Below are positions 1 through 64,000 of a stretch of 64,000 nucleotides of DNA, one piece after another; positions within the stretch are counted from its first letter, which is position 1; each line of letters opens with the position of its first letter. The notes beneath the pieces are model-generated. The model saw nothing but the letters and a program-made list of their open reading frames with translations. It did no database searches and was not told the DNA's origin. The stretch comes from Muricea muricata. Its lineage: Eukaryota > Cnidaria > Anthozoa > Malacalcyonacea > Plexauridae. The stretch spans positions 3,472,501-3,536,500 of the forward strand of contig OY979730.1 of the NCBI GenBank assembly GCA_963855995.1, given 5' to 3'. A program made the position numbers and the translations under genes.

Positions 1-56
1 TGGAATTTAAATTGAGCTGCTATAATTTATTTTAACTTACCCTGGATCCGCCATTG
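1..56 (-). mobile_element. hAT-like MITE, one end only (cut by window edge)
   Basis: The bases ending in GGATCCGCCATTG match the terminal part of the complete element at 17610-17812 (end GATCCGCCACTG, preceded by a similar AATTTATTTTGACTTAC tract). Only one end is inside the window. The last bases differ slightly from the intact copy. The family assignment rests on the intact copy, which has an 8-bp target duplication. Confidence 0.6.
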
Positions 57-95
57 TTTCAAAGGTGAAACATTCTGTCAATCGGTAAATTATAG

Positions 96-3000
96 ATTAA
101 AACGGAACTGAATGCCAAAAAAGCAGAACTCGAGAACGAAGTAGGAAAACAAAGGAAAGGTGAAACGTACACAACCAAGGTATGATAGCTAGGAGTCTCT
201 GTTGTACTTCAGATCGAGTTTTGGTGCAATTATAACATCGCTCATCCATCCTTGTTTTTCTGTGTGTTTTCTAGCTACCCAAAGTTGGATTGCCTAAGGT
301 AAGTTAAAAAACACGTTATTGCGTAAGGCTTAGTGAGAAACCCGTGATTTTCATAAAGTACGCATCGACAATAACCTTACATGCATGGTAAAGTAGTATA
401 CTACGTTTAGTTAGCTTCAGAAATGGATCATGCACATGCTGTGCTCTCATATAATTAGTCGATTTGCTCATTGTACCAAATATAAGCTGGAACTAAAACA
501 AGAGCCAACCCTAATGTAACTGAGTCACAACCTAGTGGTAATTGACCATTTATGCGAGTGTTTTAATCTCTCACTCGGCCTCACGTACTTAGTTGTTGCA
601 ACAAAATAAAATTCATTGAGTTGCAGCAAGATCGTTAAAATTAGACTTGTTACAACTTCTTGAAAAAACTTGCAGCAAGCCTGTGGATAACAAGTCTTGA
701 CAATCACTTGCAACAAGTGTGATGAAAACTTGCAACACTCTTGTCGTCAAGAGCTGTCGCAACCCATGCGAATGCATCCTAACATCGAAAAACGAAAACT
801 GATTTGAATTCTGAAATGGCATTGAAATCTGTTCAAACGGCACGATACATGCATTAAGGCAAATACTGTAATTGTATTATTTATTTAGGATAAACTACTG
901 ATGGATGTTGATAATTATCAAAAGTTAGGTGGGTCAACGCTGATGCTGCTTTCAAACATGGAAAAAAATCACCGATGTTCCTCGGATGTAGAGTTTTCTT
1001 ATTTCTAATGTTCCTGGCGAATCACGTATGGAACTATGAGACTTCTATTAAAAATATATATAAAAGAAAACCCTGCTTAAAAGTGATATAGTTCCACTAA
1101 TCCAATTCAAGCTTATCGTTTCATAATCATGCTGTTCATGTTTCACATCCTGAATGTTCTAACAGAAAATTCACAATTTTCCTCAAGCCTCTGGATCCCG
1201 AGATCCAATTTTATTCCATGTCTGGTTGTCCTACTCTTTACCTTCATTAAGAGCTACAATCATGAGCAAATTATCTAAGACGAACGTGGAAAAAAACAAT
1301 ATTTTTGAAAGGTATATCAGATATCCTTCGCAAAGCCGCCGCCCCCTCGAAACAATGTTGTTGTACAATTGAATTATAATGGCAATAATTGAGACACATT
1401 TTCAAACAACATTGTAGCAGGAGAGTTTGTCTAGGATTGTAGATGTACATGGTTGTGTCTTTCACTACTGCTTAGGCAAAATTTCGTGGGAGATGGGTTC
1501 AGGCGTGGTATATCATGGCGGGAAGAATCTCACTGAGATACAAACAGAGGTATTTAATTTTGTCATCATCATAATTTCGTCCTTCTTTACAGAGCATCAT
1601 GTGCTCTTCGAGATATTTGTAGCTTTGTCACCTGTTTCAAGTTTTTGTGATGCGGCTACTGACTGCTATTTTTTCAGGTGTTCAGCAAATTTTTGTGGTC
1701 CAATCCTTTACACCCTGACATATTTCCAGGAGGTCGGTAGAGAGATACATACATTCCAAGATACTTGCCTCTGAAAAAAAAAATTCTCAGATTATCGCAC
1801 AAAATCTTATTTTCTCTGTTTTCAGTGAGAAAGATGGAGGCCGAAGTGATTCAAATGTGTGTTTGCTTTTTTAATGGCGGAGAGGATGCTTGCGGGACGG
1901 TAAATGAATTCGAACTAACGTTTCCAGTGTTCGTAGTGCAGTCAAAAGTGCACAAAATCAAGGGATCTTTCACTACCTTCAACTGAAAAAGCTTTGCTGG
2001 ATCAAAACGTCAAATTCCGTTTGTATTGTTTCGGGTAGCAAAAAGTCCTGTTTTTGTGTATTTATTGAATGCACCTTCTGCGCCATAAAGTACAGTAGCA
2101 TCTTTAATAATATAGTTAGCGTTTGTGTTTTCAATTAGATGACAGCATCTGGCACAAACAGTGTTCTGCTGGCGTGTAAAACCTACAGAGATTGGGGCAG
2201 AGATGTAAAAGGGATCACCAAACCAGAAATGTAAGTAGTTCTTCATATTACTTATCTCGAACGTTGTCAGTGTCGGTCATATGAATCACGATTTAGGGTA
2301 GCTACTGTTTTTAGATTAGAACTAGGATTGAGAATCAGGAATATGCTAGACTGTTGCGCTATTAAGGCCAGATGAAAACACAAGTACTGGACAGGAGGAA
2401 CAGGTACTTTACCATACCCTAACCGTTACAACTAAGCAGAGTTTCGTGCCAACATCGTGTTGTGTTATTTACTCATTCATGAACTTTACTGATTATTGAA
2501 ATCTTTTTTTAGAGTCGTCTCTGATTCGGCTCACGCAGCTTTTGAAAAGGTGAGTGATGGTTGTAGGGAAGAAAAACTAGCTTACGTGGTTAATTGTATA
2601 TGGCCACAAATAAAGAAAATGTTAACAAAAGTTAGATTCTTGTGTTGTAATTCTCCGGGTTATTATTATTATTGTAAACTTTACTAAAAGTTGACACTTA
2701 TCCTAACTAATTTAAACCTACATAAAATATCTATTCCCCTAAGTTCTTCCTAAGTTATTGTACAATGTATTATATTAATACATTAAGTTAAATGAAGGCA
2801 TTTAGAAATCTGCATTTTAGCAATCTAGAACACTAAGTCATGCAGAGTTTATTACAATTATTTTCAATAAGGTTTTTTAAATTGTTCTTCCTAATCGCTC
2901 ATTCTTTTCTTTGGCATATGTTCATCCAAACCTGTTCTTAGTAGGTTTTCCCAGTAATCATATTGGTCGTCCAGGGTGTCGTACGTTACTCCTACATCCC

Positions 3001-6000
3001 GTGGTGCATTAATTATGTCCTCGTTGAATTTCTTATAATCCAATTTCTTCATGCTCCTATAGAGGATAATCCTTGGTGTATATTGATTAGCCGATTCTTC
3101 CAAGATACCGTAGATTAGATTATGATCGCTTATCTATGGATTGAAAGTTCTGCCACATTTATTAAACGTATCTGGCTTAGTCGTCAGTATCACATCAAGG
3201 AAGGGTTCTGATTTTGGCGTGATCCTTGTAGGCTCAGTTATCATACATTGCAAATTGTGTACTTCCTCAAGCTCCTTTATGATTTTGCCTTCTCTGGATT
3301 CTGGTATAAATGTGTTTACTAAGGTGAAAATCACCACTCATCAAAATCTATTTTGGCGGCCTTTTCGATATAAATTGTGAAGATCTATAGCACTAACTCC
3401 TAAACTAACCCCGTATTTTTCTCTTGACTTCTTGCAATATTTTGAACAAATACGAGTTAGTATTGTAATTTAATGTTACGTTACGTTACGGGTTAAATTT
3501 TTCCCCTGGAAAAAACCTTTGCCCCGACATCGTCGCCGTTTATTTGTATGTTTGTTTCAAAGGCTGCGGAATACTTTAAAATGAAGATTGTGAAAGTTCC
3601 TGTGAGCGAAAAGAAAAGAACTGTGAACATCAAAGCAATGAGGAAGGCAATTACAAGAAATACTGTGATGGTAATGGTCATACTGTCTTTATATTTATAT
3701 TTTACAGCCTCAATCAAACGAGGATAAGAGTTTATGAAGGCTAATTGTTTTCTTTTAAACAATTATTTAACGCTTGGTTTCTTCAGAGTTGTCAAAAGTT
3801 TGGATTGAATTGCGAAACTTTCCTATATAAATACTCGCCAAAAATATGCGTACGGAGTTAACATCAGTGACTGGTTTATTAAAAAAACGTTATAAACTTG
3901 GTTTACATTTTTTTTGATAAATCAAAATTGCCTAATTCAATGATTTGCTACCAAGATGGTGGACTTTAAGACTAATTGATTTAAATATAAAGTATAAGTA
4001 TAGTAATTAAGAAGGTGTGTGAAATTCCTGTGAATTTCAATTAACTCTCATGCATCCCCAGTCATGAGGTTTAAGGAAGATTACCTGTCTGACACAAAGT
4101 TTCCTTTTTAAAATTTCGTCCTCGTTTGATGCTTTTACTCTTTCTATTGAACGTTTTTGTATCACAGTTATTTATTTATACAGCTAGTTGGTTCAGCACC
4201 GGAGTTCCCATCTGGGATAGTGGATAACATTGAAAAAATTGCCGAAGTGAGTGGATAAAACTGAACTATTTGGCCAACACTTTGCCAAGAACTTTTTGAA
4301 ACGCTAGCTAATAGTTTTAACAACGACGTAACTTGACGGATTTTTTATGCTTAACATTCACAGCTTGGTAAAAAATACAACATTGGTGTTCATGTCGATG
4401 CTTGTCTGGGAGGTTTTGTGCTGGCTTTCATGAAGGCTGCCGGGTTTGTTTGCTTATTTTGTTGTCTTCACATTAACTATCGTGCGTTTCTTTCTTATCG
4501 TTGGAAGCATTGAAAATCCATGATGCATATATAATTTCGAGTTTTTCTTGCAGTTTCAAAGTACCTAGCTATGATTTTTCTGTCGATGGCGTTACAAGCA
4601 TTTCAGCAGATGCTCACAAGGTAAGAACTGCAAAAAGATAGGAGGGAACGATGAAAGTTTAAAATAGGTGAAAGATAAACTATGCGGGTGGTTTGTGTCA
4701 GGTGTGATTCATAGTATCATAATAGCTTGTATGGCATTTCATACAAACGTGATGAATTATGTGGCAATCGAAAGTATTGATTCCGGTCTTGTATGTAGAG
4801 TTCGCTATGGAAGACATCGAAATCGTTTTCACGAGAAATCGTTTACGATGGCTCGGCCGTGTCTCGAGGATGGAGTCGAATGAACGACCAGTCATAGAGC
4901 TTCTTTACGGCGTACTCGATAAAGCTAGGCCAAAGTTAAGATGCAAAGTTATGATACGGCGTAGTCGATAAAATCAGGCCAAAGTTAAGATGCAAAGACA
5001 CTAGTAAAAGCGTGTTGAAGATTGGAAGGATTTTAGGTGATTGGCAACAGACAGTAATAGACCTCTCTGGAGGGCCACCACTAGAAACGTTTGTGAAAAA
5101 CTGAATGAAAAACGTATTGAACAGCACAGACAAAGAAAAGAACAACGTCCTTAGAAGAAAGCTACAAGAGAATGATGATGTTTTCCTAATATGAGTCTAT
5201 TTATTTTTCTACTAAAATTTATTTTACGTGTTTTGCCCGTATCGGGTCTAGGCGTATTATTATTATGATCAGCCACAATGCAACGAGTTCCTTTCCCAAT
5301 AATTGCCGCCATTTTCGAAGCCATGAAAATGACCACCTCTGGTTAACAAAAAGGCTTCACATGGGTAAACAACAAACGCACGCAATGCGTCGTGGTTGAT
5401 CTTCCTCGCTATTTTCAACTTTTATTTTTCACATTATAGTATGGCTATGCGCCAAAGGGATCATCGATCATCCTCTATCACTCCCATTCCCTAAGACACT
5501 ACCAATATCACACATGTACGGAATGGACGGGTGGTATATACGCAACTCCGACCATCTTGGGCTCAAGACCTGGAGTTTTGATTGCACAGTGTTGGGCAAC
5601 CATGATGCATCTAGGGAAATCTGGTGAGTTGAACAAAAATACATGCCTACTTGCCGTATCGAGGGGCAATTTCATTTTATGTTTATATTGTACCTTTAAG
5701 TCTAATAAATATATTTCTGCATGTTGAACACGATAAAATTTCTTGTGTGCTCCAGCCAACACTTTTTTTCCTAAATTTTTCTATAAAACTATATTATTGT
5801 CGAAAAAGGCGAAATTTCAGATTTATTTGTAGGAAAAATCATTTACGTTATCAAAAAGGTAATAAAAAACTACTTATAACACCCGACATTATTATGGTTA
5901 CTTTTATTTTTCACATTTTTGTTGAGCTTTTAGCGTTTGAAAACTCATTTTCAGACTAGTGGCCAGGAAATTAGCGCCATTTTAGTACATTTTCCTATTT

Positions 6001-8359
6001 TAAAGCAGCAATAACTCAAAACAGTTTGAAAAACCAGGGTGCCCGTAATGATGTCTTATATGTTTTTCTTTATAAGCTTTCTGATGATACAAGTTATTTT
6101 TCGAATGAGCGAACTTGAAAGTTTGCTTTTTTTTGACCACATAATAGTTTTGTAATAGAACTGAAGAAAAACGTGTTGATCGAAGCCCAGAAAAAAAATC
6201 GGGCCAAACAACATTCAGAATTGTTATATTAGGCATATAACGGACAATTTAAGAGCAAAATAGATTTGCTCCTCGACAAGGTGGGTAAAATTACCTCTGC
6301 CTCCCTGACTAGGCTGTATGTCGCATACTTTTGTTTAGGATACGTGGACGCAACAAAGCGCATCGTAAAAACAACACGGATAATAAGAAATGGGTTAGTA
6401 TCATGCATAACATTGCAATCAGTGATTCGGAGAAAATAGAAACTCCTAGTTAAAATCACAATGAATATAGCTTATTAGTATAAATTTCCAGGTGACTGTC
6501 GATTTTCCTGTATTCTAATTGGTCAAGATTCACTGTCTCTGAAGTGATAGTCACTGACCAGTGACTATAGCTTTTTGATTTTTGTTTTTTATACAGTACA
6601 GAATAAAAAGTGAATTTTTGTAAAGTTTAGTTGATTATTATTTGTAAACACCTGGAAATTTATACTAAAACAATAGTCGCCTTAGGCTTGGTGATTACAA
6701 ATCTACATTCAATTCGCCTTCGGCTCAGTGAATATAGGCTTGTAATCACCTTGCCTCTTCGGCGACTAATTGTTGATGATCGATATTGATGAACGTTTAT
6801 GTAAAAATATAGTCTTTTGATAAAAACTTTACGCGTGTTTTTGCAAATCCACTGACAGCAATTCTTTAATTACCTAATTGTTCAAGTCGCTAATTTTCCT
6901 AAAACAATGCTATTGGTTAGTTAATCGAGAATAATAACCACGTAATAATGAAGGACCTTATTTCTACATAAACAAGAACATTATAGGCGAAGTAAGAGTT
7001 TCTAAGCCATCTATTGACTCTGTTCTACTGACTGTGGTTCGACACGGTGCGATTTTCTAGACTGCGACAAACTAAAGGCGTGTTCGTATTCGGCGAGCCA
7101 GAAATATGCGTGGTAGCGTTTGGATCAAAGCAGTTCGACATTTTCGCGTTGGGAGATGAACTCACCGCTCGAGACTGGAAATTAAACGCTTTGCAGTTTC
7201 CATCCAGGTTTGTCTCTACATATATAGATCATTTACTGGTCTCATTGACTGGTCTTTACTACTTTTTAGAAAAGGCTAATTTTTTTAAAGTTCTACAAGT
7301 TTAAGTTTCACTGAATCTTTCCATACGTCCCACAACGACAAGCTGTGTTAATTGCGAAGGCATCTTGTCATAAGAGACCCCTTAGGTCCAATCTATGAAA
7401 ACAAGTGTTTTTTTCTGCCTGTTTCTAGTTATTTAACTTTGTTTCGCAACCTGTACGACCACCTACTTTTGTGTTCTGTCGAGAAACTAATTTCTAAGAA
7501 TTTTGTATCTCTTCTACAGCCTTCACATCTGTATCACTCTTCCAATGACCAAATCGGGCATTGCTGGAAAATTTCTGCGAGACGTCCGAGAATGCAGCAA
7601 TAAAATTCTAAAAAATCCCGACTGGCAGACAACTGGCGCGGTAAGTGGGACGTCTCGACTTTTCTATAGAAAAAAAGTGATATACACAGAATTCGACGTT
7701 TCAGCTCTTCTATTCTGTTTATATCATTCAGGGTTGGCAATTCTTCTTTTATTATTTTTTTTTCTTTTACTTTCTTTTATAATAAAAGAAGATTTCTTCT
7801 TAAGCCTAAATTTTTCTTTTATTTTCTTTTATTATTTTTAAAATTTTATTATTATGAAATTGATATTTGATAGTTAATAATTTTACAATTTACATTTTAC
7901 ACAAACTTCTGCCATTTTGACATAGTGAAAAACCTGGTAAAGCTACTTAAGATATATATTATTTTTGTTTCCGTCAAGGCTAATTTCTAGATTACTTTTG
8001 TTGTTGATATTTCGAAAATCTTCTTTTATTACTGAGAAATCTTTTATTTATTTAATAAAAGAAAAAAGAAGATTTTCATTTTTTAAAAACCTTCTTTCAT
8101 CCAACCCTGACATCATTTCAGGTAGAGCATTATCCTATGTTTTTGTGTGCTTTTCTGTGTGCTATGTTTTTGTAGCACCACTAGCAACGTCAGCAGTTTT
8201 ATAATTCCAAGACCTTAAAATGTGTACAAAATTTTACAGGGCGCGATTTACGGTATGGCTCAAAGAATTCCGGACAGATCGATGGTCAGAGAGTTGGCAA
8301 ATCATTATTTAGATTGTTTATATTCAACAAAAATACAATCATCTGAAAACGGCATATAG
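96..8359 (+). CDS. SGPL1: Sphingosine-1-phosphate lyase, C-terminal 474 residues in 17 exons (5' end outside window)
   Basis: PLP-dependent lyase that cleaves sphingosine-1-phosphate to a fatty aldehyde and phosphoethanolamine; the animal enzyme is an ER membrane protein. Exons: 96-179, 275-298, 889-928, 1476-1549, 1678-1732, 1826-1899, 2139-2230, 2513-2549, 3563-3670, 4184-4246, 4364-4443, 4554-4620, 5440-5623, 6339-6393, 7061-7207, 7520-7640, 8240-8359. All have AG/GT borders and compatible phases, giving one frame of 1425 nt ending in TAG. Recognisable blocks are [21 protein letters not shown] (PLP aspartate), [18 protein letters not shown] (catalytic lysine), [15 protein letters not shown] and GAIYGMAQ. 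The human protein is about 568 residues, so roughly 95 N-terminal residues with the membrane segment lie upstream. The usual TSGGTES motif reads TASGTNS. Introns carry LINE pieces, a foldback and a hAT element. Confidence 0.95.
2886..3337 (-). mobile_element. Non-LTR retrotransposon fragment (end of endonuclease domain), decayed
   Basis: Antisense inside a lyase intron. Two minus-strand stretches (3337-3134, then 3133-2891) read in one frame across a stop codon. They contain [18 protein letters not shown] and then [10 protein letters not shown], the C-terminal signature of the EEP endonuclease of LINE polyproteins. The linker that precedes the reverse transcriptase follows ([15 protein letters not shown]). 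The internal stop and missing ends show it is dead. The exact clade cannot be told. Confidence 0.75.
4790..5155 (+). mobile_element. Non-LTR retrotransposon fragment (region after the reverse transcriptase), decayed
   Basis: Sense strand of a lyase intron. [15 protein letters not shown] and [16 protein letters not shown] match the RRLRWLGHVxRM...LLYGEL...GRPKLRYKD pattern that follows the reverse transcriptase in many LINEs. A block around 4912-4950 is repeated at 4959-4999 (AGGCCAAAGTTAAGATGCAA twice), which breaks the frame. Later residues ([15 protein letters not shown]) look like the degraded continuation. Confidence 0.7.
5650..6245. mobile_element. Foldback element, family A, in a lyase intron
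   Basis: The left part (about 5650-5935) and right part (about 5990-6240) are imperfect reverse complements. Shared marks are the CCAACACTTTTT/ACGTGTTG blocks and the CTATAAAACTATATTATTG/AATAGTTTTGTAATAG blocks. The same sequence family forms the arms of the element at 25128-25798. Arm identity is low, so this is an old copy. Confidence 0.6.
6476..6667. mobile_element. Small MITE with 19-bp terminal inverted repeats
   Basis: It begins TAGTATAAATTTCCAGGTG and ends with the exact reverse complement CACCTGGAAATTTATACTA, 192 bp in all. No ORF is present. I could not settle the target duplication. It sits in the lyase intron before the exon at 7061. Confidence 0.8.
6671..6772. repeat. Hairpin repeat
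   Basis: The arms CAATAGTCGCC...TTGGTGATTACAA and TTGTAATCACC...GGCGACTAATTG are reverse complements around a loop containing TTCGCCTTCGGCTCAGTGAA. It directly follows the MITE at 6476-6667. Confidence 0.7.
7729..8109. mobile_element. hAT-like non-autonomous element, 381 bp
   Basis: The ends are CAGGGTTGG and CCAACCCTG. The flanks ATATCATT (7721-7728) and ACATCATT (8110-8117) form an 8-bp target duplication with one mismatch, as expected for hAT. The interior is rich in TTCTTTTATT tracts on both strands. It lies in the last lyase intron. Confidence 0.75.
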
Positions 8360-8488
8360 CGAGAGGAGATCAAATTTACTACCACAAGTATAAACAACAC
8401 GACACAATCATTTCAGTTTGTTCATAATTAGTAAGCTTAATTCACATTGTAAATGATGAATGGTTATTTAATTCATAAATATATTATA

Positions 8489-8494
8489 AATAAA
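8489..8494 (+). promoter_or_regulatory. Poly(A) signal of the lyase gene
   Basis: An AATAAA hexamer lies 130 bp after the lyase stop codon and before the G-rich element. Confidence 0.6.
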
Positions 8495-8522
8495 TGGTGC
8501 GCATTATGTAGTTTTCGCAGTG

Positions 8523-8842
8523 TTTTACCGTATTCTCTCTATTTAACCCACGAGGGCTTATTCATTTCAGGACCTTTGGAGGGGGGGGGGCTTAATTGAG
8601 AGGGGGGCTTAATTGAGAGGGGGCTTATTTATTCATCCAAAAAACCAGCGATGAAGATTCTCTTTGAACTGCAATAACCTCAAAATCATTACACAGTATA
8701 TATCGTATAACCATATATATCATTTTTTAGTCTATATTATGGGCGGGGGGCTTATTAGAGAGGGGGGCTTATTTCATTTTTTCACTCAAATTGGGGGGTT
8801 ATTTGAGGGGGGGGGGGGGCTAGATAGAAAGATCACGGTATA
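8523..8842. repeat. G-rich repeat element between lyase and GTF2A2
   Basis: A unit of the type GGGGGGCTTAATTGAGA or GGGGGGCTTATT recurs at least seven times, with G runs of 5 to 13. The ends ACCGTATT and CACGGTAT suggest an inverted-repeat element. The + strand has many G tracts close together and could form G-quadruplexes. Confidence 0.6.
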
Positions 8843-8953
8843 TATCCTTGTGTGCGAGAGGTCAGAGGTTTCGTATACCGGAGGTATTTACCCACGGCAT
8901 CCTAGACGCTTTAAATCCCCGGCATTTGGTGCCGTATCCGTATATGGTAAATC

Positions 8954-8965
8954 CAAGATGGCGCC
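8954..8965 (+). promoter_or_regulatory. YY1-like motif upstream of GTF2A2
   Basis: CAAGATGGCGCC fits the YY1 consensus (AAnATGGCGnC), a common promoter-proximal element of animal housekeeping genes. It lies about 75 bp before the GTF2A2 start codon. This is a motif match only. Confidence 0.4.
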
Positions 8966-9010
8966 CTGAAGTGTTGACCAAATAAGGCAGTTTAAAAGCG
9001 GAGGTCTTCA

Positions 9011-9020
9011 TATATAAAAG
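9011..9020 (+). promoter_or_regulatory. TATA-like sequence just before the GTF2A2 start
   Basis: TATATAAAAG lies 20-29 bp before the ATG. Used as a TATA box, it would place the start of transcription almost on the start codon, so it may be fortuitous. Confidence 0.25.
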
Positions 9021-9039
9021 ACGAAGACAAGGAAGGACA

Positions 9040-10168
9040 ATGAGTTATCAACTGTACCGAAATACTACGTTAGGTAACAGCTTGCAAGAAAGCCTGGATG
9101 AATTAATACAGGTGATACATTAAAAAGTGTAACACAGTAACAATTCCACACAACCTGTGCGCCGCACATGATAAGAATTATTGTTGCGAGCAATTGTTCA
9201 AAACCATTTAATTAAATATAGTGTTCTTTCACCTATTTAGTCCCAACAAATTAGTCCCCAGCTCGCGCTACAAGTTTTGCAGCAGTTTGATAAAGCTATA
9301 AATCGGGCTTTGGCATCGCAAGTGAAAAACAGGGCTAATTTCAAGGTATAGTTTATTATATTAAAAATATAAATTGTTTGTTTATAAACTACATTGTATT
9401 TGAGTTCTCTTTCAAGAAGACCCATAAGACTGGAAAGAAAGTAAAATGGATTTCCCTCAAACGAACCCTTTTATCTGTATTGGATTTTTTAAAACTATGT
9501 CAGAGCCTTTTAATGGCATTTATAGTAAAGCTTAGATTAACGCTGTAAAGTGGAATGTACCTTTTTGGTGCACCAAAGATCTGATGCAGATCAAGAAAAG
9601 AATTTGCAGCAGATTCTCAGATCGAGATTTATTGCTATGGAATGTGTGACGTTTTTCAGCAGAGGTTGTTTTACCATCCTTAAGTGGTGTGGTACGTTAG
9701 GGGCATGCTATGTCAGTCAGGAAAATTTTGAAATCAGAGGGCCCAGAAATACCAAAATCTTGCATGTCTTAAAAAGTTGTTAACTGAAAAAATGATGTAT
9801 ATTTGAGCTAGATTGGTTAGTTAGGGCCCATTTCACCACCCCAGCATGTGCATGATGCTGTATACAATATGTTATGATCTGTAACTTTTACCAGGGAAGC
9901 TTGAATGTCTACAGATTTTGTGACAATGTGTGGACATTTGTGTTGAACAATGTGGAATTTCGAGATCTTCCTGATACAGTGACCGTGGACAAAGTGAAAA
10001 TGGTTGCATGTGATGGCCGAGGTGTGTCTTCTGTTTTTCATTCCTGCTGTATATCATGTTATCACCTTAAAACAGGGTTGATTGTTTTTGGCTTTATAAG
10101 TTTTAACAGCATTAATTGCATCATAATTTTTTTTCTCTTTTTATGTTATAGGTTCAGTTGATACATAA
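9040..10168 (+). CDS. GTF2A2: Transcription initiation factor IIA subunit gamma, complete, 4 coding exons
   Basis: Small subunit of TFIIA, which stabilises TBP on the promoter for RNA polymerase II. Coding exons are 9040-9111, 9241-9345, 9895-10021 and 10152-10168, with matching phases and AG/GT borders, giving 106 residues (human 109). It begins [20 protein letters not shown], followed by the helical [20 protein letters not shown] segment and the beta-barrel part [17 protein letters not shown] and [11 protein letters not shown]. Every block matches the TFIIA gamma family closely. The start is fixed by the conserved MxYQLYR N-terminus. The last exon adds only a few residues (SVDT). It is convergent with SNAPC5, with the stops 672 bp apart. 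Confidence 0.97.
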
Positions 10169-10408
10169 GTATAACTACATAGATATGTAGAACCAATAGC
10201 TGTGAACTTTGTATTGTAAACCAAAGAGAACAATATAGTCTGGTGATAGCTAGATGAAGAGAAGCAGACAAATATCTATTTATAAACTAGGCATGTGATA
10301 TTCTTAATGTTTGTTTGTATTTCAAATGAAAGGTGGCCATTAAAAATTTACCTACCAAGCATTAAAGTTTTAAAAATGTGACCATTTATATTTTGATTGG
10401 CAGATTGA

Positions 10409-10414
10409 AATAAA
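10409..10414 (+). promoter_or_regulatory. Poly(A) signal of GTF2A2
   Basis: AATAAA about 240 bp after the GTF2A2 stop codon. The convergent SNAPC5 signal is at 10777-10782, so the two transcripts probably end without overlap. Confidence 0.5.
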
Positions 10415-10776
10415 TATTGCTCCAATTGTGTGGCAAACATTTTTTTGCTCTAAAACACTAACATTTGATACATACACAAACATGAAAAGCTAAAGATATA
10501 GCTATATAGCATATACTTCAAATATATATTATAATTGCATTAGGATTTTTGTTGGATGTGAAATGTAACAACAGGTTATGTACTGTTTGCACCTGCATGA
10601 TGTTTGATGTAGTCACTTGTAGAAGTGGTTGGTGGTCAAATAGAGGCATACAAAGTACAGTAAATGTGCTGCAAACTTGGGGCCGCCACATAAAGATACC
10701 TTGTCTCATATATTAGAATCAGTCACTATTCTATTGATGCTGCCAAGAAACTACCACAAGGTAGTAGAGTAGAATT

Positions 10777-10782
10777 TTTATT
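10777..10782 (-). promoter_or_regulatory. Poly(A) signal of SNAPC5
   Basis: TTTATT on the + strand reads AATAAA on the minus strand, about 60 bp after the SNAPC5 stop codon. Confidence 0.55.
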
Positions 10783-10840
10783 CTTCATTCCATCTTGTCC
10801 TGCTTCTGGGCTGTAACTGTAGCGAAACTAACATTGCAGT

Positions 10841-11757
10841 CTACTCGTCATCATCATCTTCTTCTTCGTCCATTTCAACTTGACTACTTGAGATCAGTGA
10901 GTTACTGAAAGATAGAATGTAATAGCCAATTTATAAATATTTTAAATGTCCACTTTTGAATGATATTTTAAGTTCTTGCTTAAATATATGGCCTTCAAAG
11001 TTATTATTATAGTAATAAAGTTAATGTTCTTGGGCATAAAAATTTTTTGGCCCTCTTCAGAAAAAACATATTTATGCCCAAGAACATTAACTCTATTGTT
11101 GTATTATATTTCTCAATAATTCACAAATTTTAATTCTGATTCTTGCTCAAAATTATGTACAGCTAAATGTAACAGGGTTTGACAGCTAAATTTGACAATG
11201 TCAAAAATGTATATAACCTGGTAAGATTGGTTGTTAGGTCTATCAATGGCACACTGTTTAGTTCTTCATTCATTACTTCAACTTCATTGGCATCAGTACC
11301 ATCCTATAAATCGATACAGATGAATAGACTAAATTTCAAAAGCTTGCCATACAAAATGAATGTCCATGGTACGCCCTGAGGAAGCGGGGGGAGGTGTAGA
11401 GGATTTGAAAAGATTCATGCATTGAATAATTCAATGCAGGATAAAGCTAGTATACATAATACCTGAATATTTGTATTGAAATATGACCCTGTTGTACTTG
11501 GTGCTTGAGATAAAATTGTTGAATTCCTCGTAGACATGTTCTTGTTCATCAATGCTAGTTCTTCCACCTAGAAATTCAAGAAGATGGAGACAATACGACA
11601 CTAAATTGACCGGCTATTGCAACGAACATAAAAACTTTCAGGCACTTACTTTGAGTCGCTGAAGTTGGTCTAACAGCTTATCTTTGATGTTTTTAAGCAT
11701 AGCTTCTTCACGTTCAAGCTCTTGTTTTAACTGCAAAGTATGCTTGTGATCCGCCAT
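10841..11757 (-). CDS. SNAPC5: snRNA-activating protein complex subunit 5 (SNAP19), complete, 4 exons
   Basis: Small subunit of the SNAPc complex, which binds the proximal sequence element of snRNA promoters for RNA polymerases II and III. Minus-strand exons in order are 11757-11650, 11567-11463, 11303-11218 and 10904-10841, all with consensus splice borders and matching phases, giving 120 residues. The N-terminal coiled-coil block LKQELEREEAMLKNIKDKLL, then DQLQRLK joined to VEELALMN, matches the human LRKEEETLLRLKAALHDQLNRLKVEELAL region. The C-terminus is an acidic tail (MDEEEDDDDE), as in the family. The protein is somewhat longer than human (98 residues). The ATG lies in a YY1-like ATGGCGGA context. 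Confidence 0.92.
11019..11092. repeat. Hairpin with perfect 22-bp arms in a SNAPC5 intron
   Basis: The arm starting AGTTAATGTTCTTGGGCATA and its exact complement ending TATGCCCAAGAACATTAACT enclose a 30-base loop. It is an inserted inverted-repeat element or a structured intronic hairpin. Confidence 0.7.
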
Positions 11758-12964
11758 ATTTAGCCCTGGTGAAAATTTTAGTATTTCTTTACATTTGAAT
11801 ATTGGAGAATTTCTTGTTTTCTACGACTTTTTAAACAGTGAACAGGCATAGTATTCCTCCCCCCCCCCCCCCCCCGTATTTCTAACTTTTCTATAAAAGG
11901 ACGAGAATGTTCAGGACACAATGGCATAATAGAGTGCATGAATGGTGCATATATATAACATTGTAGGAAAAAGAAGGTCACTATAATCATATGCTATCAT
12001 ACATAGGTTGAATATTTCTAGTTTGTAAGGGTTTGAAAGGGTACATGCACTCATTCGATGGCCTCGTATAAAATAAAGTAGCCTCAGAATGTTCACAACA
12101 GTTCACACTTTACAATCGCATGATTGGGGGCATTAATAGAACATTTAGGGAAATATATACATTAAAAAGTAAAGGGTTTCACAGGGGTTGCAATGGATAT
12201 ATGTACTTGGAGATCACCTGCTGAAACATCCATGGAATTTTCGGTATGAATGGAATAAATTACTCGCATGAATGAAAACAAAAACATTGTGCCATGTTGA
12301 TATACCGTGTGTTGTAAATGGTCAGTAATCTGTGTTTTGGCATTTAATTGTTCCTAAACTAATTCTGAGAAACAAATTTTGCTCAAAAAGGTATGTGAAT
12401 GTCAAGGAGCTCTCTTTTACTAATTTTGTGGCTTGGGCCAATATATTAAATTAACTAGATAGCCATAACGTTTTATTGACCCATGATCTGGCCTTACTTT
12501 TGAATCAATATGCTAGCCAACGTATATCGTACAAGCTACCAGGTTGTTGCTATAAGGATATGCATTGTAACGTATTTAGGAACAAATTCCTTTGTATGAT
12601 CTGAATTTACTGCTACCACCAAAACATTAAAGTTCACAAAGGCAATTAAATAAAATTTTGTATATGAAAGTAGCAATTATATCTCTGACGTGTACTGTGT
12701 AGTAACGAATATAAAAGTACATAATTTTTCTTTAAACAAAAATGAAAATGATTGGGATTCATTTCACTTTCCAGGCATTTTGGGGCAATAGGTAGTTAGG
12801 AGTTGGCAATTGCTGCATCTTCATGGTCCATGGTTGTTCTTGAGTTGTTATAGCAAAATAAAACTTGTACTTTCACTTGCTAAGATTGGTGCCCAACTGC
12901 ACATTCTGATTCTGACGTCAATGAAAAGATGTATACCCAAACCTAATTTTTAGGGTGACAGATT
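11758..12964. other. Intergenic: SNAPC5 upstream region and SPRY gene upstream region
   Basis: No gene recognised. A run of 17 C lies at 11859-11875, about 100 bp before the SNAPC5 start. The rest is AT-rich without clear repeats. Any upstream exon of the SPRY gene would lie here, but I could not identify one. Confidence 0.5.
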
Positions 12965-13450
12965 ATGTGGAAATTTGATAAACAATCCTTTACTGGTCAT
13001 CCAGAATTTTCCAATGACTGCTTGACTGTGACATCTAAAAGATTTGATGTGGAAAGTGTGGTGGGCACAAATGATTTTATAGCTGGTAAACATTCCTGGT
13101 GTTTCAAGATCATTAAGTTTGGTCGAGGGCTGGCTGTCGGCATATCCCTAAAAGGCGAGCATGTTCACAGACTTGGTTGGAAAACTGGTAACAAGTGGGT
13201 GTGGACATCGGGTGGCACTAAATATAGCCCACAATCCCTTGTTTCTCAATCCCCCATGGAATGGTGGGAAGAAGGTGATGTACTCAAGTGTCAACTGGAC
13301 TGTGATAAACAAGAGCTGATGATTGAGAATTTAAGGACTCACAAGTCTGATACACTCACAGGTTTTGAAGATCCAGTTCAGCCATATTTTGATCTGTTTC
13401 TTGATGTTAGCATTGAGTTAATTGAAGTTGATGGTATTGCTGTGAAATGA
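12965..13450 (+). CDS. SPRY (B30.2-like) domain protein, single exon, 161 residues
   Basis: The whole ORF is one SPRY-type beta-sandwich. It contains AGKHSWCFKIIKFGRGLAVG (the strand that normally reads GxHYWEV...VGV), a WVWTSGGTKY block, and WWEEGDVLKCQLDCDKQELM, matching the GDxVgcxLDxdxgxlxf pattern. SPRY domains bind protein partners; no enzyme domain is present. The ATG at 12965 is the first in frame. An AG at 12959-12960 just before it would allow splicing from an unseen upstream exon. The specific subfamily is not recognised. Confidence 0.8.
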   Translation: MWKFDKQSFTGHPEFSNDCLTVTSKRFDVESVVGTNDFIAGKHSWCFKIIKFGRGLAVGISLKGEHVHRLGWKTGNKWVWTSGGTKYSPQSLVSQSPMEWWEEGDVLKCQLDCDKQELMIENLRTHKSDTLTGFEDPVQPYFDLFLDVSIELIEVDGIAVK

Positions 13451-14069
13451 TTTGAATGAACGAAAATAGTTTATTGGGTAATGTGTGTATGAGAATGTGT
13501 ATGAGAGCTGAAATAGTGTGTGGTGTTTAGAGAGAAACTAAAAACTGTCAATGTTATTATTTTCAGTTATTTAAGAATTGTTAGCTTACATTTAATATCA
13601 GTGTAAAAATAATATAATGCACCAGACTTTAGGATCTATCCTGATGTAGTGGCATAAACCCTAATTACCAGGCAACAGTTATTTTTCTTACAATTTTGAA
13701 CACATTCAAGTAAATACTGCTGCAGTTCAACAGTCTTTGGGGCATTGAGTTCTTTGTAAGTTTGCGTGGATTTTACTGTAGTGAAACATACAGGAATATC
13801 GTCAAACATGGAAACACATGGAAGATCGTCTATATATATTAAGTTTAGTTTCGCAATAATAAATGGCGTCTACAAAACCAATTTTTTTAATGGTATTTTT
13901 GTGGATAGTTTGTTGTGTAACTGTAGAAAAAACATGTATTTATTATAGAGTTATATTTTTTCACATGGTGTAAGAGGAATTAAACGCTTTTTGCAGAATT
14001 GCTGTTTTTATGATTTTGTGGCACTTTGCGCAAGCGTTGTCTGCGGAGCAGTTTAACTACTTGTAACCA
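13451..14069. other. 3' region of the SPRY gene; nothing else seen
   Basis: AT-rich. AATAAA at 13858-13863 is a possible poly(A) signal, about 400 bp after the stop. No other gene or clear repeat was seen. Confidence 0.4.
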
Positions 14070-14812
14070 GGGGCCGGTTGTATCAATGGTGTTTAAGTTA
14101 AACGGTGGGTAAGTGAAATTTAAAAATCACTTTTACACCTAGTTCGGAACCAAAATTATGAGTCTAATCATAGACAATCTAAGGAATGGACTGGAAACGC
14201 AAGCTAAAGTTTACGCGACATCCGTGATACGCTTTACTTTGGAACCCTGTAACTTCACTTTAAATACATTTCAGGACTTCGTGTTTACATATTTTAAACA
14301 AGAACAGAAATGTGAATGGAACTATGGACTTTTAAAACTTTTCAGAGAGATAAACGAGGCGGAAAATCACCATTTAATGTTTCTGTAAACCTTTTTCAAC
14401 AACAACAATGGCGACATTTCTGTAGTCAAAAAGAATGCAAACATTCAGCGTTGGGTTTTAACTTTGTTATATCCATAAAGAATTTTAAAAGTCGATAGTT
14501 TCATAGAGATAGCCGTTCTTGTTTAAAATATGTAAATAGAAAGTCCTGAAGTATATTTAAAGTGAAGTTACAGGGTTCCAAAGTATAGCATATAAGGCCG
14601 TATCACGGATGTCGCGTCAGCAACATTGATACTTTAGCTTGCGTTTCCAGTCCATTCTGTTGATTGTCTATGGTCTAATAGAGTAAACATTTAGTTTTAT
14701 ATAGCTACAATTGTTCTTCTCAGGTCAAATACCTTTACTCCCTCAGCTGGTTTGTTTATACAAAATGCAATCTTGTTTTATATTTTTGACTTATCCACCG
14801 TTGAAGCTAAAC
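14070..14812. mobile_element. V-family element (GGGGCCGG ends) with a nested inverted repeat inside
   Basis: Starts GGGGCCGGTTGTATCAA and shares its interior (TTTTTGACTTATCCACCGTT, TTGTTCTTCTCAGGTCAAAT) with copies at 35895-36130 and 51520-51764. Those copies are about 240 bp. This one is about 740 bp because an inverted repeat occupies roughly 14165-14650, with arms around GGAACCCTGTAACTTCACTT and its complement. The right terminus is degraded. Confidence 0.7.
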
Positions 14813-14862
14813 GAAATTTCAGCACCATCCTCAGAGGTATGAAAAACGTATGTGAATCTCAG

Positions 14863-15083
14863 ACTGCGTGCACACGAGATCGTTTCCGAGCGTTTTCAGT
14901 CAAAACAGTCAAAATCAAAATGATATCAACTATGAAAATTCTCATCGCATTTAAAAGTGTTCAGTTATTGCCATAGTCATAGACAAGGTTCGTGCTGGTT
15001 TCCATTAAATTTTGTCAACGAGTCGGGATCTTTTTGAAATAATCCTGAATGAAAACGCTTGGAAACAACACCGTGTGAACATA
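14863..15083. mobile_element. MITE with about 38-bp inverted ends
   Basis: The left end CTGCGTGCACACGAG...TTTCCGAGCGTTTTCA is matched by TGAAAACGCTTGGAAAC...CACCGTGTGAACATAGCA at the right. It is non-coding. Confidence 0.6.
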
Positions 15084-15236
15084 GCACTTGTTTTCAAATT
15101 AAATGGTCTTTCCCGTGTGAAAAATCGTTTTGCAATGGTTATCAGCCAATCGGAAACGAATTTTTTTTTACATGTGCGATAAATGTTTTGTCGAATGAGA
15201 TCAAAAAGCTGAAAAATACTCGGATATTTGTTCACC

Positions 15237-15664
15237 GGCGGTATCATTCTATGCAAAAGATACCGCAATCTCGTTCCCAGTGAGAGAACTTTGTTCGTTC
15301 TTGAACCAAGAACTTTGAACTTTGGACGTTTATGTTTTCCTTTGCTAAAATCTATAGAAAACAGTTTCCATAAAATATGTATTTAAAACTAGTTTGAATT
15401 TCAAACCTAGCTCATAGTTATTAATCACAGTAATGACTAGTTTGAATTTCAAACCTAGCTCATAGTTATGAATCAAGCATTTCCGAGCGTTTGGTTTCGA
15501 TCAGGAATGAAAGTGATTGTTCATAACTATGACTATGAGCACAAGGTTGGTTGAAGTTCCAAGTAGGTTTAAATATTTTATGGAAACTGTTTGCTATACA
15601 TATTTTAGCAAAACTTCAAGCAGAAATTAAAGAAGACTAAGGCGGTATCTTTTGCACAGAATAC
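15237..15664. mobile_element. Foldback element with an internal 48-bp tandem duplication
   Basis: Outer arms: GTATCATTCTATGCAAAAGA near 15241 and its imperfect complement at 15643-15664. Inner arms: TAGAAAACAGTTTCCATAAA and TTTATGGAAACTGTTTGCTA. Inside, ACTAGTTTGAATTTCAAACC is repeated with a 48-bp period (15388 and 15436). Confidence 0.6.
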
Positions 15665-16814
15665 GATGGGTACTGAAACTGAGCAATTATAGCATTTTGT
15701 AAGGCGCCGTAAATTTTAATTTAATGGTCTTTACAAATATTTTTCGAAAGACAAGATTGACAATTTCTGTGTACCTAAGGTTACTCAGGGCGCTCAGGTT
15801 ACTATACTCAATCTACCATGCTTGTGAGGTCATTGAAATCTGAAATAAAAACTGAATAGATAATATAAAGCAAGTTGACGGCTGGCCAATGTCATATGCT
15901 CTTCAATATTATTCTTCATTTGAAATGAAAGCATTTTAGAAAAAATTAAAACAAAATTAAAATTACTTCAACGGGGCTTGCAGATAAGTAACATATCACT
16001 TGATAATTTTCAGACCTTCATAATCATGTCTTGTCTGTCTTTTTGAATGATTTTGACAACACATATGCGTACTATGTTGGAATTAACGCAATAATCACAC
16101 TTTCGATATCATCCCAACATTCCACTTTAATTTCCTGTTATTTTTCAGATTTTGCTCATAATTATTATAGTAGTTACGCGGCACTATTTGTTTGTTACTC
16201 TCGTGGTCGCTTGGTCTTGCACACGTCGGATTGATGAGGGTGGTAAGCAAGGTTGTGGATTACCTTTCACATCGGGGAAAAAGCAGTTTCACAATTCATA
16301 TGTCTTAAAACAAGCAGCTTTTACACGTCTCATCTACATATATAACAGTTTGTTTACAGATCTATCACGTTCCTTTAGATAGACTAGATTTTATTTCTTC
16401 AATATGTATAATCCTCCAATATGTACCGATCTCTGAATGGCCTCCAAAGAATTTTTACTCGGCTCTTATTTGAACAATCGACTACTCTTTCAGGAGAGGG
16501 ACACCTATTATTCTCATTCTACAGAGCAATTTTATTGAGAATGAGGCCTCACAAGCGCAGAACAAATCACATTTCACGGCATCAAAATGAAGCATTTGAC
16601 ACGAACAGATATTAGCTAATTATGGCTCACGAAAATACCCTTTACCACCCTCATTCGGCTCATTGATCAGCTGGCTTTGTGAGTTACATGCAGGTAACCA
16701 CCTTGGGGCAGCCGGCATGTACTCACCGTTGGGCGCTACTCCACAAGTCCCGGTCAATGTTGGACACTTATTAATTATCATATGTTATTGCGCCTGGGAT
16801 ATGGTTTTTCGAGA
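15665..16814. other. Gene-free stretch, nothing firm
   Basis: AT-rich DNA without a supported ORF. A short inverted match (TGATGAGGGTGGTAA at 16232, TTACCACCCTCAT at 16642) may be the remains of an element. Confidence 0.3.
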
Positions 16815-16993
16815 GGTAGGTTTTTCAGGACTTTTAAAACGAGAACGAATCAACTACCAGACATCCTCAGCATTCCTAAATTGTAGACTTTGTAGTTAAT
16901 GTAAAGGGTTAAGGTGAGGTTTGGAATGATATAATTATAAATGTCTGATGGATGCTTCGTTCTCGTTTTTAAAATCTTGAAAAACATCCTACA
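16815..16993. mobile_element. MITE, about 180 bp
   Basis: The ends TAGGTTTTTCAGGACTTTTA and TAAAATCTTGAAAAACATCC are inverted copies, each with a neighbouring ACGAGAACGAA/TTCGTTCTCGT block. Confidence 0.6.
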
Positions 16994-17609
16994 GTAACAT
17001 GACCCCTGGTATATGTAAATTAGCTTATGTGATACGTGTCATGTGGTTGCCAGGGACGTGAAAACAAGATGGCGGAAGGCAAAATACGTTTTGTAATTTT
17101 GTACTGCCCTTTTTTACTGATTGGTGACTAGATTGCAGTTTTAGAGTTGCTTCTATTAAAGGTAAGCGACACATTTGTTTTTTGTTAGCAAATCATCAGA
17201 ATAAAAGGCTACTCGGACGTTTAAATTTGAGTCAAACGTGACAGAGCACTTGCATTAATTTTGGGTTTTGCTATGGTTTTCTTGACATTCTATATTTTAA
17301 TTGCTGCTACAACGAACCCATGGTGGAAAGTTCGATTTCCTGCACCAGAGATTGTGATTCTCCTGCACCAAAATATATTGGCAATGGCTGTATGCCTACG
17401 TCGGAGATCTCTGGCAAAACTGACAAACTTTCCACCAAGGCAGCGAACAAGCCTGGAGCGATTGCACAATGCAGCAATACTAATTTTTTTTGTATGTGGG
17501 AATGAAAATCTCGATTTTGCTTCAGTGCAATGCATGATGGTACTGGTAATGATGCATGCTAAAATTAAAACATGTCTCCTGTTTTAGCTTTGATTGGCTA
17601 AACTTTGAT
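16994..17609. other. Gene-free stretch with unsupported overlapping ORFs
   Basis: ORFs at 17261-17587 and 17320-17505 overlap in different frames and match no family I recognise. A YY1-like AAGATGGCGG sequence at about 17068 precedes a short ORF of 20 codons. I do not call a gene. Confidence 0.3.
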
Positions 17610-17812
17610 CAGTGGCGGATCCAGGGTAAGTCAAAATAAATTATAGCAGCTCAATTTTAAATTCAAAATAACTTTATAACAATATCATAGGTTATGAATT
17701 TACAAAAAATGAAATCTAACCAATGAAGTTGCTTTGAAGGTATTTTAAAATGTAAATATATCCTAGAATGAGCTGTGGTAATTTATTTTGACTTACGCTA
17801 GATCCGCCACTG
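17610..17812. mobile_element. hAT MITE, 203 bp, with perfect 8-bp target duplication
   Basis: Ends CAGTGGCGGATCCAGGG and CTAGATCCGCCACTG. The flanking ACTTTGAT at 17602-17609 and 17813-17820 is an exact 8-bp duplication, diagnostic of hAT. There is no ORF. A related end lies at 1-56. Confidence 0.9.
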
Positions 17813-17820
17813 ACTTTGAT

Positions 17821-18279
17821 TAGCTTTGATAACACCTTGGTTACTTGATGTGTCTCAAATTGTTTATCTTGGCAATTCATACTTATGGTTTTTTGCCATA
17901 TGAAAGCTCGTATCTCGTACAGATTATACTTGTCTAGCTAGTCCGCCTGCTACAACTTTAGCAAAACATTTGCACCAGCCAGACAATTATAATCCGTAAG
18001 AAAGATGAGCTTTAGTATAGTATATTAATTTTGAATTTGGTGTGATGAGTGCAGAAGCATGGTTTCTTATAAAGTATATTGTCAGCTTACTAAAATATCT
18101 GCCTAAGTCCATTTTGGTCTGTTAGGAGATTTTAGCGCAAATGTCTCATGAACTCTCATGCACTCAAATGAACTCTCCCAACAGGGCAAAATTGACTTAG
18201 AAGTAAATGTTGGTAAGCTATCGCTATACATGTACTTTTGATAAAAGTAGCTGAGTCAGTGCTACTGACGTACTGTTTT
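17821..18279. other. Gene-free stretch, nothing seen
   Basis: No supported ORF, RNA gene or clear repeat in this AT-rich interval. Confidence 0.3.
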
Positions 18280-18773
18280 GAAAGTCCCTATGAAATGAAA
18301 TTTTGTCCAACTATTTATTGATTTGCAAAGATTGCTTGAAATCACCTGGAAACCTCCCTTATAGAATTTCCCTAACTGCTTTCCTTCTCAAGATATTCAA
18401 CTTTATTGAATATGCAAATTATGCAACTCATGACATCACAGTGCATAATAACTTTTAAGAAATGTCAGTAATTTGCAGTGATTGATATGTTCTGCACAAA
18501 AGTGCAGACACTGAGCGATTAATCGTAGATTGCATACGTACAGCACAGTTTTAGCTGTTTCTTGTCATGTGGTACAAAATTAGCTATCTCAAAGATACTC
18601 ACTATGCACAATGATGTCATAAGTTGTGTAATTTATATATTTCAAGTCGGATATCTCGAGAAGGAAGAGAGCTAGAGAAAATGTACTAAAGAAGTTACTG
18701 TCATTTTAAGCAATTTGTACAGTGCAATCAATGAATAGTTGCACAAAATTTTGTTTCATAGGCACTTTAACGA
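18280..18773. mobile_element. Foldback element, about 490 bp
   Basis: The arms near 18282 (AGTCCCTATGAAATGAAATT) and near 18750 (AATTTTGTTTCATAGGCACT) are reverse complements. The ATCTCGAGAAGG/CCTTCTCAAGAT blocks continue the pairing inward. Confidence 0.6.
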
Positions 18774-19231
18774 CCATCAAGCCACATAACTTTATATAGC
18801 AGCAATTACCTCAGGTACTGGCTGCATTCCGTGAATATTGAATTAAAATATACAGTATAAATAAATGTACATGTCTAATAAGTCACCGGGATAAGACCGG
18901 GATAAATTTAAGCCTGGATAGTTGGAATAAAAATCATCTTGGCCTAAAGATGAAATTCTGATTAAACTCATGAAGCGATTACACGGCAAATACTCCGTCT
19001 GGGCTGAGTTTTAACCTGGTTGGCGCCCCCCAGGCTGAAAAATGCAGCCCAGGTTTGCTGGACTGAAAATTGTCATGTAATTAAATGAAAATTTGCGGCT
19101 CACAACGAAATGACCAGGCTCACAAACGAATCATATCAGCGGTTTATTTTTTGTCAGTTTCACACTTAAATACAGCTACAGTCTGATAAAAGTCTAATAA
19201 TAATTAGTAGAATCATACTAATATACTATTG
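18774..19231. other. Gene-free stretch with possible old MITE
   Basis: Only short paired motifs were seen (CAGGCTGAAAAATGCAGCC and nearby CCGGGATAA repeats at about 18895). Not enough to define an element. Confidence 0.25.
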
Positions 19232-19497
19232 CAAATGCTGTAATTTGATTGGTTACTCTACTCGCTATCTATTCCTCGATAGATAGCGAGCAGCGAAACA
19301 ATCATCTTCCTATAGAGATTTCTTTTAAAGAAATTGCTTAAAACTCAAATTTTTTGTTGAGTATTCCATGTTTGACCTCTGATTCTACTAAAACAATTAG
19401 ATTACTCGCTTTCAATTTCTATGCGGCGATAGTTGATTCGGGCTTTGCCCTCATTAACTATCACCGCATAGAAATCTCGAGCTCGTAATCTAATTGT
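19232..19497. repeat. Two hairpin repeats
   Basis: CTCGCTATCTA...TAGATAGCGAG at 19260-19291, and a longer hairpin at 19396-19497. The long one pairs AATTAGATTACTCG with CGTAATCTAATT and CTATGCGGCGATAGTT with AACTATCACCGCATAG. Confidence 0.7.
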
Positions 19498-19602
19498 TGA
19501 ATATAAACAGAATTTTAAATTCTTTAAAAAATCGTAAAAAAAATTCAGCTCAATAAACCGGTTCGAAACTCGGCCCGCGCTGGTGTAGTGGTCGAAGGGC
19601 TT

Positions 19603-19765
19603 TGGTAGTGTAGTGGTCAGACCACTCGCCTTTCACCTCTATCGCACCGAGTTCGATCCCCAGTAAGGTGGACTCGAACCCAGTCCTCATGTGAAAAGAG
19701 TGAGGTCAACGCTCTGCCGAAAGTCGTGTATTTTCCCGGGTACTCCGGTTTCTTCCTACAGCCTG
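19603..19765 (+). mobile_element. tRNA-derived SINE copy
   Basis: The head resembles a tRNA gene: an A-box-like GGTAGTGTAGTGGTCAG and a B-box-like GAGTTCGATCCCC. The body then carries CCCGGGTACTCCGGTTTC, a block shared with copies at 34381, 39966 and their mirror copies. The block resembles the conserved domain found in widespread metazoan SINEs (Nin-type); that name is from memory and inference. Confidence 0.65.
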
Positions 19766-20235
19766 GACATCCTTTGTCAATGGTCATGGCTTTATAGGAT
19801 ACCCTAAAGGTCGAAATGTCGAGAGAGCGCTGGGACCGAGTTGCTCCTGTGTTTTGTGTATTTCTCACCCACTGGGACTGTATCTACTTCACCAAATTTA
19901 GCTAAAGAGGGAGCGCGTAGCGCGACAATAAGCGTACTGTTTTGCTATATTAAAACTGTTCTCACTCACTGGAATTGTATCTACTTCACCAAATTTAGCT
20001 AAAGCGCGAGCCCGAAGGGCGAGTAATGATTGTCGCGCTACGCGCTCCCTCTTTAGCTAAATTTGGTGAGGTAGATACAGTCCCAGTGAGTGAGAAATGT
20101 GACGACCCAAGAATGCCTCGATATTGATAGTTATATGTATGGGGATACACAAAACACAGTGGCAACTCGGTCCCAGTGCTCTCTCGACATTTCAACCTTT
20201 AGGGTATCCTATAAAGCCATGGCCCTTTGTCAACA
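19766..20235. mobile_element. Inverted-repeat element, about 470 bp
   Basis: Left arm 19766-19930 and right arm 20033-20235 are reverse complements. Shared marks are the GGTATCCTATAAAGCCATGG type sequence, GGGACCGAGTTGC and AGGGAGCGCGTAGCGCGACA. The right arm has an extra stretch around 20100-20140. Confidence 0.7.
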
Positions 20236-20404
20236 CATGAATAAAAAAGAATTTGGGATTTTTACTATCAAACATGGAAGTAAGCTTAAACACGAAAACC
20301 GTGGCCCAAGAGGGGCCATGACCCTCAGCCTCGGTTTCGTTTTTAAGCTTATTTCCACATTTATTAGTCAAAATACCAAATTCCTCTTTATGCGTGTGTT
20401 GACG
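20232..20404. mobile_element. MITE hairpin with about 75-bp arms
   Basis: The left end GTCAACACATGAATAAAAAA and the right end CTTTATGCGTGTGTTGAC pair inverted. The arms continue through AAGCTTAAACACGAAAACCG and CGGTTTCGTTTTTAAGCTT. Confidence 0.65.
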
Positions 20405-20648
20405 AAGCATGTTCTGGGTCTCTGACCATAGCCTGTGCGAAATAAATAAAAATGGAATGCCCCTTAAGCTTTTGCATTCCATTCGTTCCCCTTACTTTCC
20501 TCGCCATCGCACAGTCACCAACACCTGAATGATAAACATACAGGCACCACCTCGACTACCAACCCATTCTGAAAATTAAAAGAATTAAATGTAGTTCATT
20601 TGGATATTTTAGGTCCAACGTAAACAGAAAAAAGGTCGTATAAAACAG

Positions 20649-21001
20649 GTGAGAATTCTACTCAAATTTATTTGCAAAATATACAAAAATGTAATAATAA
20701 TAATAGAATGTAATCTTTGTTCGGTGATTTCATTCATTTAACAAAACCAGAGTAGCACTTATGTCGGAATAGACCAATTAGTTGGACTGACGATAGATTT
20801 TGGGTTTTTACCATCGTTTCAAAATTTTCAATTCCTTTAAAAAGCGTAACCCCATGCAGGTGAGAATTCTGCTTGAATTTATTTGCAAAAAATACAAAAA
20901 TGTAATAATAATAATAGACCAATTAATTGGAGTGACGATAGATTTTGGGTTTTTACCATCCTTTCAAAATTTTCAATTCCTTTAAAAAGCCTAACCCCAT
21001 G
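20649..21001 (+). repeat. Local tandem duplication, about 211-bp period
   Basis: GTGAGAATTCT...AATGTAATAATAATAATAG and GACGATAGATTTTGGGTTTT occur twice (from 20649 and from 20860). The first unit has about 65 extra bases (20706-20770). Confidence 0.75.
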
Positions 21002-21048
21002 CAACTTAAACACGGCACACGCCTTCGCAGTCCATACTGATAGCTAAT

Positions 21049-21339
21049 CAATAGACCGATCCCGGCTATATGCTTGATTGACCGGCAAAACAATGGGTAG
21101 TTTTCCCAATGGAATACAGAATGTCTGATCAACAAACTTAAATTTTTAAGAAGTTCAAGCTGTTATCGATTCTTCTGCAAATGTACCTTTAGAATGCTTG
21201 ATTATAGGACCGACATTTGCAAATTTTTAACAATCGGGGTTTTTTCCACGCTGTATACCGAAAACAAATTTTAGCTTGTCCGACGTAGCAACAGGAAATA
21301 GGGAGGGAGAACAATAGATGCGGGATCGGTCTATTACGA
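21049..21339. mobile_element. MITE, about 290 bp, with an empty site elsewhere in the window
   Basis: Ends AATAGACCGATCCCGG and GCGGGATCGGTCTATT. The matching left-arm sequence at about 35730 runs from AGCTAAT directly to TACG without it, so this is an insertion into the older copy. Confidence 0.7.
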
Positions 21340-21629
21340 TTATAAGCAAAAAAGCAAAAGAAAAAAGATTACGTTGTCTGTAGCTACTTGCAAACCCACT
21401 TACGGTAGGTGTAGGTGTACTAGGTTATCCATAGGGCAGGGGATGCTGCCTGGACTGTATGCGGTAGATTTACAATAGGTGTAGGTTTACTACGTGTAGG
21501 TTGACATGTAACCAATGACGAAAATGCCATAAATATTGCCTGCACACGAGGAAACTTTGTCGATCCAACTTGTCAATTGCGCTGGTGTGCGGTGGGCTGT
21601 AATTTGTGCTGGTGCATGTCACAAGCAGT

Positions 21630-23302
21630 GTTAAAGTGCATATGGCATAATAACTATTCTTTTCCCAAAAATCCGCCATAACAACACGATTCGAATGCTG
21701 TATACCATTCTTCGAACGGATAAATACTTCCAGAGATATTCGGCTTCAAACACGCCAAAAATTGGGTTTTTGAAATTATGGCCGGGAGAAAAGAGGCTGG
21801 GTCGAATTAGCTCTGTGACGTCAAACCGGGAACACGTCTCAATACTGCATATAAAAACAATACAAAAATATTGTCATATGCGAAGCAAAAAATAGCCAAA
21901 AATAATTACTTTTGGGGGATATTTGTTTGTATATGAACTTGTACATTCAAGGCGACTGAAAACTCATCATTTTATCTTGGAAACTGAAGGAAACAGCTGA
22001 AATTGAGAGAATTGAGTCAAACGCAACGTTGGCATTACTTAGGCGTCATGTGTCACATAACGCGTCTGTTTACAAAGGAATTCTTCGCCTTGAAGCTGTA
22101 AAAGCACCGGACAAGGTGATATACTGGCATGAATACATAGAACACAAGGATATTGAATCGCTAGCTGAGTAGACGCGTGAAAAAGTCGCAAGCACTGGTA
22201 TTTTCTTCGTTGATGTAGTTACCGTAAAGACCATACTTCTTATGTTGTTTGCAGTATTTGTACACACATCATCTTGCCCATATAAATCTAGACGCAAAGC
22301 TTTATCAAATTGCCACATTGGATGCTGAATACGTGCATGTATGTAATACTTTATTATCATGACTGCGTGAGGTATAGAAAGACATTGAAAAGTATACTGT
22401 CGGGCCATATTAGGCTTCTACAACCACCTTATTTACGAGTATAGTAATAAACCTAAACCTAAAGGTAAAAAATATTGAGAAACACTACAGTTAGATTAAG
22501 CAGCTGCACAATGATGCATGTGATACAGGAAAATAAAAAGCTCATCTAAATGCTGACATTTACTCTACTCTCAAAATTTGCTATATATAGAGAGAGATAC
22601 AGTGATAAATAATATATCCAATGTATAAAACACATAAAGATTCATTGTTGCAAGCATTCGAATTTAATTTACCCATCGCAGACTGCAGACTGCATGCCAG
22701 TCAAAAGCTTGTGAGAAATGAATATTTTAACCAGACAACGTTTACACGATTAGCAGAAGTATGTATCCCAAATATTCGTGGTCATTAACATAAGCACAGT
22801 CAACATTGTTATGATACTTGCGCCATTTAACTTTTTCATGCGCCTACTCAGCTAGCGATTTAATATCCTTGTGTTCTGTGTATTCATGCCTGTATATCAC
22901 CTTGTCCAATGTGCTTTTGCAGCTTTAAAGCGAAGAATTCCCTTTGTAAACAGACGCGTTATGTGACACATGACGCCTAACTAATGCTAACGTTGCATTT
23001 GACTCAAATCTCTCAATTTGAGCTATTTTCTTCAGTTATTTTTGGCTATTTTTTGCTTCGCATATGACAATATTTTTGTATTGTTTTTATATGCAGTATT
23101 GAGACGTGTTCCCGGTTTGACGTCACAGAGCTGATTCGACCCAGCCTCTTTTCTCCCGGCCATGATTTCAAAAGCTCAACTTTGAACCCAAATATCTCTG
23201 GAAGTATTTATCTGTTCGAAGAATGGTATATTTCATTCGAATCGTCTCGTCACGGTAAATTTTTGAAAAAAAATTGGTGATTATGACATATGCACTTTAA
23301 TA
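21630..23302. mobile_element. Long-arm foldback element, about 1.67 kb
   Basis: Left arm 21630-22195 and right arm 22818-23302 are reverse complements. Examples are AAGTGCATATG at the outer ends, GTCATATGCGAAGCAAAAAA and GGCGTCATGTGTCACATAAC. The unpaired centre is about 620 bp. There is no credible ORF. It interrupts the older palindrome copy. Confidence 0.75.
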
Positions 23303-25032
23303 ATCAAAGAGGATTTCATTATAAAGTCCACCACAAAAGGACACATTACCATCAAAACAAATCAAGCTGTATCCATTGAAATTGAAAAAATGGGCAAAAA
23401 ATATTATAGTGAGTCCTACTGATTTTCATGATAATGATTGTAATTATGAAACACAAACAATAAGCTTGGACTTTAAGGGTATAACAACGTAATAATGACA
23501 AACGCTGCAACTAAGTAGTTTAATTTCGAAACTGGTCTGATAGTTTTGCAACACGTTCAATCATCCACAACATTTTTAGAAACATCCAAATTTCACTGTT
23601 AGAGGCCAAATTTCGGTGAACATTAGCCATTATTTTTACTTGATGTTTTGGACTCGAAAATTTTTTGCCAACCTCCCAGACTTTTTACATGTAATTTCTT
23701 TCCTGAAAAGATGTAATTTCTTTCGCAAAAGCCCCCCCCCTCCCGTTTGCTGTGGACAATCAGGCTTGTATGAATAAGAAATAGATAATTTTTTGCTTGC
23801 GAACGAAAAAGGAACTGGAAATGATACCAAAGAGTGCCTTCGCCATTTGTTATGACGTTCCGTTACGGACACAAATACGAAGACAAAAAAGTTGTTAAAA
23901 AAATTATTCAGTTCAAACTCTCCAAAATTTAGTGTTCTAATACGAAAAAAAGTATTCAAACTTTGAATTTTCGATAAAAAAAACGTTGTCAATGTATAAA
24001 ATGTCTCGTCGAAAGAAATCTTGACGTGGAAAGAAAACGGAAGTCAATTGTGCAAATATCTTCACGGAAACAGAAGCAATTTTTCAGAATGGCATTCACA
24101 CACCTCGTACCCAGGAACTGCGATGCCAAAAAAATCAAGTGATAATATTTTGTCTGGAAACGGTTTTCAGATAATTACTTAGCCTATTTTTGATAGCTCG
24201 GTGGTTGCTAAATACAAATGAAATTCTTCAGGGAAGGTTATATCTCTCGCGATTGCACTTCAGGCATAGGTCAATATGCCCAGTCGCTGTCAATTTTTAG
24301 AATATCAAGATTTTCAGAGTCATACGGCCATCTCAGCTCACAAAAGCCTTCTTTAAAAAATGTTTATTTTCTTTTTGTACAAACGGGCAGGAAGAAAACA
24401 CACAGCTTTGTAGTAGATTTTAGGTTCTTCAACACAGGTAGACGGAGAATATGGTTGAAATCGACCGGCATTTGATCGATTCGTTCGCCGTGACTATAAT
24501 TAGATCTTGACGAAAAACCAGTTGCTATAGAATTCACTATGCTCGCGTAATTGCTTGTTGAACCTTTTAAACTGTCCTGACTGAGATGGCTGTTTGGTGG
24601 CTTAATTTATACTGCCAGACTCGCTAGTTCTAGGGATTTGGAATGAGCGATAAAGCTTATCTAGAATCATATAGAACCATTTTGAGGAGGTTGCTATGGA
24701 GGCCAAGTGTTTACTACCATTTGCAATCAAATGTCGAGCGTGTAAACCTTTTTATGATATTTACATTTCAAAACATTACGTTTTCTCGTTAATTCCGTTA
24801 CGTTTGGGGAGTGTTAATCTACACTTTTTAATGAGATATGTCAAAAATTGGCGCGCGTTAAGACACTTCTTTGCACCTGCAACTTTTACTTCACGATGTC
24901 GGTCAATCTTGTTCCCCAAGTCTGCGATCCCTTGGGAAGGAAACGGAGGCTCTGGCATAATCCGTGATCGACATACAAAAAACTGTATGTCACCCGTACT
25001 GCGCATGCGTTGGAAATAAATAGGTTCAATAA

Positions 25033-25127
25033 GCCCCAATAGGGAAGAAGCTGGTGTATAAGTGACTTTCCATAACCAGTTGGCAAGATACAAATCGTGT
25101 CTTTCCGGTCGACAACAACAACCTTTA
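25033..25127 (-). pseudogene. RecQ-like helicase exon, downstream half (motif I)
   Basis: Minus-strand frame reads VVVVDRKDTICILPTGYGKS and then LIHQLLPYWG. This is the nucleotide-binding motif I block of RecQ-type superfamily II helicases (typically LPTGxGKSLxxQLP). The lysine of GKS is present. The rest of the helicase is not in the window. Cut from its upstream half by the insertion at 25128-25798. Confidence 0.7.
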
Positions 25128-25798
25128 TAGTCCGGCAGATAGAGGCCGATATACTTACCATATCGTGGGACAATTCCATTTTGGTTTTATCATGTTCCTT
25201 TAAGGTTAGTAAGTATATTTCTGAATGTTGGCCGCGTTGAAATTTCTTGTGGGCTCTTGCCAACACGTTTTTCTACGATGTTACTATAAAACTGTATTAC
25301 TGTCAAAAAAGGTGATATTTCAAGTTCAATTTTAGAAAAAATAACTTGCATCAGCAGAAAGCTCGTAAAAAACTAAATGTAAGACATTTAAATGGTCACC
25401 TCGATTTTTCAAGCGGTTTTCAAGTTATTGATCGTTCAAACTACGAAAAAAATGCTAAAATCGTGCAAAAAACCTGGGCACTAGTATAGAAATATTCTTT
25501 CAAAGGCTGATAACTCACTAAGAATTGGAAAAATTAGGGTGGCCATTTAAATGCCCTATATTTAGTTTTTTACGAGCTTTCTATTGATTCAACTTGAAAT
25601 ATCACTTTTTTGACAGTAATACAGTTTTATAGTAACATCGTAGAAAAACGTGTTGGCAAGAGCCCACAAGAAATTTCAACGCGGCCAACATTCAGAAATA
25701 TACTTACTAACCTTAAAGGAACAAGATAAAACCAAACTGGAATTGTCCCAAGATACGGTAAGTAAACATGCTTTTCGGTACCTCTATCTGCCGGACTA
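25128..25798. mobile_element. PIF/Harbinger-like foldback (family A) with TAA/TTA target duplication
   Basis: The ends are TAGTCCGGCAGATAGAGG and CCTCTATCTGCCGGACTA, flanked by TTA at 25125-25127 and 25799-25801. A 3-bp TTA/TAA duplication is typical of PIF/Harbinger. The arms pair over most of the length (CCAACACGTTTTTCTAC and its complement). The same family lies at 5650-6245. Confidence 0.75.
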
Positions 25799-25799
25799 T

Positions 25800-25904
25800 T
25801 ACCGCTTCGTATTGACACTCCTTCAGTTTGAGATTCTTCTTACCCACTCGCTCTAACGCTTCGTCCAACACAGAATGAAATAAACTAATATTTTCCACTG
25901 ACAT
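25800..25904 (-). pseudogene. RecQ-like helicase exon, upstream half
   Basis: Minus-strand ATG at 25904 opens MSVENISLFHSVLDEALERV and then GKKNLKLKECQYEAV, the segment that precedes motif I in RecQ-like proteins (the Q-motif-like KxxQ). Its codon frame continues exactly into the downstream half when the intervening element and one copy of its target duplication are discounted. Confidence 0.65.
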
Positions 25905-26509
25905 TACAAACAAAATAGTACAAATACTGTTCCAAAAAACTTTAGAAAAATGCTTTTGTGGCTTATTTCCAACGCATGCGCAGTACGGGCGACATACAGT
26001 TTTTTGTATGTCGATCACGGATTATCCCAGAGCCTCCATTTCCTTCCCAAGGGATCGTAGGCTCGGGGAACGAGATTGGATGTCGGTGCGAATCAAAATG
26101 TTTTGTAATGTAAATATCGTGAAAAAATTTGCACGCTCAACACTTGATCGCAAATGGTGGTAAATTGGCCACTACAGCTTTGTTGTATATTGTTTTCCAT
26201 TTTGTTTCCACGAATCCCGAAGGCTTAAATTGATTGCCATTGGTTAACGTTATTTCCCTGTCACTCACTTGCTTATTACTTCCGTTTCCGTGGAGTCTGC
26301 ACAATTTACTGTGATGTCTGCACAATTTACTTTCGTTTTTCGTGATAAAAAATTCAAAGTTTAAAATTTTTGTCGCAGTAGAACAATAAATTATTGGGGG
26401 GGGGGGGGGGAAGTTTTGAATTGAATAATTTTTTGAGCTTTTTTGTCTTCGTATTTTTGTCCGTGACGGATCGCCATAATTTTGTGTTGCATTTTTTCTT
26501 GGAGTTGCA

Positions 26510-26912
26510 TATAAACACCGCACAAACAGAAAGTTCCCCCCTACATACATCAGAATACATTCCAAACAAATGAGTTGCTGTTAATCAAACCTAGAACTAA
26601 TTGGACCTATTCTGGGCATGATTTAAACGGCTTTACACGATTGCACTACGATTTTGTGTTTACCAATGAATGGTGAATGAGACGGATCACACTAGCATAT
26701 TCAGCATGTTAATTTTGAAATCGGGTATTTTTGTATTCAATGGTGTCTAACTCATTATTGCACGCATGTGTGACCCAATTCTTCACACACCATTAAGCAA
26801 CCTACCATAGGTCCAAGTAGTTCTAGGTTTGATTAACAGCGATTCATTTGTTTAGAATTTATTCTGATGTATTTAGGGGGGGGGGGCTTTCTTTTTGTGC
26901 GGTGTTTATAAA
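26510..26912. mobile_element. Inverted-repeat MITE, about 400 bp
   Basis: Ends ATAAACACCGCACAAACAGA and GCACAAA-type complement TTTTTGTGCGGTGTTTAT. The arms continue for about 125 bp through AACAAATGAGTTGCTGTTAA and TTAACAGCGATTCATTTGTT. Poly-C and poly-G tracts sit inside the arms. Confidence 0.7.
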
Positions 26913-27451
26913 GTATAGTGTGTACACGTTTACGGATGTATTTTCTCCTAAAAACCTTGAGTTTTGTTCCCTCTCTGCATTATTTCAATGAATCCAGAGA
27001 GTATTTCACGTTTATCAGAAAAACGGGGGCGGTCTTTTTCGATTGCACGGAAATTATTGGGGGTAAATTATAAAGTAGCACACATTAGTAAAAATAATGC
27101 AGCTTTCACACAAAACAATCTACGTGCTGCAAGTTTTAACAACGCCGATGAGTATTTCTTCATGAACGCGATAACGTTCAATCGCGAAAACGTTCATCTA
27201 TGCTAAAAACCTTTCATTCAGCAATCATCGGGTGCCTGGAGCTGTAGTAGCTAAGTAACTCAGACTAATAAATCACGTCAACTTCGACCTTCGAATTTAT
27301 ACCACGAAAGTTTCCTGGATACCAGCGGTATTTTACCCTAAAACAAATGCGCAGAACACATATACTGTATTACAGCGAATTGCATGCGTGCAAGATTTAA
27401 TCAAGTGCACCACAACTAAAAACGCGTACTCTTCGAGCAAGTGCCAATGTC
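26913..27451. other. Gene-free stretch, mostly interrupted older-copy sequence
   Basis: GTGTACACGTTTACGG near 26930 resembles CACGTACACGTTCTAC of the right arm. An ORF at 26964-27206 has no recognised family. Confidence 0.3.
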
Positions 27452-27776
27452 ACACGCTGCACCGTATTACTCTCGATTTCAGTTCGCTTTTGAAAAATCA
27501 CTTCGAATGTTCGTTTGTAAGTTCGGAATGTTCGTTGCAAAGTTCCAATGTCTGCTTTGAAGTTCGTTCCGACAATTTACGATGAGCCAGCTTTGCAAGG
27601 TCTAATTGGCTGCCATAATAAGTCAGCTAATCAAATTGCTCACTGTTCAATCTTCGTAAATACTCGGAACGAACTTCCAAACAAACATTGGAACTTTGCA
27701 ACGAACATTCTGAACTACAAACGAACATTCGAAGTTATTTTTCAAAAGCAAACTGAAATCGAGAGTAAAACTACAC
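27452..27776. mobile_element. Inverted-repeat element, about 325 bp
   Basis: TACTCTCGATTTCAGTTCGC at the left pairs with the complement near 27750. Repeats of the type GAATGTTCGTTTG/CAAACGAACATTC and TTGGAACTTTGCAACGAACA pair inward. Confidence 0.65.
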
Positions 27777-29357
27777 TGCGACTCACGATATTACTTGTAT
27801 GAGATATTTATGCCGTACGTATTCAAAATGAGCATTGTTATTCATTAAAACTTACGAACATCAAAACAAACTTGTGAGAAGATCTTTACCATGTTGATAT
27901 TTGATGTTAGTCACATGACTGAAAAAATATGGCGTTGTTCCATATTTGAGGCGGACCACGCCATTAGTTTTAAAAATATGATAACACGACACGACGTCGT
28001 TTTTAACTTAATTGGAAGTGGAAACGAGATTCTTTAACCAAAAACAACATAGGTAACAACAAGAGAATGTTTTAGCTAGAAAATAAACGAACTTGGTGTC
28101 ATAGTTGAAGGATTTTTCAAAGAAGACGTGGAACGGTGGAAAAGAGGGATTCTGGACTTCTAAAATGGATAAGAATGGAAGGTATTAGGCGTTTGAAGGA
28201 GAACTGTTCGTAAATTATCATGATCAACGTCTATCAACATTTTGAGAAAGTTTGCTTTGCCATATATCTTCAAAACTAGCAATGATGGATTCCTGGTGAG
28301 CAATAATAATTCTAAAAGTACCTCCACTGGTGTTGTGGAATAAATGCTTGGCACTGGATTGGGGAAAAAATGCTTGAGGGCACTACAAGTCGAAACCGAC
28401 TAGACAGACAAGTCGAGATCAACATGATAATTCCCTAATGCTGGAAAAGGAACTTCTGATGAAAGGTTTTAGGTACCTGCCAAAGAAGTAGTGGAACGAT
28501 CATTTAGATCCGTTTATTAGCAACCAACATGTCTTCATATGTGCCTAAATGTGCAAAAGAAATCTCTGATCCCTATTTCCGCTGTCACCAGCAGAACTCG
28601 TTTACTTTAGAACTTTTTTGTTGACTCCTTAGCCTCGCTGGTCACATACCATCATTGAATATCAATAATCTAACCCATGCATGCATTTTCCAAGCTTTAT
28701 CATGCTGATTTCGTCTGCCCGTCAAAAGGACAAACTTCTGTTGTGCTCTCAAGCATATTTTTGCCTCAATCCAGTGCCAAACGTTCATTCCACGACACCA
28801 GTGGAGGTACTTTTAGAATTATTATTGCTTACCAGGAATCCATCATTGCTAGTTTTGAAGATATATGGCAAAGCAAACTTTCTCAAAATGTTGATAGACG
28901 TTGATCATGATAATTTACGAACAGTTCTCCTTCAAACGCCAAATACCTTCCATTCTTATCCATTTTAGAAGTCCAGAATCCCTCTTTTCCACCGTTCCAC
29001 GTCTTCTTTGAAAAATCCTTCAACTATGACACCAAGTTCGTTTATTTTCTAGCTAAAACATTCTCTTGTTGTTACCTATGCTGTTTTTGGTTAAAGAATC
29101 TCGTTTCCACTTCCAATTAAGGTAAAAACGACGTCTTATCGTGTTATCATATTTTTAAAACTAATAGCGTGGTCCGCCTGAAATATGGAAGAGCGCCGTA
29201 TTTTTTCAGTCATGTGACTAACATCAAATATCAACATCGTAAAGATCTTCTCACAAGTTTGTTTTGATGTTCGTAAGTTTTAATGAATAACAATGCTCAT
29301 TTTGAATACGTACGGCATAAATATCTCATACAAGTAATATCGTGAGTTGCACTGTAT
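27768..29357. mobile_element. Long-arm foldback element, about 1.6 kb
   Basis: Left arm to about 28390 and right arm from about 28742 are reverse complements of roughly 600 bp. Both arms encode the same meaningless peptide run (e.g. LLLLTRNPSLLVLKIYGKAN) on opposite strands. The unpaired centre is about 350 bp. No transposase was seen. Confidence 0.75.
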
Positions 29358-29477
29358 TACTTTGCTCCGGAATCGTAATTATACTAGATTATTATTTTGT
29401 CCTCTCTAATGCTTATTAACGTCGTTTTCTTTGCTTATCGTGTAAACATGTAGTTTTCTAGACATCGTAATTATTAC

Positions 29478-30604
29478 TCCGCCTGCCGTAGGCGAGGCGG
29501 AGTTTTAAATTCGCCCCGTTTCTGTTTTTTTTTTTTTTTTTTTTTTTTTCGGTGTCAGAAGTCGGTGCAGCGCTCATGGGTGATACCGCTGGCACAAACC
29601 GCGTGAGCCGACCTAAACACGGCGTTTAAACTCAATTTCTAGCGAAATGTGTCAACAAAACACGCATTTAAACGTGCATGCTAGAACATCTAAACCGCAA
29701 GAAGGTTTTACGTGCAAAGATTCTCATGCAAAATGCTTTAAAACGACAAATTCCAGCGATGTGTCGCGGTGAAGTTTTGAGAGCGTGTTTCCGTCATTTT
29801 CTGGTTTATTCCTACTTTTAAGGAAATTTAGAAATTTCTACACAAGAATCAAACGCAAATCCTACTGAAATATCTACATACATACAAAATGAAGATCGGT
29901 GAAGGAACTTCGCAAAAATATTCATTTTTGTACTTTCGAACGGCGTTTTTCCTATGCTTTTGACTGAAAACACGACGAACGACACTTGCCAGAGCAATTT
30001 GCGTGGCGCGTGGAATGACGTGAGCACGGGGACACAAAAATTGAGGTTATTGAGTGCGAGTTCCCTTTCTGTATATATCTGATCTGTGATACAGCTTCTT
30101 CTGAATCAGGAACAAGGAACTTGCTCGGAGCTCGGAGCATGTCGACACAAAGTGGTAGTTTCGGCGTTCCTCGGAATTCGTCGGTTTCCGACGCTGCTCG
30201 AAGGTTTTCCGAATACTATTTTTTCAAAATTTTTCTCTAGCTCGAAGATTTTGCTCCTTGAAAGTCCTCTAAATTTTCATGCATCCTAACTTTGTTTTAA
30301 GGTAATATGCTTTATTTTCTATCATTATTTGTAGCAAAGTACTTAGATTGTGCATAGAGATCGATTTTTGAGAGATCAGACTGGAAATAAGTACAATTTT
30401 CGAGTATTGTAAGTTTGTGCTTTCCAAGCATGGCTATGGTCGCATGTAAGATTAAGGCTACCGTTTTCAGTTGAAGTTGGTTCGATAATAATACCATGAA
30501 ATCCGCTATAGAAACTGAATGAGGTCTTGAATTGTTGAGATTGTCGAAGAAAGTATGCTGAGACAGTTCTATGTATAGAGTTGGTTCTGGTTCAAATTTA
30601 TTGA
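29478..30604 (+). mobile_element. Y element, left copy (3' end lost)
   Basis: Opens ACTCCGCCTGCCGTAGGCGA and contains a T tract of about 25. Its first 400 bp (to about 29886) match 57055-57455 in the same orientation; after that the two copies differ. No terminal GGCAGGCGGAGT is found before the palindrome starts. No protein recognised. Confidence 0.6.
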
Positions 30605-30792
30605 AAAAAGGCAATTTAATTTTAATTTTGTGAATTTCGATTACAAAACATGCCTTGGACTGTCGACCAATTGATTTCGTCAGGCGATTACAGACTTGTG
30701 AGAGGAGGGGGGTAGCCTAATTACTAAAATGTAGTGAAAAAAGGACTTTCCATCTAATGGTGGGAGCAGGTTGGCGGGAACACTGGAGAATA

Positions 30793-31223
30793 AAGGTCCT
30801 GTCACAATGCAATTTTTCTTGCAACTTGAAATGCAATTCTACTATTGGGAGATGTAAAATTGGCAAATGCAAGTTTCCATCACAGTTTGCTGGGGGTTTT
30901 TAACGTACCAAACATTTGTCACAAATTTACTTAAGAGTAGATTTTCCCTGTAGCAAAAAAGATGGCAAATGTCGATTTTACCAGAGTGCATGGCAGTCTG
31001 AAATTGTTTAAAAAGGCAAATTAACGTCTTTTGAAGAACAGACAGAAGACAATAGGTTATTTTCACACTTGTGTTAAAATTTCAATCCAGTAGCTTTGTT
31101 TCTTGTCATCTTTTCCCACGTATTCTTTCTTGATACCTGCAATGCATTCTGGTAAAATCGACATGTCGCCATCTTTTTTGCTACGGTGAATGCAAGGAAA
31201 AGTGCACCGTGTGACAGGGCCTT
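30793..31223. mobile_element. Inverted-repeat element in left arm (GGYCCTGTCACA ends), containing a W element
   Basis: Ends AAGGTCCTGTCACAATGCAA and TGCACCGTGTGACAGGGCCTT-type complement. A further end-like copy lies at 31262-31303. Inside is a W element (30950-31184) with ends GTAGCAAAAAAGATGG and CCATCTTTTTTGCTAC. Mirror copy in the right arm at about 56436-56866. Confidence 0.65.
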
Positions 31224-31303
31224 AAGGGTAAGAGGTGGATAGAGAAGGAGACGGAGCAGTTACAAGTGCAAGAAAAATTGCACCGTGTGACAGGGCCTTG
31301 AGG

Positions 31304-34300
31304 GTGGGAGGTGGATAGGAGGAGACGGAGCAGGATGTGGGAGTCGTGCAAGGTCGGGAGGTTAAAAAAGAACAAGGAATGTTATGTTTTTAATGCCTTT
31401 TAGACTTTTCTTGAGGCAATTAAAATTCAAACTGTCAAATCCAAACACTGTACAGAATGGCCGACTTTACGTGGTCTTTAGTTTTTACACAACCACTTGC
31501 ATTGTTATCTTTTGCAGTTTGTTTACCATTTCAGTTATCTATCTTCAATAGAATTATTTGAAATTTGTTTGTAGATCGACAAAATGCTTAACCTCCTCTC
31601 AACAACTGGCAGATTATGAAAAATGAAATTGTTAAAGGTATTGGAATATTGCATGTACAATATTGAATATGGGACAATTTGGGACGGTATAATTTTGGAC
31701 ATGACGGTTTCATTCTCACCTAATTTGACGATTATTTTGTGGGTACACATACCGTGGAATCTCATGTGCTCCAGAAGCATTTTAATCTTAGAAAAAGTCA
31801 AATAATGATGAACTGTGTTTTAAAAGAAAGTTAGAATCTTATTTGGTTCAAATCAATTGAATTATGGCCCAAGAGTTCATGAAAACACATACAAAAGGCT
31901 TTCTTAAAAAACTGAAATATCAAATCTAGCAATTTTATATGTTATGCCTCTAAACAACACAATTCTGTTTCTAAAAATTGGTACCCTACTAGACCTATAT
32001 GCATGATTATACTAATTTGGACATATTTATTTTTACCCATTAAAATATAAATTTGTGTTTAATCATTCGTGTTTGTCATTATTTGACTTTGTAATGTTGG
32101 TTAAACATAAGGAGATTGAGGTGACTTTGCCAGAAACAAAAACATCCATTATTATACTAAAATTTCAATATATATAGCAATTAAAACTAACCACAGGAAA
32201 TATATTTCTACTTTTTAATTGAAATGTTTCTGTTATATGCACTATATCATATTTTTGATAAAAAATTACAACACCTATGTTATTTCCTGGTTTACTATCT
32301 CAATCATCTTTTGTTTAAGCTGGCTTTGAGTGTTCATTTGAAAGTTTGGAAAGTTCATTTGAAAATCACAATAGTTCTCAATGTTATATTGGACCCTTTA
32401 AAGTTAAAAAAATACTTTGTAATATTTTATACTACTGGTAATTTATCTTAGATACAGACTTTGTGATTTTGTACTAGAATGTTGACTTTCAAACTTTAAG
32501 ATGAACTACTTATTAAGGACAAAATAAGCTAGCATATTGTCTTTTGTTTACAAAGTGGAACTTGTTTGGAATTGAGATGAACTGATGCAGTTGTTCTTTA
32601 ACTTTATCAATTAATTACATATCTTAAATGAAAAAGAAAACCACAACTTGCCAAATAAATTCTGTGGGCTCTTTTTATTAGCAAAGAAAAGATGTGGCGG
32701 ATGTAAGAATTTAAGAGTAAAAAAGTTTCCTTGGACTAAAAAAATTGACAGTATGCCAGATTTTCTAGATAAACAAGCAGTACAGATGTTGGCCAATAAT
32801 AAGTATAAGTAACTACAATTTTTAATTTTAAAAGTTTTCTATTGATGCCTGGATACAGTAAATACTTTACCAGAGTTCTTCGTATTACATCGACTTGAAA
32901 AAGTTTTAAGTCACATGAAGCTTTTAGTTGATACTATGCAATTTCAAATTTTACAGACTTCTTAATTAACATGCCAAATTTACCTTGTTGAACATAAGGT
33001 CTTTCCTGAGAAAAAGTAAAACTGTCTGGCATTATATGGAGTAGAATAATTTAAATTAGTTTGAGACTTTGATTTGATAACAATTTTGATTTGTACTATT
33101 TACAATACAAGTGACCGGGTTGTATCGGATATAGAAACCCAAGCTGAAGGCGAGATATCTGACATACACAGATGCGAATGTTGTAAATGGCTTGTGAAAC
33201 TCGTCAATTTTATACATCAGATCTATAGCAAAGTGATTTTGAAAATACCGATTCTGTAAGATGAGAAAATGATTTCTTTTGTGTTTCCTGTATGATTTAT
33301 TACTTTATAAGCTTCTTAATTAAAATTACAACATATTGCCTACTGGAACTTTTTATATTGTTTGGTTGTGGTGAATTTGTATTTTGGCAATTGAAATATT
33401 TCTGAATTTGTATGTGCATTTCCTTTGCTTCAGTTCAAGTTTACATTTCAAATATTCCACTTTGTAATACTTGCGTGGTAATAATAATATAAGAAAACAG
33501 GTTTACATGGCTCTTGAATATAGTCTTTTCAACAAGTAAGTAAAGATGAATTTATACTTCAAAGAGATATGTTCCTAACCTGACAATGGTACCTTCCAAA
33601 AAGACTAAATTTAAATTGATTCTTCGAATAAATTTTTTACTTTTCAATCCAAGATCAATCTAAGTTATGTATTTCTACTTTTATTTTGGTCTCTTTAACA
33701 CTGAAACTATCAATTGTATATAAAGCAACTTCACTATCGAGTGACTTCATTAGTTGCTGGGCAAAGCCAAAGCATTGATTTTTCGGCTGTTTTCAATGAA
33801 AAATAGAATTTTGCCCAAAGTTATCTCAAATAAATTATCACAATTTGAAAAAAAGCTTCTGTTCTTGTGCCCACCAGAAAAATGAGATGTCTGAGACTTT
33901 CTTTGTATTTTTTTGCGAAAAATAGATCGCATGCACTGTTATGCAAAGAAAAGTGTAAGAGATTGGTTTCTGAAAAATGTCGTGCTACACACAATATTCT
34001 AAAAATGCTTGGTTTTTATTCTATGTATTTTTGAATTTTTTGTTAAAAAAAAATAAAGGTAGCAATGTTTAGTGCATTTCACATTGTCAGGTTAGAAACG
34101 CAATAAGAAAAATGTGGCTCCGAACATTACAGCTTGGTCAATTTGGAATTTATAAAAAAATCGTTTCTTCGTTGTTTTTCGACGTTTTGAAGGGTTGTTT
34201 CGAGTACAAAAAAGTATTTTTAGGAAGAATTATGTGCCCACGTTACATGTCTCAAAGCCATCAAAATTCGTTGGTAATTCGTGCATGTATTTTTTCTGAC

Positions 34301-34380
34301 TTATAAAAGCACAATTGATTAAAAATAATATTTTTCTTTTGACAAAAATACCTTTCTTCTGTGAGGCTGGCTGTATTTGA
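31304..34380. other. AT-rich part of the left arm without recognised genes
   Basis: Several ORFs of 60-90 codons occur on either strand and are repeated in the mirror copy, but none matches a family I know. One (33074-33259) contains HRCECCKWLVKLVNF and is unassigned. Confidence 0.4.
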
Positions 34381-34465
34381 AAAAGCGTTGGTCAACGCTC
34401 CGCCAAAACTCGTGGGTTTTCTCCGGGTACTCCGGTTCTTCCCACTGGGAGAGTTGACAGGGTAG
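34381..34465 (+). mobile_element. SINE fragment in left arm
   Basis: GGTCAACGCTCCGCC...GTGGGTTTTCTCCGGGTACT matches the body of the SINE at 19603. Mirror copy at about 53197-53281 on the minus strand. Confidence 0.6.
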
Positions 34466-34944
34466 TTACATATGGTTATAAAAATGTGACTAACTTTTGA
34501 AAACCTTTCTACTTAGACTTGTTAAGCCTTCTCGTCATCTCTATCAGTTGCATGTTTTGAGCCACATGTTTTTCTTTGTAATTGTGAAACAACTCGTTAT
34601 ATGCTGGGTAAACCTTTGCAAAACTCTCAAAATTTATCACTTCAAGTTGTTTCATTGTTATAATATATTTTGAAGTATAAACATTTACTTACGTTGAAAA
34701 GACCCAAGTTTTTTAGGACTTTGTTCATTCACTTGTGTTATTGTTCTCTCTGCCATGTTCTGTTTTCTTCTGTTGTTATTTTAATAAGTACAATGTGTGG
34801 TAGTTAATCTCTTTTTATTGTTATTCAAATTGTATGTAATCTTTACAAATTTTTTCAATAAATTGTTTACAAAATTTACTTGTGACCCCTTTTTAATTAA
34901 AAATTCAATTCCCATGGGAATTGAGAAATTGAATAAAAAAAATC

Positions 34945-35067
34945 CCCCTACCCTGGCCAGCTCCCCAAGTGCCACTTCCACCTAAGTAGAAGTACTTATA
35001 CATGTAGTACAAGTACTTCTACTTATTCACGGTGGAAGTAGCACTCGGAGAACTGGCCGGGGTAGCC
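34945..35067. repeat. Long hairpin in left arm
   Basis: Outer arms TACCCTGGCCAGCTCCCCAA and its imperfect complement ACTGGCCGGGGTA; inner arms AAGTAGAAGTACTT and AAGTACTTCTACTT around a short loop. Mirror copy at about 52596-52718. Confidence 0.65.
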
Positions 35068-35894
35068 GGCAAAGAGAAGACCAACTTTGCAAGTGCTAAT
35101 ACAATTGCTAAGTTGATCTTCCCTAGAGAGCAGCCGCGCGTACCTAACAAATTAAAACAACAAACGTTAGTGACTTAAGTACTTAGCATGCAAATTTGAT
35201 TCCCAAAGCCAAAATGTCAAGTGCCCCCCGCTGATCCTACCAACTGCCTACCTGCCTCAGTTCTAAGCTGTCTTCCTCAGTTCTAAGCTCCTGCATTCCA
35301 TTCGTTACCTTCACTTTCCTCACCATCGCACAGTCACTCACAGCTGATAAACCCGCATGCACCACCACCACCCCGACTGCCACCCAATTTCGAAAATTAA
35401 AAGAGTTAAAATTTCGGTAAAGTATGCATTTTAAATGCAATTTATTTGGATATTTTAGATCAAACGTAAACAGAAAAAGCTCGTACATAAAAACAGGTGA
35501 GAATTCTATTTAAAATTTGCTTGCAAAATATAAAACTTAATTCGCATTTTTCTTAGTTAATAGTATAGATCAATTTAGTTGATGTTGAAACCTACTCTTA
35601 ACTGTTTTGTTAGAAGTGACGACAGATTTTGGTTTTTAAGCATACTTTCAAAAATTTTAATTCCTTTAATAAACCTAACCCCATGCAACTTACACACGGC
35701 GCACACCCTCGCAGTCCATACATTTAGCTAATAAATTACGTTATAAACAAAAAAGCAAAATAAAAAGATAAATTACGTTATCTCTAGCTACTTAAACCCA
35801 CTTAGACTGAGTTTTTGATTGAATTTTCAAACGTAAAACCTTAGCTGAATGGGCATGGGCTTTTCGTTGTGTTAACTGTTCCGGAGTAAATATA

Positions 35895-36130
35895 TTGTAT
35901 CAAAGGCGTTTAGCTTAAACGGTGGATAAGTGAAATTTAAAAATCAGTTTTACACCTAGTACGGAACCGAAATTATGAGTTGAAATAGAATAAATATTTA
36001 GTTTTATATATAATTGTTCTTCTCAGGTCAAATAACTTCAGCTGGTTTGTTTATACAACATGGAAACGTGTTTCATATTTTTGACTTATCCACCGTTTAA
36101 GCTAAACGCCTTTGATACAACCGGCCCCTG
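35895..36130. mobile_element. V-family MITE, left-arm copy
   Basis: Reads TTGTATCAAAGGCGTTTAGC at the left and ends CAACCGGCCCCTG. The left terminus has lost the GGGGCCGG bases still present in the mirror copy (51520-51764). Confidence 0.75.
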
Positions 36131-36630
36131 ATACTTACCAAAGTCCAAGGCTGGGTCAAATAAGCATGAGAATTAGGCAAAAATAAAAAGCAATTGAAAC
36201 TCAACAGATTCACTAAAGTTGTTTTTTTTTTTGGCAACTTATATCCTTAAGTGTAGATGACATGCAATTTTTAATGCCGTAATTCTCACACTTATTTAAC
36301 CGAAACGCCTTCATTTGCATGGTACCTCGCAGCTGCTCTCAAACCACCTTCGTAATTTGCTTTAGTGTACACAAACAATGACTTCATTGTTCCTGCTTAC
36401 CAAAACAAATCTGAAAGCACCAAGATACTTATCATATTAATAATCAAAGAGGATTCGCATTATGCAGTAATTACCATAAACAGACGCATCACCATTGAAA
36501 CAAAGCATGCTGTATTCCCATGGGAATTTAAAATGCACAAAAAAATATAATGATCCTACTGATTTGCATGGATGTATGAACCAAATTAGCTAAGAAACAA
36601 AGAAATGATATATTCCCTTGGGAATTTAAT

Positions 36631-36860
36631 GTAGCAAAAAGATGGCGGGTGTTGATTTTACCAGAATGCCTTGCGGTCTGAAATCGTTTAAAAACTTAAG
36701 GTAAATTAACCTCGTTTGAGGAACAGACAGATAGGTTATTTTGTCACTTGTGTTAAAATTCCGTCCATTAGCTTATGTTAAATATCATTTCACTGCTATT
36801 CTTGATTGATACCCGCATTAAATTCTGGTAAAATCGACATGCCACCATTTGTTTTGCTAC
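36631..36860. mobile_element. W element, second copy in left arm
   Basis: GTAGCAAAAAGATGGCGGGT at the left and GTTTTGCTAC at the right, with TTGATTTTACCAGAATGCC and CTGGTAAAATCGACATG pairing. It is related to 30950-31184 and mirrored at about 50788-51018. Confidence 0.65.
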
Positions 36861-37769
36861 GGTGAATTGGAATACAAGTCAAATTTTCTCGCTTTTTAAC
36901 CAGAGAACACATTCTTTAAAGGTAGAACGACGGAATTGATCGTTTACAATCGACGCCATCTTTGTTGACGTTTGAAACACATGGCAACCACAAAGTATCT
37001 ATTCATTATATCTGATCCTATCGAGCCATACATCTTTAAAGTATCATTCATAATACGCTAAAACTAACGATGAAATAGTAAATTGACACTAGTGTTTCGC
37101 TGTAAACAGCTGAAGTAATCTGCAGAGTCAACCAAGTTGGCGCCCAATCACACGAAATGACGGCATGTGCAAACCAAAAATAGTGACCAAATCCATCAAC
37201 TATAATTTAGTGGCATTATTACGAAACTTATTTTTGTAAAACGTTCAATCCTACATGTTATTTTGTTTTGTTTTTAGAAATATCCAAATCCAAATGTTAG
37301 AGACGAAATTTCCAGGCGTTAAGGTATTGTTTCTTTAAAAAATATTGTCGACATTTACCATATTTTTACCTGTTTTTTGACTCGAAAATTGACTGCCAAA
37401 CTCCTAGATATTCTATTTAATTATTTTGTTGAATGTATTTGATATCAATGTTATTTCAATCCAATTTTTTTCACTTAATTTGCTGTCTTCTCTTTTTCAT
37501 TGACGAGAAATATCTATTAAATCCTCTTTGATCCCTCAATAATAAGTATCTTGTTTTCTACTAACTTGCACATTACCACTACTTTCTATTACAATGTCGT
37601 GTCTTCTCATTCTTGTGGATTGTTGTTTTGTGGGTCTTGTCGTCCAGGATCGTTCATTCTTTTCTCTTCTTGTGCGTTTTTTTCACATCCCATCACCCTT
37701 TGCAATAGTAGAAAGAATTAAATCATGAGATGATAGTTACGAGTAATTTATAAACTATAACATATTAAA

Positions 37770-37909
37770 CAATTATTGGATGAGGTTTTTGTGATATGCG
37801 GAATTATCAATGTCGAGGTAAGAGTTATCAGCCGAGCCGAAGGCGAGTCAGATAACTCTTACCGAGAGATTGATAATTTTGCATATCACAAAAACCGAAT
37901 CCGATAATT
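37770..37909. repeat. Hairpin repeat in left arm
   Basis: GAGGTTTTTGTGATATGC and GCATATCACAAAAACCGAAT pair, as do AAGAGTTATCAG and CAGATAACTCTT around a GCCGAGCCGAAGGCGAG loop. Mirror at about 49606-49740. Confidence 0.75.
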
Positions 37910-38092
37910 GCTTTATTATACATTTTAAGTCTTTTTCCTCGAGCAATTGACGCATTTCGCCCTCGGAAGAGCTTAAAAAGGAAGATGCCATAACATGAAA
38001 CAGAAAATATCGAAAAAATGTTGTTGCCATGCCAACCATTGATGCCAACGAATACCGCATACTGTAATAATCTGCACCGTAGGCTCAACATC

Positions 38093-38134
38093 CAGATAAC
38101 TCAGTTATCTGCTAGCAGATAACTGAGTTATCTG
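38093..38134. repeat. Perfect 42-bp palindrome in left arm
   Basis: CAGATAACTCAGTTATCTGC is followed without spacer by its exact complement, centred on TGCTAGCA. In the right arm the same site is interrupted by the MITE at 49163-49387. Confidence 0.85.
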
Positions 38135-38865
38135 CAGATTGTGTGATAGTCGCATTTATCTGCATACAACTGATCAATCACAACGCATAAAACAACTGCA
38201 ATGTATAATAAAATAGTTTATTAATTAGGCCGGCCAAATTATTGTGTGAGCTGTTAATATGAAATTTTTTTATTAAAATCTCGAGAATCATTAGTAAATC
38301 GTGAACAAAACACAAAAGAAAATCATAGCCGTGAAGGAGTCTTTATTTCTCACACGCACACAACTTGCAGCTACCCTAATTTATGATTTTAAATCAAAAT
38401 ATCTCGAGAATTAAACAACACGTAAGGAATGTGTAAATTCTTAAAGCTCTTTCGAACAATAAAAATTAATATCTCGCACTAATCTCTCTCAAAAGCTCTC
38501 TCAAATTTATTACCAATATCTCTTCAACTATTACTTTGCAGGTGAAATGTAACTTCTATCAAAACTAGCTTACTTCAAGTTGTTTGGGAATTAAGATTTT
38601 ACGTGTCAACGAGATCAAATATGAATCTAAGATGGCAGACAGCGCATTAAATTTCTATCTTTACGACCAACTCCCCAACGAAAGGCTTTAATTCGCTCGA
38701 AAGTCGAATTTTGTTTTTTTATTGTTTAATGTAGTGAAAGATCCTGTGTGCTTTTTACAGCACTGCCAACACTAGCAACGTTAGTGCGAGATGTTAATTT
38801 TTATTGAAACGAAAGCTGAACTGCTAAAGAAAATAGAAACGACAAGATAAAATCAAAAAACTTAC

Positions 38866-38955
38866 TTTCACTCTATCTTTGGATCTTCTTGGCTTCGGTT
38901 GTTCTCGTTTCATCATGCTGTTTATGGTTTCATCTGGTTGGCGCACTCTCTTCAT
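38866..38955 (-). pseudogene. Exon-like 30-codon segment, left-arm copy, product unknown
   Basis: Minus-strand ATG at 38955, open for 30 codons (begins MKRVRQPDETINSMMKREQP), ending at a consensus GTAAG donor. The identical segment is at 47966-48055, and a decayed copy lies near 58760. It looks like the first coding exon of a gene whose other exons are not present here. Not recognised. Confidence 0.35.
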
Positions 38956-39965
38956 GGAACATCACGCCGGTCCAGTAGGTAACTAGCTCACTCGTGTCCA
39001 GTCAACCAACATAAAATAAGGAGAAAATTAATGTTACAAAATATTTTAGAATATAGGACACTAAGCGTTAATTGAAATTGACTTTAACAAACCGTACATT
39101 GTGATAGTATTTGCATCTTAACATCTGATGGAGACGGCTTGTGATTTACTTCTTATGTCGATATGAATTCTTTCCCATCTTGTTGCGTCATTAGTTGATG
39201 GTTGTTGTATTCACTTTTTACTTGGCATTCTTTGAAAAAAAAATTACGATGTTCAGAAAACTGTTTACAAGATAAGCAAAGAAAACTACGTTCACAAGCA
39301 TTAGAGAGGACTAAGTAATTATAATAGGCGTGACAGGTCACAGAGGTTAGTCGACGAAGAAACTCATGGACAAATTCCCGGCATGATGATATTCCGATAG
39401 CAAGAAGTACAGCAAGTGTAGAACGTGTACGTGTAAGCTTAAACTGTATCTATGCAACTCCAAGAAAAGCGCAACACAAAATGGCGGAATTTAAAGACAT
39501 TTCTGGTGTCATTTCCAGTTCCCTAACTTTCGCGGACAAATATATTTATATATTTTTCTCAAATTTTTTTGAAGTAAATCTAGATGGATTTTGTGAATAA
39601 ACAAATTGAAAAAAGTATTGCCCACGTTAGGAAACTAGAACGGGCGCCCAAGAATGCCCACAATTTCTCCAATCTGGATTATATTTATTGATTGCGCAAA
39701 TGACTGATAAAAAATAAGAGAGTAATAAAATACCAAATGGTTTCCTCTTCAAGATAGTGTCATACATGCGCGCGGCATTTCGGGATATTTGGGAAAACTC
39801 GTGTTGAAGTTGAACCTAAGGCAACATGCCAAGTACATGGATGACGCTATCCTGCTCAGGAAACTATTTAGTAATTGTCTTACAAAATGATTACAGTGAA
39901 ACACAAGTCAACGCCACGGCATTTAAATTTCTCGTGTAGGATTGTTTGATCCTGCACAGTAATAG

Positions 39966-40110
39966 CCAAGTGGCGCAATCGTCAGAGCAAACGCCTATCA
40001 CATGTGAGGTCGTGGGTTCAATCCTTACTTCAGACTCGTGACACCCATGTGAGGAGTTAGTCAGTCGTGGGTTTATCCCGGGTACTCCGGTTTGCGAATG
40101 TTGACTGGAT
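39966..40110 (+). mobile_element. tRNA-derived SINE in left arm
   Basis: A-box-like TGGCGCAATCGTCAGAGC at 39971-39988, B-box-like GGGTTCAATCC at 40014-40024, then CCCGGGTACTCCGGTTT at 40077-40093. Mirror copy at about 46812-46963 on the minus strand. Confidence 0.7.
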
Positions 40111-42248
40111 GGTTAAAATTGTAAAATATCAGTAATCACCGGAACACGGGTACTTAACTAAACTGCTGACGATGAGGCGGAACTCATAATGAATTAATGA
40201 AAATGTGTTTCACTGTAGTTATCATATAATGTAATTGCCAAGCTGAATGAATAATTCTCCAGTAACTACGTCATATGAATAATTTATAATTATGAGAGTA
40301 GTGGGGGGGGGGGGGGGGCAGCATAAAGATTGAAGTAGTGTCAAGGAAGGGGTACTACCCTGACGGGTACTAGGCGAAGAAGTAGAGTAAACAGGAGGAA
40401 GAAAATTAAATTGGAGTAAATAAGGGGGATTGGGGTAAAGAAGGGGAGAAGCAGGATAAAGAAACCAGTGGAAGGGGGTGCTATCCTGGAAGGAGTACCC
40501 GGGAAAGAAGAGGGTGAACAGGAGGAAAAGTAGATTGGAGTACAGAAAGGGGAAATTAAACGGATCAGGAAATTCAGACTTGCAATTCAAATGAAAGGCA
40601 GCTCATTGGTCATGTAAACACTCGTTAAATCATGGTTCTCGCTTGCCTTTAGCTTGGAATCATCTTTGAATTTGAACTGAAAGTCTGAATTTGCATGTTT
40701 CTTGTATAGAGTGCAGTGTATCAGAACAGAAGAGGTTTTGAAGAAAAAGAAAGAAAGAATAAAAGTAAGTTAAAATTTGTAAAGAATAATGAAGAAACTA
40801 TTGGTACAGCACTTGATACATGATGATAATCATCATTATAAACTCTCTATTAATCCGGGGGGGGGTATAATAGAGAATTTGCAATGATAGTAAGTATATT
40901 GTAATATTTGGGTTTTTACCACTAAATCCTCTTGAAAGTTCTTTTTGGCTGTGGCTTCTCTCATCACAGTTGTCTGTGCTTGTCTTGCAAAATCTCTGGA
41001 ATATCTATAACGTGAAGGTCAATATTTAAGATTAGAAAAATAGAAACCGTAAAATAGAAAGAAATTTAAATCGTGGCGAATACTTTTTACGGTCTTGCTG
41101 GCATGACAAAAAGAGAGTATAGATTTATAAGATCATGTTGATTTATCCTTTATCTGAACTATATTTAACTTAGATTTTAAAATAGATTTCACCCTGGTAA
41201 GCAGACCGAATGGGTTTTCAAACAAGATAACATTTAATGACTAAAACGTGCACAGAATAGTTAGAGAATGCTTACATGTCGAATAAAAATCCAATACTTT
41301 TAATGTCCAACTACACAATAGCGATTTTCGTTGCATTTCTAGACTGGAGAAGAAGACGACGCCATTTTGATTTTGATTTCTCCCGACAACGGCAGATTTG
41401 TCTTCGCAATTTTTTTCCATTTCTTCGTCGTTTCAGCTCCAATTTGCTCGTTGTGTTTCTTTCGTACCTTCCTCGCCATTTCCGTACAACCAATGGACAT
41501 TTATACTCAAGATTAAGACTGTATTGAGACTTTCAAAATGTTCGTCAGGAGACATAAAAATCGAAGCTTCTTCTTCGGGTTGCAGAAGCAAATGACGTCA
41601 GACGACCTTTGTCCGCCAGCAAATACCCGTATGTATAACATTCAATGATCTTTTTAGGAAGCTGAAAATCGGTTTTTATTGCGCGAACGAAGTGTTTTTG
41701 CCATTATTTCTTACTCAGGTCTTTCTTCTGCTACTTTACTTCATGTTTACTTAGGTAACTTGCCAAAAGAAACGCCTGTAAGGGACAATTTTGCAATTTT
41801 TTTTATTTGGATGCTGATGAACAAGGGAAGACTCGTTAAAGCTTTCATTGGCAAATATCTTTCCCTCCGTGGCCGAGAGGTAAAGACAACTGTCTTGACT
41901 TCGATTTTGGGTGGATCGAGGACCGGTCCAGTTCAACTGAGTTTGGCAAGAATTTAATTCTGATCGATGCTCGATCCACCCAAAACTGAAGTCAAAGCTG
42001 GGCGTGGAGTGCAGGAAAACACTAGGCAGTACCGCGAGGCCGAGGAGGCAAACGTTATTTTCCCAGCGTTGTTAACTAATATTTAAGCAAATTTCATTAA
42101 CTTGACTGTTGGGGACAGACCTGTAGGGTTGGTGCATTGAAGACTTCTCGTCGTTATTTCCCTTCGTTCAAGAAGACAAGTTGTCTTCATCGAGAAATAA
42201 CGACGAAAAGACTTCAAGACACCACTAAACCACTACACTTTAAAGCTA

Positions 42249-42284
42249 CAGTGTAGTGGTTTAGCTAGCTAAACCACTACACTG
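42249..42284. repeat. Perfect 36-bp palindrome near the inner end of the left arm
   Basis: CAGTGTAGTGGTTTAGCT is followed by its exact complement. The same TAAACCACTACACT motif recurs just upstream at about 42227. The right-arm mirror has one changed base (GCTAGCC). Confidence 0.8.
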
Positions 42285-43160
42285 TGCCAATAATATATGG
42301 CTGACTTCTTCCTAACGCTTACGGTACGACCATGGATGCGCAAAGATGCGCAAACACATTAAAGCCTTGAAAGCAAGTGTTTTCTTTTAGGAAAGAATCA
42401 AGGACGACAACGCTTACTAAATCAAAGCCGTCTAGTCATGTTTTAAGTACTTCAGCTGTTTAACGATCTTTTACCAGATCTTTGCAAGAGGAAAAGTAAA
42501 ATTTTGCATCATTATTATTAACTTTCCGTCAGTCGTTTCTTTCTTGATCGAGCATTATATGCCATTGTGTTCAGTGTCCTTGATATAGGAGCCATATACT
42601 TATGGCCTTGGGTTTAATTCCCAAACACTGAATGGCAGTGTTTTGCTCTTCCAATGAGATAACAAGATGGCACTGTAGAACGCGTGGTTTTATATAAGCT
42701 ACGAGCGTCAAGATATCCTTGATAGGTAACTATTGATCCTACAATGGCACTTATGTTCACTGCCAATAGGAACGTTTTCAACTCACAGCTTGTACATAAT
42801 GGCTTTTATAGGTTGTGTCACAAGGAAACTGCAGTTCGGTCGTAAAATCAACTTGTTTTCAAGGTTGCCGGGTTTTAAACATTACTGACACTGTTAATGT
42901 TGTAGCTCGGAATTGTAAAACAACGGCGGCAATGCAGTTTTCTTGTGCCATAACCATATAAGCTACGACCGCCAAGCTTTATCCTTGATAGGAAAGAATT
43001 GATCCCACCAACGACATTTGTATTCTCTACCGATAGGAACGTTTGAGACTTACAGCTTGTACATAACGCGTTTTATCGGTGAGTCGTAAAACCAACCTGT
43101 TACTGCTCAGCAAACTACCATTTCCCTCGATCAACGATAGTCGATGAAGCTTGGCGCTCG

Positions 43161-43735
43161 AGTTGTTCAGCTAAGTTAAACGATCTTTTATGGCGAGGTC
43201 TTTTCAAGAAGGCATGAAGCATAGATGCGCAAACACTGTACAGCCTGTAAAGAATATGTCTTCTTTCGGGAAAGAGTCAAAGACGATAACGCTTATTAAA
43301 TCAAAACTGTGTAGGCATGTTTTAAGTTGCTCAGCTATGTTTAACGATCTTTTATGACCAGGCCTTTGCAAGAAGGAAAGTCGAAGTTTGCATATACTAT
43401 TGACTTTCCGTCGGTCGTTTCTTTCTTGATCGAGCTTTATATGTCATTGTGTTCAGTGTCCTTGATATAGGAGTCATGTATTTATGGCCTTGGGTTTGAT
43501 TCCCAAACACTGCATGGCAGTCTTCAGCTCTTTCAAGTAATAAGATAACTTTGGAACAAGATGGCAATGCGTTATTTACTATATGCCTGGTCATGCTGTA
43601 ACTAATCATGTAGTATATTCTTCAAACCTTAACTCAGAACGTTGGCTGTCAGTTTCTATTCGTGGTTGCTTTGAAACATTGCAGATACTGCTAACCTGGC
43701 TATAACCTGTAAAATGCTTGGTTTTACACAACCTA
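43161..43735 (+). repeat. Spacer of the palindrome, a diverged tandem copy of neighbouring arm sequence
   Basis: About 575 bp with no mirror partner. From about 43205 it repeats 42333-42700 in the same orientation with a period near 878 bp (shared GATGCGCAAACAC, TTTCTTTCTTGATCGAGC, TCAGTGTCCTTGATATAGGA). It is clearly more diverged than the two arms are from each other. Confidence 0.75.
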
Positions 43736-46700
43736 CGAGCGCCAAGCTTCATCGACTATCGTTGATGAGGGAACTGGTAGTTTGCTGAGCAGTAACAGGT
43801 TGGTTTTACGACTCACCGATAAAATGCGTTATGTACAAGCTGTAAGTCTCAAACGTTCCTATCGGTAGAGAATACAAATGTCGTTGGTGGGATCAATTGT
43901 TTCCTATCAAGGATAAAGCTTGGCGGTCGTAGCTTATATAAATGATAAAACCACCCAGTTTACAGGTTATGGCACAAGAAAACTGCATTGCCGCCGTTGT
44001 TTTACAATTCCGAGCTACAACATTAACAGTGTCAGTAATGTTTAAAACCCGGCAACCTTGAAAACAAGTTGATTTTACGACCGAACTGCAGTTTCCTTGT
44101 GACACAACCTATAAAATCCATCATGTACAAGCTGTGAGTTGGAAACGTTCCTGTTGGCAGTGAACATAAGTGTCCATTGTAGGATCAATAGTTACCTATC
44201 AAGGATATCTTGACGCTCGTAGCTTATATAAAACCACGCGTTCTACAGTGCCATCTTGTTATCTCATTGGAAGAGCAAAACACTGCCATTCAGTGTTTGG
44301 GAATTAAACCCAAGGCCATAAGTATATGGCTCCTATATCAAGGACACTGAACACAATGGCATATAATGCTCGATCAAGAAAGAAACGACTGACGGAAAGT
44401 TAATAATAATGATGCAAAATTTTACTTTTCCTCTTGCAAAGATCTGGTAAAAGATCGTTAAACATAGCTGAAGTACTTAAAACATGACTAGACGGCTTTG
44501 ATTTAGTAAGCGTTGTCGTCCTTGATTCTTTCCTAAAAGAAAACACTTGCTTTCAAGGCTTTAATGTGTTTGCGCATCTTTGCGCATCCATGGTCGTACC
44601 GTAAGCGTTAGGAAGAAGTCAGCCATATATTATTGGCAAAGTGTAGTGGTTTAGCTAGCCAAACCACTACACTGTAGCTTTAAAGTGTAGTGGTTTAGTG
44701 GTGTCTTGAAGTCTTTTCGTCGTTATTTCTCGATGAAGACAACTTGTCTTCTTGAACGAAGGGAAATAACGACGAGAAGTCTTCAATGCACCAACCCTAC
44801 AGGTCTGTCCCCAACAGTCAAGTTAATGAAATTTGCTTAAATATTAGTTAACAACACTAGGAAAATAACGTTTGCCTCCTTGGCCTCGCGGTACTGCCTA
44901 GTGTTTTCCTGCACTCCACGCCCAGCTTTGAATTCAGTTTTGGGTGGATCGAGCACCGATCAGAATTAAATTCTTACCAAACTCAGTTGAACTGGACCGG
45001 TCCTCGATCCACCCAAAATCGAAGTCAAGACAGTTGTCTTTACCTCTCGGCCACGGAGGGAAAGATATTTGCCAATGAAAGCTCTAACGAGTCTTCTCTT
45101 CTTCATCAGCATCGAAATAAAAAAAAAATGCAAAATTGTCCCTTACAGGCGTTTCTTTTGGCAAGTTACCTAACTAAACTGGAAGTAAAGTAGTAGAACA
45201 AAGACCTGAGTAAGAAATAATGGCAAAAACATTTCGTTCGCGCAATAAAAACCGATTTTCAGCTTCCTAAAAAGATCATTGAATGTTATACATACGGGTA
45301 TTTGCTGGCGGACAAAGGTCGTCTGACGTCATTTGCTTCTGCAACCCGAAGAAGAAGCTTCGATTTTTATGTCTCCTGACGAACATTTTGAAAGTCTCAA
45401 TACAGTCTTAATCTTGAGTATAAATGTCCATTGGTTGTACGGAAATGGCGAGGAAGGTACGAAAGAAACACAACGAGCAAATTGGAGCTAAAACGACGAA
45501 GAAATGGAAAAAAATTGCGAAGACAAATCTGCCGTTGTCGGGAGAAATCAAAATCAAAATGGCGTCGTCTTCTTCTCCAGTCTAGAAATGCAACGAAAAT
45601 CGCTATTGTGTAGTTGGACATTAAAAGTATTGGATTTTTATTCGACATGTAAGCATTCTCTAACTATTCTGTGCACGTTTTAGTCATTAAATGTTATCTT
45701 GTTTGAAAACCCATTCGGTCTGCTTACCAGGGTGAAATCTATTTTAAAATCTAAGTTAAATATAGTTCAGATAAAGGATAAATCAACATGATCTTATAAA
45801 TCTATACTCTCTTTTTGTCATGCCAGCAAGACCGTAAAAAGTATTCGCCACGATTTAAATTTCTTTCTATTTTACGGTTTCTATTTTTCTAATCTTAAAT
45901 ATTGACCTTCACGTTATAGATATTCCAGAGATTTTGCAAGACAAGCACAGACAACTGTGATGAGAGAAGCCACAGCCAAAAAGAACTTTCAAGAGGATTT
46001 AGTGGTAAAAACCCAAATATTACAATATACTTACTATCATTGCAAATTCTCTATTATACCCCCCCCCCGGATTAATAGAGAGTTTATAATGATGATTATC
46101 ATCATGTATCAAGTGCTGTACCAATAGTTTCTTCATTATTCTTTACAAATTTTAACTTACTTTTATTCTTTCTTTCTTTTTCTTCAAAACCTCTTCTGTT
46201 CTGATACACTGCACTCTATACAAGAAACATGCAAATTCAGACTTTCAGTTCAAATTCAAAGATGATTCCAAGCTAAAGGCAAGCGAGAACCATGATTCAA
46301 CGAGTGTTTACATGACCAATGAGCTGCCTTTCATTTGAATTGCAAGTCTGAATTTCCTAATCCGTTTAATTTCCCCTTTCTTTTCTCCAATCTACTTTTC
46401 CTCCTGTTCACCCTCTTCTTTCCCGGGTACTCCTTCCAGGATAGCACCCCCTTCCACTGGTTTCTTTATCCTGCTTCTCCCCTTCTTTACCCCAATCCCC
46501 CTTATTTACTCCAATTTAATCTTCTTCCTCCTGTTTACTCTACTTCTTCGCCTAGTACCCGTCAGGGTAGTACCCCTTCCTTGACACTACTTCAATCTTT
46601 ATGCTGCCCCCCCCCCCCCACTACTCTCATAATTGTAAGTTATTCATATGACGTAGTTACTGGAGAATTATTCATTCAGCTTGGCAATTACATTATATGA

Positions 46701-46811
46701 TAACTACAGTGAAACACATTTTCATTAATTCATTATGAGTTCCGCCTCATCGTCAGCAGTTTAGTTAAGTACCCGTGTTCCGGTGATTACTGATATTTTA
46801 CAATTTTAACC

Positions 46812-46963
46812 ATCCAGTCAACATTCGCAAACCGGAGTACCCGGAATAAACCCACGACTGACTAACTCCTCACATGGGTGTCACGAGTCTGAAGTAAGGA
46901 TTGAACCCACGACCTCACATGTGATAGGCGTTTGCTCTGACGATTGCGCCACTTGGCTATTAC
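46812..46963 (-). mobile_element. tRNA-derived SINE in right arm (mirror of 39966-40110)
   Basis: Minus strand carries the same A-box-like and B-box-like sequences and CCGGGTACTCCGGTTT. The copies differ by few bases. Confidence 0.7.
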
Positions 46964-47401
46964 TGTGCAGGATCAAACAATCCTACACGAGAAATTTAAA
47001 TGCCGTGGCGTTGACTTGTGTTTCACTGTCATCATTTTGTAAGACAATTACTAAATAGTTTCCTGAGCAGGATAGCGTCATCCATGTACTTGGCATGTTG
47101 CCTTAGGTTCAACTTCAACACGAGTTTTCCCAAATATCCCGAAATGCCGCGCGCATGTATGACACTATCTTGAAGAGGAAACCATTTGGTATTTTATTAC
47201 TCTCTTATTTTTTATCAGTCATTTGCGCAATCAATAAATATAATCCAGATTGGAGAAATTGTGGGCATTCTTGGGCGCCCGTTCTAGTTTCCTAACGTGG
47301 GCAATACTTTTTTTAATTTGTTTATTCACAAAATCCATCTAGATTTACTTCAAAAAAATTTGAGAAAAATATATAAATATATTTGTCCGCGAAAGTTAGG
47401 G

Positions 47402-47769
47402 AACTGGAAATGACACCAGAAATGTCTTTAAATTCCGCCATTTTGTGTTGCGCTTTTCTTGGAGTTGCATACATACAGTTTAAGCTCACACGTACACGTT
47501 CTACACTTGCTGTATTTCTTGCTATCGGGGTATCATCATGCCGGGAATTTGTCCATGAGTTTCTTCGTCGACTAACCTCTGTGACCTGTCACGCCTATTA
47601 TAATTACTCAGTCCTCTCTAATGCTTGTGAACGTAGTTTTCTTTGCTTATCTTGTAAACAGTTTTCTGAACATCGTAATTTTTTTTTCAAAGAATGCCAA
47701 GTAAAAAGTGAATACAACAACCATCAACTAATGATGCAACAAGATGGGAAAGAATTCATATCGACATAA
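47402..47769 (+). pseudogene. Longest ORF of the palindrome, right-arm copy, unknown
   Basis: Open from before 47402 to a stop at 47769, including NACERSFLCLSCKQFSEHR. The left-arm copy has a TAG stop in the middle (39440 region), and the older copy at 29398-29477 has several stops. It is therefore not under clear coding constraint. No family recognised. Confidence 0.3.
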
Positions 47770-47965
47770 GAAGTAAATCACAAGCCGTCTCCATCAGATG
47801 TTAAGATGCAAATACTATCACAATGTACGGTTTGTTAAAGTCAATTCAATTAAAGCTTAGTGTCCTATATTCTAAAATATTTTGTAACATTAATTTTCTC
47901 CTTATTTTATGTTGGTTGACTGGACACGAGTGAGCTAGTTACCTACTGGACCGCCTTGATGCTCC

Positions 47966-48055
47966 ATGAAGAGAGTGCGCCAACCAGATGAAACCATAAA
48001 CAGCATGATGAAACGAGAACAACCGAAGCCAAGAAGATCCAAAGATAGAGTGAAA
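47966..48055 (+). pseudogene. Exon-like 30-codon segment, right-arm copy, product unknown
   Basis: ATG at 47966, 30 codons, then GTAAGT donor; identical to the minus-strand copy at 38866-38955. The peptide is basic (KPRRSKDRVK at the end). No downstream exon could be identified. Confidence 0.35.
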
Positions 48056-48712
48056 GTAAGTTTTTTTATTTTATCTTGTCGTTTCCATTTTTTTAGCAGT
48101 TCAGCTTTTGTTTCAATAAAAATTAACATCTCGCACTAACGTTGCTAGTGTCGGTAGTACTGTAAAAAGCACACAGGATCTTTCACTACCTGAAACAATA
48201 AAAAAAAACAAAATTCGACTTTCGAGCGAATTAAAGCCTTTCGTTGGGGAGTTGGTCGTAAAGATAGAAATTTAATGCGCTGTCTGCCATCTTAGATTCA
48301 TATTTGATCTCGTTGACACGTAAAATCTTGATTCCCAAACAGCTTGAAGTAAGCTAGTTTTGATATAAGTTACATTTCACGTGCACAGTAATTCTCAAAG
48401 AGATATCGGCAATAAATTTGAGAGAGCTTTTGAGAGAGATTAGTGCGAGATATTAATTTTTATTGTTCGAAAGAGCTTTAAGAATTTACACATTCCTTAC
48501 GTGTTGTTTAATTCTCGAGATATTTTAATCTAAATTCATAAATTAGGGTAGCTGCAAGTTGTGTGCGTGTGAGAAATAAAGACTCCTTCACGGCTATGAT
48601 TTTCTTTTGTGTTTTGCTCACGATTTATTAATGATTCTCGAGACTTTAATAAAAAAATTTCATATTAACAGCTTACACAATAATTTGGCCGGCCTAATTA
48701 ATACTATTTTAT

Positions 48713-49076
48713 AATATACTGAGTGTCAAAGTTCATTTATTCCTGTTTCTTATTGGTTAAGAACGTATCACGTGATAGTGGAGAAATTCTATTGTCTCCC
48801 TGGCAACGTAGCTAAGCGGTGGACATTACTTTTATTCACCGGTAGACAACAAATCCACAAAGCCTCACGTAGCCATGTCAGGTAAAAGGTAATCCTTTTT
48901 ACACATGTTTGATTGATTTGTGGTACTTTTCTTCTCTTTTGGCACTCAGTATATAATAAAATACTTATTGACTGAGACCTCGGGAAAGCAGTATGTTTTG
49001 TGGACCCTCGACATCGACAGTCTCTGGTCCACAAAACATACTGTTTCCCTCGGTCTCAGTCAATAAGTGTTAATTA
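48713..49076. mobile_element. Right-arm-only insertion, about 360 bp
   Basis: Absent from the left arm, where the sequence runs straight across. The second half is a hairpin (48960-49068) with arms CTTATTGACTGAGACC and GGTCTCAGTCAATAAG and inner arms TATGTTTTGTGGACC and GGTCCACAAAACATA. The first half contains an X-box-like motif and a short start-codon segment (see findings). Confidence 0.75.
48794..48807 (+). promoter_or_regulatory. RFX X-box-like motif inside the right-arm insertion
   Basis: GTCTCCCTGGCAAC fits the X-box consensus GTYNCCATRGYAAC with one mismatch. It lies 68 bp before an ATG that is followed by a GTAATC donor. Motif match only. Confidence 0.3.
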
Positions 49077-49162
49077 CTATACATTGCAGTTGTTTTATGC
49101 GTTGTGATTGGTCAGTTGTATGCAGATAAATGCGACTATCACACAATCTGCAGATAACTCAG

Positions 49163-49387
49163 TCATACAATAAAAATACATAGAAGGGCCACTCAGCAGT
49201 GCAACATGTCACACTATGTTTATGCAGTTTACTGGCTGCCACCAGCCAGTTCAGCATTCCTATTGGCCAGAAAATGCAATTGACTGGCTGAGAAAATGCT
49301 AATAACGTGCGTAATGCGACATGCGCGGCTTCAAAAACTCCAAAGGCTCCGACGCGAGTGGCCCTTCTATGTATTCTTATTCTATGG
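49163..49387. mobile_element. Right-arm-only MITE, 225 bp, with CTCAG target duplication
   Basis: Ends CATACAATAAAAATACATAG and CTATGTATTCTTATTCTATG, continuing as AAGGGCCACTC/GAGTGGCCCTT. CTCAG occurs at 49158-49162 and 49388-49392, once in the left-arm empty site. The target is the 42-bp palindrome. Confidence 0.85.
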
Positions 49388-49763
49388 CTCAGTTATCTGC
49401 TAGCAGATAACTGAGTTATCTGCATGTTGAGCCTACGGTGCAGATTATTACAGTATGCGGTATTCGTTGGAATCAATGGTTGGCATGGCAACAACATTTT
49501 TTCGATATTTTCTGTTTCATGTTATGGCATCTTGCTTTTTAAGCTCTTCCGAAGGCGAAATTCGTCAATTGCTCGAGGAAAAAGACTTACAATGTATAAT
49601 AAAGCAATTATCGGATTCGGTTTTTGTGATATGCAAAATTATCAATGTCTTGGTAAGAGTTATCTGACTCGCCTTCGGCTCGGCTGATAACTCTTACCTC
49701 GACATTGATCATTTCGCATATCACAAAAACCTCATCCAATAAGTGCTTAATATGTTATAGTTT

Positions 49764-49847
49764 ACTTATTAAGCTTTGTGGAAACACCACGTAAATTTAT
49801 TATTGCAATAATAAATTTACGTGGTGTTTCCACAAAGCTTAATAAGT
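49764..49847. repeat. Perfect 84-bp spacerless palindrome (right arm only)
   Basis: ACTTATTAAGCTTTGTGGAA...TTTATTATTG is followed at once by its exact complement, with the centre between 49805 and 49806. It is part of a roughly 134-bp insertion bounded by two copies of ATGTTATAGTTTA (49752-49764 and 49886-49898). The left arm has one copy and no insert. Confidence 0.9.
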
Positions 49848-51519
49848 ATATTGTATTCACCATGCAAACGTACAAGAAACTTATCATGTTATAGTTTATA
49901 AATTATTCGTAACTATCATCTCATGACTTAATTCTTTCTACTATTGCAAAGGGTGATGGGATGTGAAAAAAACGCACAAGAAGAGAAAAGAATGAACGAT
50001 CCTGGACGGCAAGACCCACAAAACAACAATCCAAAAGAATAAGAAGACACGACATTGTAATAGAAAGTAGTGGTAATGTGCAAGTTAGTAGAAAACAAGA
50101 TACTTATTATTGAGGGATCAAAGAGGATTTAATAGATATTTCTCGTTAATGAAAAAGAAAAGACAGCAAATTAAGTGAAAAAAATTGGATTGAAATAACA
50201 TTGATATCAAATACATTCAACAAAATAATTAAATAGAATATCTAGGAGTTTGGCAGTCAATTTTCGAGTCAAAAAACAGGTAAAAATATGGTAAATGTCG
50301 ACAATATTTTTTAAAGAAACAATACCTTAACGCCTGGAAATTTCGTCTCTAACATTTGGATTTGGATATTTCTAAAAACAAAACAAAATAACATGTAGGA
50401 TTGAACGTTTTACAAAAATAAGTTTCGTAATAATGCCACTAAATTATAGTTGATGCATTTTGTCACTATTCTTGGTTTGCACATGACGTCATTTCGTGTG
50501 ATTGGGCGCCATCTTGGTTGACTCTGCAGATTACTTCAGCTGTTTACAGCGAAGTACTTGTGTCAATTTACTATTTCATCGTTAGTTTTAGCGTATTATG
50601 AATGATACTTTAAAGATGTATGGCTCGATAGGATCAGATATAATGAATAGATACTTTGTGGTTGCCATGTGTTTCAAACGTCAACAAAGATGGCGTCGAT
50701 TGCAAACGATCAATTCCGTCGTTCTACCTTTAAAGAATGTGTTCTCTGGTTAAAAAGCGAGAAAATGTGACTTGTATTCCAATTCACCGTAGCAAAACAG
50801 ATGGTGGCATGTCGATTTTACCAGAATTTAATGCGGGTATCAATCAAGAATACCAGTGAAATGATATTTAAGATAAGCTAATGGACGGAATTTTAACACA
50901 AGTGACAAAATAACCTATCTGTCTGTTCCTCAAACGAGGTTAATTTACCTTAAGTTTTTAAACGATTTCAGACCGCAAGGCATTCTGGTAAAATCAACAC
51001 CCGCCATCTTTTTGCTACATTAAATTCCCAAGGGAATATATCATTTCTTTGTTTCTTAGCTAATTTGGTTCATACATCCATGCAAATCAGTAGGATCATT
51101 ATATTTTTTTGTGCATTTTAAATTCCCATGGGAATACGGCATGCTTTGTTTCAATGGTGATGCGTCTGTTTATGGTAATTACTGCATAATGCGAATCCTC
51201 TTTGATTATTAATATGATAAGTATCTTGGTGCTTTCAGATTTGTTTTGGTAAGCAGGAACAATGAAGTCATTGTTTGTGTACACTAAAGCAAATTACGAA
51301 GGTGGTTTGAGAGCAGCTGCGAGGTACCATGCAAATGAAGGCGTTTCGGTTAAATAAGTGTGAGAATTACGGCATTAAAAATTGCATGTCATCTACACTT
51401 AAGGATATAAGTTGCCAAAAAAAAAAAACAACTTTAGTGAATCTGTTGAGTTTCAATTGCTTTTTATTTTTGCCTAATTCTCATGCTTATTTGACCCAGC
51501 CTTGGACTTTGGTAAGTAT

Positions 51520-51764
51520 CAGGGGCCGGTTGTATCAAAGGCGTTTAGCTTAAACGGTGGATAAGTCAAAAATATGAAACACGTTTCCATGTTGTATAAA
51601 CAAACCAGCTGAAGTTATTTGACCTGAGAAGAACAATTATACATAAAACTAAATATTTATTCTATTTCAACTCATAATTTCGGTTCCGTACTAGGTGTAA
51701 AACTGATTTTTAAATTTCACTTATCCACCGTTTAAGCTAAACGCCTTTGATACAACCGGCCCCA
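51520..51764. mobile_element. V-family MITE, right-arm copy with both ends
   Basis: Starts CAGGGGCCGGTTGTATCAAA and ends TTTGATACAACCGGCCCC, about 245 bp, with an interior as in 14070-14812. The corresponding site in the older copy (59871-59890) lacks the element. Confidence 0.8.
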
Positions 51765-53196
51765 GGTTTATATTTACTCCGGAACAGTTAACACAACGAA
51801 AAGCCCATGCCCATTCAGCTAAGGTTTTACGTTTGAAAATTCAATCAAAAACTCAGTCTAAGTGGGTTTAAGTAGCTAGAGATAACGTAATTTATCTTTT
51901 TATTTTGCTTTTTTGTTTATAACGTAATTTATTAGCTAAATGTATGGACTGCGAGGGTGTGCGCCGTGTGTAAGTTGCATGGGGTTAGGTTTATTAAAGG
52001 AATTAAAATTTTTGAAAGTATGCTTAAAAACCAAAATCTGTCGTCACTTCTAACAAAACAGTTAAGAGTAGGTTTCAACATCAACGAAATTGATCTATAC
52101 TATTAACTAAGAAAAATGCGAGTTAAGTTTTATATTTTGCAAGCAAATTTTAAATAGAATTCTCACCTGTTTTTATGTACGAGCTTTTTCTGTTTACGTT
52201 TGATCTAAAATATCCAAATAAATTGCATTTAAAATGCATACTTTACCGAAATTTTAACTCTTTTAATTTTCGAAATTGGGTGGCAGTCGGGGTGGTGGTG
52301 GTGCATGCGGGTTTATCAGCTGTGAGTGAATGTGCGATGGTGAGGAAAGTGAAGGTAACGAATGGAATGCAGGAGCTTAGAACTGAGGAAGACAGCTTAG
52401 AACTGAGGCAGGTAGGCAGTTGGTAGGATCAGCGGGGGGCACTTGACATTTTGGCTTTGGGAATCAAATTTGCATGCTAAGTACTTAAGTCACTAACGTT
52501 TGTTGTTTTAATTTGTTAGGTACGCGCGGCTGCTCTCTAGGGAAGATCAACTTAGCAATTGTATTAGCACTTGCAAAGTTGGTCTTCTCTTTGCCGGCTA
52601 CCCCGGCCAGTTCTCCGAGTGCTACTTCCACCGTGAATAAGTAGAAGTACTTGTACTACATGTATAAGTACTTCTACTTAGGTGGAAGTGGCACTTGGGG
52701 AGCTGGCCGGGGTAGGGGGATTTTTTTTATTCAATTTCTCAATTCCCATGGGAATTGAATTTTTAATTAAAAAGGGGTCACAAGTAAATTTTGTAAACAA
52801 TTTATTGAAAAAATTTGTAAAGATTACATACAATTTGAATAACAATAAAAAGAGATTAACTACCACACATTGTACTTATTAAAATAACAACAGAAGAAAA
52901 CAGAACATGGCAGAGAGAACAATAACACAAGTGAATGAACAAAGTCCTAAAAAACTTGGGTCTTTTCAACGTAAGTAAATGTTTATACTTCAAAATATAT
53001 TATAACAATGAAACAACTTGAAGTGATAAATTTTGAGAGTTTACAAAGGTTTACCCAGCATATAACGAGTTGTTTCACAATTACAAAGAAAAACATGTGG
53101 CTCAAAACATGCAACTGATAGAGATGACGAGAAGGCTTAACAAGTCTAAGTAGAAAGGTTTTCAAAAGTTAGTCACATTTTTATAACCATATGTAA

Positions 53197-53281
53197 CTAC
53201 CCTGTCAACTCTCCCAGTGGGAAGAACCGGAGTACCCGGAGAAAACCCACGAGTTTTGGCGGAGCGTTGACCAACGCTTTT
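53197..53281 (-). mobile_element. SINE fragment in right arm (mirror of 34381-34465)
   Basis: Minus strand carries GTGGGTTTTCTCCGGGTACT. It is adjacent to the same flanks as the left-arm copy. Confidence 0.6.
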
Positions 53282-56200
53282 TCAAATACAGCCAGCCTCA
53301 CAGAAGAAAGGTATTTTTGTCAAAAGAAAAATATCATTTTTAATCAATTGTGCTTTTATAAGTCAGAAAAAATACATGCACGGATTACCAACGAATTTTG
53401 ATGGCTTTGAGACATGTAACGTGGGCACATAATTCTTCCTAAAAATACTTTTTTGTACTCGAAACAACCCTTCAAAACGTCGAAAAACAACGAAGAAACG
53501 ATTTTTTTATAAATTCCAAATTGACCAAGCTGTAATGTTCGGAGCCACATTTTTCTTATTGCGTTTCTAACCTGACAATGTGAAATGCACTAAACATTGC
53601 TACCTTTATTTTTTTTAACAAAAAATTCAAAAATACATAGAATAAAAACCAAGCATTTTTAGAATATTGTGTGTAGCACGACATTTTTCAGAAACCAATC
53701 TCTTACACTTTTCTTTGCATAACAGTGCATGCGATCTATTTTTCGCAAAAAAATACAAAGAAAGTCTCAGACATCTCATTTTTCTGGTGGGCACAAGAAC
53801 AGAAGCTTTTTGTTCAAATTGTGATAATTTATTTGAGATAACTTTGGGCAAAATTCTATTTTTCATTGAAAACAGCCGAAAAATCAATGCTTTGGCTTTG
53901 CCCAGCAACTAATGAAGTCACTCGATAGTGAAGTTGCTTTATATACAATTGATAGTTTCAGTGTTAAAGAGACCAAAATAAAAGTAGAAATACATAACTT
54001 AGATTGATCTTGGATTGAAAAGTAAAAAATTTATTCGAAGAATCAATTTAAATTTAGTCTTTTTGGAAGGTACCATTGTCAGGTTAGGAACATATCTCTT
54101 TGAAGTATAAATTCATCTTTACTTACTTGTTGAAAAGACTATATTCAAGAGCCATGTAAACCTGTTTTCTTATATTATTATTACCACGCAAGTATTACAA
54201 AGTGGAATATTTGAAATGTAAACTTGAACTGAAGCAAAGGAAATGCACATACAAATTCAGAAATATTTCAATTGCCAAAATACAAATTCACCACAACCAA
54301 ACAATATAAAAAGTTCCAGTAGGCAATATGTTGTAATTTTAATTGAGAAACTTATAAAGTAATAAATCATACAGGAAACACAAAAGAAATCATTTTCTCA
54401 TCTTACAGAATCGGTATTTTCAAAATCACTTTGCTATAGATCTGATGTATAAAATTGACGAGTTTCACAAGCCATTTACAACATTCGCATCTGTGTATGT
54501 CAGATATCTCGCCTTCAGCTTGGGTTTGTATATCCGATACAACCCGGTCACTTGTATTGTAAATAGTACAAATCAAAATTGTTATCAAATCAAAGTCTCA
54601 AACTAATTTAAATTATTCTACTCCATATAATGCCAGACAGTTTTACTTTTTCTCAGGAAAGACCTTATGTTCAACAAGGTAAATTTGGCATGTTAATTAA
54701 GAAGTCTGTAAAATTTGAAATTGCATAGTATCAACTAAAAGCTTCATGTGACTTAAAACTTTTTCAAGTCGATGTAATACGAAGAACTCTGGTAAAGTAT
54801 TTACTGTATCCAGGCATCAATAGAAAACTTTTAAAATTAAAAATTGTAGTTACTTATACTTATTATTGGCCGACATCTGTACTGCTTGTTTATCTAGAAA
54901 ATCTGGCATACTGTCAATTTTTTTAGTCCAAGGAAACTTTTTTAATCTTAAATTCTTACATCTGCCACATCTTTTCTTTGCTAATAAAAAGAGCCCACAG
55001 AATTTATTTGGCAAGTTGTGGTTTTCTTTTTCATTTAAGATATGTAATTAATTGATAAAGTTAAAGAACAACTGCATCAGTTCATCTCAATTCCAAACAA
55101 GTTCCACTTTGTAAACAAAAGACAATATGCTAGCTTATTTTGTCCTTAATAAGTAGTTCATCTTAAAGTTTGAAAGTCAACATTCTAGTACAAAATCACA
55201 AAGTCTGTATCTAAGATAAATTACCAGTAGTATAAAATATTACAAAGTATTTTTTTAACTTTAAAGGGTCCAATATAACATTGAGAACTATTGTGATTTT
55301 CAAATGAACTTTCCAAACTTTCAAATGAACACTCAAAGCCAGCTTAAACAAAAGATGATTGAGATAGTAAACCAGGAAATAACATAGGTGTTGTAATTTT
55401 TTATCAAAAATATGATATAGTGCATATAACAGAAACATTTCAATTAAAAAGTAGAAATATATTTCCTGTGGTTAGTTTTAATTGCTATATATATTGAAAT
55501 TTTAGTATAATGGATGTTTTTGTTTCTGGCAAAGTCACCTCAATCTCCTTATGTTTAACCAACATTACAAAGTCAAATAATGACAAACACGAATGATTAA
55601 ACACAAATTTATATTTTAATGAGTAAAAATAAATATGTCCAAATTAGTATAATCATGCATATAGGTCTAGTAGGGTACCAATTTTTAGAAACAGAATTGT
55701 GTTGTTTAGAGGCATAACATATAAAATTGCTAGATTTGATATTTCAGTTTTTTAAGAAAGCCTTTTGTATGTGTTTTCATGAACTCTTGGGCCATAATTC
55801 AATTGATTTGAACCAAATAAGATTCTAACTTTCTTTTAAAACACAGTTCATCATTATTTGACTTTTTCTAAGATTAAAATGCTTCTGGAGCACATGAGAT
55901 TCCACGGTATGTGTACCCACAAAATAATCGTCAAATTAGGTGAGAATGAAACCGTCATGTCCAAAATTATACCGTCCCAAATTGTCCCATATTCAATATT
56001 GTACATGCAATATTCCAATACCTTTAACAATTTCATTTTTCATAATCTGCCAGTTGTTGAGAGGAGGTTAAGCATTTTGTCGATCTACAAACAAATTTCA
56101 AAGAATTCTATTGAAGATAGATAACTGAAATGGTAAACAAACTGCAAAAGATAACAATGCAAGTGGTTGTGTAAAAACTAAAGACCACGTAAAGTCGGCC

Positions 56201-56435
56201 ATTCTGTACAGTGTTTGGATTTGACAGTTTGAATTTTAATTGCCTCAAGAAAAGTCTAAAAGGCATTAAAAACATAACATTCCTTGTTCTTTTTTAACCT
56301 CCCGACCTTGCACGACTCCCACATCCTGCTCCGTCTCCTCCTATCCACCTCCCACCCTCAAGGCCCTGTCACACGGTGCAATTTTTCTTGCACTTGTAAC
56401 TGCTCCGTCTCCTTCTCTATCCACCTCTTACCCTT

Positions 56436-56866
56436 AAGGCCCTGTCACACGGTGCACTTTTCCTTGCATTCACCGTAGCAAAAAAGATGGCGACATGTCG
56501 ATTTTACCAGAATGCATTGCAGGTATCAAGAAAGAATACGTGGGAAAAGATGACAAGAAACAAAGCTACTGGATTGAAATTTTAACACAAGTGTGAAAAT
56601 AACCTATTGTCTTCTGTCTGTTCTTCAAAAGACGTTAATTTGCCTTTTTAAACGATTTCAGACTGCCATGCACTCTGGTAAAATCGACATTTGCCATCTT
56701 TTTTGCTACAGGGAAAATCTACTCTTAAGTAAATTTGTGACAAATGTTTGGTACGTTAAAAACCCCCAGCAAACTGTGATGGAAACTTGCATTTGCCAAT
56801 TTTACATCTCCCAATAGTAGAATTGCATTTCAAGTTGCAAGAAAAATTGCATTGTGACAGGACCTT
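56436..56866. mobile_element. Inverted-repeat element plus W element, right arm (mirror of 30793-31223)
   Basis: GGCCCTGTCACACGGTGCAC at the left and GCATTGTGACAGGACCTT at the right, with the W element between. Confidence 0.65.
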
Positions 56867-57054
56867 TATTCTCCAGTGTTCCCGCCAACCTGCTCCCACC
56901 ATTAGATGGAAAGTCCTTTTTTCACTACATTTTAGTAATTAGGCTACCCCCCTCCTCTCACAAGTCTGTAATCGCCTGACGAAATCAATTGGTCGACAGT
57001 CCAAGGCATGTTTTGTAATCGAAATTCACAAAATTAAAATTAAATTGCCTTTTT

Positions 57055-58443
57055 ACTCCGCCTGCCGTAGGCGAGGCGGAGTTTTAAATTCGCCCGGTTT
57101 CTGTTTTTTTTTTTTCGGTGTCAGAAGTCGGTGCCGCCGCTAATGGGTGATACCGCTGGGCACAAGCCGCGTGAGCCGACCTAAACACGTCGTTTAAACT
57201 CAATTTCCAGCGGAATATGTCAACAAAACACGCATTTTAACATGTATGCTAGAACATCTAAACCGCAAGAAGGTTTTACGTGCAAAAATTCTCATGTAAA
57301 ATGTTTTAAAACGACAAATTCCACCGCGAAACTTTACCGAGGAGCGATGAGAGCGTGCTTCCGTCATTTTCTGTTGTATTCCTACTTTTAAGGAAATTTA
57401 GAAATTTCTACACAAGAATCAAACGCAAATTCTACTGAAATATCTACATACAAAACACAATTTTTAACATGTAATAGTCAACAAAAAGGGACAGGAAGGT
57501 TCTTTATCAAAAAATTGCTCCAGAAATGTTTTAAAACGGCAAATAAAAGGTAAGAGACATTTTACATTCCAATTCCAGAAATACATATGTTAGTCTAAAG
57601 TTCCCAACAAATTATATCGTGGAGACTTCAGACTTAATAGCTTAGTCTAATTTTTAATTTTTGTTGTTTTTATGAGCGATTTTAATACTTGTTTTGTTAG
57701 AACGTCACGTTGAATAGTTGACTCAGAGAAAGGATTGCCAAAAATCTAACTAGGAGCATATCAACATGTCAAAAGTCCATTTCAAAGCTTGTCCACATAT
57801 CAAAAGACTAACTCAGATCTTATCAACATGTCAAAAGTCTGCTCGAAAACTTGTCAACTAGTCAAAATCCTTACCAACATTTTATAAACATGCCAAATAT
57901 TTACCTGACACCTTATCAACACATCAAATATCTAATTCAAAGCTGGTCAATATATCAAAAGGCTAGCCAACATTTTCCCAACAAATTATATCGTGGAGAC
58001 TTCAGGCAGTGTGCTACAGAATAGATTTAATAAATTGATGGATTTAATAGACTGATGTATTGTATACACTTTTAGTAAAATTTTCTTTACTTGCAAAATA
58101 AAACAGCTATTTGTTGGTGGCATTATGGCAAAAGAATCTTGTTTAACATATGTACTATTAAAGTCTTTAATCTAAATTAAATTCTAAAAAATGCAATCCT
58201 ACTAGGACTCTGGACAGAGTGCCTGGCAGGTCACTCAGACATTGATTTTTGGTTATCTTAGTGATTGCATAAGATGTGCTAGCAATGTCTTAAAATGCCT
58301 TGGAAGGTACCGTAATAATAATTGATTTAAAAAGGAATTAGTTGGACAGAACAGAAATAAGTGAATGTACCCCACCCCCAATGAACTTTCTAGTTACAGC
58401 CCTGCCTGGCCTTGTGCCCATTTTCGTTTGGCAGGCGGAGTGA
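57055..58443 (+). mobile_element. Y element, right copy, about 1.4 kb
   Basis: Begins ACTCCGCCTGCCGTAGGCGA exactly where the right arm ends and finishes GGCAGGCGGAGT, giving 12-bp inverted termini. The first 400 bp match 29478-29886 in direct orientation. The interior has loosely repeated AACATGTCAAAAGTC-type units (57760-57960). No protein recognised. Confidence 0.7.
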
Positions 58444-58449
58444 ACGCCT

Positions 58450-60430
58450 TAGCAGGCGTCTTGTTTATTTTTGGAAGGACTCCAAGAAAGAAGAGTCATT
58501 AACAACCAACCCATGACAGTTCATGATGGGAAAGAATTGATATCGACCTAAGAAGTAAATCACCAGCCGTGCCAATCTAATTTCAAGATGCAAATGCTGT
58601 AACAATGTACCATTTGTCAAAGTCATTTAATCAAATTTTCGTTTAGTTTCCAATATTTTGAAATATTTTCTAACAATTAATTTTCTCCTTATTTATGATG
58701 GTTGACTGGATATGAGCGACCTTGATCCCTAATGACCTTCTTCATAAAGGGAGTGCCAACGAGATGAAAGCACAAACAGCGTGTTTAAAACGAGACCAAC
58801 CTAAGCAACGACGATTCACATAGAGATGAAGATTGAGTGAAGGTAAGTTTTCTGATTTTATTTTGTCGTTCCCACTTTCCTTGTTGGTTCAGCTTTCGTT
58901 TCAATACCGGTAGTTGCAGTCAAAAGCCCAGAAAAACATAAGTGGTACATTGCTATATTTTCTATGTCACGCATGTAACCTATTGCTATATTTTCTACGC
59001 CGTTTGCTAAGTTAAAAGGCCCTGGAGGGTACCTAATTAGAGTGGACCTAATTAGGTTTCCAGGTTCAATTCCTGGAGCCATACAGATGTGCGCTAACTG
59101 GAAGATACTAACTATACTTTTGTATAGTTAGTAAAAGTAAGTATACTAAATAAAAACTAGTACTAGATACTTACAATTATAATTCCACTAACCGCCCGCC
59201 AACCTTATTTATTATGGTTAGCTTTACGGTTAGCATTAGGTAACTCTACATGACATGCGTAGAAGGTAACGCTAATCTAGTATAGTTAGTATACTTGAGT
59301 TACCTTAGTTAACTAAAGTAACTCTAGTCCACCTTAGCAGTAGACTAGAGTTACGTCAGTTAAACTAAGGTGGAGTTTAACTCTACCAGGTTAGGTCATC
59401 GAAGTACAGAAATTATCCAGAAAGACAGGCTTTTAAGCTTTCGAGTTTGACCAAAATTAAGCAAAAACGAATCACATGAAAATGATCGATCGAAATCGCA
59501 TATTTTTAAGCCAGCACGTAAATAAAAAAATATTCCATTAAATTACTGATCTGCCACGAGAAGATGCATTTAATTCGTTACTGCCGAAACTAAAATTTGT
59601 CAATTTTAACTTAAACAGATTCTTGATAAATAAAAGGAGAAAAAATGCGAAAAAGCCGGCAAAAAACGCAGACTATTGCGAATGATCCATTGTTGGAATT
59701 TCAATGCCTAGCACTAAGTTAAACCTGCGATGCATAAATAATGCATAAATCATTGACAAAATATTTATTATAAGAAGATATGCATAAATCCAAATGAGCC
59801 ACATTGAGATAAAAATGATTTTTATCTTCCTTTAATACTCATGCTTATTTGAGCCAGCCTTAGACTTGGCTAAGTATCAGGCTATCGGGTTTATATAATT
59901 TACGTCTGACCAGTTAACACAGCGAAAAGCCCATGCACCTTCAGCTCAGGTTCTACGTGTGAAAGATCAATCAAATACTATAAGTATAAGGGTTTAGGTA
60001 AAAACGTAATCATTTTGCTTTTTGGTTTATATGCAACGTTATTTATTACCTAAATGTAAGGCGAGGCTGTGCGCCGTGTGTAAGATGCATATATAGGGTT
60101 AGACGTATGAAGAGAATTAAGATCTTTGGAAATAATAAAACAGCTGAGAGTAAGTCTCAAGACCAAATAAATTGGTCTATTATTATCAACTAAAGAATCA
60201 TCCAAGAATGTTTTCTACAAGTCGAACAACATAGTTGCAGAAAGTACTAAGCGATTTTGATGTCTTTGCGATACGTAACGAAGGCACATATTCCTGAAGA
60301 AAATCCAAGCGTCGAAAAATCTCGAAGAAATTATTATTTTTATAAAAAAATATTAAATTGACAAGGGTGTAAAATTTCAATCTTCGGAGTCATGTTTTTT
60401 TCTGAGTGCTTTTCCAACCTGACAATGTGG
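58450..60430 (+). repeat. Older palindrome copy, right part, resumed
   Basis: 58470-58920 matches 47690-48130 of the right arm (GATGGGAAAGAATT, TATCGAC, AAGAAGTAAATCAC). 59840-60175 matches 51480-52100 without the V element. 60180-60430 matches 53340-53600. Order and orientation agree with the segment that broke off at 29477. Confidence 0.7.
58940..59400. repeat. Region of short palindromes with a tRNA-like T-arm
   Basis: 59106-59133 is a hairpin TACTAACTATAC-TTTT-GTATAGTTAGTA. GTTAACTAA and CTAGAGTTAC/GTAACTCTAG motifs recur to 59400. CCAGGTTCAATTCCTGG at about 59060-59076 forms a perfect T-arm-like stem with a B-box, but no full tRNA fold was found. It sits where the older copy lacks the expected arm sequence. 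Confidence 0.5.
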
Positions 60431-60921
60431 AATTGACATGATTGCACATTTGCTTTCATATCTACCTTATCAACTAGAAGGATTACAAAGGGTTAAAGTT
60501 ACAACGAAAAAGATTACTATACTATTTTTCAACGATCAACTCATTATGCAACATGGTGTCATAACGATATTTTATTATATAGTTGACAGTAAGATACTGA
60601 AAATACACCGTAAGATATTTTCCATATCTTCACCAGTGAAGATATCGATCACGTGATCATTTCCCGCCAATAATTTTGTATTTTCAAAATGGCGATATTT
60701 GTAAGAGCAGCGAACATATTTTCACCTTTGTTTAAAGAAAAAAAACTACATGTTTGTGCCGAAAAAAATGGAAATAATACAAGAAAACACTAAAATGATG
60801 AACAGGTATTGTTTTAGTTTAAATAATATTGAAATAAAGCCATGTTTTTAGCATTATTGATCGAAAATTAATATTACTGACTTGGGTCTTAAATTGTTTA
60901 CAACTATATAATAAACAGAAC
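60431..60921. other. Gene-free stretch, nothing firm
   Basis: AT-rich. A short palindrome ATATCTTCACCAGTGAAGATAT-like stem occurs near 60625. No gene seen. Confidence 0.3.
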
Positions 60922-61059
60922 ATTACACGGCGGTGCGAAGATATGAATTTTATCTTCTCGTGGTGAAAACAATATTTTACTCACTCGCTGCGCTCGTTCG
61001 TAAAATATTGTTTTAACCACTCGAAGATAAAATTCATATCTTCGCACCGCCGTGTAATA
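60922..61059. repeat. Strong hairpin (MITE), about 138 bp
   Basis: ATTACACGGCGGTGCGAAGA and its complement TCTTCGCACCGCCGTGTAAT form the ends. AACAATATTTTAC and GTAAAATATTGTT pair inside around a loop with CTCGCTGCGCTCG. Confidence 0.85.
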
Positions 61060-63700
61060 TCCTCTATATCAAACATCGTTGAATATCCCACAGTGGTTAT
61101 GAAGCAAAAGTTGTCAAGTAACTTCTTGTTTACAACAGCAAGACAACTTAGACAGCTAAAATTCACATTGTAAATTCTTCACTGTAGATTTTTTGTTGCT
61201 GTTCTTTACATTACAATGTGGGATATCACATTACATAACGAGTGCCTATGAGATTTCATGTATTGTACCATAGCAGACACTGCTTTTGTATATGTTCGTA
61301 AACTTTGATTAATCACCAGGCCTCTTCTGGCTCTTCATTTATGTGCAGTAGTTTGACTATTAATTCTAAACATATGAATCTTTTTCAAGTACAATGTGAT
61401 GTCACATGCACGTTGTATTATTTGCATATCCAATAAAGCTGGTAACCAAAATTCTACAATATAAGTAACGCTTATGATTTCAAGCTGACAAAATGAAGTA
61501 AAGTTATTCACTTATCTGTAATTTTAAATGCTCTTTTCAATGGAATTATAAAAAGAAGCTGATGTACAAATTCGTGTCATAAGTAAATATTGAAGATCAC
61601 GACACTTTATGAATATTTATTTTTTACTCATGTGCATGCTTTCTTTGGAATCTATGGCTTATGTTGTTATTGAATGCGATAATCTGTGCACAAATTTCTG
61701 GAATAGACCAGACTTGATGTTATTACCCAACAGCTGTTGTTTCTCATTTTCTCATGCATCGTTTTTTTTCACTTTGGCAAGGGATTTTAATTTTTTTGCC
61801 GGCTTCTGATGTTTTTTTTTAAGCTGGTATTACGGTCGCAAAAATTTTGAACACAAACAACATAGCACTATGAGAGGTCTATCTGGATTACATTCAGTTT
61901 GGTGCGTTTTTCATTCGAAATCCTTTCCTGATGCCACTTACTAAAAGTTTCCCGAAATAGTCAGAATAATTGCTGTTTCGTCAAATCTGGTCAAGTTTTT
62001 GCTCGAAGGCAAACTACTGTAGATCATAATTAGTTTGAGAGCAGTTTAAGCAGCACATCAATCTCACAAACGTTTGGACAATAGATAGGATTTCATATAG
62101 TCTATTTTACAATTGCAAGCCTTTTCTAAGAATTTCAACTACTTTTGGTTAAATATATGCATATTGTAGTGCAAATATAATAAACATTTTCTGGTAGCAC
62201 TTAATGCGATAAGTCAGCGCTAAAGAACTATCTCGAAACAAAAGCTTCGATCTGCACAGACATTTCCCATTCAGCATCCGCTTTCGTTTTTTTTTAATCT
62301 ATAGCCCGGCTTAATTTTTCCATTTACATTGTAAAGAAAATTTTTACAGAACCAACTGATTCAATTAACACGCGGCTACGGACAGGACTGGTACAGATGC
62401 AAACAACAGCTTAATCATTGTGGCGAAATACTTGATGCCAGACACATAGTCTACAGATTAGTTTCCACGCAATGTCAACTGTCATGAACTTCTATAAATG
62501 TAAGACCGCATATATTTCAGAAATTTCGAGAACTGTACTTCGTCTATGCTATCTAGTAGTGTATCTATATACCTCGACTTATACATCCGACGTTTTTGTT
62601 AGATTTGACATGATGCAAATTGCACGAGATGATTAATTGATTCTTAAGACGGTTACACACATTCGTGGAGTCTGCTTTGTATCTGCACCGATAGCGTCAA
62701 GTGGTGGCGGACAATAGATTATTGTAAACCATACTTGACCGATTTCTTTGAGTCCTTGTCGCCCACATGTTTACACAAATGTTTATGCAAGATGAGCTAT
62801 AGCGTTATACCGACAACTAGCCATCCCATGGTCACCAAAATTTTGGGCAACATGGTTTTGGTCGGAAGGTGTTTGTGTATATCTCTTGTAAGAATACATG
62901 CACACGCAAGGAAATCTGTTTGGCTTGTTAAGAGAAATGCAGGTTCTTACCCTATCAGATCTATCAGATGGAAACAGGAGGATGCTTGTTTCATGCGCCA
63001 AATGAGTCAATGATTCATGAAAATCTATATGTTTTCTAAATTCTTGCTCAAAAAGTGGTACCTATTACTATAAAATTAGAGAATGACAATAACAGGCATA
63101 CATTACATGTGTAACAGCTGCATCATTTGTGATTGTTATAAAACTACTAGGTATTAAAATGTGATTGGAGGTATAAATTCAAATGGTCCTGGAGTTTAGA
63201 GTCATTGTGAATCGAAGACAATGTGCGATTTAGAATTAGCATTTGAAGAAAAATAACAAAAAATAGAGAAACTCGACTCATAACTTCATTGACTCATTAA
63301 AAAAACAGAGTTGGATTTTTTGAGGGTTGTTTGGGGGAAATAGTAGTACATCGCTTCAGGCAGCCTGCGTAGTGCCTACACTAACAACTTTAAAATACTG
63401 GTTGGTTTACATTGTTTCTATTCGCGGGCATTGTTTGGTTTCTTAGCATTTTTTTCGATCCGCCCTCTTTATTAGCATTCAAATTAATATTTCCCGGCGG
63501 AATATCATATAATATACATCTAATATACAATATATTAATATATATTTATTATGTAATGTATATATAATCCATGTAATTACCTATACCCCGATTCAAAATG
63601 GCCGCTGTTTTATAATTTGAACAAGTAATATTAGAGAGTGTAATCAGCATTTTATTAAAATATCTATTTATCCATCCCAATATTATTATTGTAACATTTA
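61060..63700. other. Gene-free stretch, nothing firm
   Basis: AT-rich DNA. ORFs at 61609-61809 and 62735-63013 have no recognised family or splice support. 63500-63570 is almost pure AT. Confidence 0.35.
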
Positions 63701-63772
63701 AACTGCAAACGAGCTGCAGTTCTTAAGCACGCAGAAAGTGAGTTCGACAATCTTCGACAGTTCGACACTTCC

Positions 63773-63937
63773 TCTCAGCGTTATAATTTACGAGGATCTA
63801 CCACAAAGCTCAATTTACCTAAACCTAAGACTGAATATCTTAAAAAAAGTCTTAGCTATAGGGGAGCAAAATTGTGGAATAGTCTCCCAGAAGAATTAAG
63901 AAATCAGCAATCTCTGAGGCAATTTAATTTCAAGTAA
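63773..63937 (+). mobile_element. 3' end of a non-LTR retrotransposon ORF
   Basis: The frame reads RYNLRGSTTKLNLPKPKTEY, then LKKSLSYRGAKLWNSLPEEL, and ends at TAA (63935-63937). This is the typical C-terminal signature (LPxPxTExxKxSxxYRGAxLWNSLP) of reverse transcriptases of LINEs in cnidarians and other animals. The upstream reverse transcriptase is absent, so the copy is 5'-truncated near 63700-63770. Confidence 0.85.
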
Positions 63938-64000
63938 GGAACCTGGCCAGGCCCAGTTAGTTAATTTTACGCGTAGATATATAACTCCTGTAACGTATCG

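Follow-up and report, generated by a model that had tools for sequence, protein, structure and literature searches.

The window analysed here, a stretch of 64,000 nucleotides from the octocoral Muricea muricata, contains a palindrome of 26.4 kb with a spacer of 0.56 kb. It comprises a left arm (30605-43166, plus strand), a central spacer or loop (43167-43727, plus strand) and a right arm (43728-57054, minus strand). Alignment of the window with itself by blastn paired the arms in four blocks: 30605-37763 with 57054-49886 (99.2% over 7174), 37751-38127 with 49764-49388 (96.8% identity), 38204-42955 with 48716-43965 (98.2% over 4759) and 42956-43166 with 43939-43728 (97.2% identity). The near-perfect 26-kb palindrome described in the first-pass annotation is confirmed by this alignment, chiefly by the 99.2% and 98.2% blocks, and the outer limits given for it, 30605 and 57054, proved exact; they are sharp, at AAAAAGGC and GCCTTTTT. 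The extra sequence assigned to the right arm is also present, but instead of three insertions we count two large blocks, at 48717-49387 (671 bases, where the left arm has 76) and at 49765-49885 (about 121 bases against 0), together with small ones.

At the level of uninterrupted reading frames, the statement that the arms hold no recognisable gene is borne out. Their longest open reading frame (ATG, GTG or TTG start) encodes 128 aa, and no credible Pfam match was obtained among the arm frames scanned, namely three arm frames among six from the window and then 10 of the 22 stop-to-stop frames that reach 70 aa within the left arm and spacer. The best arm matches were dismissed as chance because they are weak (E 0.03-0.43), and no Rfam or tRNA match was found in the window. 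A Polinton/Maverick or a Teratorn was rejected, as these arms, with a maximum of 128 aa and no credible Pfam match in the scanned frames, lack several long open reading frames.

The mobile unit was found to exceed the palindrome. It is a non-coding, Helentron-like, non-autonomous element of 28,990 bases (29476-58465, plus strand), recognised by ends that are shared between loci with different flanks. The left end is identical at further loci and the right end in seven loci, the flanks differing in both cases, and this divergence starts outside two modules, H1 and H2, that border the palindrome, not at the palindrome limits. H1 (29476-30604, plus strand) is the 5' module of a Helentron-like unit, and its first 412 bases or so are 88% similar to H2; a 3' end of its own was not found. 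H2 (57055-58465, plus strand) is a complete short non-autonomous Helentron-like unit with its own 5' hairpin, tandem repeats of 31/62 bases (57759-57897, plus strand), and a 3' hairpin and end.

The ends of the whole element carry ACTCCGCCTGCCGTAGGC and CTTGTT. At the 5' end, a palindromic subterminal inverted repeat (subTIR) forms a hairpin, ACTCCGCCTGCC...GGCGGAGT (29476-29503, plus strand), which is preceded by TT and folds at -12.8 kcal/mol as DNA (z -5.4). The 3' subTIR, GGCAGGCGGAGT (58430-58441, plus strand), is the reverse complement of ACTCCGCCTGCC and is followed by the hairpin ACGCCT-TAGC-AGGCGT, which stands six bases before the element end and occupies 58444-58465 (plus strand) together with the terminal CTTGTT. 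By folding score alone this 3' hairpin is weak (-6.3 kcal/mol, z -1.1, 30 of 200 shuffles equally good). The dinucleotide TT precedes the 5' end at every locus where that end was seen, whereas the base after the 3' end is T in only three of seven copies, and a strict T-T insertion rule is not proved. By eye, no regular target-site duplication was found in the seven copies with both flanks: six show none, and in the seventh the two ends share an 8-base similarity (GAATTTAA) that might also stem from a target duplication.

The element shares three features with Helentrons and HINEs, namely subTIRs some 11-15 bases long, which are often palindromic, a short stem-loop near the 3' end and internal tandem repeats, the last being present in some copies of that group. 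A canonical Helitron (5' TC, 3' CTRR, A-T target) was rejected, the ends here being TT|ACTCC and CTTGTT. A foldback or TIR DNA transposon was likewise rejected, given that the outer ends differ (H1 against H2) in 42 of 76 exact copies and that no regular duplication accompanies them. The Helitron Rep domain PF14214 has at least 150 matches in the genome (150 of 150 scored, from 352 candidates), none of them linked to the element ends.

The first-pass annotation had suggested a genome-wide search for further copies, and the palindrome centre does recur: a 40-mer from the spacer (43570-43609) occurs 268 times in the 453-Mb genome with up to three mismatches. The left-junction (H1) 40-mer occurs 355 times and the right-junction (H2) 40-mer 174 times, which together balance the 2 x 268 arms. 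The 36-mer of the 3' end occurs 1075 times within two mismatches, whereas centres number 268 and right junctions 174, so that this end also exists without the palindrome. The control count was 0 in each of these searches. The centre lies at no fewer than 73 distinct places among 80 scored matches, and the element is present at a few hundred places in the genome. All six retrieved copies are palindromes of about 28 kb, some 99% identical to the window copy; they were picked from the best centre matches and therefore necessarily contain the centre. Pairing of junctions and centres, like the orientation and end-class counts below, was based on the exact matches listed for contigs C3-C6 and for C7 to 10.03 Mb, and among these no centre was found for 11 of the 100 left junctions or for 7 of the 53 right ones. 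If all 268 copies were full-length, they would amount to about 7.8 Mb, or about 1.7% of the genome.

With regard to the origin of the palindrome, near-perfect palindromes are among the classic errors of assemblers, and mirrored stretches in single copies could indeed be of this kind. An assembly fold-back or a collapse of haplotypes is nevertheless extremely improbable for the family as a whole, and the first-pass suggestion to this effect is unsupported at that level: the 268 centres have different flanks and many distinct positions, a spacer is present, the ends are precise and shared, and differences between arms, including a marker of about 595 bases, are common to copies. An inverted segmental duplication, also proposed, fits neither the exact shared ends nor the copy number. 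A giant foldback element comes nearest of the three readings, the dispersal and apparent mobility of the sequence being in keeping with it; the outer ends, however, differ from those of foldback or TIR elements. In a related view, a DDE transposase would move the palindrome, which would itself be a giant foldback/TIR transposon with the Helentron pieces as chance neighbours. Inverted arms are typical of such elements and the palindrome limits are sharp, but the H1 and H2 junctions number about two per centre, so these neighbours are fixed parts, and the different flanks begin beyond them; we consider this explanation very unlikely.

The reading that we prefer, with a probability of about 0.78, is that of a 29-kb non-coding Helentron-type element carrying a captured palindrome, the arms of which recombine and which grows by snap-back in a minority of copies. 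A Helentron-type (rolling-circle, Rep/helicase) transposase would act in trans on cis ends provided by the 5' end of H1 (29476) and the 3' end of H2 (58465). The position of the 26.4-kb palindrome, between H1 and H2, is as read-through capture would give. Replication would start at H1, pass through both arms and stop at the H2 hairpin, so that the palindrome would be copied as a unit.

Copying as a unit also follows from the arms themselves, which fall into two haplotypes, alpha and beta, shared between copies; in the window copy the left arm is alpha and the right arm beta. Arm type and the marker of about 595 bases agree across seven copies: the block marking beta-type arms (48717-49387) corresponds in alpha arms to about 76 bases. 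Among 14 arms, the spacing of the flanking blocks is 77 in six, 672 in six, 703 in one and 1387 in one, the last of which holds a further insertion. The outer part of the arms, at 30605-36200 on the left (plus strand) and 51459-57054 on the right (minus strand, the inner limit being approximate and mirrored from the left arm), retains no memory of alpha and beta. In the two halves of this zone, the arms of one copy differ by 0.29 and 0.21%, against 0.48-0.50 and 0.29-0.30% between copies, and an arm's own partner is its nearest relative in only 6 of 12 and 5 of 12 arms (raw counts). This comparison excludes copy C on account of a duplicated stretch in its left arm. The divergence pattern indicates that arm-to-arm conversion, acting after insertion, probably homogenises the outer 5.6 kb or so. 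Crossovers between the arms would in addition flip the inner part with respect to the ends, and the loop with respect to the arms. All four orientations of loop and arms were found, in classes of 29, 9, 8 and 2 among 58 copies (exact matches listed), with 10 of the 58 left unclassed, being of other lengths and without arm type; alternatively, such a mixture may reflect old subfamilies.

A sizeable minority of copies appear to have grown. Among the 76 exact copies listed, 42 are H1/H2, 15 are H1/H1 with a second, inverted H1 in place of H2, none are H2/H2, and 16 carry an H1 junction at one end only, the opposite end lacking an exact junction. In five of six H1/H1 copies examined, the neighbouring non-element DNA is mirrored as well, the 5' end itself being unseen in two of the five (C9:9.50 and C5:0.707 Mb); further mirrored stretches lie at C9:2.82, C8:14.15 and C6:10.06 Mb, and the copy at C6:2.455 Mb has unmirrored flanks. 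A remainder of the old right side persists beyond the mirrored stretch in copies C and D. At C6:10.07 Mb an outward H2 junction lies 7.8 kb past the second H1, and at C9:9.50 Mb 38 bases of arm lie beyond the mirrored stretch. The proposed growth step could account for an inverted H1 and its neighbouring DNA on the H2 side: because of the giant inverted repeat in the Helentron, a strand primed at the nick in H1 may snap back within the palindrome, be extended outward beyond the point where it began and finally be joined into the locus.

Ordinary double-strand-break repair competes with this growth step only. Without rolling-circle initiation, a broken right arm would use the left arm as a template, continue outward into host DNA and then be end-joined. 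We regard this as a substantial possibility, at a little under even odds, as arm-to-arm conversion is indicated anyway and the joint in copy C, judged by eye, shares at most a base or so, resembling end joining. Breaks should, however, strike both sides equally, whereas H1/H1 outnumbers H2/H2 by 15 to 0 of 76; one H2/H2-like pair on C3 (19.89/19.92 Mb) has to be added, and it counts against a strictly one-way process.

The distribution over contigs is uneven. Exact centres number 0 on C1, 0 on C2, 1 on C3 and 83 on C4-C7, so that exact copies are almost absent from C1-C3 and nearly all lie on the smaller of the long contigs (C4-C15). Regular spacing was rejected, with coefficients of variation of 0.53-0.89 on C4-C7, not clearly regular; for this analysis gaps above 2.5 Mb were dropped, C7 was taken as 14.1 Mb, and the extents of C1-C3 are lower bounds (the largest coordinate among the PF14214 matches listed). 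Rolling-circle transposition does not explain the near-absence from C1-C3. The counts would fit an assembly of two genomes (contaminant, cobiont or hybrid) with the element in one of them, but this is unlikely. C1 and C2 carry many copies of the same Helentron 3' end, and the Rpb1 N-terminal domain occurs in cellular-gene-like form at three loci, on C2 and C3, its one representative in C4-C15 being a compact, different-looking copy on C13; the Rpb1 family therefore gives no second set.

The Helentron-type element can be compared with several known systems. Foldback (FB) and other long-TIR transposons, among which Meloidogyne Tm1 is reportedly grouped, have long inverted arms and a short middle, but the ends, the asymmetric H1/H2 termini and the fact that a regular target duplication seems to be lacking point to a Helentron. 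The ampliconic palindromes of sex chromosomes are kept alike by arm-to-arm gene conversion and undergo crossover inversions. The element resembles them in conversion and in inversion by crossover, to the extent that these are indicated here, and differs in being dispersed in a few hundred copies, with conversion limited, as far as seen, to the outer 5.6 kb. HINEs, as far as the consulted part of PMC4067079 describes them, have palindromic 12-base subTIRs near both ends. According to the same part, HINE/DINE-1 elements (non-autonomous Helentrons) share with ours the subTIRs, 3' stem-loop, tandem repeats, non-coding nature and, on the 5' side, T-rich insertion sites, whereas the present element has a length of 29 kb, a 26-kb palindromic body with recombining arms, two 5' ends and, in some copies, mirrored neighbours. 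Helraiser-type capture, in the consulted part of PMC4778049, bypasses the 3' end and transduces downstream DNA to another terminator. Long composites are common to such Helitrons and our element, and maize Helitrons reach up to 39 kb, as cited in the consulted part of PMC6431247. Unlike what these sources describe in those parts, the captured piece here is one giant inverted repeat instead of gene fragments, and the composite has been amplified to a few hundred closely similar copies. No palindromic Helentron was found in the literature searched, which consisted of titles and abstract openings with few subscription journals.

Long palindromes are usually considered unstable, and yet one of 26 kb persists here at a few hundred places despite this presumed instability. 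The family thus supplies numerous natural replicates in which conversion between arms, inversion and the growth of palindromes can be measured, processes for which single sex-chromosome palindromes otherwise serve. It also bears on the rolling-circle replication of a self-folding template and on the near-confinement of a transposon to a subset of chromosomes. As a tentative extension, possible and rather doubtful, we propose a self-extending mobile palindrome, in which snap-back would leave a larger palindrome with mirrored host DNA, spread over one chromosome subset. If this is true, rolling-circle transposition would act in one direction only, generating palindromes of ever greater size and hence inverted host segments.

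This analysis revealed that the window carries a real non-autonomous Helentron-like element with a giant palindrome as its body. Self-alignment of the window showed the palindrome coordinates of the first-pass annotation to be exact: the arms run from 30605 to 43166 and from 57054 to 43728, with a spacer at 43167-43727 between them, and their matching blocks are 97-99% identical. Its claim that the palindrome holds no recognisable gene also stood, as scans for stop-free ORFs, Pfam, Rfam and tRNA gave none credible. No arm ORF exceeds 128 aa, none of the 13 arm ORFs scanned has a credible Pfam match, and no Rfam or tRNA match was found within the window. Judged on stop-free ORFs, the arms are, as far as tested, non-coding. 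Sequences that are 77-80% like arm parts 41259-42409 and 38802-39182 occur outside the element, at 527-1701 of another fetched locus (L040) and at 58522-58906 of the window, respectively, and the arms therefore contain older dispersed repeats. To the left of the palindrome, the self-alignment also showed many small hairpin elements with inverted repeats, 0.4-1.7 kb long (27772-29356, 21631-23300, 24904-26078, 25152-25764, 26510-26910, 19785-20227 and 14169-14672), in a region which seems rich in foldback-like repeats; the last of these elements recurs as an insertion in copy F at 96% identity. Of the window ORFs scanned, just one looked protein-like, a 161-aa ORF at 12965-13450 whose match to the SPRY domain falls below threshold (E 3e-5, 24.5 bits vs a cut-off of 26.3).

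From left to right, the element comprises H1 (a 5' module whose 3' end was not recognised), the alpha arm, the spacer, the beta arm and H2 (a complete small Helentron-like unit); H1 and H2 share 88% identity over their first 412 bases. At the left limit, 29476, identity breaks off sharply against unrelated flanks in the window copy and in copies A, C, E and F, with unrelated flanks also at loci L030-L037 and three more, and TT ends the left flank wherever the 5' end was seen. This sharp end was found in nine of the ten loci of the left-end query set, window included, L038 being rearranged. At the right limit, 58465, identity ends with CTTGTT in the window, F and C; among seven predicted right ends fetched, four had the terminus, two had right-end sequence short of it and one gave no match. 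As the copies share both limits, the mobile unit spans 29476-58465. A palindromic 12-base subTIR forms a hairpin at the 5' end of this unit (fold z -5.4) and recurs as its reverse complement at 58430-58441; next come the hairpin ACGCCT-TAGC-AGGCGT, weak on its own (fold z -1.1), and CTTGTT. T is the base after the 3' end in only three of seven copies. H2 contains 31/62-base tandem repeats. HINE elements and DINE-1 are described with such ends and repeats in PMC4067079, and the subTIRs, 3' hairpin, CTTGTT end and H2 repeats fit that description. A 36-mer of the 3' end occurs 1075 times in the genome, about four times as often as the palindromes; this 3' end is thus common to a wider family. In copy A (contig C9 near 8166003), the right side includes just the initial 27 bases of the H2 5' hairpin and then stops, as if this hairpin had acted as a terminator or the copy had lost its H2.

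In the assembly (453 Mb, 74 contigs; the window is C15:3472501-3536500), full-length matches numbered at least 40 for a 701-base spacer query, window included (40 scored of 1485 candidates), and at least 40 for the left-end query (40 scored of 2117), together marking 73 distinct places. Six copies were chosen from centre matches, and each of the 30-kb stretches retrieved held a ~28-kb palindrome ~99% identical to the window. With 40-mers and up to three mismatches, 268 centres (in the spacer), 355 left junctions (arm-H1) and 174 right junctions (arm-H2) were found, backwards-pattern controls giving 0; the 529 junctions amount to about two per centre. At C4:3808408-3822407, a left and a right junction lie a mere 14.0 kb apart, the mark of either a copy shortened by deletion or one with a single arm.

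Diagnostic sites in 14 arms of seven copies define the two arm types, alpha and beta, from ~36.8 kb inward, with local exceptions in copies B, D and E; the right arm of copy C changes type at ~41.4-41.7 kb. Beta is marked by a ~595-base block; the blocks that flank this site stand 77 apart in six arms and 672 apart in another six, with 703 for one arm of F and 1387 for one arm of D, the latter including a further insertion. In the inner part, measured in six copies with copy C dropped, partner arms are 1.0-2.0% apart vs 0.4-0.6% for same-type arms across copies. Because inner arms match their type across copies better than their partner, what was amplified was a single palindrome whose arms had diverged beforehand: it is copied as a unit, and its arms are older than its spread. 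The outer 5.6 kb reverses this pattern, indicating that the arms recombine. The two types are lost there, arms within one copy are 0.29 and 0.21% apart (two halves) vs 0.48-0.50 and 0.29-0.30% for different copies, and the own partner is the nearest relative of 6/12 and 5/12 arms, against 0, 0 and 1 of 12 further in (raw counts). In 58 exact copies that have a single H1 junction, typed by arm length only, the H1-side arm is beta with a flipped loop in 29 and a window-like loop in nine, alpha with a window-like loop (as in the window) in eight and a flipped loop in two, and of other length in ten. Two nested inversions by arm-arm crossover are the simplest reading of the four orientations; alternatively, these may be old subfamilies, each spread on its own.

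Exact centres on C3-C6 and on the first 10.03 Mb of C7 number 76, of which 42 are flanked by H1/H2, 15 by H1/H1, 16 by H1/unknown, three by H2/unknown and none by H2/H2. We inspected six H1/H1 copies, three of the 15 plus copies C, D and C9:9.50 Mb. The mirror runs 536 bases past the H1 end in copy C, ~270 in copy D (where one of the two H1 copies is truncated) and at least 77 at C6:10.07 Mb. At C9:9.50 Mb and C5:0.707 Mb, 1.2 kb and ~110 bases of non-element DNA are mirrored, the 5' end itself being absent from the fetched stretch; both may instead carry an insertion within H1 that conversion has mirrored. The copy at C6:2.455 Mb has both ends intact and flanks unlike each other. Beyond the mirrored stretch, the old right side persists as 56303-58465 in copy C, 57176-58465 in copy D, an outward H2 junction 7.8 kb past the second H1 junction at C6:10.07 Mb (10054223 vs 10062018) and 38 bases of arm at the limit of the sequence retrieved at C9:9.50 Mb; the inverted H1 and its neighbour were thus placed between arm and H2. 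A DNA strand whose synthesis is primed at the nick in H1 may snap back in the palindrome and copy outward from the H1 side only, and copying restricted to that side, if it holds, is what such a snap-back would give. Ordinary break repair is a fairly plausible source of these copies, but it should act on both sides, whereas H1/H1 outnumbers H2/H2 by 15 to 0 among these exact centres. At C3:19891977-19918477, two outward H2 junctions 26.5 kb apart, with no exact centre match, mark a candidate H2/H2 palindrome; apart from it, C3 has almost no exact copies. This pair and the unmirrored C6:2.455 Mb copy speak against a strict H1-side rule.

Among the first 100 matches listed in contig order, exact centres number 0 on C1 and C2, 1 on C3, 16 on C4, 22 on C5, 24 on C6, 21 on C7 and at least 16 on C8; exact left junctions number 0, 0 and 1, and exact right junctions 0, 0 and 3, on C1, C2 and C3, respectively. 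C1-C3 cover at least 251 Mb, and the length-based skew of exact copies has P = 2.7e-54, lengths being partly lower bounds. All matches listed were exact ones, and copies with mismatches may also be present on C1-C3. The Helentron 3' end is common on C1 and C2. That a second genome was joined into the assembly is an improbable cause of this confinement: three loci on C2 and C3 carry cellular-looking Rpb1-domain matches, one of them split into four stretches and the other two in a single stretch, but C4-C15 hold the domain in one compact copy only, on C13. On this one gene family, a second genome looks unlikely. Compact Rpb1 N-terminal-domain copies, possibly of viral or plasmid origin, occur at C1:4.46, 20.6, 40.8 and 100.8 Mb, C3:30.7 Mb and C13:6.08 Mb; those on C1 have frames 254-830 aa long, in contrast to the C3 copy that is split over four stretches.

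With regard to origin, rolling-circle replication would start at H1, meet no terminator, traverse the palindrome and stop at the next Helentron end. Read-through capture is shown for Helraiser in PMC4778049, and the H1-palindrome-H2 layout is that expected from such capture. H2 may have inserted into the right arm of a formerly longer palindrome, which would explain why the palindrome limit coincides with the H2 start. As Helitron Rep domains (PF14214) are plentiful, with at least 150 genome matches (150/150 scored, of 352 candidates), the genome is a likely candidate source of the transposase, no Rep locus being tied to these ends. About two thirds of the 150 listed matches (105 by hand count) lie on C1, the largest contig, which has 0 exact palindrome copies among the matches listed. 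Helentron-like elements are of a known kind, and this palindromic form of them is new, standing out by its size, by what it does once inserted and by its confinement.
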